In this document: positions 1 through 64,000 of the stretch, piece by piece
Layout of the letters: every line of letters starts with the position of its first letter
How positions within the stretch are numbered: position 1 is the stretch's first letter
DNA from: Lepidostoma basale
Taxonomy: Eukaryota; Arthropoda; Insecta; Trichoptera; Lepidostomatidae
DNA length: 64,000 nt
Direction of reading: 5' to 3'
Assembly (NCBI GenBank): GCA_022606425.2
Contig: JAHDVF020001467.1
Span: 496,001 to 560,000, forward strand
The notes under the pieces: generated by a model
Seen by the model: the letters and a program-made list of their open reading frames with translations, nothing else
What the model was told of the DNA's origin: nothing
Databases searched by the model: none
Translations under genes and position numbers: made by a program

Positions 1-1
1 T

Positions 2-898
2 ATGAGAGAGCTGAAAGGGTTGGATGTAGGTGCCAAAATGAGCGGAGTGTCAGTAAGCTGTCTCTTGTATGCGGATGACGCTGTCCTACTTGCTGACAAC
101 GAGCATGAACTACAAGTCCTGGTGAATTGTATGTATGAGGTATGCATGCGAAATGATCTGATGATGAATGTTAATAAGTCCAAGGTAATGATTTTTGAAA
201 AGGAAGAAACCATGACAGTCTGCAACATTAGCGTGAATGGTGAAAACTTGGAGCAAGTAGTTGAGTTTGTGTATTTAGGTAGTATGTTTACAAGAGATGG
301 GCGAGTGGAGAGGGATATTGAAAGAAGGGTTGGGGCAGGCAACAAAGTGAATGGTGCACTTAAAGTTGTCATCGCAAACAAAAACCTATCCAAAAAAGCT
401 AGAATGGCAGTGCACAATGGTGTTCTTCTACCGACCCTTATGTATGGAAGCGAAGCATGGAACTGGCAAAGGAAGGATGAAAGTAGAATAAATGCAGTAG
501 AAATGAGATCTCTTAGACGAATGTGTGGATATTCTGTGTATGATAGAGTGTCGAATGAAAATATAAGAAGTGAATGCGGTGCGAATGATGGTGTCATGAA
601 CAAAATAATGAAAGGATCATTAAGATGGTTTGGACATATGGAAAGAATGAATGAAGAAAGAATGGTAAAAAAATTATATGTTAATGATGTAAATGGAACC
701 AGAAATAGAGGAAGACCGAGGAAAACGTGGCACGATCAAATAAATCAAATATTGAATGTCGGCCATGTGAGGAGTCAGAGAAATCGACGCGCGTGCATGA
801 CACGATGTATGAATGTTGAGGAAGCGAGAGAAATATGTCAGGAAAGAAAGGTGTGGCAGTCCATTCTTTCTGCCTACCCCTTCGGGGAGACGGCGTGA
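2..898 (+). CDS. LINE-A reverse transcriptase, C-terminal part (cut by window edge)
   Basis: This is the C-terminal 298 residues of a non-LTR retrotransposon polyprotein; the 5' part lies outside the window, so the first ATG is probably internal. The catalytic motif C of the reverse transcriptase, YADD, is at residues 23-26 (nt 68-79). It is followed by the thumb-like stretch VVEFVYLGSMF and the post-RT region typical of insect LINEs, with MYGSEAW, LRWFGHMERM and RNRGRPRKTW. Such proteins nick a target and copy their own RNA into it. The frame is open to a TGA only a few bases before the (GTTA)n tail, so the element has almost no 3' UTR. It is the least damaged LINE-A copy here and the reference for the others. 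The clade is not assigned with confidence. Confidence 0.85.
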   Translation: MRELKGLDVGAKMSGVSVSCLLYADDAVLLADNEHELQVLVNCMYEVCMRNDLMMNVNKSKVMIFEKEETMTVCNISVNGENLEQVVEFVYLGSMFTRDGRVERDIERRVGAGNKVNGALKVVIANKNLSKKARMAVHNGVLLPTLMYGSEAWNWQRKDESRINAVEMRSLRRMCGYSVYDRVSNENIRSECGANDGVMNKIMKGSLRWFGHMERMNEERMVKKLYVNDVNGTRNRGRPRKTWHDQINQILNVGHVRSQRNRRACMTRCMNVEEAREICQERKVWQSILSAYPFGETA

Positions 899-924
899 TG
901 GTTAGTTAGTTAGTTAGTTAGTTA
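899..924 (+). repeat. (GTTA)n 3' tail of LINE-A
   Basis: About five GTTA units follow the stop codon directly. The same tail ends the copies near 10.1, 26.6 and 28.8 kb and, in reverse complement, those near 1.5, 39.85, 48.6 and 53.7 kb, so it is the family's own 3' terminus and not a chance microsatellite. It is not the TTAGG insect telomere repeat. Confidence 0.85.
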
Positions 925-1044
925 AATAAATATAATTGGATAAAAAGTAAAAAAGTGTTTGTTTTTTTTTTAAGAATAAACTTCTTGAGAACAGCGTTTT
1001 CATAACGTTAATTTTCTCATTATTTACATTAATTACATTACTAA

Positions 1045-1365
1045 ATTTCTGAGATAAAGACACTGAGAATAATGACAGGCAAGACACTAAGAGATCGATT
1101 GAGGAACAGAATAAGAGATATATATGAGGCTGGGATTATTATCAATTGGAGTAGATAGCAAAGGATTAGAGGACTGATATGGTCATGTCTTAAGAATATA
1201 CACCACCAGACATCCCTGTATTGCACGTCAACCACACGGAACTCACCCTCGTGAAAGATTTCCCAAATAATGGAAGGACAGCTTGGAATCTACCTCTTAG
1301 GAGGAGCAACCCTCTGGAGAACAGATCAAATAGGTTTATAGCAAGGAAGAAGAAGACTACATTAC
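1045..1365 (+). mobile_element. Decayed LINE 3' end with (GAA)-rich tail
   Basis: Frames on the + strand give broken pieces of a LINE post-RT region: a stretch like LRTMTGKTLRDRLRNRIRDI followed by a 'RGLIWSC' segment corresponding to the usual RLRWxGHV, then AAGAAGAAG at 1350-1360. Several stops and frameshifts are present, so it is an old 5'-truncated copy. It lies between a + strand and a - strand LINE-A copy. Confidence 0.55.
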
Positions 1366-1517
1366 TATAGTTAGACAGGTAGCATTTAAATCTGTGGTTA
1401 AAGTACAGATATTTGGTACCAACACTTTATAATTTCATCTTATAATATTTTATATCATAACTTAATGGGAAAAAGTTAAACTTCAGACATTCAATATCGC
1501 ATAGTTTCATATTACTC

Positions 1518-1995
1518 AACTAACTAACTAACTAATTAACCATCACGCCGTTTCTCCGGAGGGGTAGGCAGAGAGGATGGATCGCCACATTGTTCTATCC
1601 TGGTATAATTCTCGCGCATCTTCTACATTCACACATCGTGACATGCACGCTCGTCGATTTTCCCTACTTCGAACATGGCCGCTTTTCTGTTATTGATTAA
1701 TTTGATGACGCCATGTCTTCCTTGGCCTTCCTCGACTTCTTTTCCCAATCACACTACTTGTATATTTCTTTTTAAAAATCCATTCGATGCATATATCCAA
1801 ACCATCTTAGTGACCCTTTCTTAATTTTATTTATCACGCATTCATCAGCCTTACATTCCTTTCTTACTTCATCATTATGATATTCTATCATATATTGTTT
1901 TTCCGCGTATTATTCTTATTGACCTCATTTCTACGGCATTTATCCTACTTTTACCCTTCTTCTGCTAACTACGAGCTTTACTTCCATACAAACAC
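1518..1995 (-). mobile_element. LINE-A copy, 5'-truncated and decayed
   Basis: Reading rightward, the copy begins with CTAACTAACTAACTA (the inverted tail) and CATCACGCCGT, the complement of the LINE-A 3' end. It then runs backward through the post-RT region to about 1990, where the complement of a YGS-like segment appears. The frame is broken by several indels. Being tail-inward to the 2-924 copy, it makes an inverted pair about 600 bp apart. Confidence 0.8.
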
Positions 1996-1999
1996 TTAC

Positions 2000-2650
2000 T
2001 CAACACGCAATTGAAATTATATTTGTTTTGCAATGACAAATTATTCACAGATGAGTCCCGTTGACTGTACAAATCGATACTGTTTGAATATCACAAAATC
2101 CGTTGCGTTATCTAAGCCACGAACCCACACCTGTCTTACTCAACAATTTATCAATGCTGTATGCATTTACGAAAATTCACCGGATTATTTTCCCTGCTGA
2201 GGTCTCGGTGTACGTCCGGGATCTATTCCGCTGGCGCAGCATCCCGAATAATGGTCCAGCCCCCCTTCTCACCCCTCCGCAGCCCACTCATCATCATTTT
2301 GTCCGTTGGCCGCATTTCATTCAATTATAATTAAATCATTATTTCACTGAGCGGTTTAGCGCGGCTGACGTTTCATTCCGAGTCGTTTGGCCCTCTGACA
2401 GTCGGGCTTTGAGCGCGTGAAATATCCCAAATTTAGATAACTCACTATTCCGCATGTTCAAAATATACGTAACAATAATGTTACCTGCAATAGTTAGAAC
2501 GTTCTTACTTACTTATAATAATTATTCTAAATTTTAAGTGAATCTAATGTTTTACGCATTTAAAAATACGTAATACTTAGCTATGGATGATTATTAAAAG
2601 TACATAAAAAAATAATGAAAAAACAAAAAAAAAAAATTATAAATATACGA
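2000..2650. other. Unique sequence with a GC-richer patch
   Basis: No repeat family seen elsewhere in the window is present. A GC-richer patch at about 2195-2415 stands out from AT-rich flanks and holds a 75-codon frame (2103-2330, +) that is not recognised and has no coding signal I can defend. Confidence 0.3.
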
Positions 2651-2654
2651 GTAT

Positions 2655-2806
2655 TTTGAGTTCAATTCCACTTTTGTATATAGCTTTGAACGGTCTCGGC
2701 AGCTCTATGCCATCTTCTGGAGGCTGGTGAAATCTCGTCCAGAAGATGGCTGGTAGCGCCCGAATCCGATCAAAGCCATAAACCTAAGTGGAATTAAACT
2801 AAAGAT
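2655..2806. mobile_element. Foldback FB9
   Basis: About 65-bp arms pair with each other: 2657-2722 (ending CCATCTTCTGGA) against 2740-2806 (starting TCCAGAAGATGG), including TTCAATTCCACTT against AAGTGGAATTAA. The loop is under 20 bp. There is no coding capacity and only this copy. It resembles the other foldbacks in layout but shows no clear hammerhead-like core. Confidence 0.7.
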
Positions 2807-2834
2807 ATTTTATATAAGAAATTTAAATACATTT

Positions 2835-3390
2835 TTTTATTAATTGTCGTCATTGGTTATAAATCGTCCAGTATAGCACATAGGCCTCTATTCCCGACTT
2901 TCACAACTCTCTATCCCTCGCCACTCTGTGCTATTGACCTCCTGCACTCGTTTGATGTAATCAAACCATCTTGTTTGGGGTCTGACCGGATTTCTGTGGC
3001 CGGTTCTCGTTCGCCATCCCAGGGTGCGTCTAGTCCACCGATTATCAGTTGTCCTCGCTATATAGTAGGCCCGATTCCACTTCAACGAAACTATTTTACA
3101 CGGTACATCGACATCTTTGGTCCTTTCCCGCAGACCGATGTTCAACAACCTCTTCTTCATTGCTCGCTGGATCACTTTGAGTTTATATATTATTCATTTT
3201 GTGAACGTGATCGTTTCAAACCCATATCTCAGTACTGGGAGGATGCACATGTCAAATATATTTTTCTCCAGGTGGTTTGCAAATCGTTTGGACTTGAATA
3301 TAGGACAGTTTACCGAAAACAGCCTATGTAAGGTCCTGCCTACATTCGATCTCCGCTTCTTAATTGTCTCCACACATGTTTGATCACATG
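2835..3390 (-). pseudogene. LINE-D post-RT region, broken by a stop codon
   Basis: On the - strand the frame reads from about 3385 through CVETIKKRRS, a YGFETITFTK segment, an in-frame TGA at 3196-3194, then KLKVIQRAMKKRLLNIGLRERTK, a WNRAYYIARTTDNRWTRRTL segment and a RPQTRWFDYIKR segment, ending at 2888. The remains of an 'EAYVxxWT' 3' end follow. This order (IQRAMER, AGHIARxxDNRW, GRPxxRW) is the post-RT region of a common insect LINE lineage. Only this region is left: no catalytic YADD, one stop, and the G of the AGH motif lost. It is an old 5'-truncated copy. Confidence 0.75.
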
Positions 3391-4270
3391 TCTTAGATAT
3401 ACACGCATAAATAATAATTTATAAAATTATTTCAATTTAAAGCATAATTAGGCATTAATTTGCATTTAAGAAAAGCACATCGATGAATTGACTACGAGCG
3501 CTTCCAAATTTAGACATTAGTTCACACTTATGGATGTGGTACTTTGGTTTATATGAGAGACCACGGGGCAGATTCCATAAAAAATACATAGATGCATTTT
3601 TTTTTGCTACACGTTTATCCACTTAATTTATCGACTGGACCGCAAGAAGTGAAATCCATCTAGAGTGTCATTAAGAGAGAGCCGGTCGGTACCTACCCCG
3701 TGAAGTTTGTATCGCCAGAGTGACAACACACACCGGCACTCAGGATCACAGCGGTCGGTAATGGCGGGAACACGTCTACCTACGGCAGCCATCTTGTTTA
3801 CCTTAATTCCATGTAATGGACGCCGATATCCAGCTGTGACTCTCGGCCGCTTGTGGAGATTTCCGAGAAATACACACTGAATAAATTGAAAATGCGTTGG
3901 GAAAATTCTGTGTTTGTATCGTCTAGTGTCGGGTTGGTTTTGTATCGAATTACGAAACATGGAATAACTGTTTATTTTTAAGTTTAGAGAAAATAATGCA
4001 GAAGGATATTTTTCTAGTGATACGCGAGTACTCCTTTATTGAAGCAAAGATTACGAAGCTGATGAAGCGTTGTTGATTTCATTACATTAACACAGTGGTA
4101 AAAGATCTTTTATTTATTTGTTTCTTAAGTATTAGTTTATTTTTCTAGTAACAGACGTGGTGTCATCATCATGGCTTTAACATATACAGAATATTCTACC
4201 CAGTTTGGCATTTAAAAAAAATGAAAGAAGTATTTTCATAAATTTGTTTAGCTTCTTTATTGATTGACAC
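3390..4270. other. Unassigned unique sequence
   Basis: No repeat shared with the rest of the window was found. A 110-codon frame on the - strand (3628-3960) overlaps a GC-richer patch at 3640-3870; its translation is not recognised. Because that patch is open mainly through low stop density, I do not call it a gene. Confidence 0.3.
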
Positions 4271-4271
4271 T

Positions 4272-4505
4272 AACTGACTATCACACCATCACCCGATTTC
4301 CTCGAAGGTGTGAGTAGAGAGGATGGATAAACCACACAGCCTTATCCTGACATATCCTTTGAGATTCCTCTATATTCATGCATCGTCAGCCATATACTTG
4401 ACGATTTTTTCCACTTCGATTAATTTGATAATGCCATGTCTGCTGGTATACAACTGTTTAACCATTCTTTTCCCACCCATTCGTTCTATTTTTCTAGACT
4501 ATTTC
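4272..4505 (-). mobile_element. LINE-A 3' fragment
   Basis: The complement of the LINE-A 3' end (CATCACCCGATTTCCTC, then GATGGATAAACC) is followed by the complement of the last ~70 codons, with indels. The tail is reduced to TGACTAT. Confidence 0.65.
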
Positions 4506-4904
4506 GCTGATTGAAAATGAACTTAAATCGTAAATAGTTTTTCTTGAATGTTTTTTGGGAATTGATCATAGTTTAACAAAATCTTTTGTTTACGAAATTC
4601 CGAGCTGAGATGAAGTTATTACCTGTAACATATAATTAACAAATGTAAGTAGTAAACTGATCTAGGGCAGATGAAATTGTTTAATAAAATTTGAGAGGTA
4701 TCATGTGTCAAACAATTGAATAAATTAACAACGTAGGTACATACGATAGTGGAAGAGAACACAGTATTGATTTTTTTAAAGCGATATGATTTATTTCGCT
4801 GTATGATATAGCAATCTAATATTATTTCAGAATTAAATTGAATAAATGAAAAATAAGTCGAGGAAAAACCATGGAAAACATGGCATAACTAAATTAATCA
4901 ACCT

Positions 4905-5065
4905 TTGAAAGGCGGCCATGTTCAAGTCGGAACAATCGATGAGCATGCGTAATAAGGTATGTGAATGTAGAAGATGCGGGAGAGTTTTGTCAGGATAGAA
5001 CAGTGTAGAGGTCTATCCTCTCTGCCTACCCCTCCGGAGAAACGAGGTGATGGTTAGATAGTTAC
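4905..5065 (+). mobile_element. LINE-A 3' fragment
   Basis: The final ~45 codons of LINE-A (AGCATGCGTAATAAG, GTAGAAGATGCGGG, CTGCCTACCCCTCCGG) end in GTGATGGTTAGATAGTTA, a mutated tail. It is an old truncated copy. Confidence 0.75.
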
Positions 5066-5269
5066 AGTTCATTTTAACTTACATACAAAAAAATCCAAAG
5101 ATTTGTATAGATTTAACGAATGTAATATATTTTTATAATGTTGGATTAAAAGTCTGATAGTCAGTTTTTTCTGGTCGTTGTTTAGTTCAAATATTAACGC
5201 ATCTGATTGTAAGCAAAATGTTAGAATCTACAGTGCGTCCAAGATTCGGTAAGCCATCAATTATTTGGG

Positions 5270-5485
5270 AAACGGACACCGACATTTACGTCGCGTTACG
5301 TCGCGCTCCGGGGACGCCGGACGTCCACGTAAAAAACAGGACCGTCTCTAGGACATGTGTATCGGGCGGGGGCGTGCCGCCCAGCGATTGCCGACTTCCG
5401 GCGGAAGGGCGGCGATCGGCGGCTGAGGAGCGCCGGGGGGGCTGCAAAAAAGCTACCGGCATCGGAGATCGCAGTTAGTGATGGC
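5270..5485. other. CpG-rich island with frames on both strands
   Basis: About 215 bp of GC-rich, CpG-dense sequence sit in strongly AT-rich DNA. An 86-codon frame (5218-5478, +) and a 79-codon frame (5296-5535, -) overlap it; neither is recognised. CGTCGCG occurs twice at its start. It could be a promoter-associated island, an exon or an unmethylated patch. The flanks 5066-5270 and 5485-5800 show nothing. Confidence 0.4.
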
Positions 5486-5802
5486 TGATGCCAGGGCCGT
5501 CGCGAGAAGATAATTTGATAATCATCGACAAACAAAAACTTACTTTTAAAATTGACAAAAAATCTACACCAAAAATATAATACATAAATTTTTTTGGCAT
5601 CATTTTTTCGAAGATATACATTTAGCTATAAAACCGATAAATTTTTAAATAAAACTATTTCCTTAACCATTTAAAATTAGTACATTAACCCTATTCATCG
5701 ATTACTAACGACATTAGCATTGAATGTTAATGTGGTCTTTGAATGTATTATTTTATTAAGTTTTCATATGAAACACTCACTTTGTGGTTAGACAATTAAA
5801 AC

Positions 5803-6035
5803 TTATAAAATAATAAAACACTTTGAATGCAACCACGGTATGGATATTATAACTTATGCCAACTAGTTTCGCTTAGACTCAAGGTTCATCAGGTCAATAT
5901 AATAACTACGAGTATATTGCTATTGTATTTCCCTGGTGAAGTTGGGGTCCAAGCGAAACTAGTTGGTATCAATTATAATAACCATACCGTGGTTAAATAC
6001 GTAGCGTTTTATTATTTTATAAGCTCATTATTTTA
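5803..6035. mobile_element. Foldback FB5 with hammerhead-like cores in both arms
   Basis: Arms 5803-5877 and 5951-6030 are near-complementary: AACCACGGTATGG against CCATACCGTGGTT, and CCAACTAGTTTCGCTT against AAGCGAAACTAGTTGG. On the - strand the left arm reads CTGATGAA (5892-5885), a short hairpin, GAAAC, then ACTAGT followed by T. On the + strand the right arm reads CTGGTGAA, a hairpin (5941-5954), GAAAC and ACTAGTT. The order is that of a hammerhead ribozyme core with minimal helix III. It has no coding capacity. Confidence 0.75.
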
Positions 6036-6107
6036 TTACTATCTTATTAAAACCGCAAACAATCCTTCAGAAGGCGTGTTCTAAAAATTAAGTAATTTAT
6101 AAACATG

Positions 6108-6345
6108 TTTCTTTATATACTTTGTATACAATACAAACTTTATTAAAAACCAAACAGACGTTTCGGACACCAAGCCGATTTGTGAACTATTTTTGTAATA
6201 TTTATATTTATATAATATCACTGGTGAAGGGCTTGTGTATCCAAAAAGTTTTTTTTTTTATATAAACATATATAAAATGCGTGTTGTATACAAAATATAT
6301 AAAAAAGGAAAGATTATACATCCGCAAAACAAAGGTTTGTCAAAT
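6108..6345. mobile_element. Foldback FB2, decayed
   Basis: The left arm starts with TATACTTTGTATACAA and CAGACGTTTCGGACA; the right arm has CACTGGTGAAGGGC and GTGTTGTATACAAAA. Compared with the 34.1- and 55.6-kb copies, the right-hand core has lost GAAA (it reads CCAAAAAG), so this copy is probably inactive. Confidence 0.65.
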
Positions 6346-6349
6346 ATAG

Positions 6350-7285
6350 AAGAAATTAATTTATAATTTCAGATATACGTATAATCTAAAAGTTCATTTG
6401 TTTACTCGTTAGGAATGTGTCATTAGTCGTGGAATAGTCGAATATTGGATAGTAGAAAAGGGCAATAAAATGCCTTTCGCTATCCCTGGCAACCCGTGGT
6501 GATGGAAATCGTCCTAGGGTGGCGGTGGCGGTAGGTGTGTGTCCTCAAAACAGCAGGAAACTTCCAAATCTCCGTTATATATGGACCTCTGATAAACATC
6601 GTCACCATAAAGGTTTTATTGAGAGCGAAATTGAAGTTATGTTAAGAAAAAAGAGAGATTTTTTCAAACAATATAAATCTTCGAAACGATTACGTACTTG
6701 TTAATGGATAAAACTGGGATTATTTTAAATTCAGCCGTATGTATAATACATTTATAGTATTTATTCTTTTAGTTCTAAATTACTTAGTAACAATTTTTTT
6801 ATATTAGCTGGTAGAAATAACGACACACATCAGAAATATTAGAAGACAAGAAATACATGTAACATATATAAAAAAGTCTAATTCATCTGATGACTTGTTG
6901 GTTCCATCTTCATTCTCCTGGAATGTGGACTGCCAACTATCTCACCATCTCATAGGTGGTCGGTCACGTGGTCTGGAACCCTTCGGTTGACTGTCTCGAG
7001 CTATCTTTGGGATTCAATTTCTTGCATACGGGAGAAATACTCGTTCCAATATCATCTTCTTTGGCGTCCCCATCTGACAATGTCTTCAACCTCGGAAATT
7101 CTTCGTATTTCTGTTTTAATTTTTTATTTGGCCTAGAAGAATTTTGCCAGGAAAAACGACACTTTTAATTAATAATGATTGCCAAACAAATTGATCGGCT
7201 TGAAATTATTAATATATGTTTTTACAAACATGCATATTTATTTTATCACAAATAAGATTAACAATGTAGTGTTTATCTGATTTTT
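6350..7285. other. Unassigned sequence
   Basis: A 61-codon frame (6519-6704, +) ends in a basic helix-like segment (MLRKKRDFFKQYKSSKR) that vaguely resembles the linker before LINE reverse transcriptases, but it is too short to call. A GC-richer patch at 6900-7100 could be the complement of a LINE 3' end; no diagnostic motif is left. Confidence 0.25.
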
Positions 7286-7289
7286 ACAA

Positions 7290-7495
7290 ATTTCTTTTTG
7301 ACACCTTTTTTAGGAATGTTTACACTGGTTTTTCCACTTTTGAGTTTATTTTTTTCGACTTATTTCGAAGGCTTTACACCTTCATCATCGAGAGAACTAT
7401 ATAAACGTTTATATCATTTTTCCAATGATGAAAGTGTAAGGCCTTTGAAACACGTCGAAAAAAGAAACTCAAATAAAAAAACAGTGTTTTAATTC
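7290..7495. mobile_element. Foldback FB7
   Basis: Arms pair around a 30-bp centre: TTTGAGTTTATTTTTTTCGA (7340-7359) against the complement at 7457-7477. The + strand right arm reads AATGATGAA, AGTGTAAGGCCTTT, GAAAC, ACACGTC; the - strand left arm reads GATGATGAAGG, GCCTTCGAAA. Both follow the hammerhead-like order, with the first C of CTGATGA replaced. Related fragments lie at 24.0, 40.0 and 41.5 kb. Confidence 0.65.
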
Positions 7496-7499
7496 ATTA

Positions 7500-8165
7500 A
7501 AAAATTCGTCATTATGGAATTTCACAGTGTACGCCTCACGTTTATCTATATTTTTTTAAGTTTAGGTGTATATAAAGTATATCAAAAATCAAAATTTCAT
7601 ACGCATTTTACCGATACTTTTTTTGCTACAAAGATAAATAATAGATATATTTGGGTTGGGAATGGAGATCCCTTTCATGTCCATAAAGGAATATAAATCG
7701 AACCTTCATCTTCTGGAACCCCCGGGTGAAGGTAGCGCCCACCCTCCCCGAAGTCCACCTATTTCACAATGAAAAAAAACATACACAACTTCTGATAAAC
7801 TATCCGTCATTAATCATTGAGCTTCATTTTTTACATCGAGTCAATTCCCTTCCTTCCTGCTGCGGTATTTGTCAGCCGTGACCGCAGGAAGATCTGATTC
7901 CTACTTTATTTACGTTTTGGGAGTTTACGTGTTTTTCATGTTTTCTTTCATGGTTTTTATCTAAAATTATATGTATATATATTAAATTAATTATATATTA
8001 AATTAAATGGAGAAATACATATTTAAAATATGTTTTAGGTAAATGGTATCACAATTTTTATTTTTCATTTATGCACATTATTATTATTATTATTTTGTGG
8101 AATCGCTCTTTACATCATTACAGCGCGAGCCAAATCGATGTAAAGGGTTAATCGATGTAAATCGA
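7500..8165. other. Unassigned sequence with small simple repeats
   Basis: No shared repeat was found in most of it. An (ATT)n run lies at 8080-8095, and three close copies of ATCGATGTA lie at 8133-8167, just beside the SINE-1 copy. Confidence 0.4.
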
Positions 8166-8167
8166 TG

Positions 8168-8310
8168 TAGCTATCATATTGTTTCTCATGATATGTGATA
8201 GGTAGCTAACCTATCACCATTTTATTATCACATGAATTCTGCACCAGACCAAAGACAGTGTAACAATCACACTGCCATTGCCGGGAATCGAACCAGGAAC
8301 CCATCAGTTG
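8168..8310 (-). mobile_element. SINE-1, tRNA-derived, truncated
   Basis: It reads on the - strand. The complement of the B box (GGAATCGAACC) is followed in the element's sense by the body diagnostic words: CAGTGTGATTGTTACACTG, CTTTGGTCTGGTGCAGAA and AATAAAATGGTGATAGG. The A-box end is missing. An FB4 arm adjoins it directly on the right. Confidence 0.75.
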
Positions 8311-8324
8311 TATTGACATCATCA

Positions 8325-8505
8325 TCAGTTGTTCAGATTGTAATACCCGATGTTGTCAACATAGGTTGACAAAACAGCTGTCGCGAAAAATAAAAAAATA
8401 ATTAATTGTGATACTATAAACGCCGTTTTATAATTAAACAGTTAATAATGTTGAAGCATCATAGGGTTGCGGCCAAAACAATTGACTATTTAAATATTTT
8501 TTGAA
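8325..8505. mobile_element. Foldback FB4, one arm
   Basis: Only the right arm is kept: a GATGTTGTCAACATAGG palindrome, GACAAAACAGCTGTCGCG, and the outer end with GAAGCATCATAGGG and GGCCAAAACAATTGAC. It matches the right arms of the 11.0- and 44.2-kb copies. The following 8505-8850 is AT-rich and holds nothing I can assign. Confidence 0.65.
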
Positions 8506-8854
8506 TAAATTAAAATCTACTATTCCGAATTAAGCAAAATCCAGTTAGATTAAACAAGTCACATTTTTTATATTATCAGTTTTTACTTTTTAAAAATGTA
8601 AATTATTCTGATTTGTTTGTTATACCACACTTTTAGGCCATATTAACTGATTATTTATCTTTATGACAAGAAAATGACATGAAAATTTGTATCACAAAAA
8701 TGTGTATATTTTTTTAAATATCAAAAAAAAAGTTTGATAAAACAAAATATTAAGCCAGTTTGAGACATACTCGTATATAGGGAAAACAAAACGCCTCACT
8801 ATTTTATTCTCTCTTATGTCAAATAACAGCAATAATAATTGAATTAAACAGCGT

Positions 8855-9030
8855 TAATGATTACATTCTAAATTTCTTCTATGTTCACCATACTTTGTGC
8901 TGTAGATGTTTTATTTGTCTTTTTCTTTTTGATATACTTTGCATATACAACACTTACTTGAAAAAATATATATTATCAGACATGTTTCGGACAACCCGGT
9001 CCTTCCTCAGTGATTTATAAAGATATTTAA
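8855..9030. mobile_element. Foldback FB2, left arm
   Basis: It starts with CTATGTTCACCATACTTTG and CTGTAGATGTTTTATTTG, then TATACTTTGCATATACAACA. On the - strand it reads CTGAGGAA (9010-9003), GGACCGGGTTGTCC as helix II, GAAAC, and ACATGTC (8984-8978). The helix is intact but the core U7 is G. Similar downstream sequence to about 9130 (TGACAGATGTTATAAAG) also follows the 26.3-kb copy. Confidence 0.65.
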
Positions 9031-10040
9031 AATGTTATAAAATTGTTTAAATATATGATCAGTTTTGACAGATGTTATAAAGATTTATTTTGGGACGTTA
9101 ATGCTTTTGATAAAACAATTATTATGAATATTTAAAACTAAAATAATAATTTTAAGCTCTTATTGGGGTTCAGGTAATTACTCACAACAAAGGAAATAAA
9201 TCAAAGATTGGACGTTAAATTTATTTGATTATTTAAAATATTTTTAATTGCTTTAAATTGTTCAAATGTTTGTTAACGAATTAAAATGTTGTAATTGGTA
9301 TTTCGTAGGAGATAATTCCAGAGCTTCTGCGTATAGAAGCCGACATCATCACCCACTCCACTCACCTAATCCACGTTCCTGCGAGCACTCCCTTTAAAAC
9401 TGGGTTCGTAATAATTCAACCGATGAATCTGACGACCTTTCCACTCTTCGTTATTTATTTTCTTCCTCCTTGTCTATGATCCCCCTTCCGTTTCTTATGA
9501 TATTCCGCGTACCTTTTACCCCCGGGGGAGGCTACCGCCCCTTTTTATCTCCCCCCTCCGGGATAGTTTTTATTTATAGGCTTATGATCGCAGGTTATTC
9601 GACCGCATTATTAATTCTAGCATCAGACAACTCGTTTGCTCCTCTGGCTCCCATTTTCCTTGGCTAATGGCTTGTTTTTCTTTATATTTTCACAAGATTG
9701 AGTACCGCGGAGAGAGTTCTGTGTTTAAGAGTTTTCACTGGAATAATGTTTAAAGAATTTCAAGTAAAATTCTAGCATTTAAAAATTACTAAGAAAGCAA
9801 TATTAAATAGAACATTTTAATATCTCTGCAAATACATTTTTTAAACAAAAACAAAAAGTTAGTGTAAGCTATGATAAAACAATAGAAATACGTGTAATCC
9901 TGAAAAAAATTTGACACTCATCTGTTTTTTATATGTTTATTTAGAGACTAAATACTTGTAATGCTATTTGAAAAAATATTTGATTATTATGTGATTATTA
10001 TATTGTTGATTATTTAAAATGGAATATGAAATGCCAAGAT
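9030..10040. other. Unassigned sequence
   Basis: AT-rich except for a C/T-rich patch at 9340-9660 containing a 65-codon frame (9470-9667, +), not recognised. No shared repeat beyond the FB2-linked piece at 9055-9135. Confidence 0.25.
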
Positions 10041-10044
10041 AGCA

Positions 10045-10141
10045 GTCTCCGGCATTTATCAGGACAGAGCAGTATGGCGATCCATCATCACTGCCTACAC
10101 TTCCGGAGAAACGGCGTGATGGTTAGTTAGTTAGTTAGTTT
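10045..10141 (+). mobile_element. LINE-A 3' end with intact tail
   Basis: The last ~25 codons (ATCAGGACAGAGCAG, GGCGATCCATCATCACTG) are followed by CGGCGTGATGGTTAGTTAG and a clean (GTTA)4 tail. It is strongly 5'-truncated. Confidence 0.8.
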
Positions 10142-10815
10142 TCCTTTTATAATATTTAAACGAAATTTTCTTAAAATTTCAGCTCGGAAAAATTAAACAA
10201 CAACCGTGTAGTAAGCGTATAATGGGGATTAAAACCGTACCTATGACTACATTTATGTTTGATTCCTGTAAAGTAGTTTAAAATATATGTTCTTATCAAA
10301 CAGGTTTTCAAAAAAAGATTTATCAATTTCTTGACAAAACTCTAAAAGATTTCCCCTACAAAATGTACTTGAGATTCTCTCGAAAGTTATCTCCGGTGTC
10401 TAAGATAATTTAATTTCTGTTACCTTTGAGGTGAAAGCTCTGCGCTTGAAAATTAGCAGTAAATTTAAAACTTGTTTGTCGTTAAAAGTTCCAAATCCCA
10501 CCCCCCTGGAAGTTTAATGGCATTTGCGTTCGTGTATAAGGGTTTGCATCTTGCAGAAGTAATTAGGGGTTGAAAAGATTAAGTCTTATGATATTAATGA
10601 ATACCTTCAGTACGGCAGCCGACGGCACACGGTCAATTTACAGTTTCAAACAAAATTATAAAATCATGAATGTTTAACTCTTATGGATGAATATTTCATT
10701 ATGCTTTCGTTTCATCCAGTAAATATTCTCTTATAAGTAATTATGTTTTTAAGAAATTTCACAAAATAGATTTGCATAAACTTATTGGAATGGTTAAAAA
10801 CTTAGAATACAGTGT
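10142..10815. other. Unique sequence, nothing assigned
   Basis: A moderately GC-richer patch lies at 10480-10640. The words GGTGAAAGCTCTGCGCTTGA at 10432-10451 resemble a hairpin arm at 51.43 kb. No frame worth calling. Confidence 0.25.
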
Positions 10816-10997
10816 GAATAGAAATAGAAGCGGTGGCCGATGAAGAAAGCATGGTATGACCAAATTTATTCATTATTACAAGACGGCTACATTCGAAGTA
10901 GGGAAAAATCGACTAGCGTTCATGTTACGATTTATAATGTAGAGGAATCTCAAGAGGCATGTCAAGACATAGCAGTTTGGTAGTCTATCCTCTTTAG
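10815..10997 (+). mobile_element. LINE-A 3' fragment
   Basis: It corresponds to the GRPRKTW...DQI part of LINE-A (GGTGGCCGATGAAGAAAGC, TGGTATGACCAAAT) through GTAGTCTATCCTC, with an in-frame TAG. It breaks off before the tail and abuts FB4. Confidence 0.7.
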
Positions 10998-10999
10998 TT

Positions 11000-11285
11000 T
11001 TAAATAGTCTATTATTTTGGCCGAAACGCTATGATACTTCAACATTATTACTGTTAAAATTTAAAACACTGTTATAATATCACAATTTCCTTTTATTCAC
11101 TGAGATTGTTGCGACAGCTGTTTTGCCAACCGATGTTGGCATCATCAGGTGTTACAATAAACTGTTTATTGTAACACCTGATGATGCCAACATAGGTTAG
11201 CAAAACAGCTGTCGCGACACTCTCAGTGAATAAAAAGAAATTGTGATATTATAGCAGTGTTTTAAATTCTAACAGTAATAATTAA
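11000..11285. mobile_element. Foldback FB4 with a near-perfect 61-bp palindrome
   Basis: Arms at 11133-11162 and 11164-11193 are exact complements with a single T between them; weaker pairing continues outward for about 80 bp. On the + strand: CTGATGA (11178-11184), T, helix II GCCAAC...GTTAGC (11186-11201), AAAAC, ACAGCTGTC (11205-11213). The - strand shows the same with helix GCCAAC/GTTGGC. So both arms carry a hammerhead-like core in which G12 is A. There is no protein coding. Confidence 0.8.
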
Positions 11286-11289
11286 AATG

Positions 11290-12480
11290 AGTATAAACTA
11301 TTGCTGTAGTTTATTGTTTTTGAACTTTTACCTAAATCTCCATATTAAATATTGATGAAAACGTCTGCTTTTTAGACATTTTGATTTATTTATATGAGTG
11401 ATGTTAGCCGAAATATATCGGACCCATAAAACTTAATAATAATTTTACGTTTTATTTTGTTTCATTTCTTTATTTATTTTATAATTACATATTACAAATG
11501 TATTATATAAAATAAAAAATTGTAGCGTTGTTACAAAGTTAATCAATAATTTTAATGCTACATTTTAAATTATAATATAGATAGAGAGAAAGAGAATGTG
11601 TGTGTGTGTGAGAGAGAGGGGGGAGAATCCTTTCACTAGCCGAGTCACATGTCGATATCCAAGGTGACACGACTTGGCAAAGATATTGCTCTACTTACCG
11701 GCATAACCGTCGACAGCTTGAACGGACATTATGGAAGACAAAATAATCTGTGCTCTATTTGTCAAAGATGTTTATCAGTACCGACCAGACCTTCCTCCTT
11801 CGAGATTTCTGAATTGCTTAAACAATCGCCAACTGGTTGGAAAAATTGAAGTACAATTCTTACTTACATCTATAGTATGAAATGTGCTGGAAAGATCTGT
11901 TTATACTACTGTATTCTATGAGATAGATATTTATTCTGTTCTCTCTTAGCCATCGGGGAATATCGAACCTCAAGAGGCGTTCAAATAATGGATCTAAATT
12001 TCAACCGACTTCACCAGAGAATTATATTCAATCCCATCAAAGAATTAGATAATTAATTATCTTTCGATAGCAATCATTCCCACATTACCTGTTCCAGTGG
12101 CGGCAGATGTACCTGGAGCCCTTTAGTTGAGGGGGACGTAATTTCCAGTTTAAATTGAGTTAACTTGTTCATTAGAGATAAGCAGCTTGCCGAGAAGGGT
12201 TTCCCGCCGTTCCTGGATTTTTCCCGCCTTCTCTCAATTTCGGCGGGAGACTTAAAACCCAACCTTCAACCTTTTATTGCTGTATAAAACTGGATTTTTA
12301 GAAAAAAGTTCACTTTCATTTATAATACTATTTAATTATTTTTTAATAAATGATTTAACCTTTTTATAATTCTTGTAATTTTATTCACAAAATTATTATT
12401 TTTAAATCCTTGTACATATTGAACAATTGTAAAATGAATTTAATAAAAAATAAAACAGATTTTAATAGGTAAAACAAACA
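11290..12480. other. Unique sequence
   Basis: Apart from the simple repeat at 11578-11626, no shared repeat is seen. A 66-codon frame (11649-11849, +) contains LLTG, NGHYGRQNNLCSICQR, faintly like the end of a LINE RNase H domain; I do not call it. A GC-richer patch lies at 12090-12260. Confidence 0.25.
11578..11626 (+). repeat. Compound (AG)n/(TG)n microsatellite
   Basis: It runs as AGATAGAGAGAAAGAGA, then (TG)8, then (AG)5 and a G run. It is simple sequence, with no sign of being an element tail. Confidence 0.85.
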
Positions 12481-12484
12481 AATA

Positions 12485-12637
12485 TTAAGCGTGAGGAGTC
12501 GTAGAAATCAAATTGCGTGCAAGAGACGATGTATGAATGTTGAGAAAACGAGAAGTATTTGAGGTAGAATATTATTGTGATCCATTCTTTCTGCCTACTA
12601 CTTCGGAGACGCCTCATGGTTAGTTCGTTAGTATTTT
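12485..12637 (+). mobile_element. LINE-A 3' fragment
   Basis: It matches the final codons (CGTGAGGAGTCGTAGAAATC, ACGATGTATGAATGTTGAG, CCATTCTTTCTGCCTAC), then CATGGTTAGTTCGTTAG. It has an in-frame TGA and a degraded tail. Confidence 0.75.
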
Positions 12638-12639
12638 TT

Positions 12640-13390
12640 TGTTTGATTATTAAGTAGAATAATTTAGAATTGTTTTTGGTATAAGCTGTTTTTCATTTTT
12701 TATTTATTTAAACTTTTAACAATATGTATTAATTTATGCTACTGGTATATAAAATTTGTTTTGCTGGTTTTTATCAAAGTTGTTATTAATAATTTCTAAA
12801 AATATATTAATTAGTTCGTTCGGTTTCATCTAAGGAATCACCCATTTCTTCGTTTACAATATTTCAATGGAATATTTTAATTTTGAGAGAATCTTAATCA
12901 AAATTAGTTGAAACCTGATAAAAGTTACGCGGGAAAAAGCTCATAACCAAAGTCATTACCGTTACGAATTCCACTGTAAGCGCGACACAGACCAGGTACC
13001 AAGGTAAAATGGCTTCTAAATGAAATTTTTAATTCAATTGTCCGCATTAGGGGTCTCATCGAGTGGAGTAGTTCGGGCTTATGGTCCCGTTTCCCGCCAA
13101 AGCCTTAATAAGCTAAGGGAAGAAGTTTATTTCCCCGCAGGGGTTGAGTGCCGAATGGAAAACCTACAAAATTGCATTTTTAAATAGACCCAACTGAGTT
13201 CGGTACTCTTTTTCGTAGTTCACTCTATTATTTTATTTTGTATTGCAAAACGTGTTTTCTGTATTCGAATTCCGTTTAAAGATTGTTAAATTACTTCACG
13301 AATCTATCTTTTCAATTGAATGTTTTTTTTTGCAAACGATGAACATATTAGATAATATGTACGATAGAAAAAGTTGTTGATAGTTGAGAT
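12640..13390. other. Unique sequence
   Basis: AT-rich at first, then a GC-richer patch at 12940-13200. No frame or repeat was recognised. Confidence 0.3.
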
Positions 13391-13394
13391 ATTC

Positions 13395-13617
13395 ATTTTG
13401 TAAAACTCCATTATTTATTTATAATAGTAAACACGATTGCTTAGTGGTTTTACTTGGATTTAATTTATATATAATACATTGTAACACATTTGTTTCGCCT
13501 TGCGAGGACATTCTCGAACTGGAATGTTTGAGAATGCTCTCGCAAGGCGAAATGAATTTGTTATAATTTATATAAATTAAAACCTAGTAAAATCACCAAA
13601 TAATCGTGTTTACTACA
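13395..13617. mobile_element. Foldback FB6
   Basis: Long arms (about 13410-13520 and 13530-13615) pair, for example TAGTAAACACGATT against AATCGTGTTTACTA and TTTCGCCTTGCGAG against CTCGCAAGGCGAAA. Each arm has a helix-II-like hairpin next to GCGAAA, but the following stem is ATTCATTT-like rather than ACNNGT, so it fits the hammerhead layout only partly. A 60-codon frame inside it is a by-product of the arms. Confidence 0.75.
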
Positions 13618-13803
13618 ATAAATTATAAAGTTTTAATACAGTTTTGGGAAGGACATGTTTCACCTGTCTAAGGCATTATTAATTTTGAAAACATTTGTTA
13701 AAATACCTTGGACATGCAAAACTTGTCAAGGAAACACGCGTTTTCAATCGTATAAATAATTTAATATTGAGTTTTACATCATTGTTCAAGAAACAATAAA
13801 TAT
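13618..13803. mobile_element. Foldback FB1, decayed
   Basis: It contains GGGAAGGACATGTTTCACC, CTAAGGCATTATT and the outer end TTTTACATCATTGTTCAAG, AAACAATAAAT, in FB1 order, with mutated arms. It directly adjoins FB6. Confidence 0.6.
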
Positions 13804-13847
13804 AATTAACTATCTTTTATATAATAATGTCTTTTATATAATAACGA

Positions 13848-14498
13848 GTGTCCACAAATGACTCCACCCCAATCTTGCTCCACGGTGTCCCTCTTGTGAC
13901 CACGACCAGCTTCTGCTACCTCGGTAGTATGATAGCAGGCTCAGGAGGTACGGAGGAGGATGTAGCCAGCAGACTTGACAAGGCAAGGGGAGCTTTCGCT
14001 ATGCTTCGCCCTGTATGGCGCTCCGGTATCATTTCGAGAAAGCTCAAGCTCCAAGTATTCAGCAGTAACGTTAAAAGCGTACTGCTGTACGGATGTGAGA
14101 CTTGGAAGTCTACCGCAGACGTTATTGGTAAACTCCAGGTGTTTATAAATAGGTGCCTTCGCTCAATATTCAAAATCTATTGGCCCCAAACAGTGTCAAA
14201 TGCCGTTCTCTGGACTATAGCAGGCGAAAAGCCAATTAGAGAACAAGTCGCTAGGCGCAAATGGCAGTGGATCGGTCACACTCTGAGACGGAACCCAGCC
14301 TGCATCGCTCAGGGCGCACTAGACTGGTCCCCTATGGGGGGAAAGAGAAAGCGAGGCAGACCTAGAGCCACCTGGAGAAGAACCCTGCAGGACGAGGTTA
14401 AGGCAGCAGGTCTCACTTGGGACGATGTTAAGCATCAGGCATGCGATAGAGTCGGGTGGAGAAGATTCCTTGGGGCCCTATGCACCACGGAGGTGTGA
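13848..14498 (+). CDS. LINE-B (RTE-like) post-RT region, 5'-truncated
   Basis: A 216-residue open frame starts after the catalytic RT motifs and covers the thumb (SFCYLGSMIAGSGGTEEDV), LLYGCETW, KWQWIGHTLRRNPA, GKRKRGRPRATWRRTL and the end DRVGWRRF. This GGTEEDV...GRP.xTWRRT order fits RTE-clade elements. The insertion spans about 13845-14522 and ends in AAGAAGAAG. ATATAATAA occurs at 13836-13844 and 14523-14531, a likely 9-bp target-site duplication, though the AT-rich word weakens it. The ATG is internal to the original protein, so no functional product is expected. It is almost identical to the copy at 32.2-33.4 kb. Confidence 0.75.
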   Translation: MSTNDSTPILLHGVPLVTTTSFCYLGSMIAGSGGTEEDVASRLDKARGAFAMLRPVWRSGIISRKLKLQVFSSNVKSVLLYGCETWKSTADVIGKLQVFINRCLRSIFKIYWPQTVSNAVLWTIAGEKPIREQVARRKWQWIGHTLRRNPACIAQGALDWSPMGGKRKRGRPRATWRRTLQDEVKAAGLTWDDVKHQACDRVGWRRFLGALCTTEV

Positions 14499-14524
14499 CA
14501 GGACAAAAAGAAGAAGAAGTTGAT

Positions 14525-14595
14525 ATAATAATTAAATAAAACGATGCTTTTTCAACTACTTCAACTCTTCTCTCTATTTCGACAGGATTCGTATT
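14525..14595 (+). mobile_element. Foldback FB3, left-arm piece
   Basis: AATAATTAAATAAAACGATG, CAACTACTTCAACTC and TATTTCGACAGGATTCG match the outer left arm of FB3; the centre and right arm are lost. Confidence 0.55.
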
Positions 14596-14644
14596 CAAGA
14601 TAATGGATTCAAAATTTTATTATAGCTGACATATTTGTGAGCTG

Positions 14645-14800
14645 AGTTTTATAATATTTTATGGGAATAATATGTTTTGTCTTGCTAAAGCAATATCAAA
14701 TGATAATTATAACATGGCGAAACTATCATTACCATAAATATAATAAAACTTCTAGATTAAATTCTTCGTGCATCACATTGCTAAGACAATATCAAATATC
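14645..14800. mobile_element. Foldback FB1, rearranged
   Basis: The left arm TTTTATAATATTTTATGGGA is followed by GTTTTGTCTTGCTAAAGC and the right arm ATAATAAAACTTCTAG. A further partial GCTAAGACAATATCAAAT follows, so the copy has an internal duplication. Confidence 0.55.
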
Positions 14801-15675
14801 CCAAAGAGTTTGTAAAATTACGAGTATCTAAATATATGAACAATAAGAGATTATTACTGAAATAAAATTAATTTTGATAATTGCATACCAATATCTTCTT
14901 CTTCTTCTTTAGCCATCTCTATATTTTATTTATAAGTGAATAGTTTAGGTGAGACAGTGTCTCCTTATCTAACTCCAGCAGTACTCACTTTGGCCGTACA
15001 TATACTAAAATTTGAACGATTCAGAAAAGATTTTCATGGCTCTGTGCATATCAACATACATGTACACAATTACTTATTGTTTTCTTTTAATTATAATCTT
15101 GGTGAAAAATCGTCTCGGAATAATGATGATGCGTTTTTTAAATGAATTCTTCGGCACCTGAGAAAATATTGGCCGTAAATAATCCGGCCAGGTAAGCAAA
15201 CGAACTTCTGGCAAGCTTCCAAAGCTCGCTTCGCTGAACGGCGTCGGCCGTCATTCATCAGCGGGTCTGTTTGGATTATTAAAGCACCAGGTATTCCCCT
15301 TTATGATTTTCTTCACGCTCGAACTCGGTAGAATGCCAGAACAATTTAAATATTTTTCTCGAGATTAGAATATTTAATTAATGGTCCACAGAGAACATAT
15401 TTCATAACGCGTCAAAACCTTTCGCTTTTATTGTTTTGTTTTAACTATGCATTGTGATCTTTAAAAAATGGGTAATAATTCAAATTTTAAAAGATTTTTT
15501 ACTATTAGTATATTAAATAAAAATGATTTAAGAACGTATACATATTTCAAAGCGAAATTTCATGCAGAAATTATGTATAATTTCTTCTATACTCGCCTAC
15601 ACCTTGCGTTTTAAACTCACATTTTATATGAATTTAGGAAACCTAAACTAGCACACTCAAAAGTAGTAACGGGGT
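14800..15675. other. Unassigned sequence
   Basis: A GC-richer patch at 15150-15310 includes GGCCAG/GTAAGC at 15188-15199, a good splice-donor match, but without a supporting frame. A CTT run (14895-14910) may be a relic of a LINE tail. Confidence 0.25.
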
Positions 15676-15680
15676 GTATT

Positions 15681-15845
15681 CGGGTGGTGGTCTAGGATAG
15701 AATGCTTGACTACTGATTCAGGGGACATGGGTTTTATCCAGGAAACAACCGGATTCCTTCTTCATAATAGTTCATTGCTATTATCTGCTTATATTGGAGA
15801 TTGTAAATTTTAATACTATTGTTTTAAATATTTTTAAAGTATATC
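15681..15845 (+). mobile_element. SINE-2, tRNA-derived
   Basis: It begins CGGGTGGTGGTCTAGGATAG (A-box region) with a worn B box at about 15730 (GGGTTTTATCC). The body CCTTCTTCATAATAG, GGAGATTGTAAATTTTAAT matches the 39.3-kb copy, which has intact boxes. Confidence 0.65.
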
Positions 15846-15861
15846 ATATGGAAAAATAAGT

Positions 15862-16245
15862 ATATGAGAACTGACAGTGACATCGAAATATACAAAACGT
15901 GCGTAAGGACTATATTGACATATGGCTTTGAGAACAGAACGGATACCTCAAGAACGAAGGCTAAAGTGCGGGTGGCAGAGATGTGGATGATGAGGACAAT
16001 AGCAGGAAAGACTTTTCGGGGCAGCTAAGTGGAAGACATTGTCAAATGTGGGAGACAATGCAGAAGACAATGGAATGAGCACGTGCAGAGAATTGATCCC
16101 TCCAGAATCAGATTCATGATGGCTACCGTTCCCCTGAAATACTACCAAAAAGATGTAGGTTTAGCTGGAAGTCAACTTCCCAAGAGACGCTAGTCTCATA
16201 ATAGGAACACACCAAGGGTTCAAATGGAGAAGAAGAAGAAGTTGC
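15862..16245 (+). mobile_element. LINE 3' end with (GAA)n tail
   Basis: The + strand reads IYKTCVRTILTYGFENRTDTS, VAEMWMMRTIAGKTFRG, then after a frameshift QCRRQWNEHVQRID and LPKRR, followed by GAGAAGAAGAAGAAG at 16228-16242. The YKTCVRPILTYG...RTIAGKT...RRQWNxHVxRM order is a common LINE lineage distinct from LINE-A, B and D. Stops and frameshifts make it a pseudogene. Confidence 0.75.
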
Positions 16246-16288
16246 AATTACGTGATTATGAATGTTATGTAGCATATTTAAGATAATC

Positions 16289-16515
16289 AAATGATTTTAC
16301 TGAAATCTCTTGATGGAGGTTCATTTTAAAAAATAATTAAACAAAACGATGTTTTTAAACTATTTCCACTATTGTCTTTATTTCGACAGCGATCGGTTTC
16401 GCCAGGCTCACTGGCATCGACGACCAGTCTGTTGATGCTAGCGAGCCTGGCGAAACCGGTCGCTGTCGAAATAAAGACAAAAGTGGAAGTAGTTAAAAAA
16501 CATCGTTTTATTTAT
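16289..16515. mobile_element. Foldback FB3 with hammerhead-like centre
   Basis: The arms (TGTCTTTATTTCGACAGC against GCTGTCGAAATAAAGACA, and beyond) pair over about 90 bp. On the + strand: CTGTTGAT (16429-16436), hairpin GCTAGCGAGCCTGGC (16437-16451), GAAAC, ACCGGTC (16455-16461). The - strand left arm has the same GAAACCGATC layout. The left outer end starts AAATGATTTTACTGAAATC; the right outer end is cut off where family D begins. Confidence 0.8.
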
Positions 16516-16516
16516 A

Positions 16517-16790
16517 CAACATTTTGAATGTATTCAAATACTTGTAGACGAATACTGGATTTTATTTACCCATTGCGGGTTATCAATATTAACATATATA
16601 CAACTTCCAAAAATTTGTCAGACATTGTGGTCATAAAAAAGGTGGAATGGGAAATGTTGTATTACATAAAGCGTGCGCTTAACCCAACCAATGACAGGTC
16701 ATAAGTCCTGTCAACACCTCGATCGCCATATTCAGTTTCCAGTTTGCATCTTCGTCTCTATTGAGATAAAATTAATCGTTTTATTTAATT
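16517..16790 (-). mobile_element. Family D element, one end missing
   Basis: It carries the D body (AGCGTGCGCTTAACCCAACC, AATGACAGGTCATAAGTCC) and the right terminus CTTCGTCTCTATTGAGAT. The outer flank GTAGACGAATACTGG at 16545 is the complement of the repeated flank in the 54.9-kb copy. The left TIR is absent. Confidence 0.65.
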
Positions 16791-16969
16791 ATTATTTTTG
16801 TAGAATATTTTATGAGAATGTAGATAAGAAGGGATAAAAACGATTTCACTAGTAATCAAATTATGGTGAAAATTATTATCAATTGATAAGCTGGGTGGTC
16901 GATCTATTGCCAATAGACGAGATTCATCCCACGAAATAGAGGAGAATCATATAAATATGTCACGATTTA

Positions 16970-17045
16970 ATACATACATACGTAATATGGTGATCCATTC
17001 ATTCTACACTTCGGAAGAAACGTTGTTTTAGTAAGTTGGTTAATT
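16970..17045 (+). mobile_element. LINE-A 3' scrap
   Basis: GGTGATCCATTCATTC, ACTTCGGAAGAAACG and a worn tail TAGTAAGTTGGTTAA match the LINE-A 3' end in order. Confidence 0.5.
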
Positions 17046-17049
17046 ATTT

Positions 17050-17560
17050 TTATAGGGTCACCTCGCTAAATATATTCTTAATGAAATCCATGGACCCTTT
17101 ATATAAACACTATTGGGTGATGAAGATTTTAGTAGTCGAGCTTCTCGAGTTTACACATCAAGAAAATTGAATGTTTCCTCTACCAGGTTGATATTTTAGG
17201 TAAAGCTTGAATGAAATATTATTATGAGGTGTTGCAAAATAAAACCTCCAATGATAGTCGGACATTGACGGCTATATGGTCGCTTCTGTGTGTATTCTAT
17301 TTTCGTGTTTAAAACATATAATGATGCAATTATATCGATGCGTAATCATAAGATTCTTTAAATATTTCGGTACAACAACGTATTTTTTAAACAAGTTTTC
17401 TTTTTCTTTCTTGCTGTAGACCTGTGTGGTATATTCCCCGAAGGGTTTCTCCTCCTGTGAGGTGGATTTCAAGCTGAACATTCATATTTTAGAAGGTCTT
17501 TCGTGAAGGACGAGTATAAACGTTTTTATATTGCCCTCATAAAACTCGAACACAAGCGAA
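17050..17560. other. AT-rich sequence, nothing assigned
   Basis: No repeat shared with the window. A 69-codon frame (17272-17481, -) is not recognised. Confidence 0.3.
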
Positions 17561-17564
17561 ACTC

Positions 17565-17815
17565 ACTAACCATTACGCTGTTTGTCCGGAGGGGTAGGCA
17601 GAGAGTATGGATCGCCGTACTGCTCTGTCCTGATATACCTTTCGAGTTTTTTCTACATACATCACAATGCGCACGCTCGTTGATTTTCCCGACCTCGATG
17701 TGGGCGCTTTTAAGTTATTGATTAATTTGGTCATGTCATGTTTTCTCGACATCTTTTTCCATTCACATTGCATATTAACTATTCTTCTCTCATCCAAACC
17801 ATCTCCAGTCAGAGC
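17565..17815 (-). pseudogene. LINE-A C-terminal fragment, open frame
   Basis: The - strand frame reads DERRIVNMQCEWKKMSRKHDM, LINNLKAPTSRSGKSTSVRI and WRSILSAYPSGQTA-like codons (with R for W), matching the LINE-A C-terminus without a stop. The tail is reduced to TTAGTGAG. The next bases on the right belong to a different LINE, so one was inserted beside or into the other. Confidence 0.75.
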
Positions 17816-18045
17816 CAATAAAGCAAGTTTCTATGATCGTGCTTTCAGCGTTGCGGGTCCGTTGGCGTGGAATAGCCTCCATGTTAGTATTAAGTATGAG
17901 GATAGTGAAGTTAAATTTAAGAAACTTTTAAAGACTGCACTGTTCGGTCAGTCATTTCCTAGTGCGCCCTTGGAGTGATTGATTTTACAAAACGGCGCAC
18001 TTAAAATACAAGTCATCAGAATAATAATAATAAAATAATCTTAGT
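17815..18045 (+). mobile_element. Jockey/CR1-like LINE, last codons and 3' UTR
   Basis: The + frame ends with NKASFYDRAFSVAGPLAWNS, LHVSIKYEDSEVKFKKLLKT, ALFG..., stop at 17976-17978. FSVAGPLAWNSL and FKKLLKTALF are the usual end of Jockey/CR1-type reverse transcriptases. An AT-rich UTR with (AATA)n-like repeats follows to about 18045. Confidence 0.7.
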
Positions 18046-18169
18046 AATCGAAAACGAAGCAAAATTACCATTCCCTGGTAAAAATACAAAAATTTAGAAT
18101 AATTTTTTTTATCTGAATCAATCTTTTAAGTATATAAAGCGTCACGTACCTCCAATAAGTCTTTAATTT

Positions 18170-18420
18170 TATGCAAGCCTTACTATGGCAACGGTTGCAG
18201 ACGGAAATTTTTATTGTTGGCTCACGGCAGCTTAGCTCGCTTTTATTCCTGGCTCTTATTCCTAGCTTATTGCCGGCGAGCTGCTTAGCAATTCCAGCAG
18301 GTGCGGACCAATTTGCTTTAGTGTATTGTCTCCACGCGCCTTCAATGAACTTCTCGATACGGGAATGCGTCGGCACGGGCAGGAACTCTTCGTGGTGAGC
18401 ATAATCAAATTACTCGAGAA
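18170..18420. other. Unique GC-richer patch, open on both strands
   Basis: Frames of 75 codons (18171-18398, +) and 103 codons (18065-18376, -) overlap. The + frame has a hydrophobic segment (LLFLALIPSLLPASCLA) that resembles a signal peptide and ends at a good donor-like site (GTG/GTGAGC, 18396). No family is recognised and it occurs once. It could be an exon or a conserved non-coding element. Confidence 0.3.
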
Positions 18421-18529
18421 TTTTCGTGTTTCGCTTGAATTAAGTTTTTATGTCACTATTGTGAAACAGTACAATAGTAAAACAATTTGAATTTTATTAA
18501 TTCAAACGTTTCATTTGTATAAATAAAAC

Positions 18530-18960
18530 TTTATTTTTTGTGAATGTATACTTATACTTGTATACGAATCCTGGATTTCACCAATGGTGGGTGATTAATT
18601 CATGAAATTTAATTGTATCTCAATAGAGACGAAGGCGTTAGTGTGTGGATTATATAGATTAATCTTAAAAAAGATTAACATATGTAATCAAATCTACATA
18701 GATGGCGTATTGAAACTGACATGTGAAGATAAACATAGATTTGTAACATATATACAACCTCCAAAAATTTGTCTTACATAGTCATTAAGAAATAGGTGGA
18801 ATGGAGAATGTTGTAATTACATAAAGCGTGCGCTTAACCCAACCAATGACAGGTCATAAGTTCTGTAAACACCTTGATCAACCATATTCAGTTTCCATTT
18901 TGCATCTTCGTCTCTATTGAGATACAATTAAATTTCATAAATAAAACTATTTATTTAAAA
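18530..18960. mobile_element. Family D element with perfect 33-bp TIRs
   Basis: TIRs 18602-18634 and 18906-18938 are exact complements, including TTGTATCTCAATAGAGACGA. Outside the left TIR lies the D flank (GTATACTTATACTTGTATAC, GAATCCTGGATTTCACC). The body holds GGCGTTAGTGTGTGGATTAT, AAATCTACATAGATGGCGT and AGCGTGCGCTTAACCCAACC. No transposase frame exists; it is a MITE-like, non-autonomous element. Confidence 0.8.
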
Positions 18961-18984
18961 ATAGTTTGAAGATAGAATGTAATT

Positions 18985-19115
18985 TACATAAAATATACAT
19001 GTTGCATGCCTTGAAGATATGTTATTAAATGCTTAGGCAGTATCAAATACTTGTATTTAATAATGCATTAGCAAGGCTAAGCATATCATTCGTATAAAAT
19101 ATAATAAAACTTAAA
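18985..19115. mobile_element. Foldback FB1, decayed
   Basis: It keeps TAATGCATTAGCAAGGC, TAAGCATATCATTC and TATAATAAAACTT in FB1 order, with a mutated core (TAAGC for CGAAAC). Confidence 0.55.
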
Positions 19116-19157
19116 TGATGAAGATGAAATGATTCTAAACAAACAAAAATATTTTAA

Positions 19158-19427
19158 CTCATATCGCACCTTCGGTAAGACAAGGGCAAAATTGCACGTT
19201 TTGTAATTTTTCATTAGAGACTATCAATATTAAATAAATAATATTAATGGTGTTATTCTGGCTATATTGATCATACACTATCGCCCTCTGCCTAAATGAG
19301 ACTGAACTTAATGAGCGGCTTTGTTCCTCCAGATAAAGGGATGTTTTTAAAATACATTGCCATACTTAACTCATTTTAAGAATTTTTAACAATTATGTCC
19401 TTGTCTTACTGAAGGTGCGATATGAGG
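19158..19427. mobile_element. Single-copy MITE with ~38-bp TIRs
   Basis: CTCATATCGCACCTTCGGTA at 19159 pairs with its complement ending at 19424 (GAAGGTGCGATATGAG), and pairing continues through AAGACAAGG/CCTTGTCTT. The ~190-bp interior is non-coding. No second copy is in the window. No clear target-site duplication could be fixed. Confidence 0.7.
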
Positions 19428-19429
19428 AA

Positions 19430-20085
19430 AACACTAATAATGTTAATAATAATAATGTTAATAAAAATATATTTTTTCGAATTAACTGTAAAAAATGAAA
19501 CTCATAAAAACTTTGTAACATAATATACCTTTAGTTTTATAAAGAAATAAAAAATCTAATGTCTTATATTTTAAGTTGTGTTGATCGCTTTGTTATAGCA
19601 CAATATTATTAAAAATAAATTTATAAGGTAAAAAAAATCATAATAATCATAATAGTAACCATAAGTGCAGTAAAAAATTTACAATGCAAGTTACTAATAT
19701 GAAATACATTTTCTTTGAGCTGAGCTATATTTATGAAAGCTCCGTATATTTGGTAACGGTATAAATAAATTCAAAATTGGTTGAAAACACAGTAAAATGG
19801 CGAGAGGACAAGCCTTTTAAGTCTCCGGGGGCACGTTCCGGCTATTTTAGTAACCTTCCCCAGTAACTAAGTTCCTATCTGCCGCCCATAGGTATTGTGC
19901 AGTGTGTTGCAGTTCCAATATTTTACAGCGGGACTTCGTTCTAAAAGCTTTTCGTGCGTCCTCCTTAAAGCTTTTGTTCTACTTGGATAACGGTTAGAAT
20001 ATATTTTTGTAAACAGAGATCTTTATCTTTGTATCAACGGTAAAGTTTTTTTTGATTAAATATGATCTATTTATTTTAACTTAAT
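19430..20085. other. AT-rich sequence with one unique patch
   Basis: Short (AATAATGTT) repetition at 19435-19465 and a GC-richer unique patch at 19800-19990. Nothing is recognised. Confidence 0.3.
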
Positions 20086-20200
20086 GTTCCGTCCTGACAT
20101 ACCTCAGGAAATTTATCTAAGTTCACATATCTTGACGCGTAAGCCCGTCAATTTTTCTGACTTGGAATATGGTCGCCTTTTGGTAATTGATTTTTAATGT
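20085..20200 (-). mobile_element. LINE-A fragment
   Basis: The complement of the LINE-A stretch before the 3' end (GTTCCGTCCTGACATACCTC, GAATATGGTCGCC, GGTAATTGATT) is present, without the tail. Confidence 0.6.
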
Positions 20201-20204
20201 AAGA

Positions 20205-20325
20205 ATATTGAATATTTGATAGAATTATATCAAGAACCTACGAGATGGAGGGTCTCATCATCCTAGGAGAAATGATTTCTCTGCCACAGATCGTCAGATC
20301 TATTAAAAGAAGAAGAAGATGATGA
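20205..20325 (+). mobile_element. Probable LINE 3' scrap with (GAA)n tail
   Basis: A GC-richer piece ends in AAGAAGAAGAAGATGATGAT (20309-20328), like the other (GAA)n-tailed LINE ends. No diagnostic motif remains. Confidence 0.35.
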
Positions 20326-20399
20326 TTTCAAGAAATAATAATGTGGTGTTTTTTTTATAAATAATCAGTATGAACAAAAACTTTTGGTTTCGAGAATTA

Positions 20400-20525
20400 T
20401 TTTTTGAAATGACCTATTTCGCTTTGCTGCGGTATTATCAAATGCTAAGGCGGTATCAAATGTTAAAGTTTAATAATGCCTTAGCAAGGCGAAGCATATA
20501 CAATAATTCGTGATAATAATAAGTG
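20400..20525. mobile_element. Foldback FB1, decayed
   Basis: The left arm GACCTATTTCGCTTTGC and right arm AATGCCTTAGCAAGGCGAAG flank a short direct duplication of TATCAAATG. The core GAAAC is GAAGC. Scraps resembling LINE-A (TTCGATTCCTCAACATT) lie at 20638-20670. Confidence 0.6.
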
Positions 20526-20884
20526 ATAATTTTTTTAGAAAACAAACGTTTTCATTTATACCATTGGTACAGAAACAATAAAAAGTAAGTCAGTTAAGAT
20601 AGTAAAAAACTGACATACTAACCAAAATACTTCTCTTTCGATTCCTCAACATTATACAACGTACATTTCTCCGACTTCTCACGTGGCTGAAATTCAATAT
20701 TTGATTGTGCCACCAGTAGTGGGGTTTTATAAATATGTTAATTATCTTCAATTGTGGTTTTCAAATATCTTAATATTTTTGTTATTTGTAATTTAAATAC
20801 GCTAGATGTAATTGGTAATATTAACATTTGCATAATATATCACACGTAAAAGCCCATTGCAAGAGTCAATTTTATAGACAATTT

Positions 20885-21170
20885 ACTGCTCATTAATACG
20901 AATAAAAACGTCTGTTTTCAAAAAGCTTTATAATATTTCATTTCATGATATGCTTCCCTTGCTAAGGCATTATAAATACAAACATTTCTTTTTTTCTTTT
21001 TTTATGCATACTTTTTAACAACACTTCGAGTAATGTGAGTGTTGTATACAAAGTGTGTAAAAAAAGAAACATGAAACATCTACAACACAAAGTTATGGTG
21101 AACATTGAAGACAAACATTTGATACTGCTTTAGCATTTAATAACATCTTAGCAAGGCATGCAGCATGTCA
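20885..21170. mobile_element. Foldback FB1 split by an FB2 derivative
   Basis: The FB1 left arm (CGTCTGTTTTCAAAAAGC, TTGCTAAGGCATTATAA) ends at 20977 and resumes at 21121 (TTTAATAACATCTTAGCAAG). The two halves are separated by a 123-bp insert flanked by ACAAACATTT on both sides. Confidence 0.75.
20988..21110. mobile_element. FB2 deletion derivative with 10-bp target-site duplication
   Basis: ACAAACATTT lies at 20978-20987 and 21111-21120. The insert is a small foldback with CTTTTTAACAACACTT against GAGTGTTGTATACAAAG and ends in the FB2 outer end CATCTACAACACAAAG, TTATGGTGAACATTGAAG. The hammerhead-like centre is deleted. This fixes FB2's right end and suggests 10-bp duplications. Confidence 0.7.
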
Positions 21171-21845
21171 TCATCATCGGCTGTCTCTCGTGTCCGAGGA
21201 AAACTGTCCTTCACGATTGTGGGTCTGTATGTGACTGAAGAGCCCGATCCTGGACCCACAAATTCTGGGGTATCTGGAGCAAGGGAAGGCGCTTGTAATG
21301 GAGCTATCATCGTCTCCCAGTGGTCTTTCCTTTCTCATCCTCCTCCTCTCTGCAACATCGTCTCTGCGCTGTGCTTCAAAGTCTTGCTTGACTTTATGTA
21401 CTGTTGTTCTCCACCTAGGTCTGTCTTCTGCAGTCTTTTCCCTGCAATCACAGTCGATGCCAGTCTTTAGTCAGCCAGTGTGAGCGTTTCTCTTGGGTAA
21501 GCTGAGAGTACATAATCTTCCTTGGGAGTCTTGTACCAAGCATTCTGCGACATGTACTCGTATATTTGATGTGAATGATATGGTTAGCAGGCATTATCAA
21601 ATGTAGCGAAGATCAAATGCGTTGTTGTTTATGTACACGAGTTAAAGGAGCAGAATAAAGTAATTAAGGTAATTGAAGTGGTCCAATACAATGTTGAAAA
21701 CAATAAAGGGATAAACCTCATAATACAGGAAAGTATTAACTGGAACTAGTTAAATTTATGAATACAATGTTTACATAGGTAATGACTATTAAATGGCGTT
21801 ACCTATATAAATCAAAAAAGTATTTCTGTGTTTATAATAAAGTGA
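21170..21845. other. Unassigned sequence
   Basis: A C/T-rich patch at 21170-21540 has 101- and 61-codon frames on the + strand. GTGACTGAAGAGCCCGATCC and the following words hint at a degraded LINE or gag-like region, but no domain can be named. Confidence 0.25.
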
Positions 21846-22325
21846 AACTAACTAACCATCACGCCATTTCTCCGGAGGGATTGGCAGAGAGGATGGATCG
21901 CCACAATGCTCTGTCCTGGCATACCTCTCGGGCTTCCTCTACATTCATACATCGTACCATGCACGCACGTCGATTATTCCTACTTCGAATGTGGCCGTCT
22001 TTTAGTAATTGATTAATTTAGTCATGCTATGTTTTCCTCGGTTGTCCTCGGCTTCTTTTTCCACTTACGCTGCTTGTGTACAACTTTTTAAACATTCTAC
22101 TCTCATCCATTCGTTTCATATATCCAAACCATCTCAGGGATCCTTTTTTAATTTTATCCATGATGCAGTCATCTGCCTTACATTACTTTCTTATTTCATC
22201 GTTCAGTATTCTATCACACAACGTTTTCCCGCACATCTTCTTAGTGATCTTATTTCTACGGCGTTTATCATGCTTTCATCCTTCTTTTGCCAGCTCTAAG
22301 CTTCACTTCCAAACATGAGGGTTGG
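21846..22325 (-). mobile_element. LINE-A copy, 5'-truncated
   Basis: It starts with ACTAACTAACCATCACGCC and runs backward through GGAGGGATTGGCAGAGAGGA to the complement of CTTTTGCCAGCTC (the 'WQ' region after YGSEAW). It parallels the 1.5-, 48.6- and 54.0-kb copies for nearly 480 bp. All frames are broken. Confidence 0.8.
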
Positions 22326-22329
22326 CACA

Positions 22330-23980
22330 TAATAAAGTGTTTCCGAGAAAAACATATGTTAACAATTATTTACAAATTATTGTGGTAATGATTTTACATG
22401 TTTAAAATTTAACAATGATTCAAGTATTATACTCGTATATTACTCTTCTGCGTTGCAAAGACTCGATCGTTGTGTCTTCACGTCTATATCTGTAGTATGA
22501 AAAAATACGATGTAGAATCAAGAGTCTGTGGATTCGTATTAGATATTGAATCTATATTAAAGGGTGGGGATGAGTAAATGTTTATCAGTTTATTGATTGG
22601 TGTTATGTTGGAGTTTCTAATATGCTTGTTAATTTCTTACTGTTCTTGTTAGTTTAGTGTAAAACTTTTGTTTCTAATGTATAACGGGATTGGTTTATTA
22701 TTTGTATATAAAGTATGTGTATTATCAAGTAAATTTATTATTTTATTTATTTTATTTTATTTTACATATTATAACAATAATTTGCCAAGAAAAGTTTATG
22801 AACTGTAGTTGTCACACTAGGCATGGCCTGTATCGTGGCACCTATATATAGGATGTTAGTAGAATTGTTAGTAAAATGGCGGTTTGTTAGTAAAATGGCG
22901 GTTGCTAGTAATCTTATACTAACATTGGTAATTGCAATATGATGATATAATTAAAATTACTAAAAATGTTTGTTAAGTTCTGAAATTGTTTTATTTAGTC
23001 TGAATTTTCTGCTTGAAGGTGCGTTCTGCACAGCCGTGCGCACATCACCTCAACGTCTAAATTAGAATCAGCCGAAGACAGGTGAATAGCGGAAGAAGAG
23101 TGTTATTTTTAAGTGAAAAAATTTCATTAGCCGAATACACCTTTCAGTGAGCTGCTAGCTGGCGCCGCGCCACGTACTATCGCTTCTTCATCTCTTGCCA
23201 AGTGGTGACACTTTGTTTTCTTACACATCCGTTTCCTTTGTTACAGGTGAGGGGGGCGGCTGGCGAGATCTGCAGCCGCGACAGGACACGTGGAATCTCG
23301 CCGGTAAAAAATGATGACGCGCGGGCTTCGTCGGCGCCTCGGCGGGTACTGAGTGCCAATGCAATCTTAGATGAAAAATTCTTTCGAAGTGTTGCGATGT
23401 TCTTTCCTCTACGCTATGATTTGTTCGTAAGTTATTCAAATATAAAGTTATTCCGTATTTTAAAACACAATTTATTTCATTATTCGTCTTCATCGTGTCA
23501 AATGCAAGCTAGTTTTGAAGAGATAGTCCTAGATAAGGATCGTGTATCTACTCTTCTCTTGTTGTTGTGGTGAAAGGTTTGGCCTACTTTTGTCGTTTCC
23601 AGGGGTGCCGGGTGTTATATTAAAACCACACATGGTAGCAACTTTCTTGCCCCCAATTTTTTTATTCGTTATTAAACACAGACATGTTTCAAATGTATTG
23701 TTTTTTAACATTAACAACCAAACTGATCATGTCTGTGCTTAATATTTTGGATAATATTGAAGAAAGTTTGGAAATATTTATTCATATATGTAATAATCAA
23801 TATTATTTCAATTTATTTATATTGGTACACAACGAACACAGCAACAACATTCACGAAATATCACCTTTTAGACAAGTTAATGATTTTCTTTTATTTATCA
23901 TTATTTATTTATATAAAATTAAGGCCGGTGGCCTTACATAATTACGATTTTTCAAATTTGAAAATATTGTTTTGTCTTCT
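22330..23980. other. Unique sequence with a CpG-richer patch
   Basis: A 20-bp unit containing TTAGTAAAATGGCGGTT is tandemly repeated at 22867-22904. From 23020 to 23360 the sequence is GC-rich and includes the splice-like site at 23246. Overlapping frames (23202-23573, +; 23221-23493 and 23529-23717, -) are not recognised. Confidence 0.3.
23228..23252 (+). promoter_or_regulatory. Candidate recursive splice site or tiny exon boundary
   Basis: A pyrimidine-rich tract, TCCGTTTCCTTTGTTACAG, is followed at once by GTGAGG (junction 23246/23247), giving a 3' splice site fused to a 5' splice site. That is the form of recursive splice sites in long insect introns. A second possible reading is a 57-bp exon (23247-23303) ending at CCG/GTAAAA. 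Sequence fit only; strand and use are unproven. Confidence 0.3.
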
Positions 23981-23989
23981 GACAGTGTT

Positions 23990-24110
23990 TTAGATAGATC
24001 TTCGCGTGAACGATATTTGATTCAATGATGAAAGTATGAATCCTTCGAAACATGTGCCCAAAAATTAACTGAGAAAAAAAACGATGCTTTAATTCATAAA
24101 AAATCCTTAA
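23990..24110 (+). mobile_element. Foldback FB7, right arm
   Basis: AATGATGAAAGTATGAATCC, TTCGAAACATGTGCC and the outer end AAAACGATGCTTTAATTCAT match FB7 at 7.4 kb. GAAAC is intact and the final C17 position is G. Confidence 0.6.
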
Positions 24111-24299
24111 GTTATTATACTAGTACGTTTGACTTGGAGCAGGTTTATTACATATATAATTATCTTGTTCGCTGTTATTACATATATAAGAATCTTGTTC
24201 ACTAATTATTCACTGGTTATAAATATATAATTATCTATTATTTGAAACATTTATATTCGTCATCACTTTGTATTATAAATTCATATTTTTACACTTTTT

Positions 24300-24480
24300 T
24301 TAAAAAACATGTATTTTTACAACACTTTTCTCAATTTTCACAAACAATGTTTTGGGCCACAGGCGCCCTTTTTGAGCGCAGAACATGTGAGTTAAACGTA
24401 TAATTTCTACTTGAAGGAAGGGCGTCTGTGGTCCGAAACCGAAATTGATAAACGTGAAAAAGTATTGTAAATATACAATA
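24300..24480. mobile_element. Foldback FB8
   Basis: TTTTCACAAACAATGTTTTG with GGCCACAGGCGCCCTT (24335-24372) pairs with AAGGGCGTCTGTGGTC and its continuation to GTGAAAAAGTATTGTAAATA (24418-24476). It is a single copy. GTCCGAAACCG is reminiscent of the other cores, but the ACNNGT stem is absent. Confidence 0.65.
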
Positions 24481-24990
24481 ATTTCAAAAAGTATTCAAAA
24501 GGAAAAATGGGATTTCGTGATATGTATAAATCTGGAGTCACGCATAAACGATAGGTCTATTTCCAACAAAATTGTGCATGTGATAATCTCACTGGTTCTG
24601 CGTCTTATAAATAATGTTTGAATGCAATTTCTCTGCCGTTCCTCTGCCCTCGACCCGTGGAACACTTTACGTAGCCATTTATTAAGTGGGTGCAGCGGAG
24701 TATGGATCGGTGAGGCGATTTATTTTATTGAATGTGACGAAAGGCGGGAAATCGCAATTAGTTAAACGTTCCTTTGATGCCTGACCACCGGGCGGAGCGG
24801 CTGGCTGGAGGGTCTCTGTAAAAATTGTCATAATATCAAACGGATTCGCGTGACCCAATTTCTGCTTCTGCTGACGTCCGCTAGATGGCAGCACAGATTT
24901 GAAATACACGCAAATAATTTTAAATACCTTGGTATATGTAACTTCAATACATACTTATTTATTTACTCCATGTTCTCATTGACACTATGA
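24480..24990. other. Unique sequence
   Basis: A GC-richer patch at 24640-24900 with a 75-codon frame (24682-24909, -) is not recognised. Confidence 0.3.
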
Positions 24991-25225
24991 ATTTCTTTAT
25001 TGTTTCTTGAACAATAATATAAAACTCCATATTAAATAATGAATACGAATGAAAGCGTCTGTTTTCTACAAGATATATTTTAATTATGGCAATGATATGT
25101 TTCACGTTTCTAAGACATTATCAAATATTTGCAGGTATTGTTTATAGCCTCGAACTGCCGAAACGTGTCATTTCCATAAATTATAATAAAGCTTCTAGAA
25201 AACAGAAGTTTTTATTCATATTGAC
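24990..25225. mobile_element. Foldback FB1, both arms
   Basis: It starts TTTATTGTTTCTTGAACAAT and CTCCATATTAAATAATGAAT, has GATATGTTTCACG on the left and CCGAAACGTGTCATTTCC on the right, and ends in AAAACAGAAGTTTTTATTC. It is a good example of the complete FB1 layout. Confidence 0.7.
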
Positions 25226-25997
25226 ACTGAATATTCAGAATTACGGAACTCGATTATTTGACGGATTCAATGAAATCGTGTTTTATTAATTAAATGTTGG
25301 TTATGGCTAATATATTTTTTTATGTTGGCCGAAGATGAGGAAATTTCTAATTTTTCGTCATAGTTACGGATTTAAGTTAAACGGGTATACAATCAAGGGC
25401 CATAAACCTAGTGTTAATAATGCGTATTGATATAAGTTACGGTTTGTAATATTTTTTTGTTAATTGTCAAATAATATGAGACAAGTAACTTAAACTTAAT
25501 ATGGTATTTTAATATTGTTTATTTTCAGTATCATAGTGTTCCTTAAAATAACAATGTCGTTATGTTTAAGTGTTAAGTGTTTATTAGTCGAGGATGCGGT
25601 ATATAGAGCGATGAATAAGCTTTACATACAACAGATCGTAAAGTTAAACAAAAACAAGATATTTATTTTTACGAGTGAATGGAATCTCTTAGCTCTGGAT
25701 TAAGCCCTATGGAACGGAGCAAAGGTAAAACGTGACATTTAGACTTAATTTGTTCTTTGCCACTCTCTATTAGCCCATCAACTCCCATTCCTCGGGCGTG
25801 CAAATTCCTCGTTTCTCGTAATTAAGGTTCATTTATACGCACATACATCGAGCGTGCCAGACGCGTGACGTAAAGGACACTATTTTTTTTATTTAAGGCA
25901 AAATTGTTTTTCTTTCAAAATTTGAATAATTTATTAAGAATTCCGAATTATTATTAAATGAGGGCATTTTTTTATGTACTTTTTAAAAGCTATATAT
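25225..25997. other. AT-rich sequence, nothing assigned
   Basis: A 62-codon frame (25515-25703, +) is not recognised. The patch 25770-25880 is GC-richer and unique. Confidence 0.3.
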
Positions 25998-26220
25998 TTT
26001 AAATTTTTAATTATATCTCAATAGAGACGAAGAAACAAACTGGAAACTGACTATGGATGATCAAGGTGTTTACAGGACTTATGACCTGTCATTGGTTGGG
26101 TTAAGCGCACGCCAGTTTGTTTCTTCGTCTCTATTGAGATATAATTAAAAATTTAAATTAACCACCCACAGGTGAAAATCCAGGATTCGTATACAGATAT
26201 AAGTATACATTTCACAAATA
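25998..26220 (-). mobile_element. Family D short derivative with perfect 46-bp arms
   Basis: 25998-26043 and 26112-26157 are exact complements of 46 bp. Between them lies 68 bp of D body in reverse orientation (GGATGATCAAGGTGTTTACA, CCTGTCATTGGTTGGG). The D flank follows at 26158-26220 (CACCCACAGGTGAAAATCC, CGTATACAGATATAAG). The arms reach past the usual TIR into the body, which suggests arm extension after the interior was lost. Confidence 0.8.
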
Positions 26221-26414
26221 TTTGCTATATATTTTATTTGTCTTCTTTTTTTTATAAAATTTGTACATACAAAACTAACTTTAAAATTAACTATCAGACA
26301 TGCTTCGGACAACCCGGTCCTTCTTCAGTTATAAGGATATTTCAAATATTATAATTTTTTTAAAACAAATCGTTATAACATTTTGACAGATGTTATAAGG
26401 ATTTATTTTGGAAC

Positions 26415-26438
26415 GTTTATGCGTTTATGCGTTTATGC
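26415..26438 (+). repeat. GTTTATGC x3 at the SINE-3 insertion site
   Basis: Three perfect GTTTATGC units precede the SINE-3 head, and one more (26590-26597) follows its tail. The empty site at 9.1 kb has one such word (GTTAATGC). This looks like a target-site duplication that was then amplified. Confidence 0.65.
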
Positions 26439-26592
26439 GTGGCGATGAGGTTCGCAACCCATCACACCACCTCTCTCGCGTTTGCGAAAAGAGAAGGATG
26501 GAGTGCAGCATCGATTAAAATATTGCAGTCCATTCTTTCTGTCTACCCTTTTGGGGAAACGGCGTGATGGTTAGTTAGTTAGTTAGTTAGTT
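26439..26592 (+). mobile_element. SINE-3 (LINE-A-tailed short element)
   Basis: The head GGCGATGAGGTTCGCAACCC, TCTCGCGTTTGCGAAAAG, GGATGGAGTGCAGCATCG is shared with the 28.67-kb copy and absent from LINE-A. From about 26524 (GCAGTCCATTCTTTCTG) to the (GTTA)n tail it matches the LINE-A 3' end. It has no coding capacity and is about 150 bp long. Confidence 0.75.
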
Positions 26593-26931
26593 TATGCTTT
26601 TGTTATAACAAAGATTATGAATTAATTTAAATATATATTTAAACATATTGCGCTATACATTTTGTAAAGAATATAAGTAAATAAATTATATCTGGTGTGA
26701 AAACTGCATATCAGAACCAATGTCCCGGCGCAACTTACAAACTTAAAGTGTTTGGTATAAGAGTATATGCTAAAAATTGGATTTTAGTCTATATGGACAT
26801 CTTTTAAGAAGCACGTAGGCTATAATTTACTAATTTCCCAATAATTAGCTACCAATTTAATATTTTTATGATCTGTATAATAACATCATATCCTATAGTT
26901 CAAGACGGGCTTTCAACGCGATATTTCGGTC

Positions 26932-27170
26932 AACCTTCGTGACAGAGTGGTAAGAGCTCTAACATCCATACCGAAGGTCCAGGGTTCGATTTCCGGCGAT
27001 GGCAGTGTGATTGTCAGACTGTCTTTGGTCTGGTGTAGAATTCACGTGATAATAAAATGGCAATATATTTATCACATTGGTAGCCACCACCACATGTCAT
27101 GAGAATGAATATAAATAGCTAAAATAAAATTGTATTCAGTAATTGGGTTCAAACGACCTGTTATATAAAA
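26932..27170 (+). mobile_element. SINE-1, nearly complete
   Basis: The head ACCTTCGTGACAGAGTGG holds an A-box-like TGACAGAGTGG (26940-26950), and GGTTCGATTTC (26983-26993) is a B box 32 bp later. The body GTGTGATTGTCAGACTGTC, GGTCTGGTGTAGAATTCACG, AATAAAATGGC and the end CAGTAATTGGGTTCAAACGA, CCTGTT are the family's diagnostic words; an A run follows. Transcription would be by RNA polymerase III. Confidence 0.85.
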
Positions 27171-27302
27171 AAAAAACATTGAATTTCGTATATTTGATTC
27201 AATCGATAGTCAATTTGCTCCAAAACTTTAGCCAGGAATCCGTATGGATGGATAATTACATTTAATTATTCTTTCTTGAAAAATGTTTTTACAATAACAT
27301 CA

Positions 27303-27465
27303 CAATTTTACTGAAATTTCTTGATTAAAGTTAATTTTAAAGAATTAATTAATAAAACAATGTTTTTTATTAACTATTTCCACTTATTGTCTTTATACAG
27401 ACGGTGTCAGTATACATATAATAAGTGGAAGTAGCCAATAAAAAACGTGCTTTTTTAATATTATA
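27303..27465. mobile_element. Foldback FB3, centre deleted
   Basis: Arms ATTTCCACTTATTGTC and AATAAGTGGAAGTAGC with CAATGTTTTTTATTAAC remain, but the centre is shortened to about 35 bp and the CGACAGC...GAAACCGG core is lost. Confidence 0.65.
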
Positions 27466-27504
27466 AAATTACTTTTTAATCAATTAATATTTTTTAAACT
27501 TCAT

Positions 27505-27615
27505 TTCCATAAGTTTTATTTTATGATCACGTCCTAGTAAGGTATTTAATAATGCCAAAGCTAGACGAATCATGTCATTTCCATAAAATATGATAAAACT
27601 TATAGAAAATGGAAG
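27505..27615. mobile_element. Foldback FB1, decayed
   Basis: TCCATAAGTTTTATTTTATG on the left and CATGTCATTTCCATAAAATA on the right bracket TAGTAAGGTATTTAATAATG; the helix bases are worn. Confidence 0.55.
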
Positions 27616-27619
27616 TTCA

Positions 27620-28260
27620 TTTAAAGTTACACTTTATAATGATTTACCCCGTACTATGTTTAATATGGCATTTGTTTTGTATTTAGTGAACGTAGTTAAT
27701 AATTCATTTAAATAAAATGTTTATTAATATTTATCGGATGTGGCACGCAATGTGTCTGGGGCGCCCAACATCTGCGGATATAATTGTACCTTTACTGCTA
27801 ATCGCATTCCCCAGTTGACAAGTGACCCGAATCAATTACTCCAATCACAACAGAGAATAAGAAAACCGAAGCTTTTACCTCGTTAAAAGCTTTTTATTCC
27901 CAGGCGTGACGTCAGCGCCGAGATTTACACGCTCCGAGAGACTTTAGACCAGAAATCGGAGGTGTTGTGAATATTTTATTCTTGCTGTTTTGTAAACAGA
28001 AACATTGTGCCGCTCGCGTGTTCTACAAATCACGGGGCTGTTAAGTTCCTAGCAAACACTTTGAGTATTTTCAGTGTTAAATCGGTTTTACGACTTGATT
28101 TCTGTGAAGTGGCTTCCATAATATAGCGAGCCGGAAGCGGTGGACTCCCTCATGGCGAGTAGGAGCTGCACTTCGCTCTTTGGTATTGATTACCGGACCT
28201 ATTGTTGTTCTCTCCTTCGAGATAACCGTTGGAAAATTCTATAAGCAGAACTCGTTTCTA
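27620..28260. other. Unique GC-richer region
   Basis: The patch 27740-28250 is one of the largest unique GC-richer stretches. 27922-27985 recurs in worn form at 28564-28625 (TTTACACGCTCC, AGAGACTTT, AGAAATCGGAG, TGTTGT). No convincing frame. Confidence 0.4.
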
Positions 28261-28261
28261 T

Positions 28262-28325
28262 TGACTAACTAACTTACATACTTACCAAAACGCCGTCTCC
28301 CCGCAGGGGTAGGTAGAAAGATGCG
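28262..28325 (-). mobile_element. LINE-A/SINE-3 3' scrap
   Basis: GACTAACTAACTTACATAC, then AAACGCCGTCTCCCCGCAGG, GGTAGGTAGAAAGATG is the complement of the shared 3' end with a worn tail. Confidence 0.6.
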
Positions 28326-28664
28326 ATTTTATTGAGATTTGATAATATGTAGAAGCATTCCGTAAGAAGTAAAATTTATGTTAATTTATAATAATTACCT
28401 GATGATATTACTGAAATCTCTCAATGGAAATTAATTATAAATTATATTTAATTATTTATAACATAAGAAGCATTTTAAGAAATAAAATATTTGTAAATTT
28501 CCTTTACAAAAGAAACGATTTTTTAAATTTATTTTTGAAACATGACATTACTAAATTAAATTTGGTTTACACGCTCCAAGAGACTTTCAGAAATCGGAGC
28601 TGTTGTAAATATTTTACTCTTAAAACTTACATTTAATTAAACATGACTTTTAGTAATGCGGGAG

Positions 28665-28820
28665 ATGCCTATTGGCGATGAGGTTTGCTACCCATCACAC
28701 CTGGTCTCCCGCGGGGGCGAAAAGGGATGGATGGAGTGCCGCATCGGTTTAAGTGTGGCAGTCCATTTTTTCTGCCCACACCTCGGGAAGTCGGCGTGAT
28801 GGTTAGTTAGTTAGTTAGTT
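28665..28820 (+). mobile_element. SINE-3, complete-looking copy
   Basis: It runs from ATTGGCGATGAGGTTTGC through CTACCCATCACACCTGG, GGGATGGATGGAGTGCCGC and ATCGGTTTAAGTGTGGCAG to CGGCGTGATGGTTAGTTAG. The portion from 28753 to the tail is the LINE-A 3' end; the preceding ~85 bp are SINE-3-specific. A tail of four GTTA units ends it. Confidence 0.75.
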
Positions 28821-29086
28821 TACACCTTATTCATTATAAAATACTTTTTCTGCTTATAATATATTAGAGTTTTCCATAATTATCTTAAAATATCTGCTAT
28901 AATCTATGAATACTAATAATATTGCTTATCTATGAAAACATTACTACATAATTTATATTTATTATTATTTTATTTTTAAATATATAAAACAAATATTAGC
29001 CGATTGATAATATTATAGTACGCTTAGCCATAATATTAAATTTCAAGTAAGTAGGAAATATCTGAAATGTTTAAGAGCATTAAAAA

Positions 29087-29440
29087 TAAATAAAACAATG
29101 TTTTTTAATAATTAATTCCACCTTTGTTTTCATTTCGACAGCGACCGGTTTTTCAAAGCTGGCTAGCATCAAATGTATCATAAGAATGCCAGCCAGCATT
29201 GCGAAACGTCTTCGGGAAGTATCGTCTTCTTCTTCTTCCTCAGCCTATTGTCCACTCCTGGACAAAGGCCTCCTCCATTCGATTCTATGTCATTTGGTCC
29301 TGTGCAGACTGCATCCAGGTTATTCCGACGTGTCTGTTCAGATTAGGAAGTATCGTAGTTATTAAAAAAAATTGAATTATTTAAATATTATTTAAAATTA
29401 ACTTCCATCAACAGATTTCATTAAATCATTAATTTAGTTC
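29087..29440. mobile_element. Foldback FB3 split by a LINE 3' end
   Basis: The left arm (ATAAAACAATGTTTTTTAAT, CATTTCGACAGCGACCGG) and centre end at 29225; the right arm resumes at 29346 and runs through AACTTCCATCAACAGATTTC. The centre has GCGAAACGTC in place of GCGAAACCGGTC. Confidence 0.7.
29226..29345 (-). mobile_element. 120-bp LINE 3' end with 11-bp target-site duplication
   Basis: GGAAGTATCGT is at 29215-29225 and 29346-29356. The insert begins (on +) with CTTCTTCTTCTTCC, the complement of a (GAA)n tail, then CCACTCCTGGACAAAGGCC, a 3'-end sequence also found at 31.85 kb. It is an extremely 5'-truncated insertion. Confidence 0.8.
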
Positions 29441-31835
29441 AAAAGTATTCTGATCATTAGAGCTGAACCTCTGTAAGATAGAACTTTCAAATCCAAGCCC
29501 AATCACATCGTATATCATAAACTTTCTTTTTCAGAACGTTGGTCTTCTGATATGATATAGTAGATGCATAAAATATTCTTACTAATGTTTTTTTTATACT
29601 TTTCCTACTAATAGAGGTCAATACAACATTTTTATATTTTAAATCCCACGTGTTGCTCCAGTTTCCGGCTTCCATTAAAACCGGCAAAAAAACGCGGCCT
29701 GTACATGCGATCAGATTTCCCCGAGGAAATCACAGATTTAACGCATGATTTCTGTTTTCTTAATTTTTCCCGCCTGTTAATTGCTCGCCTTGGCAAGGTA
29801 AAACTTACAAGCATAAAATTACGTTTTGACCGCTTTCTGACAGCTGTCAAACGCCAGCATATTCGTCCGACCCAAACAGCTGCTCGGGATAAATCTGATA
29901 TAACTAGGTCTACAAACTTCGGAAACGGTTTCAAATAGGGCTGTCAGACAGCAAGGTTTTTCCATTTTTATGTAAGTTGAATTTTTATTAAATCTCATTC
30001 TAATAACATTGATTTTATATTTTTCTTTTCGAATCAAGATATTCCTTATTTTAAACGTTTCTCTTGATAATTTTGTCTATTTTACTTAAATATTATTTAC
30101 TTTTTAATGTGAACTGTTGTTATAATATTCAAATTTATTAATTAAGTAAAAAAAAATACAAAGTGTTTCGAAAGAAATAGTTTATTCTTTACATAAATAT
30201 ATTAAATATTTAAATGTAAGCACGCCAATATGAGAATATTTAATATATTTTTTCTGTATATTTTAAAATTCTGAGAAAAAAAAATATGTTAATATTGTAA
30301 GGTTAAATGGCATTTATAGTATTTCTTAAAATTATTTAGTAATAGTTCATTGTATCCAATAACAAAGCAAATTTTTATTTTCATTGCCAAATTTTACTCG
30401 TATAAGATTTTTAGATTGAATTTTGTTTTTCGTAAGTGAAACTATTTTATTTGTATTTTGAAATAAAATAAAATACACATTTGTTATGTTTAATTTCGTA
30501 TGAAGCACAATTTGTGGTGTAGCATTAGTGAAAAAAAATTAACACGTTTTTTTACTATCGATTAGAAAACTTCTGTAACCATAAGGAAGCTTCTAAGCGG
30601 GAGAAAAACCGGTTGGTTCGTTAAAACCAATAAAGGGCTGTAAAAGCAAAATACAATAGTATTTTTAAATTATTACGTAAAATATTAATATAAATTATAA
30701 TATGTTTGTTATATTTTAAGTTACACAACCCTATTTTCACCGAAGTCACCTAATAATAATCTATTGATGTATTTTTTGGCATTAAATTGGGTGTAAACAA
30801 AATCTAGATTTAGCAGTTAGAACTAACTCCCCACTTTTGTTTAATTTACAACCTTTTTATTGCATTTCTTTAACCATCCTATTAATAGTGGAACCCATAT
30901 TTCCACGAATCCCAATGTTTTTCTTGTTTATTTGTTGTTTTGATATACAAAAACCTCAACACGTATATTTTGAATTTTTACGTTTATATTTTGATAGTAT
31001 TTTTTATAAATCAACGAAACATGGGAAGTGTATCGATAATTTATTAAAAGCGCGGAATAATCGTAAACATATTTTGAAACTTAATGTGAAAAATACTCTG
31101 TTGATAAGTTTAAGAAGCATTAATAATAAATTTGTCTTACTTCTATCATCTACCAAGTCTGCATGATTTGAAGATGTACAGAGAAATGTTAAGAAAAAAA
31201 ATTGTGAAGTATGTCAGCAAAGGCGGCCAAAATCTACTCCGGGCAAGAATAATGAAAACTTCGATATTTTTTTTAGGGGTTAAATTATATTTATTAATTT
31301 TCATTTTATTCAACGTTTTCTTTATTTTTCATAGCTATATTAATTATTTGGTATTTTTATCTATATAACGTATTATTTTACTCCATATGAGTATTTGATA
31401 TTTTATGAAAACAAACGTTTTTTTGGATGGTCGGGCAATCATAAAATGTGACGGGATCAACTTTACTATTTAGACCTGTTATAGGTACTAAATCCATTTT
31501 ATTTCGGTTAAGCGAAAGCCAAGCCCAAAAGATATTTAAAATGTCTTTATTTTGCTAATTTTCCGCACTGGTGAGGGTCTCCCCAGACATCTCCTTAGTT
31601 GAATGTGCCTCTACTTATTTTGCCTGAAATACTTCTTGTGACAATAATTTTTCCGGGTTACCCATTTCTCTTTTGGCAGTGTGACCAAGGAAACTCAATA
31701 TTCGTAGACTGCATTTGCGTGAAAATTTACGTCTGTGTAAATAATGAAATTTTCTAATATACCAAAACTATCACATATGCAAAAACTATATTACTACTTA
31801 CAAAAACTATATTACCTTATACAAAAAAAACTATT
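29440..31835. other. Long AT-rich stretch, little assigned
   Basis: A unique GC-richer patch at 29640-29960 has frames on both strands (29632-29934, -; 29705-29938, +), not recognised. At 31172-31260 a + frame reads NCEVCQQRRPKSTPGKNNEN, faintly like an LTR-retroelement integrase zinc finger. Imperfect ~23-bp tandem units with CAAAAACTATATTAC lie at 31763-31835. The rest is AT-rich with no repeat of the window's families. Confidence 0.35.
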
Positions 31836-31837
31836 AT

Positions 31838-31972
31838 CTTCATCATCAACAGCCTGTTTCCGTCCACTCCTGGACGCAGGCCTCCTCCATTCACTCCCAT
31901 GTCTGTCAATCCTGGTTTTACGCATCCATGTCATACCGGCGGTCTCCTTAATGTCGTCCCTATATTGAAGTT
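31838..31972 (-). mobile_element. LINE 3' end (same family as 29.2 kb)
   Basis: On the - strand LYRDDIKETAGMTWMRKTRI, DRHGSEWRRPASRSGRK ends in a decayed tail (ATGATGAAGAT). The DI...AGxxWxRxAQDRxxW order is a LINE C-terminus; CACTCCTGGACGCAGGCC parallels the 29.2-kb copy. The following 31975-32215 is unassigned. Confidence 0.7.
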
Positions 31973-32225
31973 TTTTAAGTTCATTAAGGAAAAATTTGAT
32001 CCATAAGCACTGTATTTCTCATGTGTCAAAATAGATAAAGACTAATGAAACCGTTCTACACATTTTTATATTTTGCTGAAATTACATCTCTGAGCATTTA
32101 TTTACTACTTCTATAATATGGATGGTTCTTGAGAGGATCCAAATACACATACTACATCTTATAATGTCGTGTTAAATAATTTATAATCTCTTCTTGAAGA
32201 CGAATTTGTTATGGCAATATACCGT

Positions 32226-33452
32226 CTTCTTCTTCTTTTTGTCCTGTCACACCTCCGTGGTGCATAGGGCCTCAAGGAATCTTCTCCACCCGACTCTATC
32301 GCATGCCTGATGCTTAACATCGTCCCAAGTGAGACCTGCTGCCTTAACCTCGCCCTGCAGGGTTCTTCTCCAGGTGGCTCTAGGTCTGCCTCGCTTTCTC
32401 TTTCCCCCCATAGGGGACCAGTCTAGTGCGCCCTGAGCGATGCAGGCTGGGTTCCGTCTCAGAGTGTGACCGATCCACTGCCACTTGCGCCTAGCGACTT
32501 GTTCTCTAATTGGCTTTTCGCCTGCCATGGTCCAGAGAACGGCATTTGACACTGTTTGGGGCCAATAGATTTTGAATATTGAGCGAAGGCACCTATTTAT
32601 AAACACCTGGAGTTTACCAATAACGTCTGCGGTAGACTTCCAAGTCTCACATTTTAACGTTACTGCTGAATACTTGGAGCTTGAGCTTTCTCGAAATGAT
32701 ACCGGAGCGCCATACAGGGCGAAGCATAGCGAAAGCTCCCCTTGCCTTGTCAAGTCTGCTGGCTACATCCTCCTCCGTACCTCCTGAGCCTGCTATCATA
32801 CTACCGAGGTAGCAGAAGCTGGTCGTGGTCACAAGGGGGACACCGTGGAGCAAGATTGGGGTGGAGTCATTTGTGGACACTCGTAGGTCTACTGTCTTGG
32901 GCATGTTAATCTTGAGACCTACTTTTGCCGCTTCCTCGTGAAGTCTACAAAGTTTCCGCTCCGCATCCACCCGGTTTACCGAAAGCAAACAGAGGTCATC
33001 AGCATAATCCAGATCCTCCAACTGGGTATCACGCATCCATGGAATGCCACGAGGACCGTCGAAAGAACGGCGCAACACATCCTCCAGAACCACTATGAAG
33101 AGCAGGGGTGATAGTAGACATCCCTGTCGCACTCCCGCACTCAGTTTGATGGCCTCGGAGAGTTTGCCCTGGTGCACTACACGACAAGAACAACCGTCAT
33201 ACATTGCCCTGATGATATTCACAATCTTCTGTGGGACTCCTCTGCGAATGAGAGTTGACCAGATTGAAGTCCACGATAATGTATCGAAGGCCTTTTCAAA
33301 GTCGACGAACGTTAGGTACATGCTGTACTGCCATTCAGAGGCCTCTTCAATTATGATGTGGAGTGTATTTATGTGCTCAACGCAAGACCGGCCACTTCGG
33401 AAGCCAGCCTGTTCCTCTCGCATACCTCCTTCGAGTGCACTAGTCATTCTCC
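32226..33452 (-). pseudogene. LINE-B (RTE-like) reverse transcriptase, frameshifted
   Basis: This 1227-bp insertion is flanked by ATATACCGT at 32217-32225 and 33453-33461. The first frame (33447-32647) has RT motifs in order: EQAGFRSGRS (res. 12-21), FVDFEKAFD with catalytic D49, GVRQGCLLSP (105-114) and YADD (148-151), then SFCYLGSMIAGSGGTEEDV. Compared with the 13.8-kb copy, 16 bp are missing near 32654, removing most of SVLLYG and shifting the frame; the rest (CETW to CTTEV) continues in the frame ending at 32247. The 3' end is the complement of AAGAAGAAGAAG. The 5' end is truncated before the endonuclease. It is a recent but dead copy. Confidence 0.85.
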
Positions 33453-33461
33453 ATATACCGT

Positions 33462-34045
33462 AGTATATAATAAAGCATTTTCCATCTACCTAACATATTT
33501 ATACTAAAAAATCAAATGCAAAAACAAGAGATGTTACAAAAAAACTTACACAGATAAAATCGTAAAGTTCATAAATAATTAACGTCTAAGAATTTAATCA
33601 TAAAAATATTACGAATGTGTGTTAATAACACGTGTTAAAAAATCTTTATCTTCCTCAGCTCTGTCGTTTTTATGATTGGTTATGAATAACGTTCCGTTTC
33701 ATCTTATTTCCAAGACAATAAAAATGTCGCTCTAGGTGGGTTATCAAAGAATTTCGAAATTTAATCAAACTAGTTATCTGCGTGAGCCGAGAGCAATTGT
33801 GCAATCATTTTTCTCCCCTTCCCCCGTCCTCGGTGGGATAATATTATTTTGGAAACTCGTCAAATTATTTTGACAGCAGAGAACTTTATTCGTTTAGCTT
33901 ATTTTTTATTGAAAAATGAATACGTCAACAACGTTCTTGAAAGATACTCACGTACATCGCATATGACTTTAAACATGTTACCTATGTTGTGTATTTTTAA
34001 TTTACGTATTTTCTTAATGAAAAAAAAAATACGGACAATTTTATA
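33462..34045. other. AT-rich sequence, nothing assigned
   Basis: A 78-codon frame (33849-34085, +) is not recognised. Confidence 0.3.
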
Positions 34046-34047
34046 TA

Positions 34048-34375
34048 TATTATATCTCTTTTTCTTTTTTTTATACATTTTATAAACAACACTTAAATAA
34101 AAAAAATAAAATTACGTAGACATGTTTCGGACAAACAGTCCTTTTTTAGTGAGACATATTATAAAGATACATACCTGTATTCAATAGATATTATATATGA
34201 CATCAGTCAGATTATGTAAACGATTTTATAATATTTTTAAAACTTAATCTTTATAATATGTATCACTGAAGAAGGACTGTTTGTCCGAAACATGTCTATG
34301 TATTTTTTTTTTAAATATGAGTGTGGTTGAGTTAAAAAGAGAAATAAGGCATTATAACAACACAAAATATGGCGT
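34048..34375. mobile_element. Foldback FB2 with intact GAAAC cores
   Basis: The left arm has ACATGTTTCGGACAAACAGT; the right arm has GGACTGTTTGTCCGAAACAT. On the + strand: CTGAAGAA (34266-34273), helix II GGAC/GTCC with a 5-base loop (34274-34286), GAAA (34287-34290), ACATGTC (34290-34296). U7 of CTGATGA is A. On the - strand the left arm has the same helix and GAAACATGTC. Outer ends include TATACATTTTATAAACAACA and ACAACACAAAATATGG. Confidence 0.8.
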
Positions 34376-34689
34376 ATATAAAAGAGATTTTATATATCTT
34401 AAATTTTACTAAATCATTAAATTAAATATCAATTGATTCGAACTAATATTGATAAATTGTTTTTAATGGCATGTTCATATTAACTTTGAATATTTTTTAA
34501 CGCTATATGAAGTACACGAGGGTTTCATATTCGTTTTAGATAAATAGTAGTGGCTTATTTAAATCTGAACCCGAAAGTTATTAAGTCATAATTTTTTTTT
34601 TTACCGAAATTATCAGTATATTTACTAATAAGTATACTTTACTTAAGTATACTATTGATGTGTTAGTGATAACATAAATGTGTCGTACT

Positions 34690-34789
34690 CATTCATGGCT
34701 AGTGGCAAGTGTTATGACTATCACACCGAAGGTCTCTGGTTCGATTTCAGGCGATGACAGTGTGATTGTCACACAGTCTTTGGTCTAGA
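34690..34789 (+). mobile_element. SINE-1, truncated at both ends
   Basis: GGTTCGATTTCAGGCGATGA (B-box region), CAGTGTGATTGTCACACAG and TCTTTGGTCTAGATC match SINE-1; the A-box half is worn (GGCTAGTGGCAAGTG). Confidence 0.7.
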
Positions 34790-34839
34790 TCAAAGCTACT
34801 TATCACTACTTACTTAATTAGCTACTTATCACATCCCAA

Positions 34840-35235
34840 TGTGCTCAGAGTCCTATACAACGAATTGTTGGCGAGGGTACAGAAAAAAATTCCGAGGTAT
34901 CTCTACATGAGAGAATATAGTAGTTATCCGTGGCTCTATATGGAATGCTTGGGACCAACTCTCTGCTGCTTCGAAGAGATGGGCATCTCATAACCCATTT
35001 CCTTAGGTTACTCAGGGGATATTTCGAAACTTGGCCGTGCTGGAGGATGTTCGGCGTTTTGTCCCTGATAAATATCTCTGACAGCGACAGCATAGATTTT
35101 TGTACCTACCGGCCGCCAGAATCAATCTGCCTCTGATGACACCGGTAGGAAGAGCAATTAATCTCTCGGAGTCTCCTCGGATATCGACGTCTTTCATATT
35201 AGTGAAAGTACGTTCAGAAGGCAAATACTCTTGAT
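34840..35235 (+). pseudogene. LINE-C (Jockey/CR1-like) fragment, decayed
   Basis: Pieces in three frames align in order with the 52.9-kb LINE-C: LYNELLARVQKKIPRYLYMR, YSSYPWLYM, then MTPVGRAINLS and SDIDVFHISESTFRR. At least three frameshifts and several stops are present. Only the post-RT region survives. Confidence 0.75.
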
Positions 35236-35384
35236 TTTGGAAAGTATCTTGTCTTCATGTCGAACCATCTCTTATGCGTCCCTGGTATTATGTTGTATGC
35301 ATATAATTTTTTACCTGTACACAAAAGATGCCTTAAACATTTATACTAACTTACTTCCTATGGCCATAAAACTCTTAAAGAGTT

Positions 35385-35575
35385 TTAGCCTCCTTGATTA
35401 TTTATCGCCAAGATCCTCGATCCTGCGCCTTTTGCTCCCAGCAGTCAGTGAACATTGTCCGATTCGCCCAACCCAGCCAAATCAGCCAAAACATTGTCCA
35501 TTAGGCGCTGTCTAGGCCTTCCTAGATGTCTTACTCCAGTCGGTCTAGACGCGTACAGGGTTAGGTTTAACATTT
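35385..35575 (-). mobile_element. LINE fragment related to the 62.8-kb copy
   Basis: On the - strand LYASRPTGVRHLGRPRQRLM, DNVLADLAGLGESDN aligns closely with the 62.8-kb + strand fragment (LYASRLAGAKPLGRPRHRLV). GRPRxRxxDNVxADL is a LINE post-RT motif. A remnant of the W..AAQDR.SWR end follows. Confidence 0.7.
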
Positions 35576-35639
35576 ACACTTTTTGTAATGTCTGTTGAGT
35601 AAATAAGCTGATTTTATTCAATTTGATTAATTAATTAGT

Positions 35640-35745
35640 AATTATAAAAACGTTTTTATTCTACAATTTTATTATATTACGTTGTGCTTGTGTGATATGT
35701 TAAAGCATTATAAATTGCCCTAACAAGGCATCATAATTTTAACTA
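35640..35745. mobile_element. Foldback FB1 scrap
   Basis: AAAACGTTTTTATTC, TTTTATTATATTACG and GCCCTAACAAGGCATCATAA are worn FB1 words. Confidence 0.4.
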
Positions 35746-35749
35746 AGTA

Positions 35750-36880
35750 AATTCAAAATAATTTTTTAACCAAATTTTTATTCAGTCAGCTATTTAAACA
35801 TTTAATTATTTAAGTAAATGTGGCTTAAATAAGGAGCCAAGCTGCTAATATCCATAAAGGAAAAATGTTATTAAGATTTGTTTAGAAGCTCTCACTTGGT
35901 CGACGATAATACTCCGTCTTATCAGAAAAATTACCCGTTTCCTTTAGTTATGCACAATATTATTTTTAAATGTACAAATTTAACTGGATTTACGGTGGAT
36001 TTAAGTGAAACACTTTGAAAAATAAACGCGAGTTTGTGTTTTTGATGTTAGGACATTAAATAAAGCCATCACCTGGTGCCAAGAATATAACTCCCGTCGC
36101 ACAAAGGACGGCTTTATTCACCGTCGCGGCGTCCGCACTACAAAGGCGTCGCGACGCCTTGACCGGTAAGTGGATACCGTTCAGGAGAGCGCCGTGTTTT
36201 ATGAGGAATTCACATTCGCACTGAGAAAGCGGTGAATATAATATCATTGCTTTTATACAACTGGATATTATAGATAAATACCAACAAATATTGTTACATT
36301 TCATAATGATTAAAAATTAAACTTACGCGAGTTTACACTGTTCAATTTCAAAATAAATATTTTTTTAAAAATTAAGCTATTTTTCCAGTTTTTAAATTCA
36401 TACAATATTTTACTTCAGAATCATGTATTTTTGTGAGTAAAACACTGTTTATTTACACATTTCAAAGTTGTGTCAAAATATCTTCCTAATTTGTAAATGA
36501 AAAAGCTTTTTTGTTTATCTCAAATAAAAAATTCATTTGTCAGAGGTTTACAACTTTAGTCCTCTGGTAACACTGGTCGCAAGTATTCAATGATTGTACA
36601 ATTAATTAACTGATCATAAAAAACAGATCATTTTCAAAAATGAAAAATATGTATACGTTTTCTAACAATATTTGTATTTCTTACTGTATACCTTTATTGA
36701 TTATCACAAGAAGGTTCTTATTTAAAGTGATATATGTAGTGTAGTATAAGTGAATTCAATTGTTGTTGGAAATAAAGTTAGAAAACTCCTTGAAACCTAT
36801 ATTTTGATCAACATAAAATCGTATTTTTTTGCATTCGCTAGAGTGCAAGATTTAAAAATATTTATTAATTAATTAATATT
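35750..36880. other. AT-rich sequence with one unique patch
   Basis: A GC-richer patch at 36060-36240 (82-codon frame 36056-36304, -) is not recognised. Otherwise AT-rich with no shared repeat. Confidence 0.3.
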
Positions 36881-37118
36881 TGGGTCACGTGCTGCGTGGA
36901 GAAAAGTACCGCCTCCTCCGACTTATATTGGAGGGCAAGATAGAGGGAAGACGGGGAGTTGGCAGAAAACAGATGTCCTGGCTGCGCAACATTAGAGAGT
37001 GGACCGGAATGAGGACGGTGGATGACCTGTTTCGGGCAGCGCAGGACAGGGAGGTTTTCGCCGGAGTGATCGCCAACGTCGGGGGGACCTGACACGGCAC
37101 AGGAAGAAGAAGAAGAAT
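36880..37118 (+). mobile_element. LINE 3' end with (GAA)n tail
   Basis: The open frame MGHVLRGEKYRLLRLILEGK, IEGRRGVGRKQMSWLRNIRE, WTGMRTVDDLFRAAQDREVF runs to a stop at 37090-37092. GHVLR, GxxGRxxxSWLRNIREWTG and AAQDR are the C-terminal signature of a widespread insect LINE lineage. GGAAGAAGAAGAAGAATG is the tail. The frame has no stops, so it is fairly young, but only ~70 codons remain. Confidence 0.8.
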
Positions 37119-37900
37119 GAATAAATAAAATGTCTGTTATTTTGCAACATATAAAACATTTATGCAACATATTAAACATATTAAGTGCAATATCATAAGA
37201 TGACTCTTATTAAAAGTGACATATTTAGTGAAGAACAGGTGATTTAAAAATAAAAGAGACTTTGTGTAATCCATTACACATCACCTTTATTTAAAAATCC
37301 GACATGATTCGCATTTTTCACGTAAAGTTTATCTTAAAAAAATAGTAAATCTCTCCGCTATAAATCTACGAAACTTAGTTCGTCATAAAAACCGCACTAA
37401 AGGGTATACACGGCCGTTATTTTTTCTTCCTGCCATCAAAATATTTAGACACGCGATGCTGTAGGACGCGAGATGATTATCTGTCGGGAATATTTGGATT
37501 TGATTTAGAATCGAATGCGCCACGCCGTGGGCGTCCATAGGTGGCGGCAATTAAACTTTAAGCGATCGTAATTCACTTTGAAATTTTCGAACTTTCGCTA
37601 TGCCCATTCCTCGCCATGATAGCAGCGCACAAAATATTAGAACGCGGCTCACGCGGTCGGTCCTAAGTCGATCTCTTCGCGGTATTAATGAAATTTTATG
37701 TGTCATATAAATTCGCTAAATTGTCTGTTTTCCTGGGTCCAGCGGACAGATTCAGCTGTAATTCGGTATGAATGAGACGCAAGTTTGATGAGTGTGACTG
37801 AAGAAACAATTTTATGGAGTCTATTAAAAATAACTCCACCACGGCCCGTGTCTCGCCGGAGTTACGTCTGGTGTACCTTGAAGAAAGAATGACTCACATA
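37118..37900. other. Unique GC-richer region
   Basis: 37380-37880 is a large unique GC-richer stretch without frames above 60 codons; conserved non-coding DNA is possible. No family was recognised. Confidence 0.35.
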
Positions 37901-37904
37901 ATTC

Positions 37905-38185
37905 GAATAAACTATTTACCATCTTCTCTCCTACCCATTACCAATTTGTAAGATTTCGACTTATTGTTGATAGATGGAGCGACAGTTTTATTGATCCATC
38001 CGTATCGACAGAGTATCCATTTTTATATCCGGGATGGTTGTCTTCGATAGCACCAGCGCAAACTGCTTTATCTCACAACACGCAGAACTAATCTGCCTCT
38101 GTTGATGCCGCTGCGGAGAGCAAAAAAACTGCTGAACTTTTTCGTTTTGTGATGAAACAATGTTCATAAGGAAAATACTCTAGCG
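37905..38185 (+). mobile_element. LINE-C 3' fragment, decayed
   Basis: CTAATCTGCCTCTGTTGATG, CCGCTGCGGAGAGCA and GATGAAACAATGTTCATAAG correspond to the CRTNLPxxMPxxRA and DExxxR segments of LINE-C. Frames are broken. Confidence 0.6.
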
Positions 38186-38252
38186 TCGTACTTGATTACA
38201 AAAAATAAAAAATATCGTGTATTATCATAGTAAATTTGAGTTAAAGTGATGT

Positions 38253-38457
38253 AAAATGATTTTACCGAAATCTCTTGATGAAAGTTCATATTAAATAATA
38301 ATTAAATAGAACGATTTAACTACTTCCACTTTTCTCTTTATTTCGATAAACTAGTCAGTCTGTTGATGCCAGCGTGCATGGCGAAACCGGTCCCTATCGA
38401 AATTAAGACAAAAGTGGAAGTAGTTAAAAAAAACATCTTTTTATTTCATTATTATTT
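38253..38457. mobile_element. Foldback FB3
   Basis: Left end AAATGATTTTACCGAAATC; right arm ACAAAAGTGGAAGTAGTTAA. On the + strand: CTGTTGAT (38360-38367), hairpin GCCAGCGTGCATGGC, GAAAC, ACCGGTC. The left arm has lost its GTTTC. Confidence 0.75.
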
Positions 38458-38462
38458 AAAAG

Positions 38463-38715
38463 TGATGTTAAATAAAACGATGTTTTGAATTTTTAATTAA
38501 CTGCGCCTACTAATTGTTTTTATTTCGATAGCTACTGGTTTCGCCAGGCTAGCTTGCATTGACAGACTGGTCCACCAGTTTCGAAGCCTGGCGAAACCGG
38601 TCGCTGTCGAAAAAAAAACAATAAGTGAAAGTAGTTAATAAAAAACATAGTTTTATTAATGTAATATTTGAAATGAGCTTCCATTAAGAGATTTTAGTAA
38701 AATCATTAGATTATC
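38463..38715. mobile_element. Foldback FB3, second copy in tandem
   Basis: GTTTTTATTTCGATAGCTAC pairs with the right arm GCGAAACCGGTCGCTGTCGA; the outer right end is CTTCCATTAAGAGATTTTAG. It adjoins the previous FB3 within a few bases, so one probably landed in the other's end or they share a terminal piece. Confidence 0.75.
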
Positions 38716-39165
38716 TCAAAAGTGATGATTTGAATTATTAATTTTTTACCACGCCGCCGCAGTGTCGGTAGAAAATATTTGTGTCGTTTGGTTCGTGGGA
38801 GATCGACGTTCACAACATCTTGTAAGTTTTTTCGAACACGTCGTATTTACACGCATATTAAAACGGAGCTACGAGTCATGAAATTAACAAATAAATCATC
38901 TTCGCTAAAAGGTGCGCGGATTTTGTCACTTATTAATAGAAGTATGATTATTTACGTTCAGTATATCAAAAGAAATACATATGAAGATTACTTAGAATAT
39001 CGGGAGCAGGCTAGATTTGCGACAGATCCTTAAATAAATAAATATGTAAATTTCACGAATTAATTTCTTTTTTATATTAATAAGTTTTGACTTACTATCA
39101 AAATAGTTTGGTTATCTAACAGAAAAAGAATAGAGGCATAAATTTGTTATAAAAAAAAAATATTG
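38715..39165. other. Unassigned sequence
   Basis: An 84-codon frame (38779-39033, +) contains a basic, aromatic C-terminal part (YVQYIKRNTYEDYLEYREQA) that may be a LINE linker, but no diagnostic motif is present. Confidence 0.25.
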
Positions 39166-39169
39166 TTTC

Positions 39170-39255
39170 TTGAACAGTGATGAATAATAAAACTTCATAT
39201 CAAATAATTTATACTAATGGAACAGCTGTTTCTACAAGTTTTATATTATATAATA
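39170..39255 (+). mobile_element. Foldback FB1, left-end piece
   Basis: TATTGTTTCTTGAACAGTGA, AAAACTTCATATCAAATAAT and TCTACAAGTTTTATATTATA follow FB1's left-arm order; the centre is lost. Confidence 0.55.
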
Positions 39256-39284
39256 TATTTAATGGCATGTACTACATATATTGA

Positions 39285-39670
39285 TAATAATTAAATAAAA
39301 CGATGTTTTTAACCGGGTGGTGGTCTAGGGGATAGAACGCTTGGCTCCTGATCCAGGGGGCATGGGTTCAAGCCTGGACACGACCAGGTTCCTTCTTCAT
39401 AATAATGAGCTATTTTGTGCTCACATTGAAGATTGTAATATAAATTCTAATATCATTCTTTCTTTTTTCTTCTTTCTTGATGTTAGTCTTTTTTAAAAAA
39501 AAACTACTTATTTGTTACCAGTCTGTCGATGCAAGCGAGCCTGGCAAAATCGGTCGCTCTCGAAATAAAGACAAAAGTGGAAGTATTAAAAATCGTCGTT
39601 TTATTTAATTATTATTTGAAATGAACTTCCATCAAGAGATTTCAGTAAAATCATTTGATTATTTTAAAAA
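39285..39670. mobile_element. Foldback FB3 split by SINE-2
   Basis: The left arm ends at AACGATGTTTTTAA (39312); the centre resumes after 39490 with TTACCAGTCTGTCGATGC, AAGCGAGCCTGGCAAAATCG and continues to AGATTTCAGTAAAATCATTT. The left part of the centre was lost with the insertion. GAAAC is AAAATC here. Confidence 0.7.
39313..39488 (+). mobile_element. SINE-2, tRNA-derived, best copy
   Basis: CCGGGTGGTGGTCTAGGGG carries an A box (TGGTCTAGGGG, 39320-39330), and GGTTCAAGCCT (39365-39375) is a canonical B box 34 bp later. The tRNA-like head is followed by GACCAGGTTCCTTCTTCAT and a body of unknown origin, ending in a T-rich tract and an A run. It resembles a tRNA gene only in its head. Confidence 0.75.
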
Positions 39671-39845
39671 TATATATTTGTAATAAATTATAAAATCGAT
39701 AATGGTTTCGCAAGGTTGGCATTTGAGTAAATTTAATAAAACTTGAAAACAGGCGTTTTAATTTTTATCAAATAGTCTCAATAACTACAAACTATCGAAC
39801 ATCATTTTGTAGGCTGATTTGTCATCGACTAGACAAGCTTTGAAA

Positions 39846-39945
39846 AACTAACTAACTAACTAACCATCACGCCGTCTCCCCGAAAGGGTAGGCAGAAAGA
39901 ATGGACTGTCACACTTTAACCGATGCGGCATCCCATCCATTGAAG
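39846..39945 (-). mobile_element. SINE-3 3' half
   Basis: AACTAACTAACTAACCATC, CCCGAAAGGGTAGGCAGAA and the SINE-3-specific CACACTTTAACCGATGCGG, CATCCCATCCATT show the element in reverse; the head is missing. Confidence 0.7.
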
Positions 39946-39947
39946 GT

Positions 39948-40070
39948 TTCATAATTTCATATAGACTGTTTATATCGTTCTTCCAATGACGAAGGTATAA
40001 AACCTTCAAAACATGTCGATAATAATAAACTTAAAAATAAAAAAATGGAGTGTTTTAATTTAAAAAAAAA
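39948..40070 (+). mobile_element. Foldback FB7, right arm
   Basis: CCAATGACGAAGGTATAAAA, CCTTCAAAACATGTCGA and GGAGTGTTTTAATTT match FB7. Helix II (AAGGT/ACCTT) is intact but GAAA is CAAA. Confidence 0.6.
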
Positions 40071-40525
40071 AGACATTGCATTTAGAATGGTAGTTTACGT
40101 CGTGAAATAGTTAATATAAATACGAAAATTTGTCTGTTTAGGTATTGAATGAAAAATATCTACTTAATACCATCCCAATCTGCATGCACACTGAGAAAAT
40201 CCATTCGGATAACCATTCACAGCTTCAGGCCTCAATCATTACAATGGTAACCCCTTCAATCCGGGTCATTTTGGTCCCCGCGGGCCCCGTAATCCGGTCC
40301 TAAGGTGTTGGAGGATCTCCTTCACAAGTTCTAATCTGTTCTCAAGGTGCCCGACTTCCCCTCACGGAGAACCAAATTAAGTACCTTAGTCTGGGATAGT
40401 GAACTGTATTTTATATATTTAAGTATTATATGATGTGTTTCAATGGGATCTTTAATAAATTGAATTAATTTATTGATTCAATCTAGATCTCCTTCTTAGT
40501 TTGAAAAATGTGTTTTTTCTTTCAA
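40070..40525. other. Unassigned sequence
   Basis: A GC-richer unique patch lies at 40180-40400. Nothing recognised. Confidence 0.3.
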
Positions 40526-40713
40526 ATAACAGGTCATTTGAACCCAATTACTGCATAGGTATAATTTGTTTTTAGTTATTATATAATATTAATTCTCATG
40601 ACACGGGTAGCTAAAATCTATCACCATTTTATTGTCACGTGACACCAGAACAATGACAGTGTGACAATCATACTGCCATTGGCAAGAATCGAACGCGGGA
40701 CCTTCTGTGTGGC
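40526..40713 (-). mobile_element. SINE-1, missing its A-box end
   Basis: In reverse: AACAGGTCATTTGAACCCAA, ACTGC, CACCATTTTATTGTCACGTG, CAGTGTGACAATCATACTGC and AAGAATCGAACGCGGGACC (B box worn to TTCGATTC). Confidence 0.8.
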
Positions 40714-40764
40714 ATTATTATATATTTATGTTAAGCCCATTTACGTCATTCTTAGATGTAATAA

Positions 40765-41395
40765 TATTAATACGAATGAAAATGTCTGTTTTCTAGAAGT
40801 TTTATTATATTTTATGGGATTTACGTGTTTTTCTTTGCAAGGGCATCATCTCTCTTCTCCTTTCTTCTTTCCCTTTACCATTTCCCATCATCTGGGGTCG
40901 GCCGTCCTTGTACGAAAACGCCAAGCTTTTCTATTTTGACTCATATCCATTGTCAGGTTCTCGCGTTGGAGCTCCTATTCCATGTTGGCCCACCATGTTG
41001 CAATTGAGTGACCTCTTCTTCTTGGTTTTGTGGGAATGCTGAGGGCTTTTTGGACAAAGTGTTCACTGTCTCTTCGCATCACATGACCGTACCACTGGAG
41101 TCGAGATTCTCTTAATATTTCCGTTATTGAGGCAACCTTAAAGCTACCCCTCACGTATTCGTTCCTTACGTGGTCCAGCCTTGTGACGCCCCCGGCCCAC
41201 CTCAGCATTTTTATCGACGTTCGTGGACTTTTTTAATGGTCCAGCACTCTGCTCCATATAGCATGGCGGGCCTTACTGCCGTCTTGTAGACTCTGCCCTT
41301 GGTCATGATTGGAATTTTTTGATCACACATGCAAGGGCATCATCAAAGACATTTATTAATGCCTTAGCAAGGTGAAACTTGAATACTTAATATGG
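40765..41395. mobile_element. Foldback FB1 split by a LINE
   Basis: The left arm (ATACGAATGAAAATGTCTG, TTTTATGGGATTTACGTG) stops at 40850 and the right side resumes at 41330 (AAAGACATTTATTAATGCC, TTAGCAAGGTGAAAC). Removing the insert and one copy of the 15-bp word restores an FB1 order. Confidence 0.8.
40851..41329 (-). pseudogene. LINE-E 3' end inserted in FB1, 15-bp target-site duplication
   Basis: TGCAAGGGCATCATC is at 40836-40850 and 41330-41344. On the - strand: PIMTKGRVYKTAVRPAMLYG, AECWTIKKVHERR, a TAA and a small deletion, then MLRWAGGVTRLDHVRNEYVR, LQWYGHVMRRDSEH. This is the post-RT region of a widespread LINE lineage (MLYGAECW, RLxWYGHVxRR), here with the K-M of EMKMLRW lost. The A/G-rich tail is at 40851-40875 (complement). 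It is dead on arrival and later damaged. Confidence 0.85.
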
Positions 41396-41494
41396 AAAAT
41401 AATAAATTATTAATTTGCATTTGATTGGGAATGCGAGCTTGGGAGATTAATTGTAGATAAAGTATTTTATTAGTCTTTCTTTGATTAGTTTTTA

Positions 41495-41575
41495 TTATAT
41501 TTTTGCACCTGAAGATGAAGGTATCCTCCGAATGAACATGTCGTGTTTTTAATTATTTTTTATTAAATAGTATAA
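41495..41575 (+). mobile_element. FB7-like right arm
   Basis: CCTGAAGATGAAGGTATCC, TCCGAATGAACATGTCGTG keeps the helix and ACATGTC but with bases inserted in GAAAC. Confidence 0.4.
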
Positions 41576-42860
41576 TAGATTAAACAAAGTTTTTCAATTT
41601 CCTAAGTATATACTATAGAATTCCACAGTGTTAATGCCTTGGCGTTCAATAATTTTAGATTAAATTAAAAACGTTTGTACTAACTTAATATCTGTTAAAA
41701 TGAAAAGTTCCTTAACTAACCCTGCGGCTAAAAGGTGTCCCGCCGCTGGTACACGGTGTCCCAGAATAAACATTTAGCTTTCCCGACCTGCTGTTCTTCT
41801 CGTGATCCTAATCCCATATGGACCACTTTCTTAAGCGGCCCCTTGACGACTGAGACGGTGTGCTTATATTACAGGGTGTTCTATTTATACGCCGACAGGT
41901 TTACTCATTGTGTTTTACGATTTTCTTTTTCTGGCGTGTCCGATGAAATGCATATTTTTATAAATTTTATTCACAACTGTACAACTGAGAAATAAATTTA
42001 AATATGATTTACTAAAAAACACGAATTATTATTCCAATTCTATTCTTAGTGTTTTCTTAATTTGTGAAATTATATGGTTGCACATTAACTGCATTTTTTC
42101 AACCTTAGTTAACACCTACTGAATATTTTTGTAATGAAACTTCTGTAGAAAATTTGTAACCCCTACAAACATTATTGTGAAAGGTAAATAGTTTCCTAAC
42201 GCTAGGGAAGTTACAGTCTATATTTGATTGCTCCAATTTTAACGAAAAAAAACTTTTCGGAAAACGCTCAACGCTCTAGCGTTGTCTCAGCCCGCCAATT
42301 TGTCAGTATGTATTTGGAATTCAAAGTGAAATCACGTCTGTCTGTGCTCTAAATAACAGTATTACCAGTGTATGCTTGCATATTTCATTATACCATATAT
42401 AACGCAAATATTTTCCATTGTGTGAAGAAGTTTCATTTCTACTACGCGAGAATCTTACTCATATTTTTATCAATTCACGTCCAAATTCAAAACCACTGTA
42501 TTTCTATTAGGGCTTAGTAAAAAATATTTTTTATATGTTAAGCATTTTTTACTTTGATTGTACAATACATGACAACAAAAAATAAAGTCATATTTTTATG
42601 GGTTTTAAATATACTATACTTATATTGAAACGAATTCTGTTCTTAAAAAAAATTTCAAACAGTCCTCGATCAAATCTGCTTATCCGATTATGTATACACG
42701 ATATTTTATTACCTGGTGTTTTCTACTAAGAAATGTTAATTTCAAGATATTTCCTTCTTACAGTTTTGACTGATTTGGAAAATTCAAACAGTTTTTAAAC
42801 ATTTTAAAAATACATGTATTTTAAGACCAGTTTGATAATCATAATGATATAAAATATACC
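41575..42860. other. AT-rich sequence, little assigned
   Basis: A GC-richer patch at 41700-41950 with an 86-codon frame (41735-41995, +) is not recognised. The remainder shows no repeat of the window's families. Confidence 0.3.
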
Positions 42861-42864
42861 TTCT

Positions 42865-43155
42865 TCTTCTTCTTTCTCTCGGTCTAGGTCGTATGATCTG
42901 TGTGTGATAGTGGGTTTTCCTGGGATGGTGACGTCCAGCTGTCCTTCTAACTTTTCGGTGGCCTTCCTGTAAATCTCTTGCTGACAGGGTTATCAGTTTT
43001 TATAATGTTTGCAAGTCACGTATCTTCCTTGCGGTCTACATGATCCTGCTAGCAGCTTTTCGTGTTTCTTTCTCACCTCACTGTCTTTAACACCACAACC
43101 TAATCGTCTCATTTTTGATCCTACCTCTTAGTGTTCTGCCTTTGATAGTGCGTAG
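42865..43155 (-). mobile_element. LINE 3' end with (GAA)n tail, decayed
   Basis: On the - strand LRTIKGRTLRGRIKNETIR is followed by broken frames ending in REKEEEG; on the + strand the left edge is CTTCTTCTTCTTTC. LRTIxGxTLRxRIxNExIR is a LINE post-RT signature. Confidence 0.6.
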
Positions 43156-43159
43156 GGTT

Positions 43160-43730
43160 CTCATATAAAATAAAATATCAACATAATTAATATGACTTGT
43201 GTATAAATCACCTTAAACATAACTATGTACATATCGTCAATTATGTAAGTTGTAATTTATATGCAAAATCTAAGATAAATTTCCAGCAGTCCCATTTATC
43301 TAGATTGTAAGTTCATAAATGCACTGCGTTAGGTAGAGTTAGAATCACCCCATTGTTACTGGCGGAAGGGCGGGAGAGCATTTACCTAATCTTGTGAGAT
43401 TACACGTTAAACGTGATAGCCTCAGATATCTTCGTGTGGTCCTTAACTCCAGGAGAAGGTTCCCCTAAGGACACATTTGGTTCCTACTGGATAGGACCTT
43501 AAAAGGCTCCTCAGAGAACCGAATTCCAGCCTATATCGCCTCCAAATATTGCTTTTCTTTTTCGTAAAAAATGTTTAATTAAATACGCTGAAAAGTTATA
43601 AATGTGTAAAAAGACCAACCAAATAATTGTATGAAAATTAATTCACATGTAAGAGGAAAGGCAATATTTTTTTAAATGATCAACATCACGATAACATTTT
43701 AATATACGAGTATATAGGTTAGATGAACTG
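43160..43730. other. Unique sequence
   Basis: A GC-richer patch at 43325-43550. No frame or repeat recognised. Confidence 0.3.
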
Positions 43731-43995
43731 CTAAATTTAAGTGGCAGTGAGCTGAACATATAGCTAGACAGGACAGTATTCGATGGAAATCCAGAAATTC
43801 AATGGAGGGCTTGGACAGAGAATAGGAGTGTCGGGAGACCATCTTAAAAATGGACTGATGATATTGCCCGAATAGCTAGAACAACCTGGATGCGAAAGGT
43901 ACAATACATGGGGACGAGTGAAGGAAAATGGAAGAGGCCTATATCTAGCAGTGGAGGAATGAAAGCTGAAGAAGAATAAGAAAAAGAAGATGTAC
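43730..43995 (+). mobile_element. LINE 3' end, first half of a tail-to-tail pair
   Basis: The + strand reads a worn KWQWAEHIARQDSIRW, then WTDDIARIARTTWMRKVQYM and KWKRPISSSGGMKAEEE, ending in GAAGAAGAATAAGAAAAAG. It corresponds to the AGHIARxxDxRW...GRPxxRWxDDIxxxAGxxWMR end of a LINE lineage. Confidence 0.7.
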
Positions 43996-44105
43996 TCTAT
44001 TGCCTGACTAGCAAAGTATTCGTAAAACTCTTCCATTTTCCTTAACTCGACCCTGTCTTGTTCTTTCCGCATCCAGTTTGTTTCAGCTATTCGGGCAATG
44101 TACAT
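43996..44105 (-). mobile_element. LINE 3' end, inverted second half
   Basis: On the - strand MYIARIAETNWMRKEQDRVE, LRKMEEFYEYFASQAIEYI is open and parallels the DIARIARTTWMRK segment of the adjacent + strand copy. The two thus meet tail to tail with no tail of their own between them except the A/G run. Confidence 0.65.
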
Positions 44106-44385
44106 TTAATCATATATTTTAAACTGTTAATGAATAAACTTTGTTTTTTGTATCATAACTGTATTTTATTTTACGCGACAGATGTTTCATCAACCAATGT
44201 TGACCTCATCAGATCAATAATATATCAACAACAAAAAAAATCAATATGTCAACATTGGTTGATGAGACGGCTGTCGCGTACAATAAAATACAATTGTGAT
44301 ACAAAAAACAAAGTTTATTCATTAGAGTTTTAAATGCTGAGGTATCATAGTCTTTCGACCAAAACAATGGACTATTTAAATCATA
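44106..44385. mobile_element. Foldback FB4 with an intact hammerhead-like core
   Basis: On the - strand the left arm reads CTGATGA (44214-44208), G, helix GTCAAC/GTTGAT, GAAAC, then ATCTGTC: both CTGATGA and GAAA are unchanged. The right arm (GTCAACATTGGTTGATGAGAC, + strand) lacks the CTGATGA part. The outer right end GGTATCATAGTCTTTCGACC, AAAACAATGGACTATTTAAA matches the other FB4 copies. Confidence 0.8.
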
Positions 44386-44483
44386 TATTATGTAAATCGC
44401 ATTCGATCTTATTAAAAATAGAAAATGCATTCTGCACAATTTACTATCGCATATATTTTTTTATAATGAGTTTTTTAATAAGA

Positions 44484-44960
44484 TATTTGTGAAATGTATA
44501 CTTATATCTGTATACGAATCCTGGATTTTCACCTGTGGGCGTATAAAATAGGAGTGATACTCCAGGCGACTTCTAAAACAGTGCGCTAGGAGGCGGTAGC
44601 CTCTTCGCATTGTGTTAATAAAGTAGTTTGCTAAATGCTAAACAATCACTCTTCATAGATGGCGTTAGTGGGTGGATTGTATAGATTAATCTTAAAAAAT
44701 TAATTAGTACAATCAAATCTACATAGATGGCTAACTGGAACTGACACGTGAAGATAGGTATGGATTTGGAGTATATATACAACTTCCAAAAATGTATCAT
44801 GCATGATCATAATAACAATGGTGGAATGGGGAATGTTGTAATTACATAAAGCGTGCGCTTAACCCAACCAATGACAGGTCATAAGTCCTGTAAACACCTT
44901 GATCATCCATATTCAGTTTCCAGTTTGTTTCTTCGTCTCTATTGAGATACAATTAAAAAA
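44484..44960. mobile_element. Family D, longest copy
   Basis: The outer flank GTGAAATGTATACTTATATC, CTGTATACGAATCCTGG is followed by ~100 bp found only here (GAGTGATACTCCAGGCG), then the shared body (GATGGCGTTAGTGGGTGGAT, AGCGTGCGCTTAACCCAACC) and the right terminus CTTCGTCTCTATTGAGATAC. The left TIR seen at 18.6 kb is absent at the matching place, so copies differ by internal replacement. Confidence 0.75.
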
Positions 44961-45650
44961 TTTTAATAAGATGCTGCATCAAACAAGTGGAGAACCAAAA
45001 TCTTTTTTTTTTTTCAATTCAAAGTTTTAAATTTTATTGAGCATATCATTTTACAATCCTATGGAGATACTAATTTGTAAAATAACTACAACTCTATAAT
45101 TTAAAACTTTTATTCAACTGTACTTACTTATAAATCCTCTTCTCTAGTTAACCAACATCGCATAATCTTATAATTTGCGTGAGAATTAATTTCCGCAATC
45201 CTATTTGCACGGTACCCTTTAGAGCACAAGGATTCCAATCAAAATATATTATAAATACCTTCATCCTCAATTTTCTGGAAGTAAACCATCTTAATTAATT
45301 AAGCGGCCATTTATATTCAGGTGAGCCCAGTTTAGTCGGGCAAGTCCACTGGGGATTAGATACTTGAATTAATATTATATAAAGTTTGAGCTGTTATGAC
45401 GGTCAGGTATAATTCGGGCTATTGAAACGAATGGACGGCATTAAGCTGTTTATTATAAACGTATTTCGAGGGGTGAAAGTGCGCGAAGTACGGACCCTGG
45501 AGATAGGGTGAAATAGTATAATGGGGTAGCTACCTGGCACTTACCGTGGGTTTGACGTTTAAGATGTGAAGACACTCCGGGAATTATATTCATTTTCCCT
45601 TTCGCAAAATATAAATAAAATAATTAGCTTTTATAGAATTCTATTTAAAC
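44960..45650. other. Unassigned sequence
   Basis: AT-rich up to 45290, then a unique GC-richer patch at 45300-45600. Nothing recognised. Confidence 0.3.
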
Positions 45651-45651
45651 T

Positions 45652-45805
45652 TACTAACTAACTAACCATCGCGCCGTTTCTCCGGAGGGTTACGCAGAGA
45701 GGATAGACCGCCATTCAGTGATTTATTAATTTGGTCATGCTATGTCTTCATTAGCCTTCCACGACTTCTTTTTCCATCCACACTACTTGTATATATATTT
45801 TCAGA
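45652..45805 (-). mobile_element. LINE-A 3' fragment with internal deletion
   Basis: TTACTAACTAACTAACCATC, GCGCCGTTTCTCCGGAGGG, then a jump to TTTATTAATTTGGTCATGC, TATGTCTTC and CCACACTACTTGTATATA. About 100 bp of the usual 3' region are missing. Confidence 0.75.
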
Positions 45806-46010
45806 CGAAAGAGACGTTTTAAATTTGAAACAATATTAATAAAATAGTTTTTTGCGAAGATTTAAGAATTTAACTAATTTCGTTAAATTTTCACCCCCTT
45901 TGGGGCACGTTATATTATTTAAAAAAATTACCAGTTACTAACTACCCATAAAGGAAAAGAATAGGTGGTGAGACTTGTAAAAAAATTATAAAAAAAATAG
46001 GGCCACCCTA
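45805..46010. other. AT-rich gap
   Basis: No feature recognised. Confidence 0.3.
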
Positions 46011-46150
46011 GAATGACATATTTCGCCTGTCAAATGCCATTTACATAAAATATAATAAAACTTCCATAAAATAGTCGTTTTGATTCGTATTCATTCTTTT
46101 TTATGTTATTTTACATCAAGGTTCAAGAAACAATAAATACTTGGTTATAC
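46010..46150. mobile_element. Foldback FB1, right part
   Basis: AATGACATATTTCGCCTGTC then directly CATTTACATAAAATATAAT, AAAACTTCC and the outer end TTTTACATCAAGGTTCAAG, AAACAATAAATAC; the centre is reduced. Confidence 0.6.
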
Positions 46151-46630
46151 ATGTCAAACCGTTATAGCTACAATAAAACTTAGTAGAGTAACAAGACGAA
46201 AACAGAAAAATATTATACTTATAAAAGCTTCGTTCCGGTTGTGAAAGCTCACCTAGCGGTAGAGGACCTGGTGACACCGGAGTCCACAACACGCCGCTGT
46301 GAGTGCACGCAGGGAACAGGAAACGAATCCGCTCCTAAACCGGAATAATCCGGTTAAACCGGAACGGGACACAACTTTCCCATTTCCGGGACCTGAAACA
46401 AATATCTGAGGTATCACGCACAGCTTTAGTCCAGCCCCTGCAATAGTTTCCTTCTTCTATGGTGGATCACATTCAGCCTCTTAAGATACACCTTTAAACT
46501 TTTTCAATAAAAATCGCATATATTAATTAAAATTTCATCTATGTTAATTACTTTTAGTGTTTTGATCGAACCAGAGACACGCATTGAAACAGGCGGATTA
46601 ATGTCATAACACATCCCTTTCCAATTATGT
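46150..46630. other. Unique GC-richer patch
   Basis: 46215-46450 is GC-richer and unique, with GGTTAAACCGG/AACCGG words but no clear symmetry. No frame is called. Confidence 0.3.
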
Positions 46631-46765
46631 CTTATAATTTATTGTTTATTGAACAATGATGTAAAACTCTACATTGCCTTAGAAAGACAAAACATGTCAT
46701 TTCTATAAATTATAATTAAACTTCTAGAAAAAAGACGATGTGATTTGTATTAAATACTTTCCATT
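46630..46765. mobile_element. Foldback FB1, compact copy
   Basis: TTTATTGTTTATTGAACAAT, GATGTAAAACTCTACATTGC, then CTTAGAAAGACAAAACATGT, CATTTCTATAAATTATAAT. The left arm centre is deleted. Confidence 0.6.
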
Positions 46766-46769
46766 TAAC

Positions 46770-48105
46770 GTTTTTTTTAAATCGTGATAATAATGGTATT
46801 CACATTGTGGTTTAAGCTTTTATTTCATTTGTTTAATATTAAACAATGAATATCTTTCCATGTAGGGTGTAACAAAAAAAAAATACCCGGCGTCTGGAAA
46901 TGATACAAAGTCAGAAAAATCTTCCATCACAATGGTTTATGTGAAAAATGAGATGCCATTAATACACATCACAAAATTTTTTGTCTTCAAAAATAGAAAA
47001 TAAAATATCGAACCGTTTTCAAATTATAAACGTGTCTTGCATATTGTTAAAATTTGCATATACATAAAATATAATAAAACATATACATAAAATATAATAA
47101 AGATGTTCGACGATAGTTTATAATAGTATGGCATGGAAACCAATATTTTTTGTAATATGACTCTTTTTCACGTTTCATAGTTATGGATTTACATATACTT
47201 GTATTGCCTACTTGTATTTTGTTTTTGATTTATTATTGTATTGACACAATTTAATTTATGGATTTTATATTAAATCAATAAATTACTGAAAACTTCGATT
47301 TGGCAACAAATCACAAGAGCACAAGAGTATTGATTTAATATTAAAATGGCGGTAAACGAAAATAATTGGCTCTTGTATATAGCTACATTAATGCTATTAT
47401 TGTATACTAAGTCTGGGCAACATAAAAGAAAGGCAAAAAATTGTGGCAATAACTTGAAAATATACTGAAATTTATATAAAAATGATACCGTCAGTCGGTT
47501 TTTCTAATGTTCCTACTGCGATAGAATACCTCCCTAGAATATCTCCCATTGAGTCGGATTTAAGCGTCGTATCAATCCCCAGTCAGAAAGTGGACTTGTA
47601 GGTACTTCACATTTATCCCTTACAACAAATGCCCCGTACCTTAAGGTTAGGTAGGATAATCCTGACGACCGTTGGCCAAAACTTTAACCGGATTGCGGTT
47701 CTTCTATCCTTCCTATGCTCCTGGAAGCTCCCGTGTCTCAAGTAATGGGCTATTAAGGATTAACTCGGTCGGATTTATGTCCTTCTTATATCAAAGCAAT
47801 TCAAGACGAACGAAAAAAGCCGGCGTTTGTTTATGGGAATATTTATCTGGGGGAAAATCTATCATTTGGAATTTTCCCACACGATTTTTCCATGGGTGTC
47901 TATCATTTGGAATTTTCCCACACGATTTTTCCATGGGTGTTTGACTACAATTTTTTTTATGAATGTTATCCCCAAAATTCATATTATCTCATTTTTATAC
48001 AATAAAATACTATTAATTTTAATCCTTATTTAAAACAGTGTAATGGGAATACAAACAAATTTATTGCGTACATGAGCCGATGTAAGAAAGATTTTTTTTA
48101 TCATT
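46770..48105. other. AT-rich sequence with small tandem repeats
   Basis: A 24-bp unit from an FB1 right arm (CATATACATAAAATATAATA) is repeated twice at 47057-47103. 47480-47830 is GC-richer and unique; a 90-codon frame (47672-47944, +) there is not recognised. Confidence 0.35.
47858..47939 (+). repeat. Perfect 2 x 41-bp tandem duplication
   Basis: 47858-47898 and 47899-47939 are identical; each contains CATTTGGAATTTTCCCACAC and TTTTTCCATGGGTG. Identity implies a very recent duplication, or an assembly artefact. Confidence 0.9.
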
Positions 48106-48107
48106 AG

Positions 48108-48315
48108 AACCCAATTACTGTACACAAATTGTTTGAGCTTATTATATTGATTCTCATGACATGTGATCGTATTTTGTAGCTAATCGCCATTTTATTGTCA
48201 CGTGAATTCGACACCACACTAAAGACCGTGACAATCACACTGCCATCGCCAGGAATCGAACCCGGGACCTTTGGTGTAGCAGTCATAGCTCTTGCCAGTT
48301 TGCAACGAAGATTGT
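48108..48315 (-). mobile_element. SINE-1, near full length
   Basis: In reverse: AGAACCCAATTACTGTACAC, CGCCATTTTATTGTCACGTG, GTGACAATCACACTGCCATC and GGAATCGAACCCGGGACC (intact B box). The A-box region TAGCTCTTGCCAGTTTGC is worn. Confidence 0.8.
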
Positions 48316-48359
48316 ACAAGGTTGTACATATTATATGTTGAGGAAATGGGAGAAGTATC

Positions 48360-48515
48360 AGAAAAATTCGGCCGACCCTTTTGGAGAAACGGTGGGATAG
48401 TAAGAATGCAAGTTTTTTATGTAGGTACATATTAATATAGAAATCGACTTGAGAGCATGACACGATGTATGAATATTGAGAAATCGAGAGTAAGTATATC
48501 AGGAAAGTGTTTATA
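48360..48515 (+). mobile_element. LINE-A scraps, rearranged
   Basis: CGACCCTTTTGGAGAAACGG (the 3' end) precedes AGAAATCGACTTGAGAGCAT, GACACGATGTATGAATATTG, which in LINE-A comes before it. The order is swapped, so two events or a rearrangement are needed. Confidence 0.55.
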
Positions 48516-48597
48516 TCTGAGATAATAAACTGATTTGATTTGATTTGAATCAAATTAGTCATATTAACTATAATTAATTATTTTACTTCAGGAAAAC

Positions 48598-49450
48598 TAA
48601 CTAACTAACTAACCATCGGAGGGGTCGTCAGTAAAAATAAACCGCCATATTGCTCTATCCTGATTTCTTTACATTCATACATCGTAACGTTCACGCTCGT
48701 AGATTTTTCCGAGTTTCTTTATGAATCCTTTCTTCTTCTTCTTCTTCGATGGCCCTACAGCCCATATCGAGCCTTAGCCTCCAGTATTCTTCGCCTCCAA
48801 CTCCTCCTGTCCTCCGCTTCGACCCTCCAATCTGACACTCTTAACAATCTTGTTCCATCTCTCCCAACTTCATCCTCCCATCGCAGCCTTGGTCGTCCAA
48901 TTGGTCTTCTACCACCTGGGTGCCACTCCAGCAATCTTTTTGGGGTTCGCGATGACGGCATCCTCTGCACGTGACCGGCCCATCTCAGTCTATTCAGTCT
49001 GACCTGTGTGGAGAGACTGGGAGCTTTGTAAATATTGTACAGCTCGTCATTATGCCGCACTCTCCAGCCTTCACCGTCATTCACAGGCCCCAGAATTCTG
49101 CGCAGCACCCTTCTCTCAAAAGTATCCAGTCGCTCTGCAGATTTCGCTGTCATTGTCCACGCTTCACACCCATAGGTCACTACTGTTCGGATGATTGTTT
49201 TATACAGGGTGATTTTGGTTTTCCAGTGTACATTTCTTGATTTGAGCGCTGGTAGTAGAGAGAAGAATGTTTTGTTACCAATTGTGATTCTTCTTTCGAT
49301 TTCCTTGTGATCTTCGTTTTCTTTTGTTATAGCCTTACATTTCTTCCTTATTTCATCGTTCGGTATTCTATCATTATCTCATGTCTACGGCATTTATCCT
49401 ACTCTCACCTTTATTTTGCCAGCTCAAACACACTTTCACAGGGTTTGCAA
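48598..49450 (-). mobile_element. LINE-A copy split by another LINE
   Basis: The inverted tail AACTAACTAACTAACC and 3' end occupy 48598-48730. LINE-A resumes at 49330 (TAGCCTTACATTTCTTCC, TTATTTCATCGTTCGGTA) and runs to CCTTTATTTTGCCAGCTC. The uninterrupted copies at 1.5 and 21.9 kb show that these parts belong together. Confidence 0.8.
48731..49330 (-). CDS. LINE-F post-RT region inside LINE-A
   Basis: The frame is open from about 49330 to 48755: ERRITIGNKTFFSLLPALKS, YKTIIRTVVTYGCEAWTMTA, RLDTFERRVLRRILGPVNDG, LNRLRWAGHVQRMPSSRTPK and RRPIGRPRLRWEDEVGRDGT, ending EAKARYGL. LRRILGPV, RLRWAGHVxRM and GRPxLRWxDEV mark a LINE lineage distinct from A-E. The 3' tail is the complement of GAAGAAGAAGAAGAAAGG (48731-48745). 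About 190 codons survive without a stop, but the catalytic RT part is gone. Confidence 0.8.
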
Positions 49451-49479
49451 TAGAACTCCATTGTGTACTGCCATCTTTG

Positions 49480-50605
49480 CTTCGGTTGACAAATTTCTAT
49501 TTGCAGTAATGACAATGAGATCGCTATTTATTTTGTTCCCAGCACCAATACTTATTTCGATGTCCTTCTCCATTTTTCCCCCTCATAAGAACATGCTTCC
49601 CAGATAAATGAAAAGAAAATAGTATTATGATTATTTAAAAAAAAGGAATACATAAAGATGATATTTAAGAAGTTACGTACTAAACAATGTGTTCAATAGA
49701 CCATACTAACATTCGGATTATTTCAGTTGACGTTTTATACTATAATATATAAACATAATAACGTGTGTATAAAATTGAAATGTTATGCTACGAATGGAAC
49801 GGTTGATGCTTTATGAATCAATTTTATGAAATCACATACAAACTTGTTAAGCAATTACCTTTATTCATTAAATAACGTTACATTCGACTTCAAAGAGTAC
49901 ATTGTATCTCACAAGTCTGGGCGCTTGGTTAGTTCTGTTTGCGCGGAGCAAAGTCTAGATCGACCTTTCACTGCTAAGACAAATGTAATTGGATTAAACT
50001 GACATTAGAGCTGGGCGCTTTGTGCTCAGTGGAGTAAGTACTGAGGATATCTATTATATGTACTAAGAGTTCTACCTACCTGGATATCTCTTAATTGCTA
50101 TCAGATTTATGTCAAGATGATAATTGCTACATTATTTGAAAAAGTTGAAATCAATCAAACAAAGAAATAACAAGCTTGAATAAGGAACTTAAAACACGAA
50201 TAAAATGAGTAAATTTATGAACACTTTCAGAGTTTATAATGTTCTTTGATAAATCATAATACGCTTTTTAATACATATAAATGATTATATTACAAATTAC
50301 TTCTATATTCACTTTTACTTTGTGTTGTATTGTAGATTGACATTTAGATAAATAAAAATTCACTTCGTATTTTCAGAACGCTTTATTTTACATTTCAAAA
50401 GCAACGTTCAGCTGTGACACAACCCTAATAAAATGAAATAAAGTGTTGTGAAACTACGAAATTTGATTTTATATATTCTAACTTTATTAATGCTTTTTTT
50501 TAATTTTAGCGGATAAACTTTTTTTATGTGTGATTATACTTTGATGCCTTAACCAATATGATTGAATATATTAGGGATCGATTCTATAAAAACTATTTTA
50601 CGATA
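49480..50605. other. AT-rich sequence
   Basis: A scrap like the FB2 left end (TTCTATATTCACTTTTACTT, TGTGTTGTATTGTAGATTG) lies at 50300-50345. A small GC-richer patch at 49900-50000. Otherwise nothing. Confidence 0.35.
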
Positions 50606-50609
50606 ATTT

Positions 50610-50845
50610 ATGTTTAATATGAATGAAAATATCTGGTTTTTAGGAGTTTTATTATAATATATTTCAGTTTATTTTTTCTGCCTCAGAGTTATCGCAATCG
50701 ATATTGCCTTAGCAAGGTGAAACATAGTCATTCCCATTAAAACTGTATAATGAAACAAAATATTAAAACTTCTAGAAAATAAACGCATTTATACATATTA
50801 AATAATTAATGTGAAGATTTACGTCATTGTTAAAGAAACAATAAA
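50610..50845. mobile_element. Foldback FB1, both arms, decayed
   Basis: AATATGAATGAAAATATCTG, AGGAGTTTTATTATAATATA on the left; TATTGCCTTAGCAAGGTGAA, ACATAGTCATTCCC and TTTACGTCATTGTTAAAGAA on the right. Confidence 0.65.
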
Positions 50846-50849
50846 TACA

Positions 50850-52635
50850 CTATTGAAAAGACGACAACATAAAATATTTAACACGGCTTATTTTTAAAAG
50901 TCTGATATCTTAGCTACAATACTAATTGAGCTTTTGTTTCTTAATGTTAATCGATGGATGCAATAAATTATATTTACGAATTCAAATCTATCGATATCGA
51001 TAAATAATCATTAGTGGGGATATGACGTTTTGTCTTAGATTCTGTGCATAAAAAAAAAACTCATTTGAAAGTAAACTTAAATGCACTGGACACGTATGTT
51101 ATTGTATAAAACAGGATCCAATATTAAAAAAGAATTTCTAAAATAGAAATGTAATTGATATTTCTTTTCACCTTAATAATTGTTAATAATATTGGTAAAA
51201 CTAGCAACAAGATACTTAATGAATAACGCTTGCTCTTGCCAGCACTTTTCTGTGTCCGTTTACCCCATTTCGTCCCCATTCACCGGCGATTCCGAAAAAT
51301 CGTTTGTGCAAACGAATAAAGTTTCCCCACTTTTAATAAACTCCTTTTATCCGACAGGCCAAAAGGTAATTCCTTTCTACAGCGCCGGGAACAATGAAAA
51401 TAAAAGGTAATAGTCAAACAGATAAAGTCAGGTGAAAGCTCTGCTTCGAAATCCTCATTTAATTCCACTTCGCAGTCAGAGCTTTCATCCCCCAGAAGGT
51501 AAAATACTAATGATCGAGAGTTAAAAGTTTAAAGACAGTTTTAAGGCGTTAACAACGGGTCATTTGTGAAACTCGATTCCAACTTTTTCTTCTCTTTAGT
51601 TTCCCTTTTTTTTTAATTTTCACTCTGTTTTGGAAAACTTTTTTAGGGTCTTCTTATCTCGGCACATCCCCTAAAGGTGAAGCCTCGGCTTCTTTCTGAG
51701 GAGTGTTACCGGCGAAGAAAGTTTTCTCTTTAAAAGTCTTTATAACCTCCTTTGTGTACCAGGTTTTACACTTAGAAGATCGGCGCTCAAAAAACTTTGT
51801 TTCTTTTTTCGTTACCACATTACGCGATTTATCACGTGGCGGTAAACTTTAACAGGATTTTGTTTTATGAGTGCTTCTCCGAGATATAATCCGAGGTATA
51901 TTTATGATATAAATAAATTCGAATGAAAATTCCTTTACGCAAAATATTTTAAGAAGTATGATTTTAAAATTATTTCTATTGAATTGACGCTTTATGTTGA
52001 ATATACGCTTTTCATATCTGAGAACCTGATTTTTTTTTCAATGTACTTATACCAAATTTATTAAAAAATTTAAAAATAATTAAGTAACTTCAACTGAATT
52101 TAATATGAGAACTTATCATTTAATATCGCGATGGAAAACTTTATAACAGATATTGTAGTTTTCTTTTAAACAATTTAACAAGTAGGAGTTGTACGTTTAA
52201 CGGTTGGTAAATTTCAGCATATAAAGTAATTATTTTTAGTAATGCAAAAAACCTATTTAGTTATATATAAGTATTTATGAAAATCCATAATTTTAAAAAC
52301 ATAAACATTTTTACGCTATAAGTGTTAAAATTGCAAAGAATAAAATATTTTATAAATTTGTACGACTTTTCAAAAAACATAGTATTATTTTTCGTAGTTA
52401 TTTGCGAAACTCGTAGTAAATTGGCAGAAAAATTCTGCAATTCTTCGTTCACTCCACGTGATCTTCAGCAATCTTCTTCAGATCTCTTTATGAGGTATAA
52501 ACTTTATCGTGGAAATTTGTTTCAGATATTCTTGGCGAGGATGCTCTCTGCCAATCAATTTCTCAATCATTCCCCCAGTATAGTGTAAGTTGATATAGTG
52601 TAACCTTCGCCTGAGGTTTCCTGAGTAGTACGCCA
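50850..52635. other. Unique region with GC-richer patch
   Basis: 51230-51880 is one of the longest unique stretches of balanced composition. It includes a small hairpin with TGAAAGCTCTG at 51433 and CAGAGCTTTCA near 51476. Short frames (51180-51410, +; 51280-51468, -) are not recognised. The rest is AT-rich. Confidence 0.35.
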
Positions 52636-52639
52636 AATT

Positions 52640-52680
52640 TAATTTCAATTTCAATTTATTCAAAAAATTATAAACATTAC
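52640..52680 (-). repeat. Probable LINE-C 3' tail
   Basis: TTTAATTTCAATTTCAATTT is a short (AAATTG)n-type repeat on the - strand, about 200 bp beyond the LINE-C stop codon. It is a plausible 3' terminus, although the intervening UTR is AT-rich and cannot be checked. Confidence 0.4.
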
Positions 52681-52883
52681 AGAATAACACATCCAAATCG
52701 TTTATAATCACAAAAATAAAATTAACAATTAAAAAAAACATATTTACAAATAATATAACAAGAAAACAAATGAGAGTATGTCAGAAAAAAGAAAAATAGA
52801 AGATAATTAAAAAAATATATATTCGAGAACAGTTTGGTAAAGATTAACATTTTTGTACAATAAGTAGAGAAGCAAATAGTAAT

Positions 52884-53585
52884 TTAATACATAAGAGATA
52901 GATGCTTTCTGAGGGTAGCCTCACTATCGTGAAAAATGTCCACATCCGAAGAGATGCGGTTTAATAGTATTATTGCCCTGCCCACGGGCATTACCTTAGG
53001 TAGATTGGTTCTACACAGTGGCAGGTGAAATAATCTATGTTGCCTTTGTCGCAGATAATTGTCGGGGACAAACAAAGTCAAGTCATTCAAAATATCAGAG
53101 TTATGTATTCGACCACGAATCAGTTGAAAAAAGTGAACACCCAGGTGGATGGTTCGTCTAATTTCCAATGATTGGTAGTCCAGCATACCCAGCAAGAAAT
53201 CAGTTGGGTACAGCCAGGGATAGTAACCGTTCTCTTTAAGGTACAGAAATCGTAAGAATTTTTTCTGTACCTTCTCGATTAACAGACAATATTTTGTTTC
53301 ATGCGGTGCCCACACCAGTGTTCTAAATTCCAACCGACTTCTTACCAAGGAATTATACAATAACTTCAGGACTTTTGAATTTTTAAAATCCTTTCCATTC
53401 CTCAGAACAAATCCCAAAATCTTTTGGGAGCTATTACATACTGATGTAATATGAAGACTGAAAGATAATTTGGGATCGAATGTAACTCCCAAATCTTTCG
53501 AAGAAGCAGTCCTATCCAGTAGTACGAGTATATCATCCATTGTATAACTGTGATAGATCGTTGTGCGAGCCCTAGTAAAGGACTA
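52884..53585 (-). CDS. LINE-C (Jockey/CR1-like) post-RT region
   Basis: The frame is open from a stop near 53588 and reads SFTRARTTIYHSYTMDDILV, KDLGVTFDPKLSFSLHI, then LLYNSLVRSRLEF, LVWAPHETKY, LIEKVQKKFLRFLYLK and the C-terminal DEATLRKHL-like end. KDLGVxFDxxLSFxxHI is the stretch just after the RT catalytic motifs in Jockey and CR1-type elements, and SLVRSxLEFxxxVWxP follows it in those families. The ATG at 53540 is internal. YADD and the endonuclease are missing (5' truncation), so it is not active. Worn relatives are at 34.84 and 37.9 kb. Confidence 0.8.
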
Positions 53586-53703
53586 TTAAATTTAGTACCC
53601 TAGTAAATTTAGGAAAATAATTAAATAACCCATGGACCCCAGAGCTTGACCACGAATCAGCTCTGTGGTCAAGTAAATTAATTAATACGTCTTTTTTATA
53701 GAA

Positions 53704-53810
53704 AACTAACTAACTAACTAGCCATCACGCCGTCTCCCCGAAAGGGTAGGCAGAAAGAATGGACTGTCACATTTTAACCGATCCGGTAGGTACACCATCC
53801 TTCTCTTTTC
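53704..53810 (-). mobile_element. SINE-3 3' half
   Basis: AACTAACTAACTAGCCATC, CCCCGAAAGGGTAGGCAGAA and the specific CACATTTTAACCGATCCGG, then worn head sequence (CCATCCTTCTCTTTTC). Confidence 0.7.
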
Positions 53811-53811
53811 A

Positions 53812-53945
53812 TCTTTTTTTATAGAAGTTTTGTTATAATTTATGGGAATGACATATTTCGCCTTTCTGATGCATTGTAAAATATTATATCATATTAATGA
53901 TTGAATATGAAGCTTTACATCATTGTTCAAGGAACAATAAATGAG
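53812..53945. mobile_element. Foldback FB1, compact
   Basis: ATAGAAGTTTTGTTATAATT, TGGGAATGACATATTTCGCC, then the outer end GAAGCTTTACATCATTGTTC, AAGGAACAATAAAT; right-arm centre deleted. Confidence 0.65.
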
Positions 53946-54009
53946 TCAAGGATATAACTTCTTCTTCTTATCCATATTGTAGATTTCGCGATCTGTTTAT
54001 GAGAATATG

Positions 54010-54365
54010 ACTAATAAAAACTAACTAAACATCACACCGTTTCCCCGAAGGTGTAGACAGAGACGATGGGTCGCAAAATTGTTCTATACTGACATAACTC
54101 TCGCGCGTCTTCTACATTCACACATCGTGACATACACGCTCGTCGATTGTTCCTACTTAAACATGGCCGCCTTTCAGTAATTGATTAATTTGGTCATGCC
54201 ATGTCTTCCTTGGCTTTCCTCGACTTCTTTTTCCATTCACACTACTATATAATATCTTTTTAACCATTTTCCCTCATCCATTCGTTCCATATTTCCAAAC
54301 CTTATCTATCACGCATTCATCCGCTTTACGTTCCTTTCTTACTTCATCATTAGATATTCTTGAAT
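54010..54365 (-). mobile_element. LINE-A copy, 5'-truncated
   Basis: AAACTAACTAAACATCACACC, GTTTCCCCGAAGGTGTAGAC and on through AACATGGCCGCCTTTCAGTA to CTTTCTTACTTCATCATTAG; it parallels the 1.5- and 21.9-kb copies, with several indels. Confidence 0.8.
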
Positions 54366-54379
54366 TTTATAATAATAAT

Positions 54380-54880
54380 ATCCTTAAGAAATACACAAGC
54401 AAGGAAATTATTACAGAAACTGATAAAGGGGAAAAAAGTATCGTGTAAAATAAATAGACAGAAACTGAAAGCATATAACCCTATGATGTTAGAGAAGCTT
54501 TAACGGAATCAATTAGCACGTCGGATAAAGCACATTAACCGCGATATAAAACAAGTCCGTTATTACTGCCCCATAATTTCACATTTGGATCAGCCGAGCG
54601 GACGCCGTAAATCTATCCTTTATTACGCCCTATACCTGTGCATTATCGACTTATCTCCTGCAAGATGAAATGAAGCAGTTTCCACTCGGTTAGCCCCGGC
54701 CCTACTTACTACCTGCCGTGACCCCCACCCCTGGCGCCACATACGCCCCGTCCCATCCCCGCGCACTCACATTAACCCCTTAACCCGCAAGTAAGAAAAT
54801 CATAAAAACCTGTTATTTTAATTTTTACCCCACAAACAAAAGGAGTAGGCAGAATAAATGAACAGCCACACTTTAAGGAT
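54380..54880. other. Unique sequence with C-rich patch
   Basis: 54540-54790 is GC-richer and pyrimidine-rich. A scrap like the LINE-A/SINE-3 3' end (AAAGGAGTAGGCAGAATAA, CAGCCACACTTTAAG) lies at 54838-54877. Confidence 0.35.
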
Positions 54881-54883
54881 GAA

Positions 54884-55165
54884 TTGTATCTCAATAGAGA
54901 CGAAGATGCAAATTGGGAACAGAATTTATTTATTTTTATTTATTTATTAAGGGCAATGGGTAAAATCCAGTATTCGTCTACAAGTATTTGTATACATTCA
55001 AAATGTTGTAAAAACAAGTCCTGTAAACACTTCGACTACCATATCCTGTTCCCAATTTGCATCTTCGTCTCTATTGAGATACAATTAATCCTTGAAATGA
55101 TAACCCGCAATGGGTAAAATCCAGTATTCGTCTACAAGTATTTGTATACATTCAAAATGTTGTAA
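54884..55165. mobile_element. Family D with perfect 39-bp arms and duplicated flank
   Basis: 54884-54922 and 55046-55084 are exact 39-bp complements. The D flank (CAATGGGTAAAATCCAGTAT, TCGTCTACAAGTATTTG) occurs twice as an identical 58-bp block: inside the arms at 54954-55011 and outside at 55108-55165. Most of the D body is missing. Confidence 0.85.
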
Positions 55166-55550
55166 GCCACGTGTCATGCATGCACATCGATATTTTCGAT
55201 TTCTCATTCAATATTTGATTTATTTGAATATTTTTACGATTTTTTTATGAATCTTTAAAATGTGTATGAAATATTTTTTCTTTATACGTTATTATACTAG
55301 GGAAAAACCTCTCTATCCGCACAGTTTCACCGCCGATCCATTCACTTAAGTATTATATTTTTAATTTAGGAAAGAGCCACAATTAGCTATCGACATTTTG
55401 TATTTATTTATTCGTATTTATTTATTCAGTAAGTTTTAGTTTTATAAAATATCAGATAAATTGTTGATTTGAATAAAAGAAATAAAGTTAGTTTAGAAAT
55501 AAAAATAGAATAAATAAATTGTTGATAGCTATCAAGTATGCATTTGTTAA
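55166..55550. other. AT-rich gap
   Basis: No feature recognised. Short repetition of TATTTATTCG near 55425. Confidence 0.3.
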
Positions 55551-55885
55551 TGTTTATTTTTACGTATACTTTGTATACAAAACACACTTAAAAAAATATT
55601 AATGAAAAAACGAAACACGTTTCGGACAAACAACCCCTTCATCAGTGATAATATCAAAATTTTACAAATATTGAAAAAAAAAAATTCACGGTAAAATTTT
55701 TTCATTCATCATTTATGATAATGTACGATAATATCACTGATGAAGGGCTGATGAAGGGCATTTGTGTGTCCAAAACATGTTTGGTTTTTAATTTAATTTT
55801 TTTAAATTAAGTGTGTGTTGGAAACAAAGATTATAAAAAAATAAACATTACACACCCGCAACACAAAGTTATGGCAAATATATTT
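55550..55885. mobile_element. Foldback FB2 with CTGATGA in both arms
   Basis: On the - strand: CTGATGA (55645-55639), A, hairpin, GAAAC (55623-55619), ACGTG. On the + strand CTGATGAA occurs twice (55737-55744 and 55748-55755, an 11-bp duplication), then GGGC...GTCC, AAAAC, ATGTT. The left arm thus keeps both conserved boxes; the right arm has lost G12. The outer end ACACCCGCAACACAAAGTTA, TGGC matches other FB2 ends. Confidence 0.8.
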
Positions 55886-55934
55886 TTTTCCTTTAATTAT
55901 TTTTTTATATCCATATATATTTTTTTACGTATAC

Positions 55935-56155
55935 AACAGGTCATTTGAACCCAATTACTATATAAATTTTATTTTTTAGCTATTATATTGATTCTCGTGA
56001 TATTTGATAGATAGCCAATCTATCGCCATTTTATTGTCACGTGAATTATACACCAGACCAAAGACAGTATGACAATCACACTGCCATCACCGGGAATCGA
56101 ACTCGGGACCTTCTGTATGGAAGTCAGAGCTTTTACCACTCTGCCACGAAGGTCG
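55935..56155 (-). mobile_element. SINE-1, full length
   Basis: In reverse it runs from AACAGGTCATTTGAACCCAA to CCACTCTGCCACGAAGGTC. In sense it has the A box TGGCAGAGTGG and B box GGTTCGATTCC, then the body. It is the best copy to define the family, about 220 bp. Confidence 0.85.
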
Positions 56156-56159
56156 TCAA

Positions 56160-56735
56160 AGTAGTTCTCTAAGTAGTTCTCTTGCAGTGATATGTTAACT
56201 TCAAGTCCAAAGAATTCAAAGTCATCTTCAATCTACATCTCTGTAGAAGTTTTTGTTTAAATGTTTTGCAAGATAATTAAAAACATACAATAATATCCAT
56301 CTCAATTATTTATATATAAAATACATTTTTTTTATACATATACTATAAGCATGTTTCAGTTAGCACTGAATCATCCATCTTTCGTGTACACCGTTATTTT
56401 TTAAAATTTATATTCCGTAAAAGGACAATAACCATATAATAAATAGTAATTAAGTACGTTTTTTTAATATATCGCACGCTTAATAGTAAACTGACAGATT
56501 ATGGTTTAGGTCATAATTGAGTTAACATTAGACAGAGGCTTGTGTTAACGCTATCCATCGTTTCGCGTTAAAATAAAATCAAAATTCCGCCAATTGACCT
56601 CCATTACACTATATCGGTCTTTTTCATTCGTACGTGTTTTTCGACTGTTTTTGTTAAAACACTGAGTCATGTCAGATTGAGTAAAACTTGTTTTTTTCAG
56701 TTAAGCCAGTGTTCTATTAAGCGTGCAATATGTAG
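56160..56735. other. AT-rich sequence
   Basis: A piece at 56345-56400 (AAGCATGTTTCAGTTAGCAC, TGAATCATCCATC) is vaguely FB7-like. Otherwise nothing. Confidence 0.3.
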
Positions 56736-56825
56736 TATACAACACTCACTTTATTAAAAAAATATAAATTAAATACCAAACATGTTTCAGATACAACACG
56801 AAGTAAAGGTGAATAAAGATGTGTT
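56735..56825. mobile_element. FB2 deletion derivative
   Basis: GTATACAACACTCACTTTAT, ACCAAACATGTTTCAG jumps directly to the outer right end ATACAACACGAAGTAAAGGT. The centre is missing. Confidence 0.6.
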
Positions 56826-56829
56826 TTAT

Positions 56830-57870
56830 AATTTTTTTTTGTTTTATAAAAATGATTGAAATTGATTTTGAGTAAAGTAATTAAAACCATCAAAAACTAA
56901 TTATTATATTCTATTGGAGGAGAAACTCATATATAAAAAATATGAGATTTTTTTCGATCTTAGTCAGAATAAGGGTGCTTTTGAAAGCACAAGGAATTGT
57001 TCAAATTTATCCATGTTGTCTTGAAATTGTTTATTTCAATACAAAATTAAAATTGTATGGGTGGATATATATGAAAGTTGTCGGTTGCATCCTGGTCACT
57101 ATAAGCCTATTCTATTATATATGTAACGGGTATCGATGTATTATTTTATTTTAAAATTATTGAATTTATTTATCGAACATTGTTTTTCAGTGACAAGTTA
57201 TTTTATTTATATTTTATTTTAAAAAAATGGTACTGTGGGGTTAATTCCTCTCAGTAACCTAGTTATTTCTAATCTCTACAATCCCGTTGACAATTTTCCA
57301 CCTTCCTTCCGTCTCCCCCCCCCCCCTCTATGATATACTTAAGGCGGTCATTTGACCCCCGACCCCTGACCCACCTCGCCATTTCTGGACCAGAGTTATC
57401 TTAGCTCCTAATGTGAAGCGACTGGCAGCCAGATGACCCCTACTTAGCCGAGGGGTACCTACTTTATTAAGGTTTTGATGGTGCGCTTGTTTCGTTTTGA
57501 AATTGGAAAAATAAAACTCCTTTATAATATAATAATAGAACGTATACCAAAAAAAATCTATAAAACTTTACAAATATTTATAGATTTTAATATTATATGT
57601 TTATTCAAATCTGATTACGCCAAAGGTTTTTTGTAAAACACATTATTTAATTTAATTTTTTTAAATTCAATACCACTTTTTTAAAAACAAATGATTTGTC
57701 AATTTAATCCATTCTATCATATATAATTATAACACCCCTCAAAACCTTAAACCTATGGTCTCCTTTATACTTGTGGTGAATATATAACAATATGGTATAC
57801 CAAAGAGCAATTTTTATAGTTTTGTTATTATAATTTTTGTTTTATTTTGTTGAATCAAATCAAGGGTATA
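56830..57870. other. Unassigned sequence with poly-C patch
   Basis: 57230-57480 is GC-richer, with a run of about 14 C at 57316-57329. A 70-codon frame (56942-57154, +) is not recognised. Confidence 0.35.
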
Positions 57871-57874
57871 GCTT

Positions 57875-58000
57875 TTATATTGATTCTCAAAACATGTGAC
57901 AGGAAGCTAATTTATCGCCATTTTATCGTCACATGAATAATACACCAGACCAAAGACAGTATGATAATCACACTATTATCGCCGGGAAACAAACCACGAA
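57875..58000 (-). mobile_element. SINE-1, truncated
   Basis: In reverse: TATTGATTCTCAAAACATGT, CGCCATTTTATCGTCACATG, CAGACCAAAGACAGTATG and a worn B box (GGGAAACAAACC). The gap 58000-58270 holds nothing clear. Confidence 0.7.
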
Positions 58001-58273
58001 TGTCGTCGTACATATATAAATAACTGTGTTGAGGATTATAAATGTGTAAGACCCAGAAATCTGCCTGAGATATTTAAATCATACATATATTATTTACACT
58101 TCAATTTTTAAGCTTAATCTACCCATCTACTTCTGCTAGATGGGTTTCTTATTACTCCTTCTTCTTTTTTATGTTAATGGAATGGTAGTTTTACATGGAT
58201 AGTTTTACTGCTACTGTGATGGAAGGTTTGACCGACTTTGAGTCGTTTCCATTAGCACCGGATATTATAGTCA

Positions 58274-58620
58274 AAATCTATTGGCCCCAAACAATGTCAA
58301 ATGCGGTTCTCTGGATCATGGCAGGCGAAAAAAAAATTAGAGAACAAGTCGTTAGACGCAAATGGCAGTGGATCGGTCACACTCTGAGACGGAACCCAGC
58401 CTGCATCGCTCAGGGTGCACTAGACTGGTCCCATATGGGGGGAAAGAGAAAGCAAGGCAGACCTAGAGCCATCTGGAGAAGAACCCTACAGGACGAGGTT
58501 AAGGCAGCAGGCTTTACTTGGGATGGTGTTAGGCATCAGGCATGCTATAGAGTCGGGTGGAGTAGGTTCCTTGAGGCCCTATGCACCACGGAGGTGTGAC
58601 AGGACAAAAATAAGAAAAAT
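58274..58620 (+). pseudogene. LINE-B (RTE-like) 3' end
   Basis: Homology to the other LINE-B copies starts at AAAATCTATTGGCCCC (58274) and the frame is open to TGA at 58597-58599: KIYWPQTMSNAVLW, RRKWQWIGHTLRRNPA, GGKRKQGRPRAIWRRTLQDE, CYRVGWSRFLEALCTTEV. It ends ATAAGAAAAATAAGAAGAA. The residues before 58274 in the frame are unrelated flank. It differs from the 13.8-kb copy at roughly one in nine residues, so it is older than the pair at 13.8 and 32.2 kb. Confidence 0.8.
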
Positions 58621-58789
58621 AAGAAGAACACCACACCCGGAGACACGTTAATTTCCGTTTACTCTTCCTGACACATTTGTTAAAGATTTATTTTATTTTA
58701 GTTTAAAACAGTATTTTAGAAAGAAACTTAAAAATATTATCTGCAAGTTCCTCTGAGCGTACCCTATAATTCTAATTATATAATTCTAT

Positions 58790-58868
58790 TTGTTAGGGTG
58801 GTTATGAAAAGATTTTTATATTCAGATAGTTATCTTATAATTTGGTTCTCTAGCCACCCTAACAAAAA
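58790..58868. mobile_element. Tiny MITE-like hairpin
   Basis: TTTGTTAGGGTGG and CCACCCTAACAAAA are the ends of a ~79-bp AT-rich interval. There is a single copy and no coding capacity. The TIR is 13 bp and a target-site duplication is not obvious. Confidence 0.5.
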
Positions 58869-58869
58869 T

Positions 58870-59460
58870 CAATGAAGTAGTTATTCAAATGAATATTGCA
58901 GTAGACGTTGAGTTTATTGTATAATGGAAGCATTTTCCAGGTTCCGTAAAAATACAAAACTTTCGTCCACAGCGATGAAACTGCCACCGTCCACCTTATA
59001 AGATAACAGTCCTCACCCTATCCTTCCCTTAACCACCTTGAATCAACTTTCTCTACTGCCCCCTACTTCCCACCCTTTATTTCTCCACCTTGGCGACTCC
59101 TTTCTTTTCCTAGCTGATAGGAAGTGATATGGACGGCCATTTGGAGGGAATGTATTACTTGAGCTTATTCATATATTTTATTAGATTTTTTTTTTTCGTT
59201 TTTGCAATTCGAATTGCATCTCATTGAATTTTATTCCGATTCACAGAGTTATAAGAAAAAACTAAATGATTTTTTAACAAAAAAACATTGTTCGTAGCAT
59301 GTGCTGTTTTGGAAACTAAATCTTCATAATAATAGTAAAAACATTACTTATAAAATTATAAAATTTAATAAATAAAAGTTTCTGTTGCAATTATAATTGT
59401 TAATATTTTATTTAAATGGATATTTAGAAAAGAAACGCTTTTTAAAATTATCCCTTTTAA
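58870..59460. other. Unassigned sequence
   Basis: A GC-richer pyrimidine-biased patch at 58960-59160; otherwise AT-rich. Nothing recognised. Confidence 0.3.
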
Positions 59461-59464
59461 TGTT

Positions 59465-59745
59465 TTTTGAACTATAGTGTAAGACTCTACATTTAACAAA
59501 GGTAAAAAACAAATTTCTAGGTAATTAATACGAATGAAAACGTCAGTTTTCTAGAACTTTTATTATATTTTATGGTAATGACATGTTTTGCCCTTCTGGC
59601 ATTATCAAAGTGTATAATGTCTTAAAGGGCAAAACATGTCGTTCTCATAAAAAAATAATAAAACTTCTATAAAACTGACGTTTTTATTCGTATTAACAAT
59701 TTAATATGAAGTTTTACATCATTGTTAAAGAAACAGTAAATAATT
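59465..59745. mobile_element. Foldback FB1, complete layout
   Basis: The arms pair over more than 100 bp: ACGAATGAAAACGTCAGTTT (59530) against AACTGACGTTTTTATTCG, and GACATGTTTTGCCCTT against AAGGGCAAAACATGTC. The outer right end is TTTTACATCATTGTTAAAGA, AACAGTAAAT. The core reads GCAAAACATGTC, with G12 lost in both arms. Confidence 0.75.
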
Positions 59746-59850
59746 TTCTAGGTGTTTTATTACATTTTATGTGAGTGATACGTTTTACTCTGCAGGATAT
59801 CATAGCAAGGCGAAACATGACACTTCCATAAAACAGAATTAAAATTCTAG
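59746..59850. mobile_element. FB1, second short copy
   Basis: TAGGTGTTTTATTACATTTT, GTGAGTGATACGTTTTAC, then ATAGCAAGGCGAAACATGAC, ACTTCC. GAAAC is intact in the right arm. The scrap at 59855-59915 (CTCGATTCCTCAACATGC, ATACATCGTATG) looks like LINE-A. Confidence 0.6.
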
Positions 59851-59920
59851 ATATACTTCTCTCGATTCCTCAACATGCATACATCGTATGTATTTTCGTG
59901 CACGCACGAATCATCAAATT

Positions 59921-60115
59921 AGACGACCTTCGTGATAGGTCCCAGGTTCGATTCGCGAAGATGGCGGTGTGATATTCACACTGTCTTTGATCTGGTGTAG
60001 AATTCACGTGACAATAAAATGGCGATAGATTACCTGCCTATCACATGTCACGAGAATCAGTATATACTTGCTTAAAAAATGGATTCAGTAATTGGGTTCA
60101 AATAACCTCTTTTAA
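59921..60115 (+). mobile_element. SINE-1 with internal deletion in the head
   Basis: GACGACCTTCGTGATAGGTC, CCAGGTTCGATTCGCG keeps the B box, but the segment holding the A box is deleted (about 35 bp). The body GGCGGTGTGATATTCACACT, CACGTGACAATAAAATGGCG and end GTAATTGGGTTCAAATAACC are well kept. Confidence 0.8.
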
Positions 60116-60119
60116 AAAA

Positions 60120-60595
60120 ATCGATCTATCAAATATTAATCTTAAATGAGTACCATGTTTTAGTATATTCAAAAATGAAATAAAATATTGGTAGTGTGAG
60201 AGCACACTAGTGAAGGTCCAGCAGACTCCTCGGACCATATCGTACCTTGTTATTACTGTGTAGGTTTTCACAGGAGGGGTCGGGAATTACTCTTTCTATC
60301 TGCGAGCAACCAGGCGGCACTAACTCGGGACGTTTTCCACCTCTATTCCCTACCTCTGGCTACCTCTGGGGGAGTAATAACACACACCCACCCCTTCGGT
60401 CAGCGGTAAAACCTACCCTCTACACGCTGATAAGTATTATTTCTTTAAAAAGTTTTGTTATATTAAGGTTGTTTGAAGTTTCCTAAGAGGTAATAGACTT
60501 GTTTGGAGGACTTGGAAGTTTTAAAACTAGCAAATATGCATATTTTTTCGTCATACTAACACTTTCCTTGTTTCTACCTTCCCTGTAATGATTAT
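60120..60595. other. Unique sequence
   Basis: A GC-richer patch at 60190-60430 with a 79-codon frame (60247-60486, +) is not recognised. Confidence 0.3.
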
Positions 60596-60596
60596 T

Positions 60597-61015
60597 TGCT
60601 TATTGTTTCTTGAACAATGATGTAAACCTACCCATTAAAAGATAATGTTGACACTGAGAAGAAAAGGTACTCTCAAATTTTGTATTAACACCACTTTATT
60701 TTTATTATAGCACTACGAATAGTTTTTGTTACAAATAATTCTAAATCATTGGTTTATTAGCGGAGCGAAACGCGTTGGTAGAATTAAAAAAAGAAAAAGC
60801 GGTGATAAAAAAAATATCTAATAATTAATACTAAAGAAATCGTTCGTTTCCTAGAAGTTTCATTATATTTTATGGGAAGGACTTATTTCACATAGTTAAG
60901 GCATTATCGAATACAAATGATAATATGACAAAAGTATTAAAACTCGTTTAAACGATTTCATTCGAATTATTTATTTAATATGGAGTTTAATCACTGTTCA
61001 AGAAACAATTAATAA
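60597..61015. mobile_element. Foldback FB1 split by FB10
   Basis: The outer left end TTATTGTTTCTTGAACAATG, ATGTAAACC stops near 60645; FB1 resumes near 60818 with TAATTAATACTAAAGAAATC, TAGAAGTTTCATTATATTTT and ends with CACTGTTCAAGAAACAATT. The insert boundaries are approximate. Confidence 0.65.
60690..60812. mobile_element. Foldback FB10
   Basis: AACACCACTTTATTTTTATT pairs loosely with AAAAAAAGAAAAAGCGGTG. The + strand centre has GGAGCGAAACGCGTTGG, that is GAAA followed by the self-complementary ACGCGT and T, the same pattern as the other cores; CTGATGA is not recognisable. Confidence 0.5.
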
Positions 61016-61019
61016 TGTA

Positions 61020-61570
61020 TTATAGGGATTCGTTAATTCTTTAAGATAATTTATATAAATTCATTGGTTTATTTATGGAGATAATTTTGTTTTATTCCGT
61101 GGCTGGTTGAATCTTTTGAGGAGTATCAACCTAAGAAAACAAATCAACGTTTGATAGCCCGGTCCATGAGATCTCTGAGGCCAATTTCCTTCCGAATTGT
61201 ATTCCGAGGTAAAGTTTGACGTAGTTTGGAGAATACTCCGTAACAAGAAGATGTGTGTAGTTCCAGAGGCCGTTCCCCACAGGTCAGCTCTTGGTATACT
61301 TTCTAAAGGAAACTTCCCGCTAAGTAACAGTCCTGTGGTTCAAGTCTTTAAGGTTGATACTCTTCAAATAAAATATTCTCTCCGAAATAAAAAATAATTT
61401 CAAGTGAATACGTTATTATATAAATACAAATGAACTGTCGACATTCTTACTAATAATAAATTATAATAATAAATTATATTAATATTTTTTTTGAAAAGGC
61501 TCTGTAATAACTTTGAATCATTTCGTATTTATAAATGTTAACCGATTGTTAATTTTATCTTGAACTTCTT
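61020..61570. other. Unassigned sequence
   Basis: 61140-61350 is unique and GC-richer; a 66-codon frame (61197-61397, +) is not recognised. Otherwise AT-rich. Confidence 0.3.
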
Positions 61571-61571
61571 C

Positions 61572-62145
61572 TATTTATTCTTCAGCCTTCTTCCTTCCAC
61601 TCTTGGATAGGCCTCGTCTTAGTCTTAGTTTTTCCGCATCCAGATTGTCCCAGCTAATCAATCAATGTCTTCCATCCATATTTTAAGTGGCCTCTCAATA
61701 TTCCTTTTCTTTGTTCAAGCCTTCCATCGGAGTAATCTGGATATCCATCTAGTACTGCCCTTTCTGGTTATATGTCCAGCCCATTGCCACTTCAATCAAG
61801 CTGGACGATCCATGATGTCGGCACATTAGTTCGGCGTCTTATTTCTTCATTTCTTCATTTCGTATTTCATCTTAATGACACATACTGAGCATTTGCCTCT
61901 CCATGTGCTCTCTGTGTGCTTGTTAATTTATGGACAATAGGTGTCTCTAAACTGTATGTTAGTTTTGGAAAAATACATGCATCGAGCATTTTTCTTTTTA
62001 CGCAAATTGGAATCTGCTTTTTATCAAAAACTTCTTTCATTTTCCCAAAGGTAGCCCAACCCGGTCCTAGTTTTCCAGGTAGTTTGGATGTTTAGTTATC
62101 TTTTCCGAGTTTTTTTTGTGACCTAGGTATATGTATTCGTCCACT
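61572..62145 (-). mobile_element. LINE 3' region, decayed
   Basis: On the - strand broken frames give a worn AGHITRKGxxxLDGYPDYSD, then LKYGWKTLIDLAGTIWMRK and EAYPRVEGRRLK. This is the DI...AGxxWMR...WR end of the lineage seen at 43.7 kb, and CCACTCTTGGATAGGCC parallels the 3' ends at 29.25 and 31.88 kb. Many stops. Confidence 0.65.
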
Positions 62146-62515
62146 GTTTTCTTGAGCAATTGTGTAAAACCCATACTTAATAATTATTACAAATGAAAAC
62201 GCTTGTTTTGTAGAAGTTTTATTATATTTAATGGAAATGACAGAATTTACCTTGTGAAGGGATTGTATAATAAGGCTTCAATTAGTTAATTTTGATTGAT
62301 AATTAAATATTGTATATTGATGAATACCTTCGGTATCTTGATTTTTTTTTTCATATTGATAGGCTATTTTGCATATTATATAATAATCATATTAATATTG
62401 GTATGTTTTGATTATAACGAGCACCGTGAGAGCCGATTGCTTAGTATGGTTTGGGCACGTCATTCACATAAATTATAACAAAACTTCTATAAAACAGACG
62501 TTTCATTCGTAAGTT
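62146..62515. mobile_element. Foldback FB1 with interrupted centre
   Basis: The left arm (TTCTTGAGCAATTGTGTAAA, GTTTTATTATATTTAATGGA, CCTTGTGAAGGGATTGT) and right arm (GTCATTCACATAAATTATAA, AAAACAGACGTTTCATTCG) flank about 150 bp that ends in a LINE scrap at 62418-62462. Confidence 0.6.
62418..62462 (+). mobile_element. LINE scrap repeated at 62.77 kb
   Basis: ACGAGCACCGTGAGAGCCGA, TTGCTTAGTATGG, TTTGGGCACG matches 62765-62808 with few changes; it encodes the piece before GHV in a LINE post-RT region. Confidence 0.55.
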
Positions 62516-62759
62516 AAGACGTTTCATTTCGTTAAGTTATTTATATGATTATTTTATAAATCAGCATTTTCATAACAATTTATTCAGAATTAAGAACCCG
62601 TTACGTAAAAGTACGTCTGATACTAAATTTAAAAATTCAAATGTTTGTTTATGGATTAGATTTTTTATTAGCTTTGAAACAAAAATCTCTATCATTTGAT
62701 CACTTCAGTCACTATTTTTATGTACAAAAAATCTAATATATTTTTTTAACATTGAGTGT

Positions 62760-62950
62760 ATATAACGGGCACCGTGAGAGCCAATTGCCTAACATGGATT
62801 GGGGACGTATGCCGAGTCGGAGAGTACAGAACAATGAAGGGCCTGTACGCGTCAAGACTAGCCGGAGCAAAACCTCTAGGAAGGCCTAGACATCGCCTTG
62901 TGGATAATGTTCTGGCTGATCTGGCTTGGTTGGGCTATACGGACTGCAAT
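62760..62950 (+). mobile_element. LINE post-RT fragment
   Basis: The frame reads TGTVRANCLTWIGDVCRVGE, YRTMKGLYASRLAGAKPLGR, PRHRLVDNVLADLAWLGYTD: the RLxWxGHVxRMxExR...GRPxxRWxDxVxxDL segment of a LINE, with GHV changed to GDV. Closest in the window is 35385-35575. Confidence 0.7.
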
Positions 62951-62954
62951 ATAA

Positions 62955-63870
62955 TAATATTTTTTTGTTTTTTTATTCGAAATTAGTGCAATTTAAATTT
63001 AAAATTATAACACCCCACGCCATCACAAAAAACTTATACTAGGAGCACGAATAAAGTAGGCTTTGACTGTACGCAAAGGAAAACTGAGGTTTTATAGCAG
63101 TCAAGAGGTGAGAAGTACTGATTGGCTGTATTGTAGGTGAAATCGAGAGTTATTCAGTCCATTGAGAAACTTTTCTCATAATATGAGGGTGTACCCTTCT
63201 ACATACTCAGAGGAAAATATGGATTTCATGATTGGGATTTATTAATATGATAAAAAAACTATTTTCCGAAATATTTTTAACCCATTTTACAGTATCCAAA
63301 TATTATAATTTATACCTTAATTTTATGAAGCCACGAAGAAGTTGAAACTGACTTAAGGGTCTTATAAATGATATTGATAGAATTTGGAAGAAATAGTGAC
63401 TACAAACGCCTTGGTTTGTTTGATAGAATTGGGAAGAAATAGTGAATACAAACATTTTGGTTTGTTTGTACCAAAAAAAGGAGATTACTAACCGATTTTT
63501 TGGAGTTGTCAGTCCTATTTTGTGCTCTTTTTTAAACATTGACAATAATCGTGAGCCTCACTCCAACATATCTTGGAACAAGATCCATATTATAGATCTA
63601 CAAAGAATCTAATCAACAATCTAAGGCTGTAGAATAAAGATATCATTAATTAAGGTATAAGAGAAAAAAATATTACTGAATAATAGTAAACAATAATAAC
63701 GTGCTCACTTTTAAAGCACCGTGTTTGTGATATACCTAATCGCCTCAAAGGTGTATTAAGACGTGATAATCGTGACGTACTGAAATCGCTTCAATGCATT
63801 TAGTATACTCGTATATTGTCAGTCTTGCTATATCTTGCTCGACTTTCAATTGAGTTAACTATTTGTTTTG
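62955..63870. other. AT-rich sequence with a tandem duplication
   Basis: Apart from the 46-bp duplication, no repeat or recognised frame. Confidence 0.3.
63375..63466 (+). repeat. 2 x 46-bp tandem duplication
   Basis: 63375-63420 and 63421-63466 match at all but about six positions (both hold GGAAGAAATAGTGA and TTGGTTTGTT). It is older than the perfect duplication at 47.9 kb. Confidence 0.85.
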
Positions 63871-64000
63871 ATTTATTTATTGTTTCTTGAACATTGATGT
63901 TAAACTCCATATTAAATAATTAATACGAACGAAAACGTCAGTTTTCTAGAAGTTTTATTATATTTTATGGGAATTACATGTTTCGCCCTTCTAAGGCATT
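63870..64000 (+). mobile_element. Foldback FB1, left arm, cut by window end
   Basis: It shows the clean left half: TTTATTGTTTCTTGAACATT, CTCCATATTAAATAATTAAT, CGAACGAAAACGTCAGTTTT, TTTTATGGGAATTACATG and TTTCGCCCTTCTAAGGC. It is the best preserved FB1 end in the window. Confidence 0.75.

Follow-up and report, generated by a model that had tools for sequence, protein, structure and literature searches.

Foldback repeats in a 64,000-nucleotide stretch of the Lepidostoma basale genome (hereafter the window) are, with a probability that we put at about 0.8, short insertions of Penelope-like elements (PLEs) in which each arm is one pseudo-LTR and cDNAs from both target strands were joined head to head. 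We document linkage to PLEs in five families, covariation, target duplications, a rule governing tails, and variable junctions. The small motif in the arms is probably a minimal hammerhead with putative catalytic activity, whose helix III is a loop-free palindrome; it often occurs in both arms, as originally predicted (for example in the FB5, FB4 and FB2c foldbacks), which would follow from both arms being pseudo-LTRs.

The motif strings quoted in the original prediction do occur in the window, no more than 2 nt away from the positions given for them. A descriptor consisting of the core (CTGATGA with at most 2 mismatches), then one inserted base, helix II and [GA]AAAC matched the window 13 times, whereas 60 dinucleotide-shuffled versions averaged 2.9 matches and never exceeded 6, confirming that the motifs lie far above chance expectation. 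Adding a palindrome of at least 6 nt at ACNNGT left 10 matches (0.083 in shuffles) and adding the exact core left 4 (0.017), while the descriptor lacking the inserted base was not enriched in the window (4 versus 2.4). The inverted repeats are likewise real, with arms of 119 nt at 94% identity (11044-11282), 103 nt at 82% (5802-6023), 87 nt at 89% (44118-44334) and 84 nt at 90% (16338-16514). Some copies in the window are single arms (Table 1), and others carry changes: the FB4 motif at 11178 (+) has one mismatch in helix II, and the FB5 motif at 5892 (-) has a mismatch at the foot of helix II, where the FB5 family consensus pairs. FB7 and FB10, described earlier as fitting partly, fit better than claimed once a U3-A8 core is allowed. 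Further two-armed places (L017, L020, L035 at 5638-6355, and 29084-29430 of the window) appear, from their coordinates, to resemble the FB3-type copies described below.

Table 1. Foldbacks and hammerhead-like motifs along the window.
Feature	Position	Strand	Details
FB5 foldback	5802..6023		motifs 5892-5861 (-) and 5933-5964 (+); left flank runs into ORF-start-like tail
FB13 foldback	7350..7463		core CCAATGA on + (7423), CTCGATGA-type on - (7390)
FB2 motif, single arm	8979..9010	-	downstream PLE ORF-start-like stretch QHKV...NIEE, frame broken
FB4 foldback, 275 bp	11005..11279		motifs 11148-11113 (-) and 11178-11213 (+)
U3-A8-type foldback	13417..13623		family C, type of the PLE in C308
FB3 foldback	16285..16514		motif 16429-16461 (+)
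FB2 motif, single arm	26289..26334	-	
FB2 foldback	34103..34312		motif 34266-34296 (+); weaker one on - (34155-34111)
FB3 foldback	38254..38461		motif 38360-38392 (+); left arm is the ORF-start-tailed arm
Second FB3 foldback	38468..38712		adjoins the one at 38254..38461; related target duplication
FB4-type foldback	44118..44334		motif from 44212 (-), helix III palindrome broken
FB2c foldback	55548..55850		motifs from 55645 (-) and 55748 (+)
FB7-type foldback	59492..59729		U3-A8 core at 59608 (-)

Comparison of 14 family representatives (family M, a single hairpin locus, was left out) showed that three helices surround the core: covariation reveals stems I and II, and helix III takes the form of a palindrome. 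Stem I, which played no part in motif detection, pairs at 45 of 56 positions (four counted in each of the 14 families) versus 23.8 expected, and 88.2% of cells were paired on 47 distinct rows versus 54.1% in shuffles. Two of five covariation measures were no higher than in shuffles, namely pairs with double changes (7 versus 7.0) and further pair types (27 versus 24.3; 58/500). Covariation, the absence of which had been set down as evidence against the idea, was found and supports a hammerhead. The self-complementary, covarying ACNNGT also held up; all 14 representatives have the helix III palindrome, and so do 88 of the first 100 matches in the genome. Since helix III has no loop, it cannot close within one molecule, and its closure takes two RNAs or two copies. 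A MAFFT alignment of the 14 families placed helix II out of register and was excluded from the counts.

The extra base before helix II, flagged in the original prediction, follows A9 in all 14 families compared. Aside from this base, nine of the 14 (A, B, E, F, G, H, I, J and K) have the core C3UGANGA9 and G12AA with a C3-G8 pair; the departures are A6U in D (FB3), U4C in O (FB13), A8 and A12 in N, and U3-A8 in place of C3-G8 in C and L. The exchanged pair accounts for 13,877 genome pattern matches, with single changes rare in this class (149 and 249), and another pattern gave 25,136; the two patterns demand different cores and together give about 39,000 matches. The Rfam hammerhead models, proposed at the outset as a check, returned no hammerhead match at E <= 10 in the window or on ten loci, and the extra base and the U3-A8 exchange are features that these standard models did not recognise. 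The same Rfam search gave many miRNA matches that are long hairpins and fall below their cut-offs. An RF00008 search of the L. basale genome gave no match, as did control genomes, and is thus uninformative. Our own covariance model, built from five families, detected others (K, 3.3e-5; J, 1.4e-4; E, 6.6e-4; A, 1.2e-3), with family D reaching only 0.055.

The original interpretation stood in part: the core, ACNNGT, the extra base and a link to PLEs were upheld, but the families, there called unrelated, look like PLE pseudo-LTRs. Tracing led to PLEs with long open frames in four families and to decayed fragments in one (E). In family D, the one to which the Pfam domain test was applied, the L024 ORF encodes reverse transcriptase and GIY-YIG domains (RVT_1, 1.4e-13; GIY-YIG, 6.6e-5), is flanked by 456-nt inverted repeats that both contain the FB3 motif, and has at least 59 matches in the genome, 59 being the number scored out of 3,702 candidates. 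Families A, B and C, matched by protein similarity, have long open frames with the motif 3' of the ORF, and the family E motif adjoins decayed GIY-YIG fragments. FB2, FB4 and FB5 are joined by ORF-start tails: those of FB2c and FB2 resemble the ORF start of family A (MNPQHKVMANIEE), as in the HPQHKVMANI stretch that comes at 55856, after the FB2c plus arm, and the FB4 tail resembles that of FB3 (at a score reached by 1 of 500 shuffles, with ten comparisons made). Our search for PLE ORFs found none for FB2, FB4, FB5, FB7, FB13, J, K or N; for the untraced families we infer a PLE origin. L039 was rejected as the ORF of the FB4 element, as a family E motif intervenes; its FB4-type motif lies beyond that motif, so the L039 GIY-YIG fragment more likely belongs to E.

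Inverted pseudo-LTRs that run into the ORF start and are bounded by target duplications, a PLE hallmark, are present here. Among FB3-type copies at places where both arms are clearly visible (15 rows for tails and 14 for duplications, L023 being omitted from the latter as near-identical to L024), one arm is tailed and the other untailed in 15/15, and matching target duplications occur in 13/14 (score of at least 9) as opposed to 10/182 cross pairs. These copies have 14 different junctions, and the duplications measure about 9-15 bp by the scoring used. FB4 copies have duplications in 9/21 versus 0.66 expected; no clear duplication was found at the threshold applied in the other 12/21 or in the window's FB1/FB4. 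Neighbouring genome matches within 2 kb lie head to head in 10/13 cases, and one FB5 copy (L070) apparently has a tail in both arms.

In the mechanism that we propose, an arm would begin at or near the 5' edge of the hammerhead-type motif, probably near the mRNA start, and would end at or just inside the ORF start. If reverse transcription begins within the RNA, close to where the ORF starts, an ordinary mRNA would be copied only back to its 5' end. Such a cDNA would be primed by each of the two target strands at the cut, the outer start site yielding the tailed arm and the inner one the untailed arm, and the two cDNAs would be joined head to head between the target duplications. One PLE protein, when purified, cuts the two strands and extends each of them, with reverse transcription starting inside the ORF start (PMC11167929). 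For the elements described here we infer dual-strand priming and the transcription start, as well as catalysis as a dimer.

That the motif arose by chance or low complexity among unrelated foldbacks is exceedingly improbable: arm sequence beyond the motif does differ widely from family to family, but the shuffle control, the covariation and the linkage to PLE ORFs contradict coincidence, and reversed-pattern controls gave 0 and 3 matches versus 17,099 and 25,136 in the genome. A single template or cDNA might instead fold back and prime its own second strand, making a palindrome, as was proposed for Adineta vaga Penelope in work that also reports palindromes at junctions (PMC3846280). Arms within an insertion are indeed more alike than arms of different insertions (99.6% versus 98.4% in 7 FB3-type copies, p 0.0009) and share more variants than expected (24 versus 8.3 in FB3-type copies, 12 versus 2.9 in FB4), which removes any need for two fully independent RNAs. 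We nonetheless consider self-priming unlikely, given target duplications on both outer sides, two arms with different start sites, the known priming by a PLE protein on both strands (PMC11167929), and the fact that in L024, L027 and L038 an arm has its closer match in a different copy and not in its own partner. It is also rather doubtful that FB4 and FB5 are non-autonomous elements copied as whole palindromes and moved in trans by PLE proteins. FB4 copies are similar in length and arm ends (275 bp in 12/21) and share variants within copies, and the best-scoring matches span nearly the full query on both strands, among scored candidates that favour full-length ones. A self-copying unit with a fixed centre, kept as a rival, is weakened by centre letters that vary among FB4 copies and strongly among FB5 copies, and by the finding that no FB4 position, alignment end columns aside, separates left from right arms.

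A motif kept for structure or protein binding (RNA dimerisation, packaging or the start of reverse transcription), and not catalytic in vivo, is a possible though less favoured reading. Changes in the core of several families (A6U in FB3, U4C in FB13, A12 in N) could weaken or abolish catalysis. Arm ends show no excess at the predicted cleavage site (3/51, with families L, O, I and N left out since their query copies themselves end there), leaving template RNAs that begin at this site unsupported. In the PLE of Anolis known as PAc, the hammerhead cleaves only with protein, hammerhead mutants still insert, and the cleavage site yielded no reads (PMC11167929). Against a purely structural role, the core bases, G-C at 10.1-11.1 (14/14), GAAA or AAAA and three helices are all retained together, and 13/14 families have either C3-G8 or the U3-A8 exchange, with single changes rare in the exchanged class; this conserved pairing suggests selection for catalysis. 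Far more speculatively, and in our estimate improbably, helix III could act as an RNA-dimer linker that pairs two PLE RNAs, forms a dimeric ribozyme only when two templates are present, and delivers the linked pair to both strands of one target cut; in this reading the U3-A8 families would be functional natural hammerheads whose core pair has been swapped. Folding 10 families as dimers offers weak support: intermolecular stem I and helix III formed together for FB5 only, A, E and I also formed helix III between molecules while keeping helix II intact, and the remaining six folded otherwise.

Minimal type I hammerheads in PLE pseudo-LTRs were reportedly described by Cervera and de la Pena in 2014 and by Lunse, Weinberg and Breaker in 2017. 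They share with ours the core, little or no helix III, the pseudo-LTR location, thousands of dispersed copies and possible dimer cleavage; here, by contrast, an extra base follows A9 (14/14), U3-A8 replaces the usual pair in two families, and our explanation for the dispersed copies is that they are pseudo-LTR pairs in foldback form. De la Pena and Flores are said to have reported in 2001 a viroid hammerhead with an extra nucleotide between A9 and helix II, in one viroid ribozyme as opposed to 14 families here. Our literature search, whose scope did not include Cervera 2014 and Lunse 2017, found no account of the extra-base or U3-A8 variants. PLE hammerheads, inverted pseudo-LTRs and tails were already known, whereas the scale, the core variants and the unifying explanation are new, although the 2014 and 2017 papers may already show these variants. 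Penelope of A. vaga and Drosophila virilis (PMC3846280) has head-to-head, inverted pseudo-LTRs with an optional tail on one copy that includes the first ORF codons, and duplications of 8-10 bp; by comparison, ORF-less pairs are very many here and exactly one arm is tailed in all 15 FB3-type copies. PAc, a Poseidon PLE (PMC11167929), likewise has an internal reverse-transcription start near the ORF start, action on both target strands and a hammerhead in the pseudo-LTR; that work stresses tandem copies, whereas the footprint here is head-to-head products. Animal retrozymes (PMC7229834) are also small non-autonomous repeats with type I hammerheads, but they are tandem, give circular RNA and mostly have a closed helix III, as opposed to the inverted pairs and loop-free palindrome found here; PLE machinery is a suspected retrozyme helper (PMC7761336).

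Minimal PLE hammerheads have been described as still mysterious in both activity and function, with most dispersed in non-coding DNA (PMC7761336). In L. basale, many dispersed copies are head-to-head pseudo-LTR pairs, whose footprints (start sites, tail rule, junctions and duplications) allow an integration mechanism to be read, and the 25,136 and 13,877 matches amount to a large set of naturally occurring mutants of a ribozyme core. If true, a dimer linker would tie the ribozyme to integration on both strands, and would account for a helix III that stays palindromic as its letters change, for head-to-head insertions and for the pairing of tailed with untailed arms.

Unrelated foldback families in the window were predicted from sequence to share a hammerhead-like core, and the strings quoted in that original prediction were all found. 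A descriptor combining the core, one inserted base (after A9, before helix II), helix II and [GA]AAAC matched 13 places, where 60 dinucleotide shuffles averaged 2.9; requiring a helix III palindrome of at least 6 gave 10 versus 0.083, and requiring an exact CTGATGA 4 versus 0.017. The form lacking the inserted base showed no enrichment in the window (4 versus 2.4, 60 dinucleotide shuffles). The Rfam hammerhead models yielded zero matches across the window at E ≤ 10.

Individual foldback copies and other features of the window
Positions	Strand	Feature	Observation
2652-2807	-	Further foldback, arm CAGAAGA-T-GGCAtagagcTGCC-GAGACCG	Probably a decayed additional family of the same kind, judged by eye
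14981-15082		U6-like match	36.8 bits, under the gathering score of 44
16285-16514		FB3-type copy	Duplication score below 9, the only one of 14 FB3-type copies
18595-18945, 25995-26160, 54869-55099		Inverted-repeat family around TCTCAATAGAGACGAAG	Hammerhead core not visible
38254-38712		Two adjoining FB3 foldbacks	AAAGTGATG-like letters common to outer and middle flanks, as if one target served two insertions

BLAST assignment sorted 189 places in the window and fetched loci into 15 families (A to O). We compared 14 representatives, taking A-D from loci with long frames and the others as majority consensus or single copies, with family M dropped. Stem I, whose pairing was not a criterion in the motif search, is paired at 45 of 56 positions against a permutation mean of 23.8 (p ≤ 5e-6); sliding the register by -1, +1 or +2 left only 17, 16 and 20 paired positions. 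Stem I is weak in families F, H and A (2/4, 1/4 and 2/4). Helix II pairs at 55 positions versus 30.9 expected, although it had itself been a search requirement. The 10.1-11.1 pair is G-C in all 14 families, five different palindromes fill helix III, and A9 is followed by A in seven, T in six and G in one. A covariance model of families B, G, H, I and N, searched against 282,444 bases, detected K at 3.3e-5, J at 1.4e-4, E at 6.6e-4 and A at 1.2e-3, with D picked up weakly at 0.055. Its alignment of 47 distinct rows, which leans towards the structure because it was fitted to it, has 88.2% of cells paired versus 54.1% when shuffled and 123 doubly changed cells versus 49 (each level reached in 0/500 shuffles), with 31-44% paired in slid registers; there was no excess in pairs with a double change (7 versus 7.0) or in further pair types (27 versus 24.3, 58/500 shuffles). 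In A, B, D, I, J and N the motif is followed, at a distance of 15-30 nt, by a recurring AATAAAGTG(G)-like string, possibly a common signal.

Across the genome (768.8 Mb, 1,572 contigs), the pattern CTGANGANG-N7-16-CGAAACATGT has 17,099 matches and its reverse none; the form lacking the inserted base has 202, many of the 100 listed being readable as an inserted G. Leaving the central two helix III bases free gives 25,136 matches (reversed, 3). The first 100 listed, of which 72 are distinct and in which related copies are counted repeatedly, include 88 with a palindromic helix III; pairing at positions 2, 3 and 4 of helix II is seen in 95, 94 and 85 of them, versus about 55 expected. A core with U3-A8 in place of the usual C3-G8, together with a GCC/GGC helix, has 13,877 matches, against 149 and 249 for the single-change cores C3-A8 and U3-G8; U3-A8 thus characterizes C and L as whole families, and the exchange is one or two family-level changes, not many independent events. 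An extra core base is reportedly described in one viroid hammerhead study. We found no published natural U3-A8 hammerhead or general extra base in hammerheads of Penelope-like elements (PLEs) in the literature covered, which excludes key 2014 and 2017 papers. Earlier reports already describe minimal hammerheads in PLE terminal repeats (pseudo-LTRs), dispersed in thousands of copies and possibly cleaving as dimers (PMC7761336, PMC6155905), and inverted pseudo-LTRs, tails and duplications in A. vaga (PMC3846280).

A genome search for GIY-YIG, in which 150 of 541 candidates were scored, returned at least 62 matches, several as inverted pairs. At one locus, L024, an open frame of 758 aa encodes both RVT_1 and GIY-YIG and is flanked by inverted repeats (456 nt, 99%) whose two arms each carry the FB3 motif CTGTCGA-T-GCCAG..CTGGC-GAAAC-CGGTC. 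At least two matches (L021 and L022) are not PLEs but bacterial UvrC; their contigs (G000:C102 and C729, 1.64 Mb and 0.25 Mb) have bacterial-looking UvrC frames, L021 also having what we take to be a MutS-like frame, and the assembly thus includes a bacterial symbiont or contaminant. A PLE protein search returned at least 59 matches (59 of 3,702 candidates scored), including other families whose frames run to 752-873 aa (39-42% identity); arrays on contigs C308 and C502 are ordered - - + +. Named relatives of the PLE protein, within the best 120 of 1,343, include Lepidoptera (Phthorimaea, Euphydryas) as well as Diabrotica and Schistocerca. Families A, B and C each show, at the fetched ends, a family-specific version of the motif 3' of the ORF; C has long open frames in tandem, and E adjoins decayed GIY-YIG fragments. 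A long-frame family A element (L065 with L064, G000:C853) starts with an inverted partial pseudo-LTR whose junction falls within the motif, and the final copy of a C array (L063) stops inside the first codons of its ORF.

The two genome searches found no PLE ORF for FB2, FB4, FB5, FB7, FB13, J, K or N, which the common motif, and tails where seen, would tie to PLEs. The tail of FB2c reads HPQHKVMANI, compared with MNPQHKVMANIEE at the family A ORF start, and FB2 has this same stretch with its frame broken. Ten tail comparisons were made: the FB4 tail MLKYHSVSAKTMDYL resembles the FB3 tail MNFHQEISVKSFDY (score reached in 1/500 shuffles), FB5 (MSNHKVSASYE) is weakly like family A (10/500), and six gave nothing better than 42/500.

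The foldbacks bear integration footprints. In all 15 FB3-type (PLE-D) copies examined, one arm stops near query 2748-2769 and the other enters the ORF start; target duplications score at least 9 in 13 of 14 versus 10 of 182 cross pairs, the matched stretches being 9 to 15 bp long and having no more than one mismatch except at L024, where the duplication falls inside an AT repeat and could be a chance match. No two of their 14 pairs of inner ends are the same. FB4 has at least 80 matches, on both strands, spread over about 40 places (40 of 3,513 candidates scored). We aligned 21 copies, 20 of them fetched and one from the window: a length of 275 bp is shared by 12, nine have duplications scoring at least 8 versus 0.66 expected, with 12 below that score, and by eye the left arm continues into an ORF-like tail in 20, L055 being the exception. 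FB5 (at least 81 matches; 40 of 1,200 candidates scored) has, by eye, a tail on one arm in 10 of 11 copies, and seemingly on both at L070. Among the first 100 genome matches of the 17,099-match pattern, 13 neighbouring pairs of motifs are no more than 2 kb apart. Ten of these are -/+ and resemble each other in their helix II letters, and the others (one +/-, two -/-) all join unlike motifs.

Genuine upstream sequence is present in the queries of families A, C, D and E, for which 51 arms end within the query. By BLAST ends, uncertain by a few bases, 23 stop at -12 to +5 of C3 and three within 6 nt past the cleavage site, so that the template RNA seems to start at the hammerhead 5' edge and not at the cleavage product. 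In published work, a PLE protein cleaves and extends each target strand, with reverse transcription beginning inside the ORF start (PMC11167929). From such an internal start, ordinary mRNA would template a pseudo-LTR alone, and read-through RNA of a tandem array could give a whole element. Self-priming, proposed in PMC3846280, is another possible origin of the foldback. Variants are shared between the two arms of an insertion: 24 versus 8.3 expected in seven FB3-type copies, 4 versus 1.2 and 31 versus 10.4 with two other region choices, and 12 versus 2.9 in FB4, which argues for two templates usually of one source, or a single template used twice. Head-to-head joining of two pseudo-LTR cDNAs, one per target strand, would produce the foldback and account both for the motif in both arms and for some 39,000 motif matches far exceeding the 59 PLE ORF matches, themselves a lower bound.
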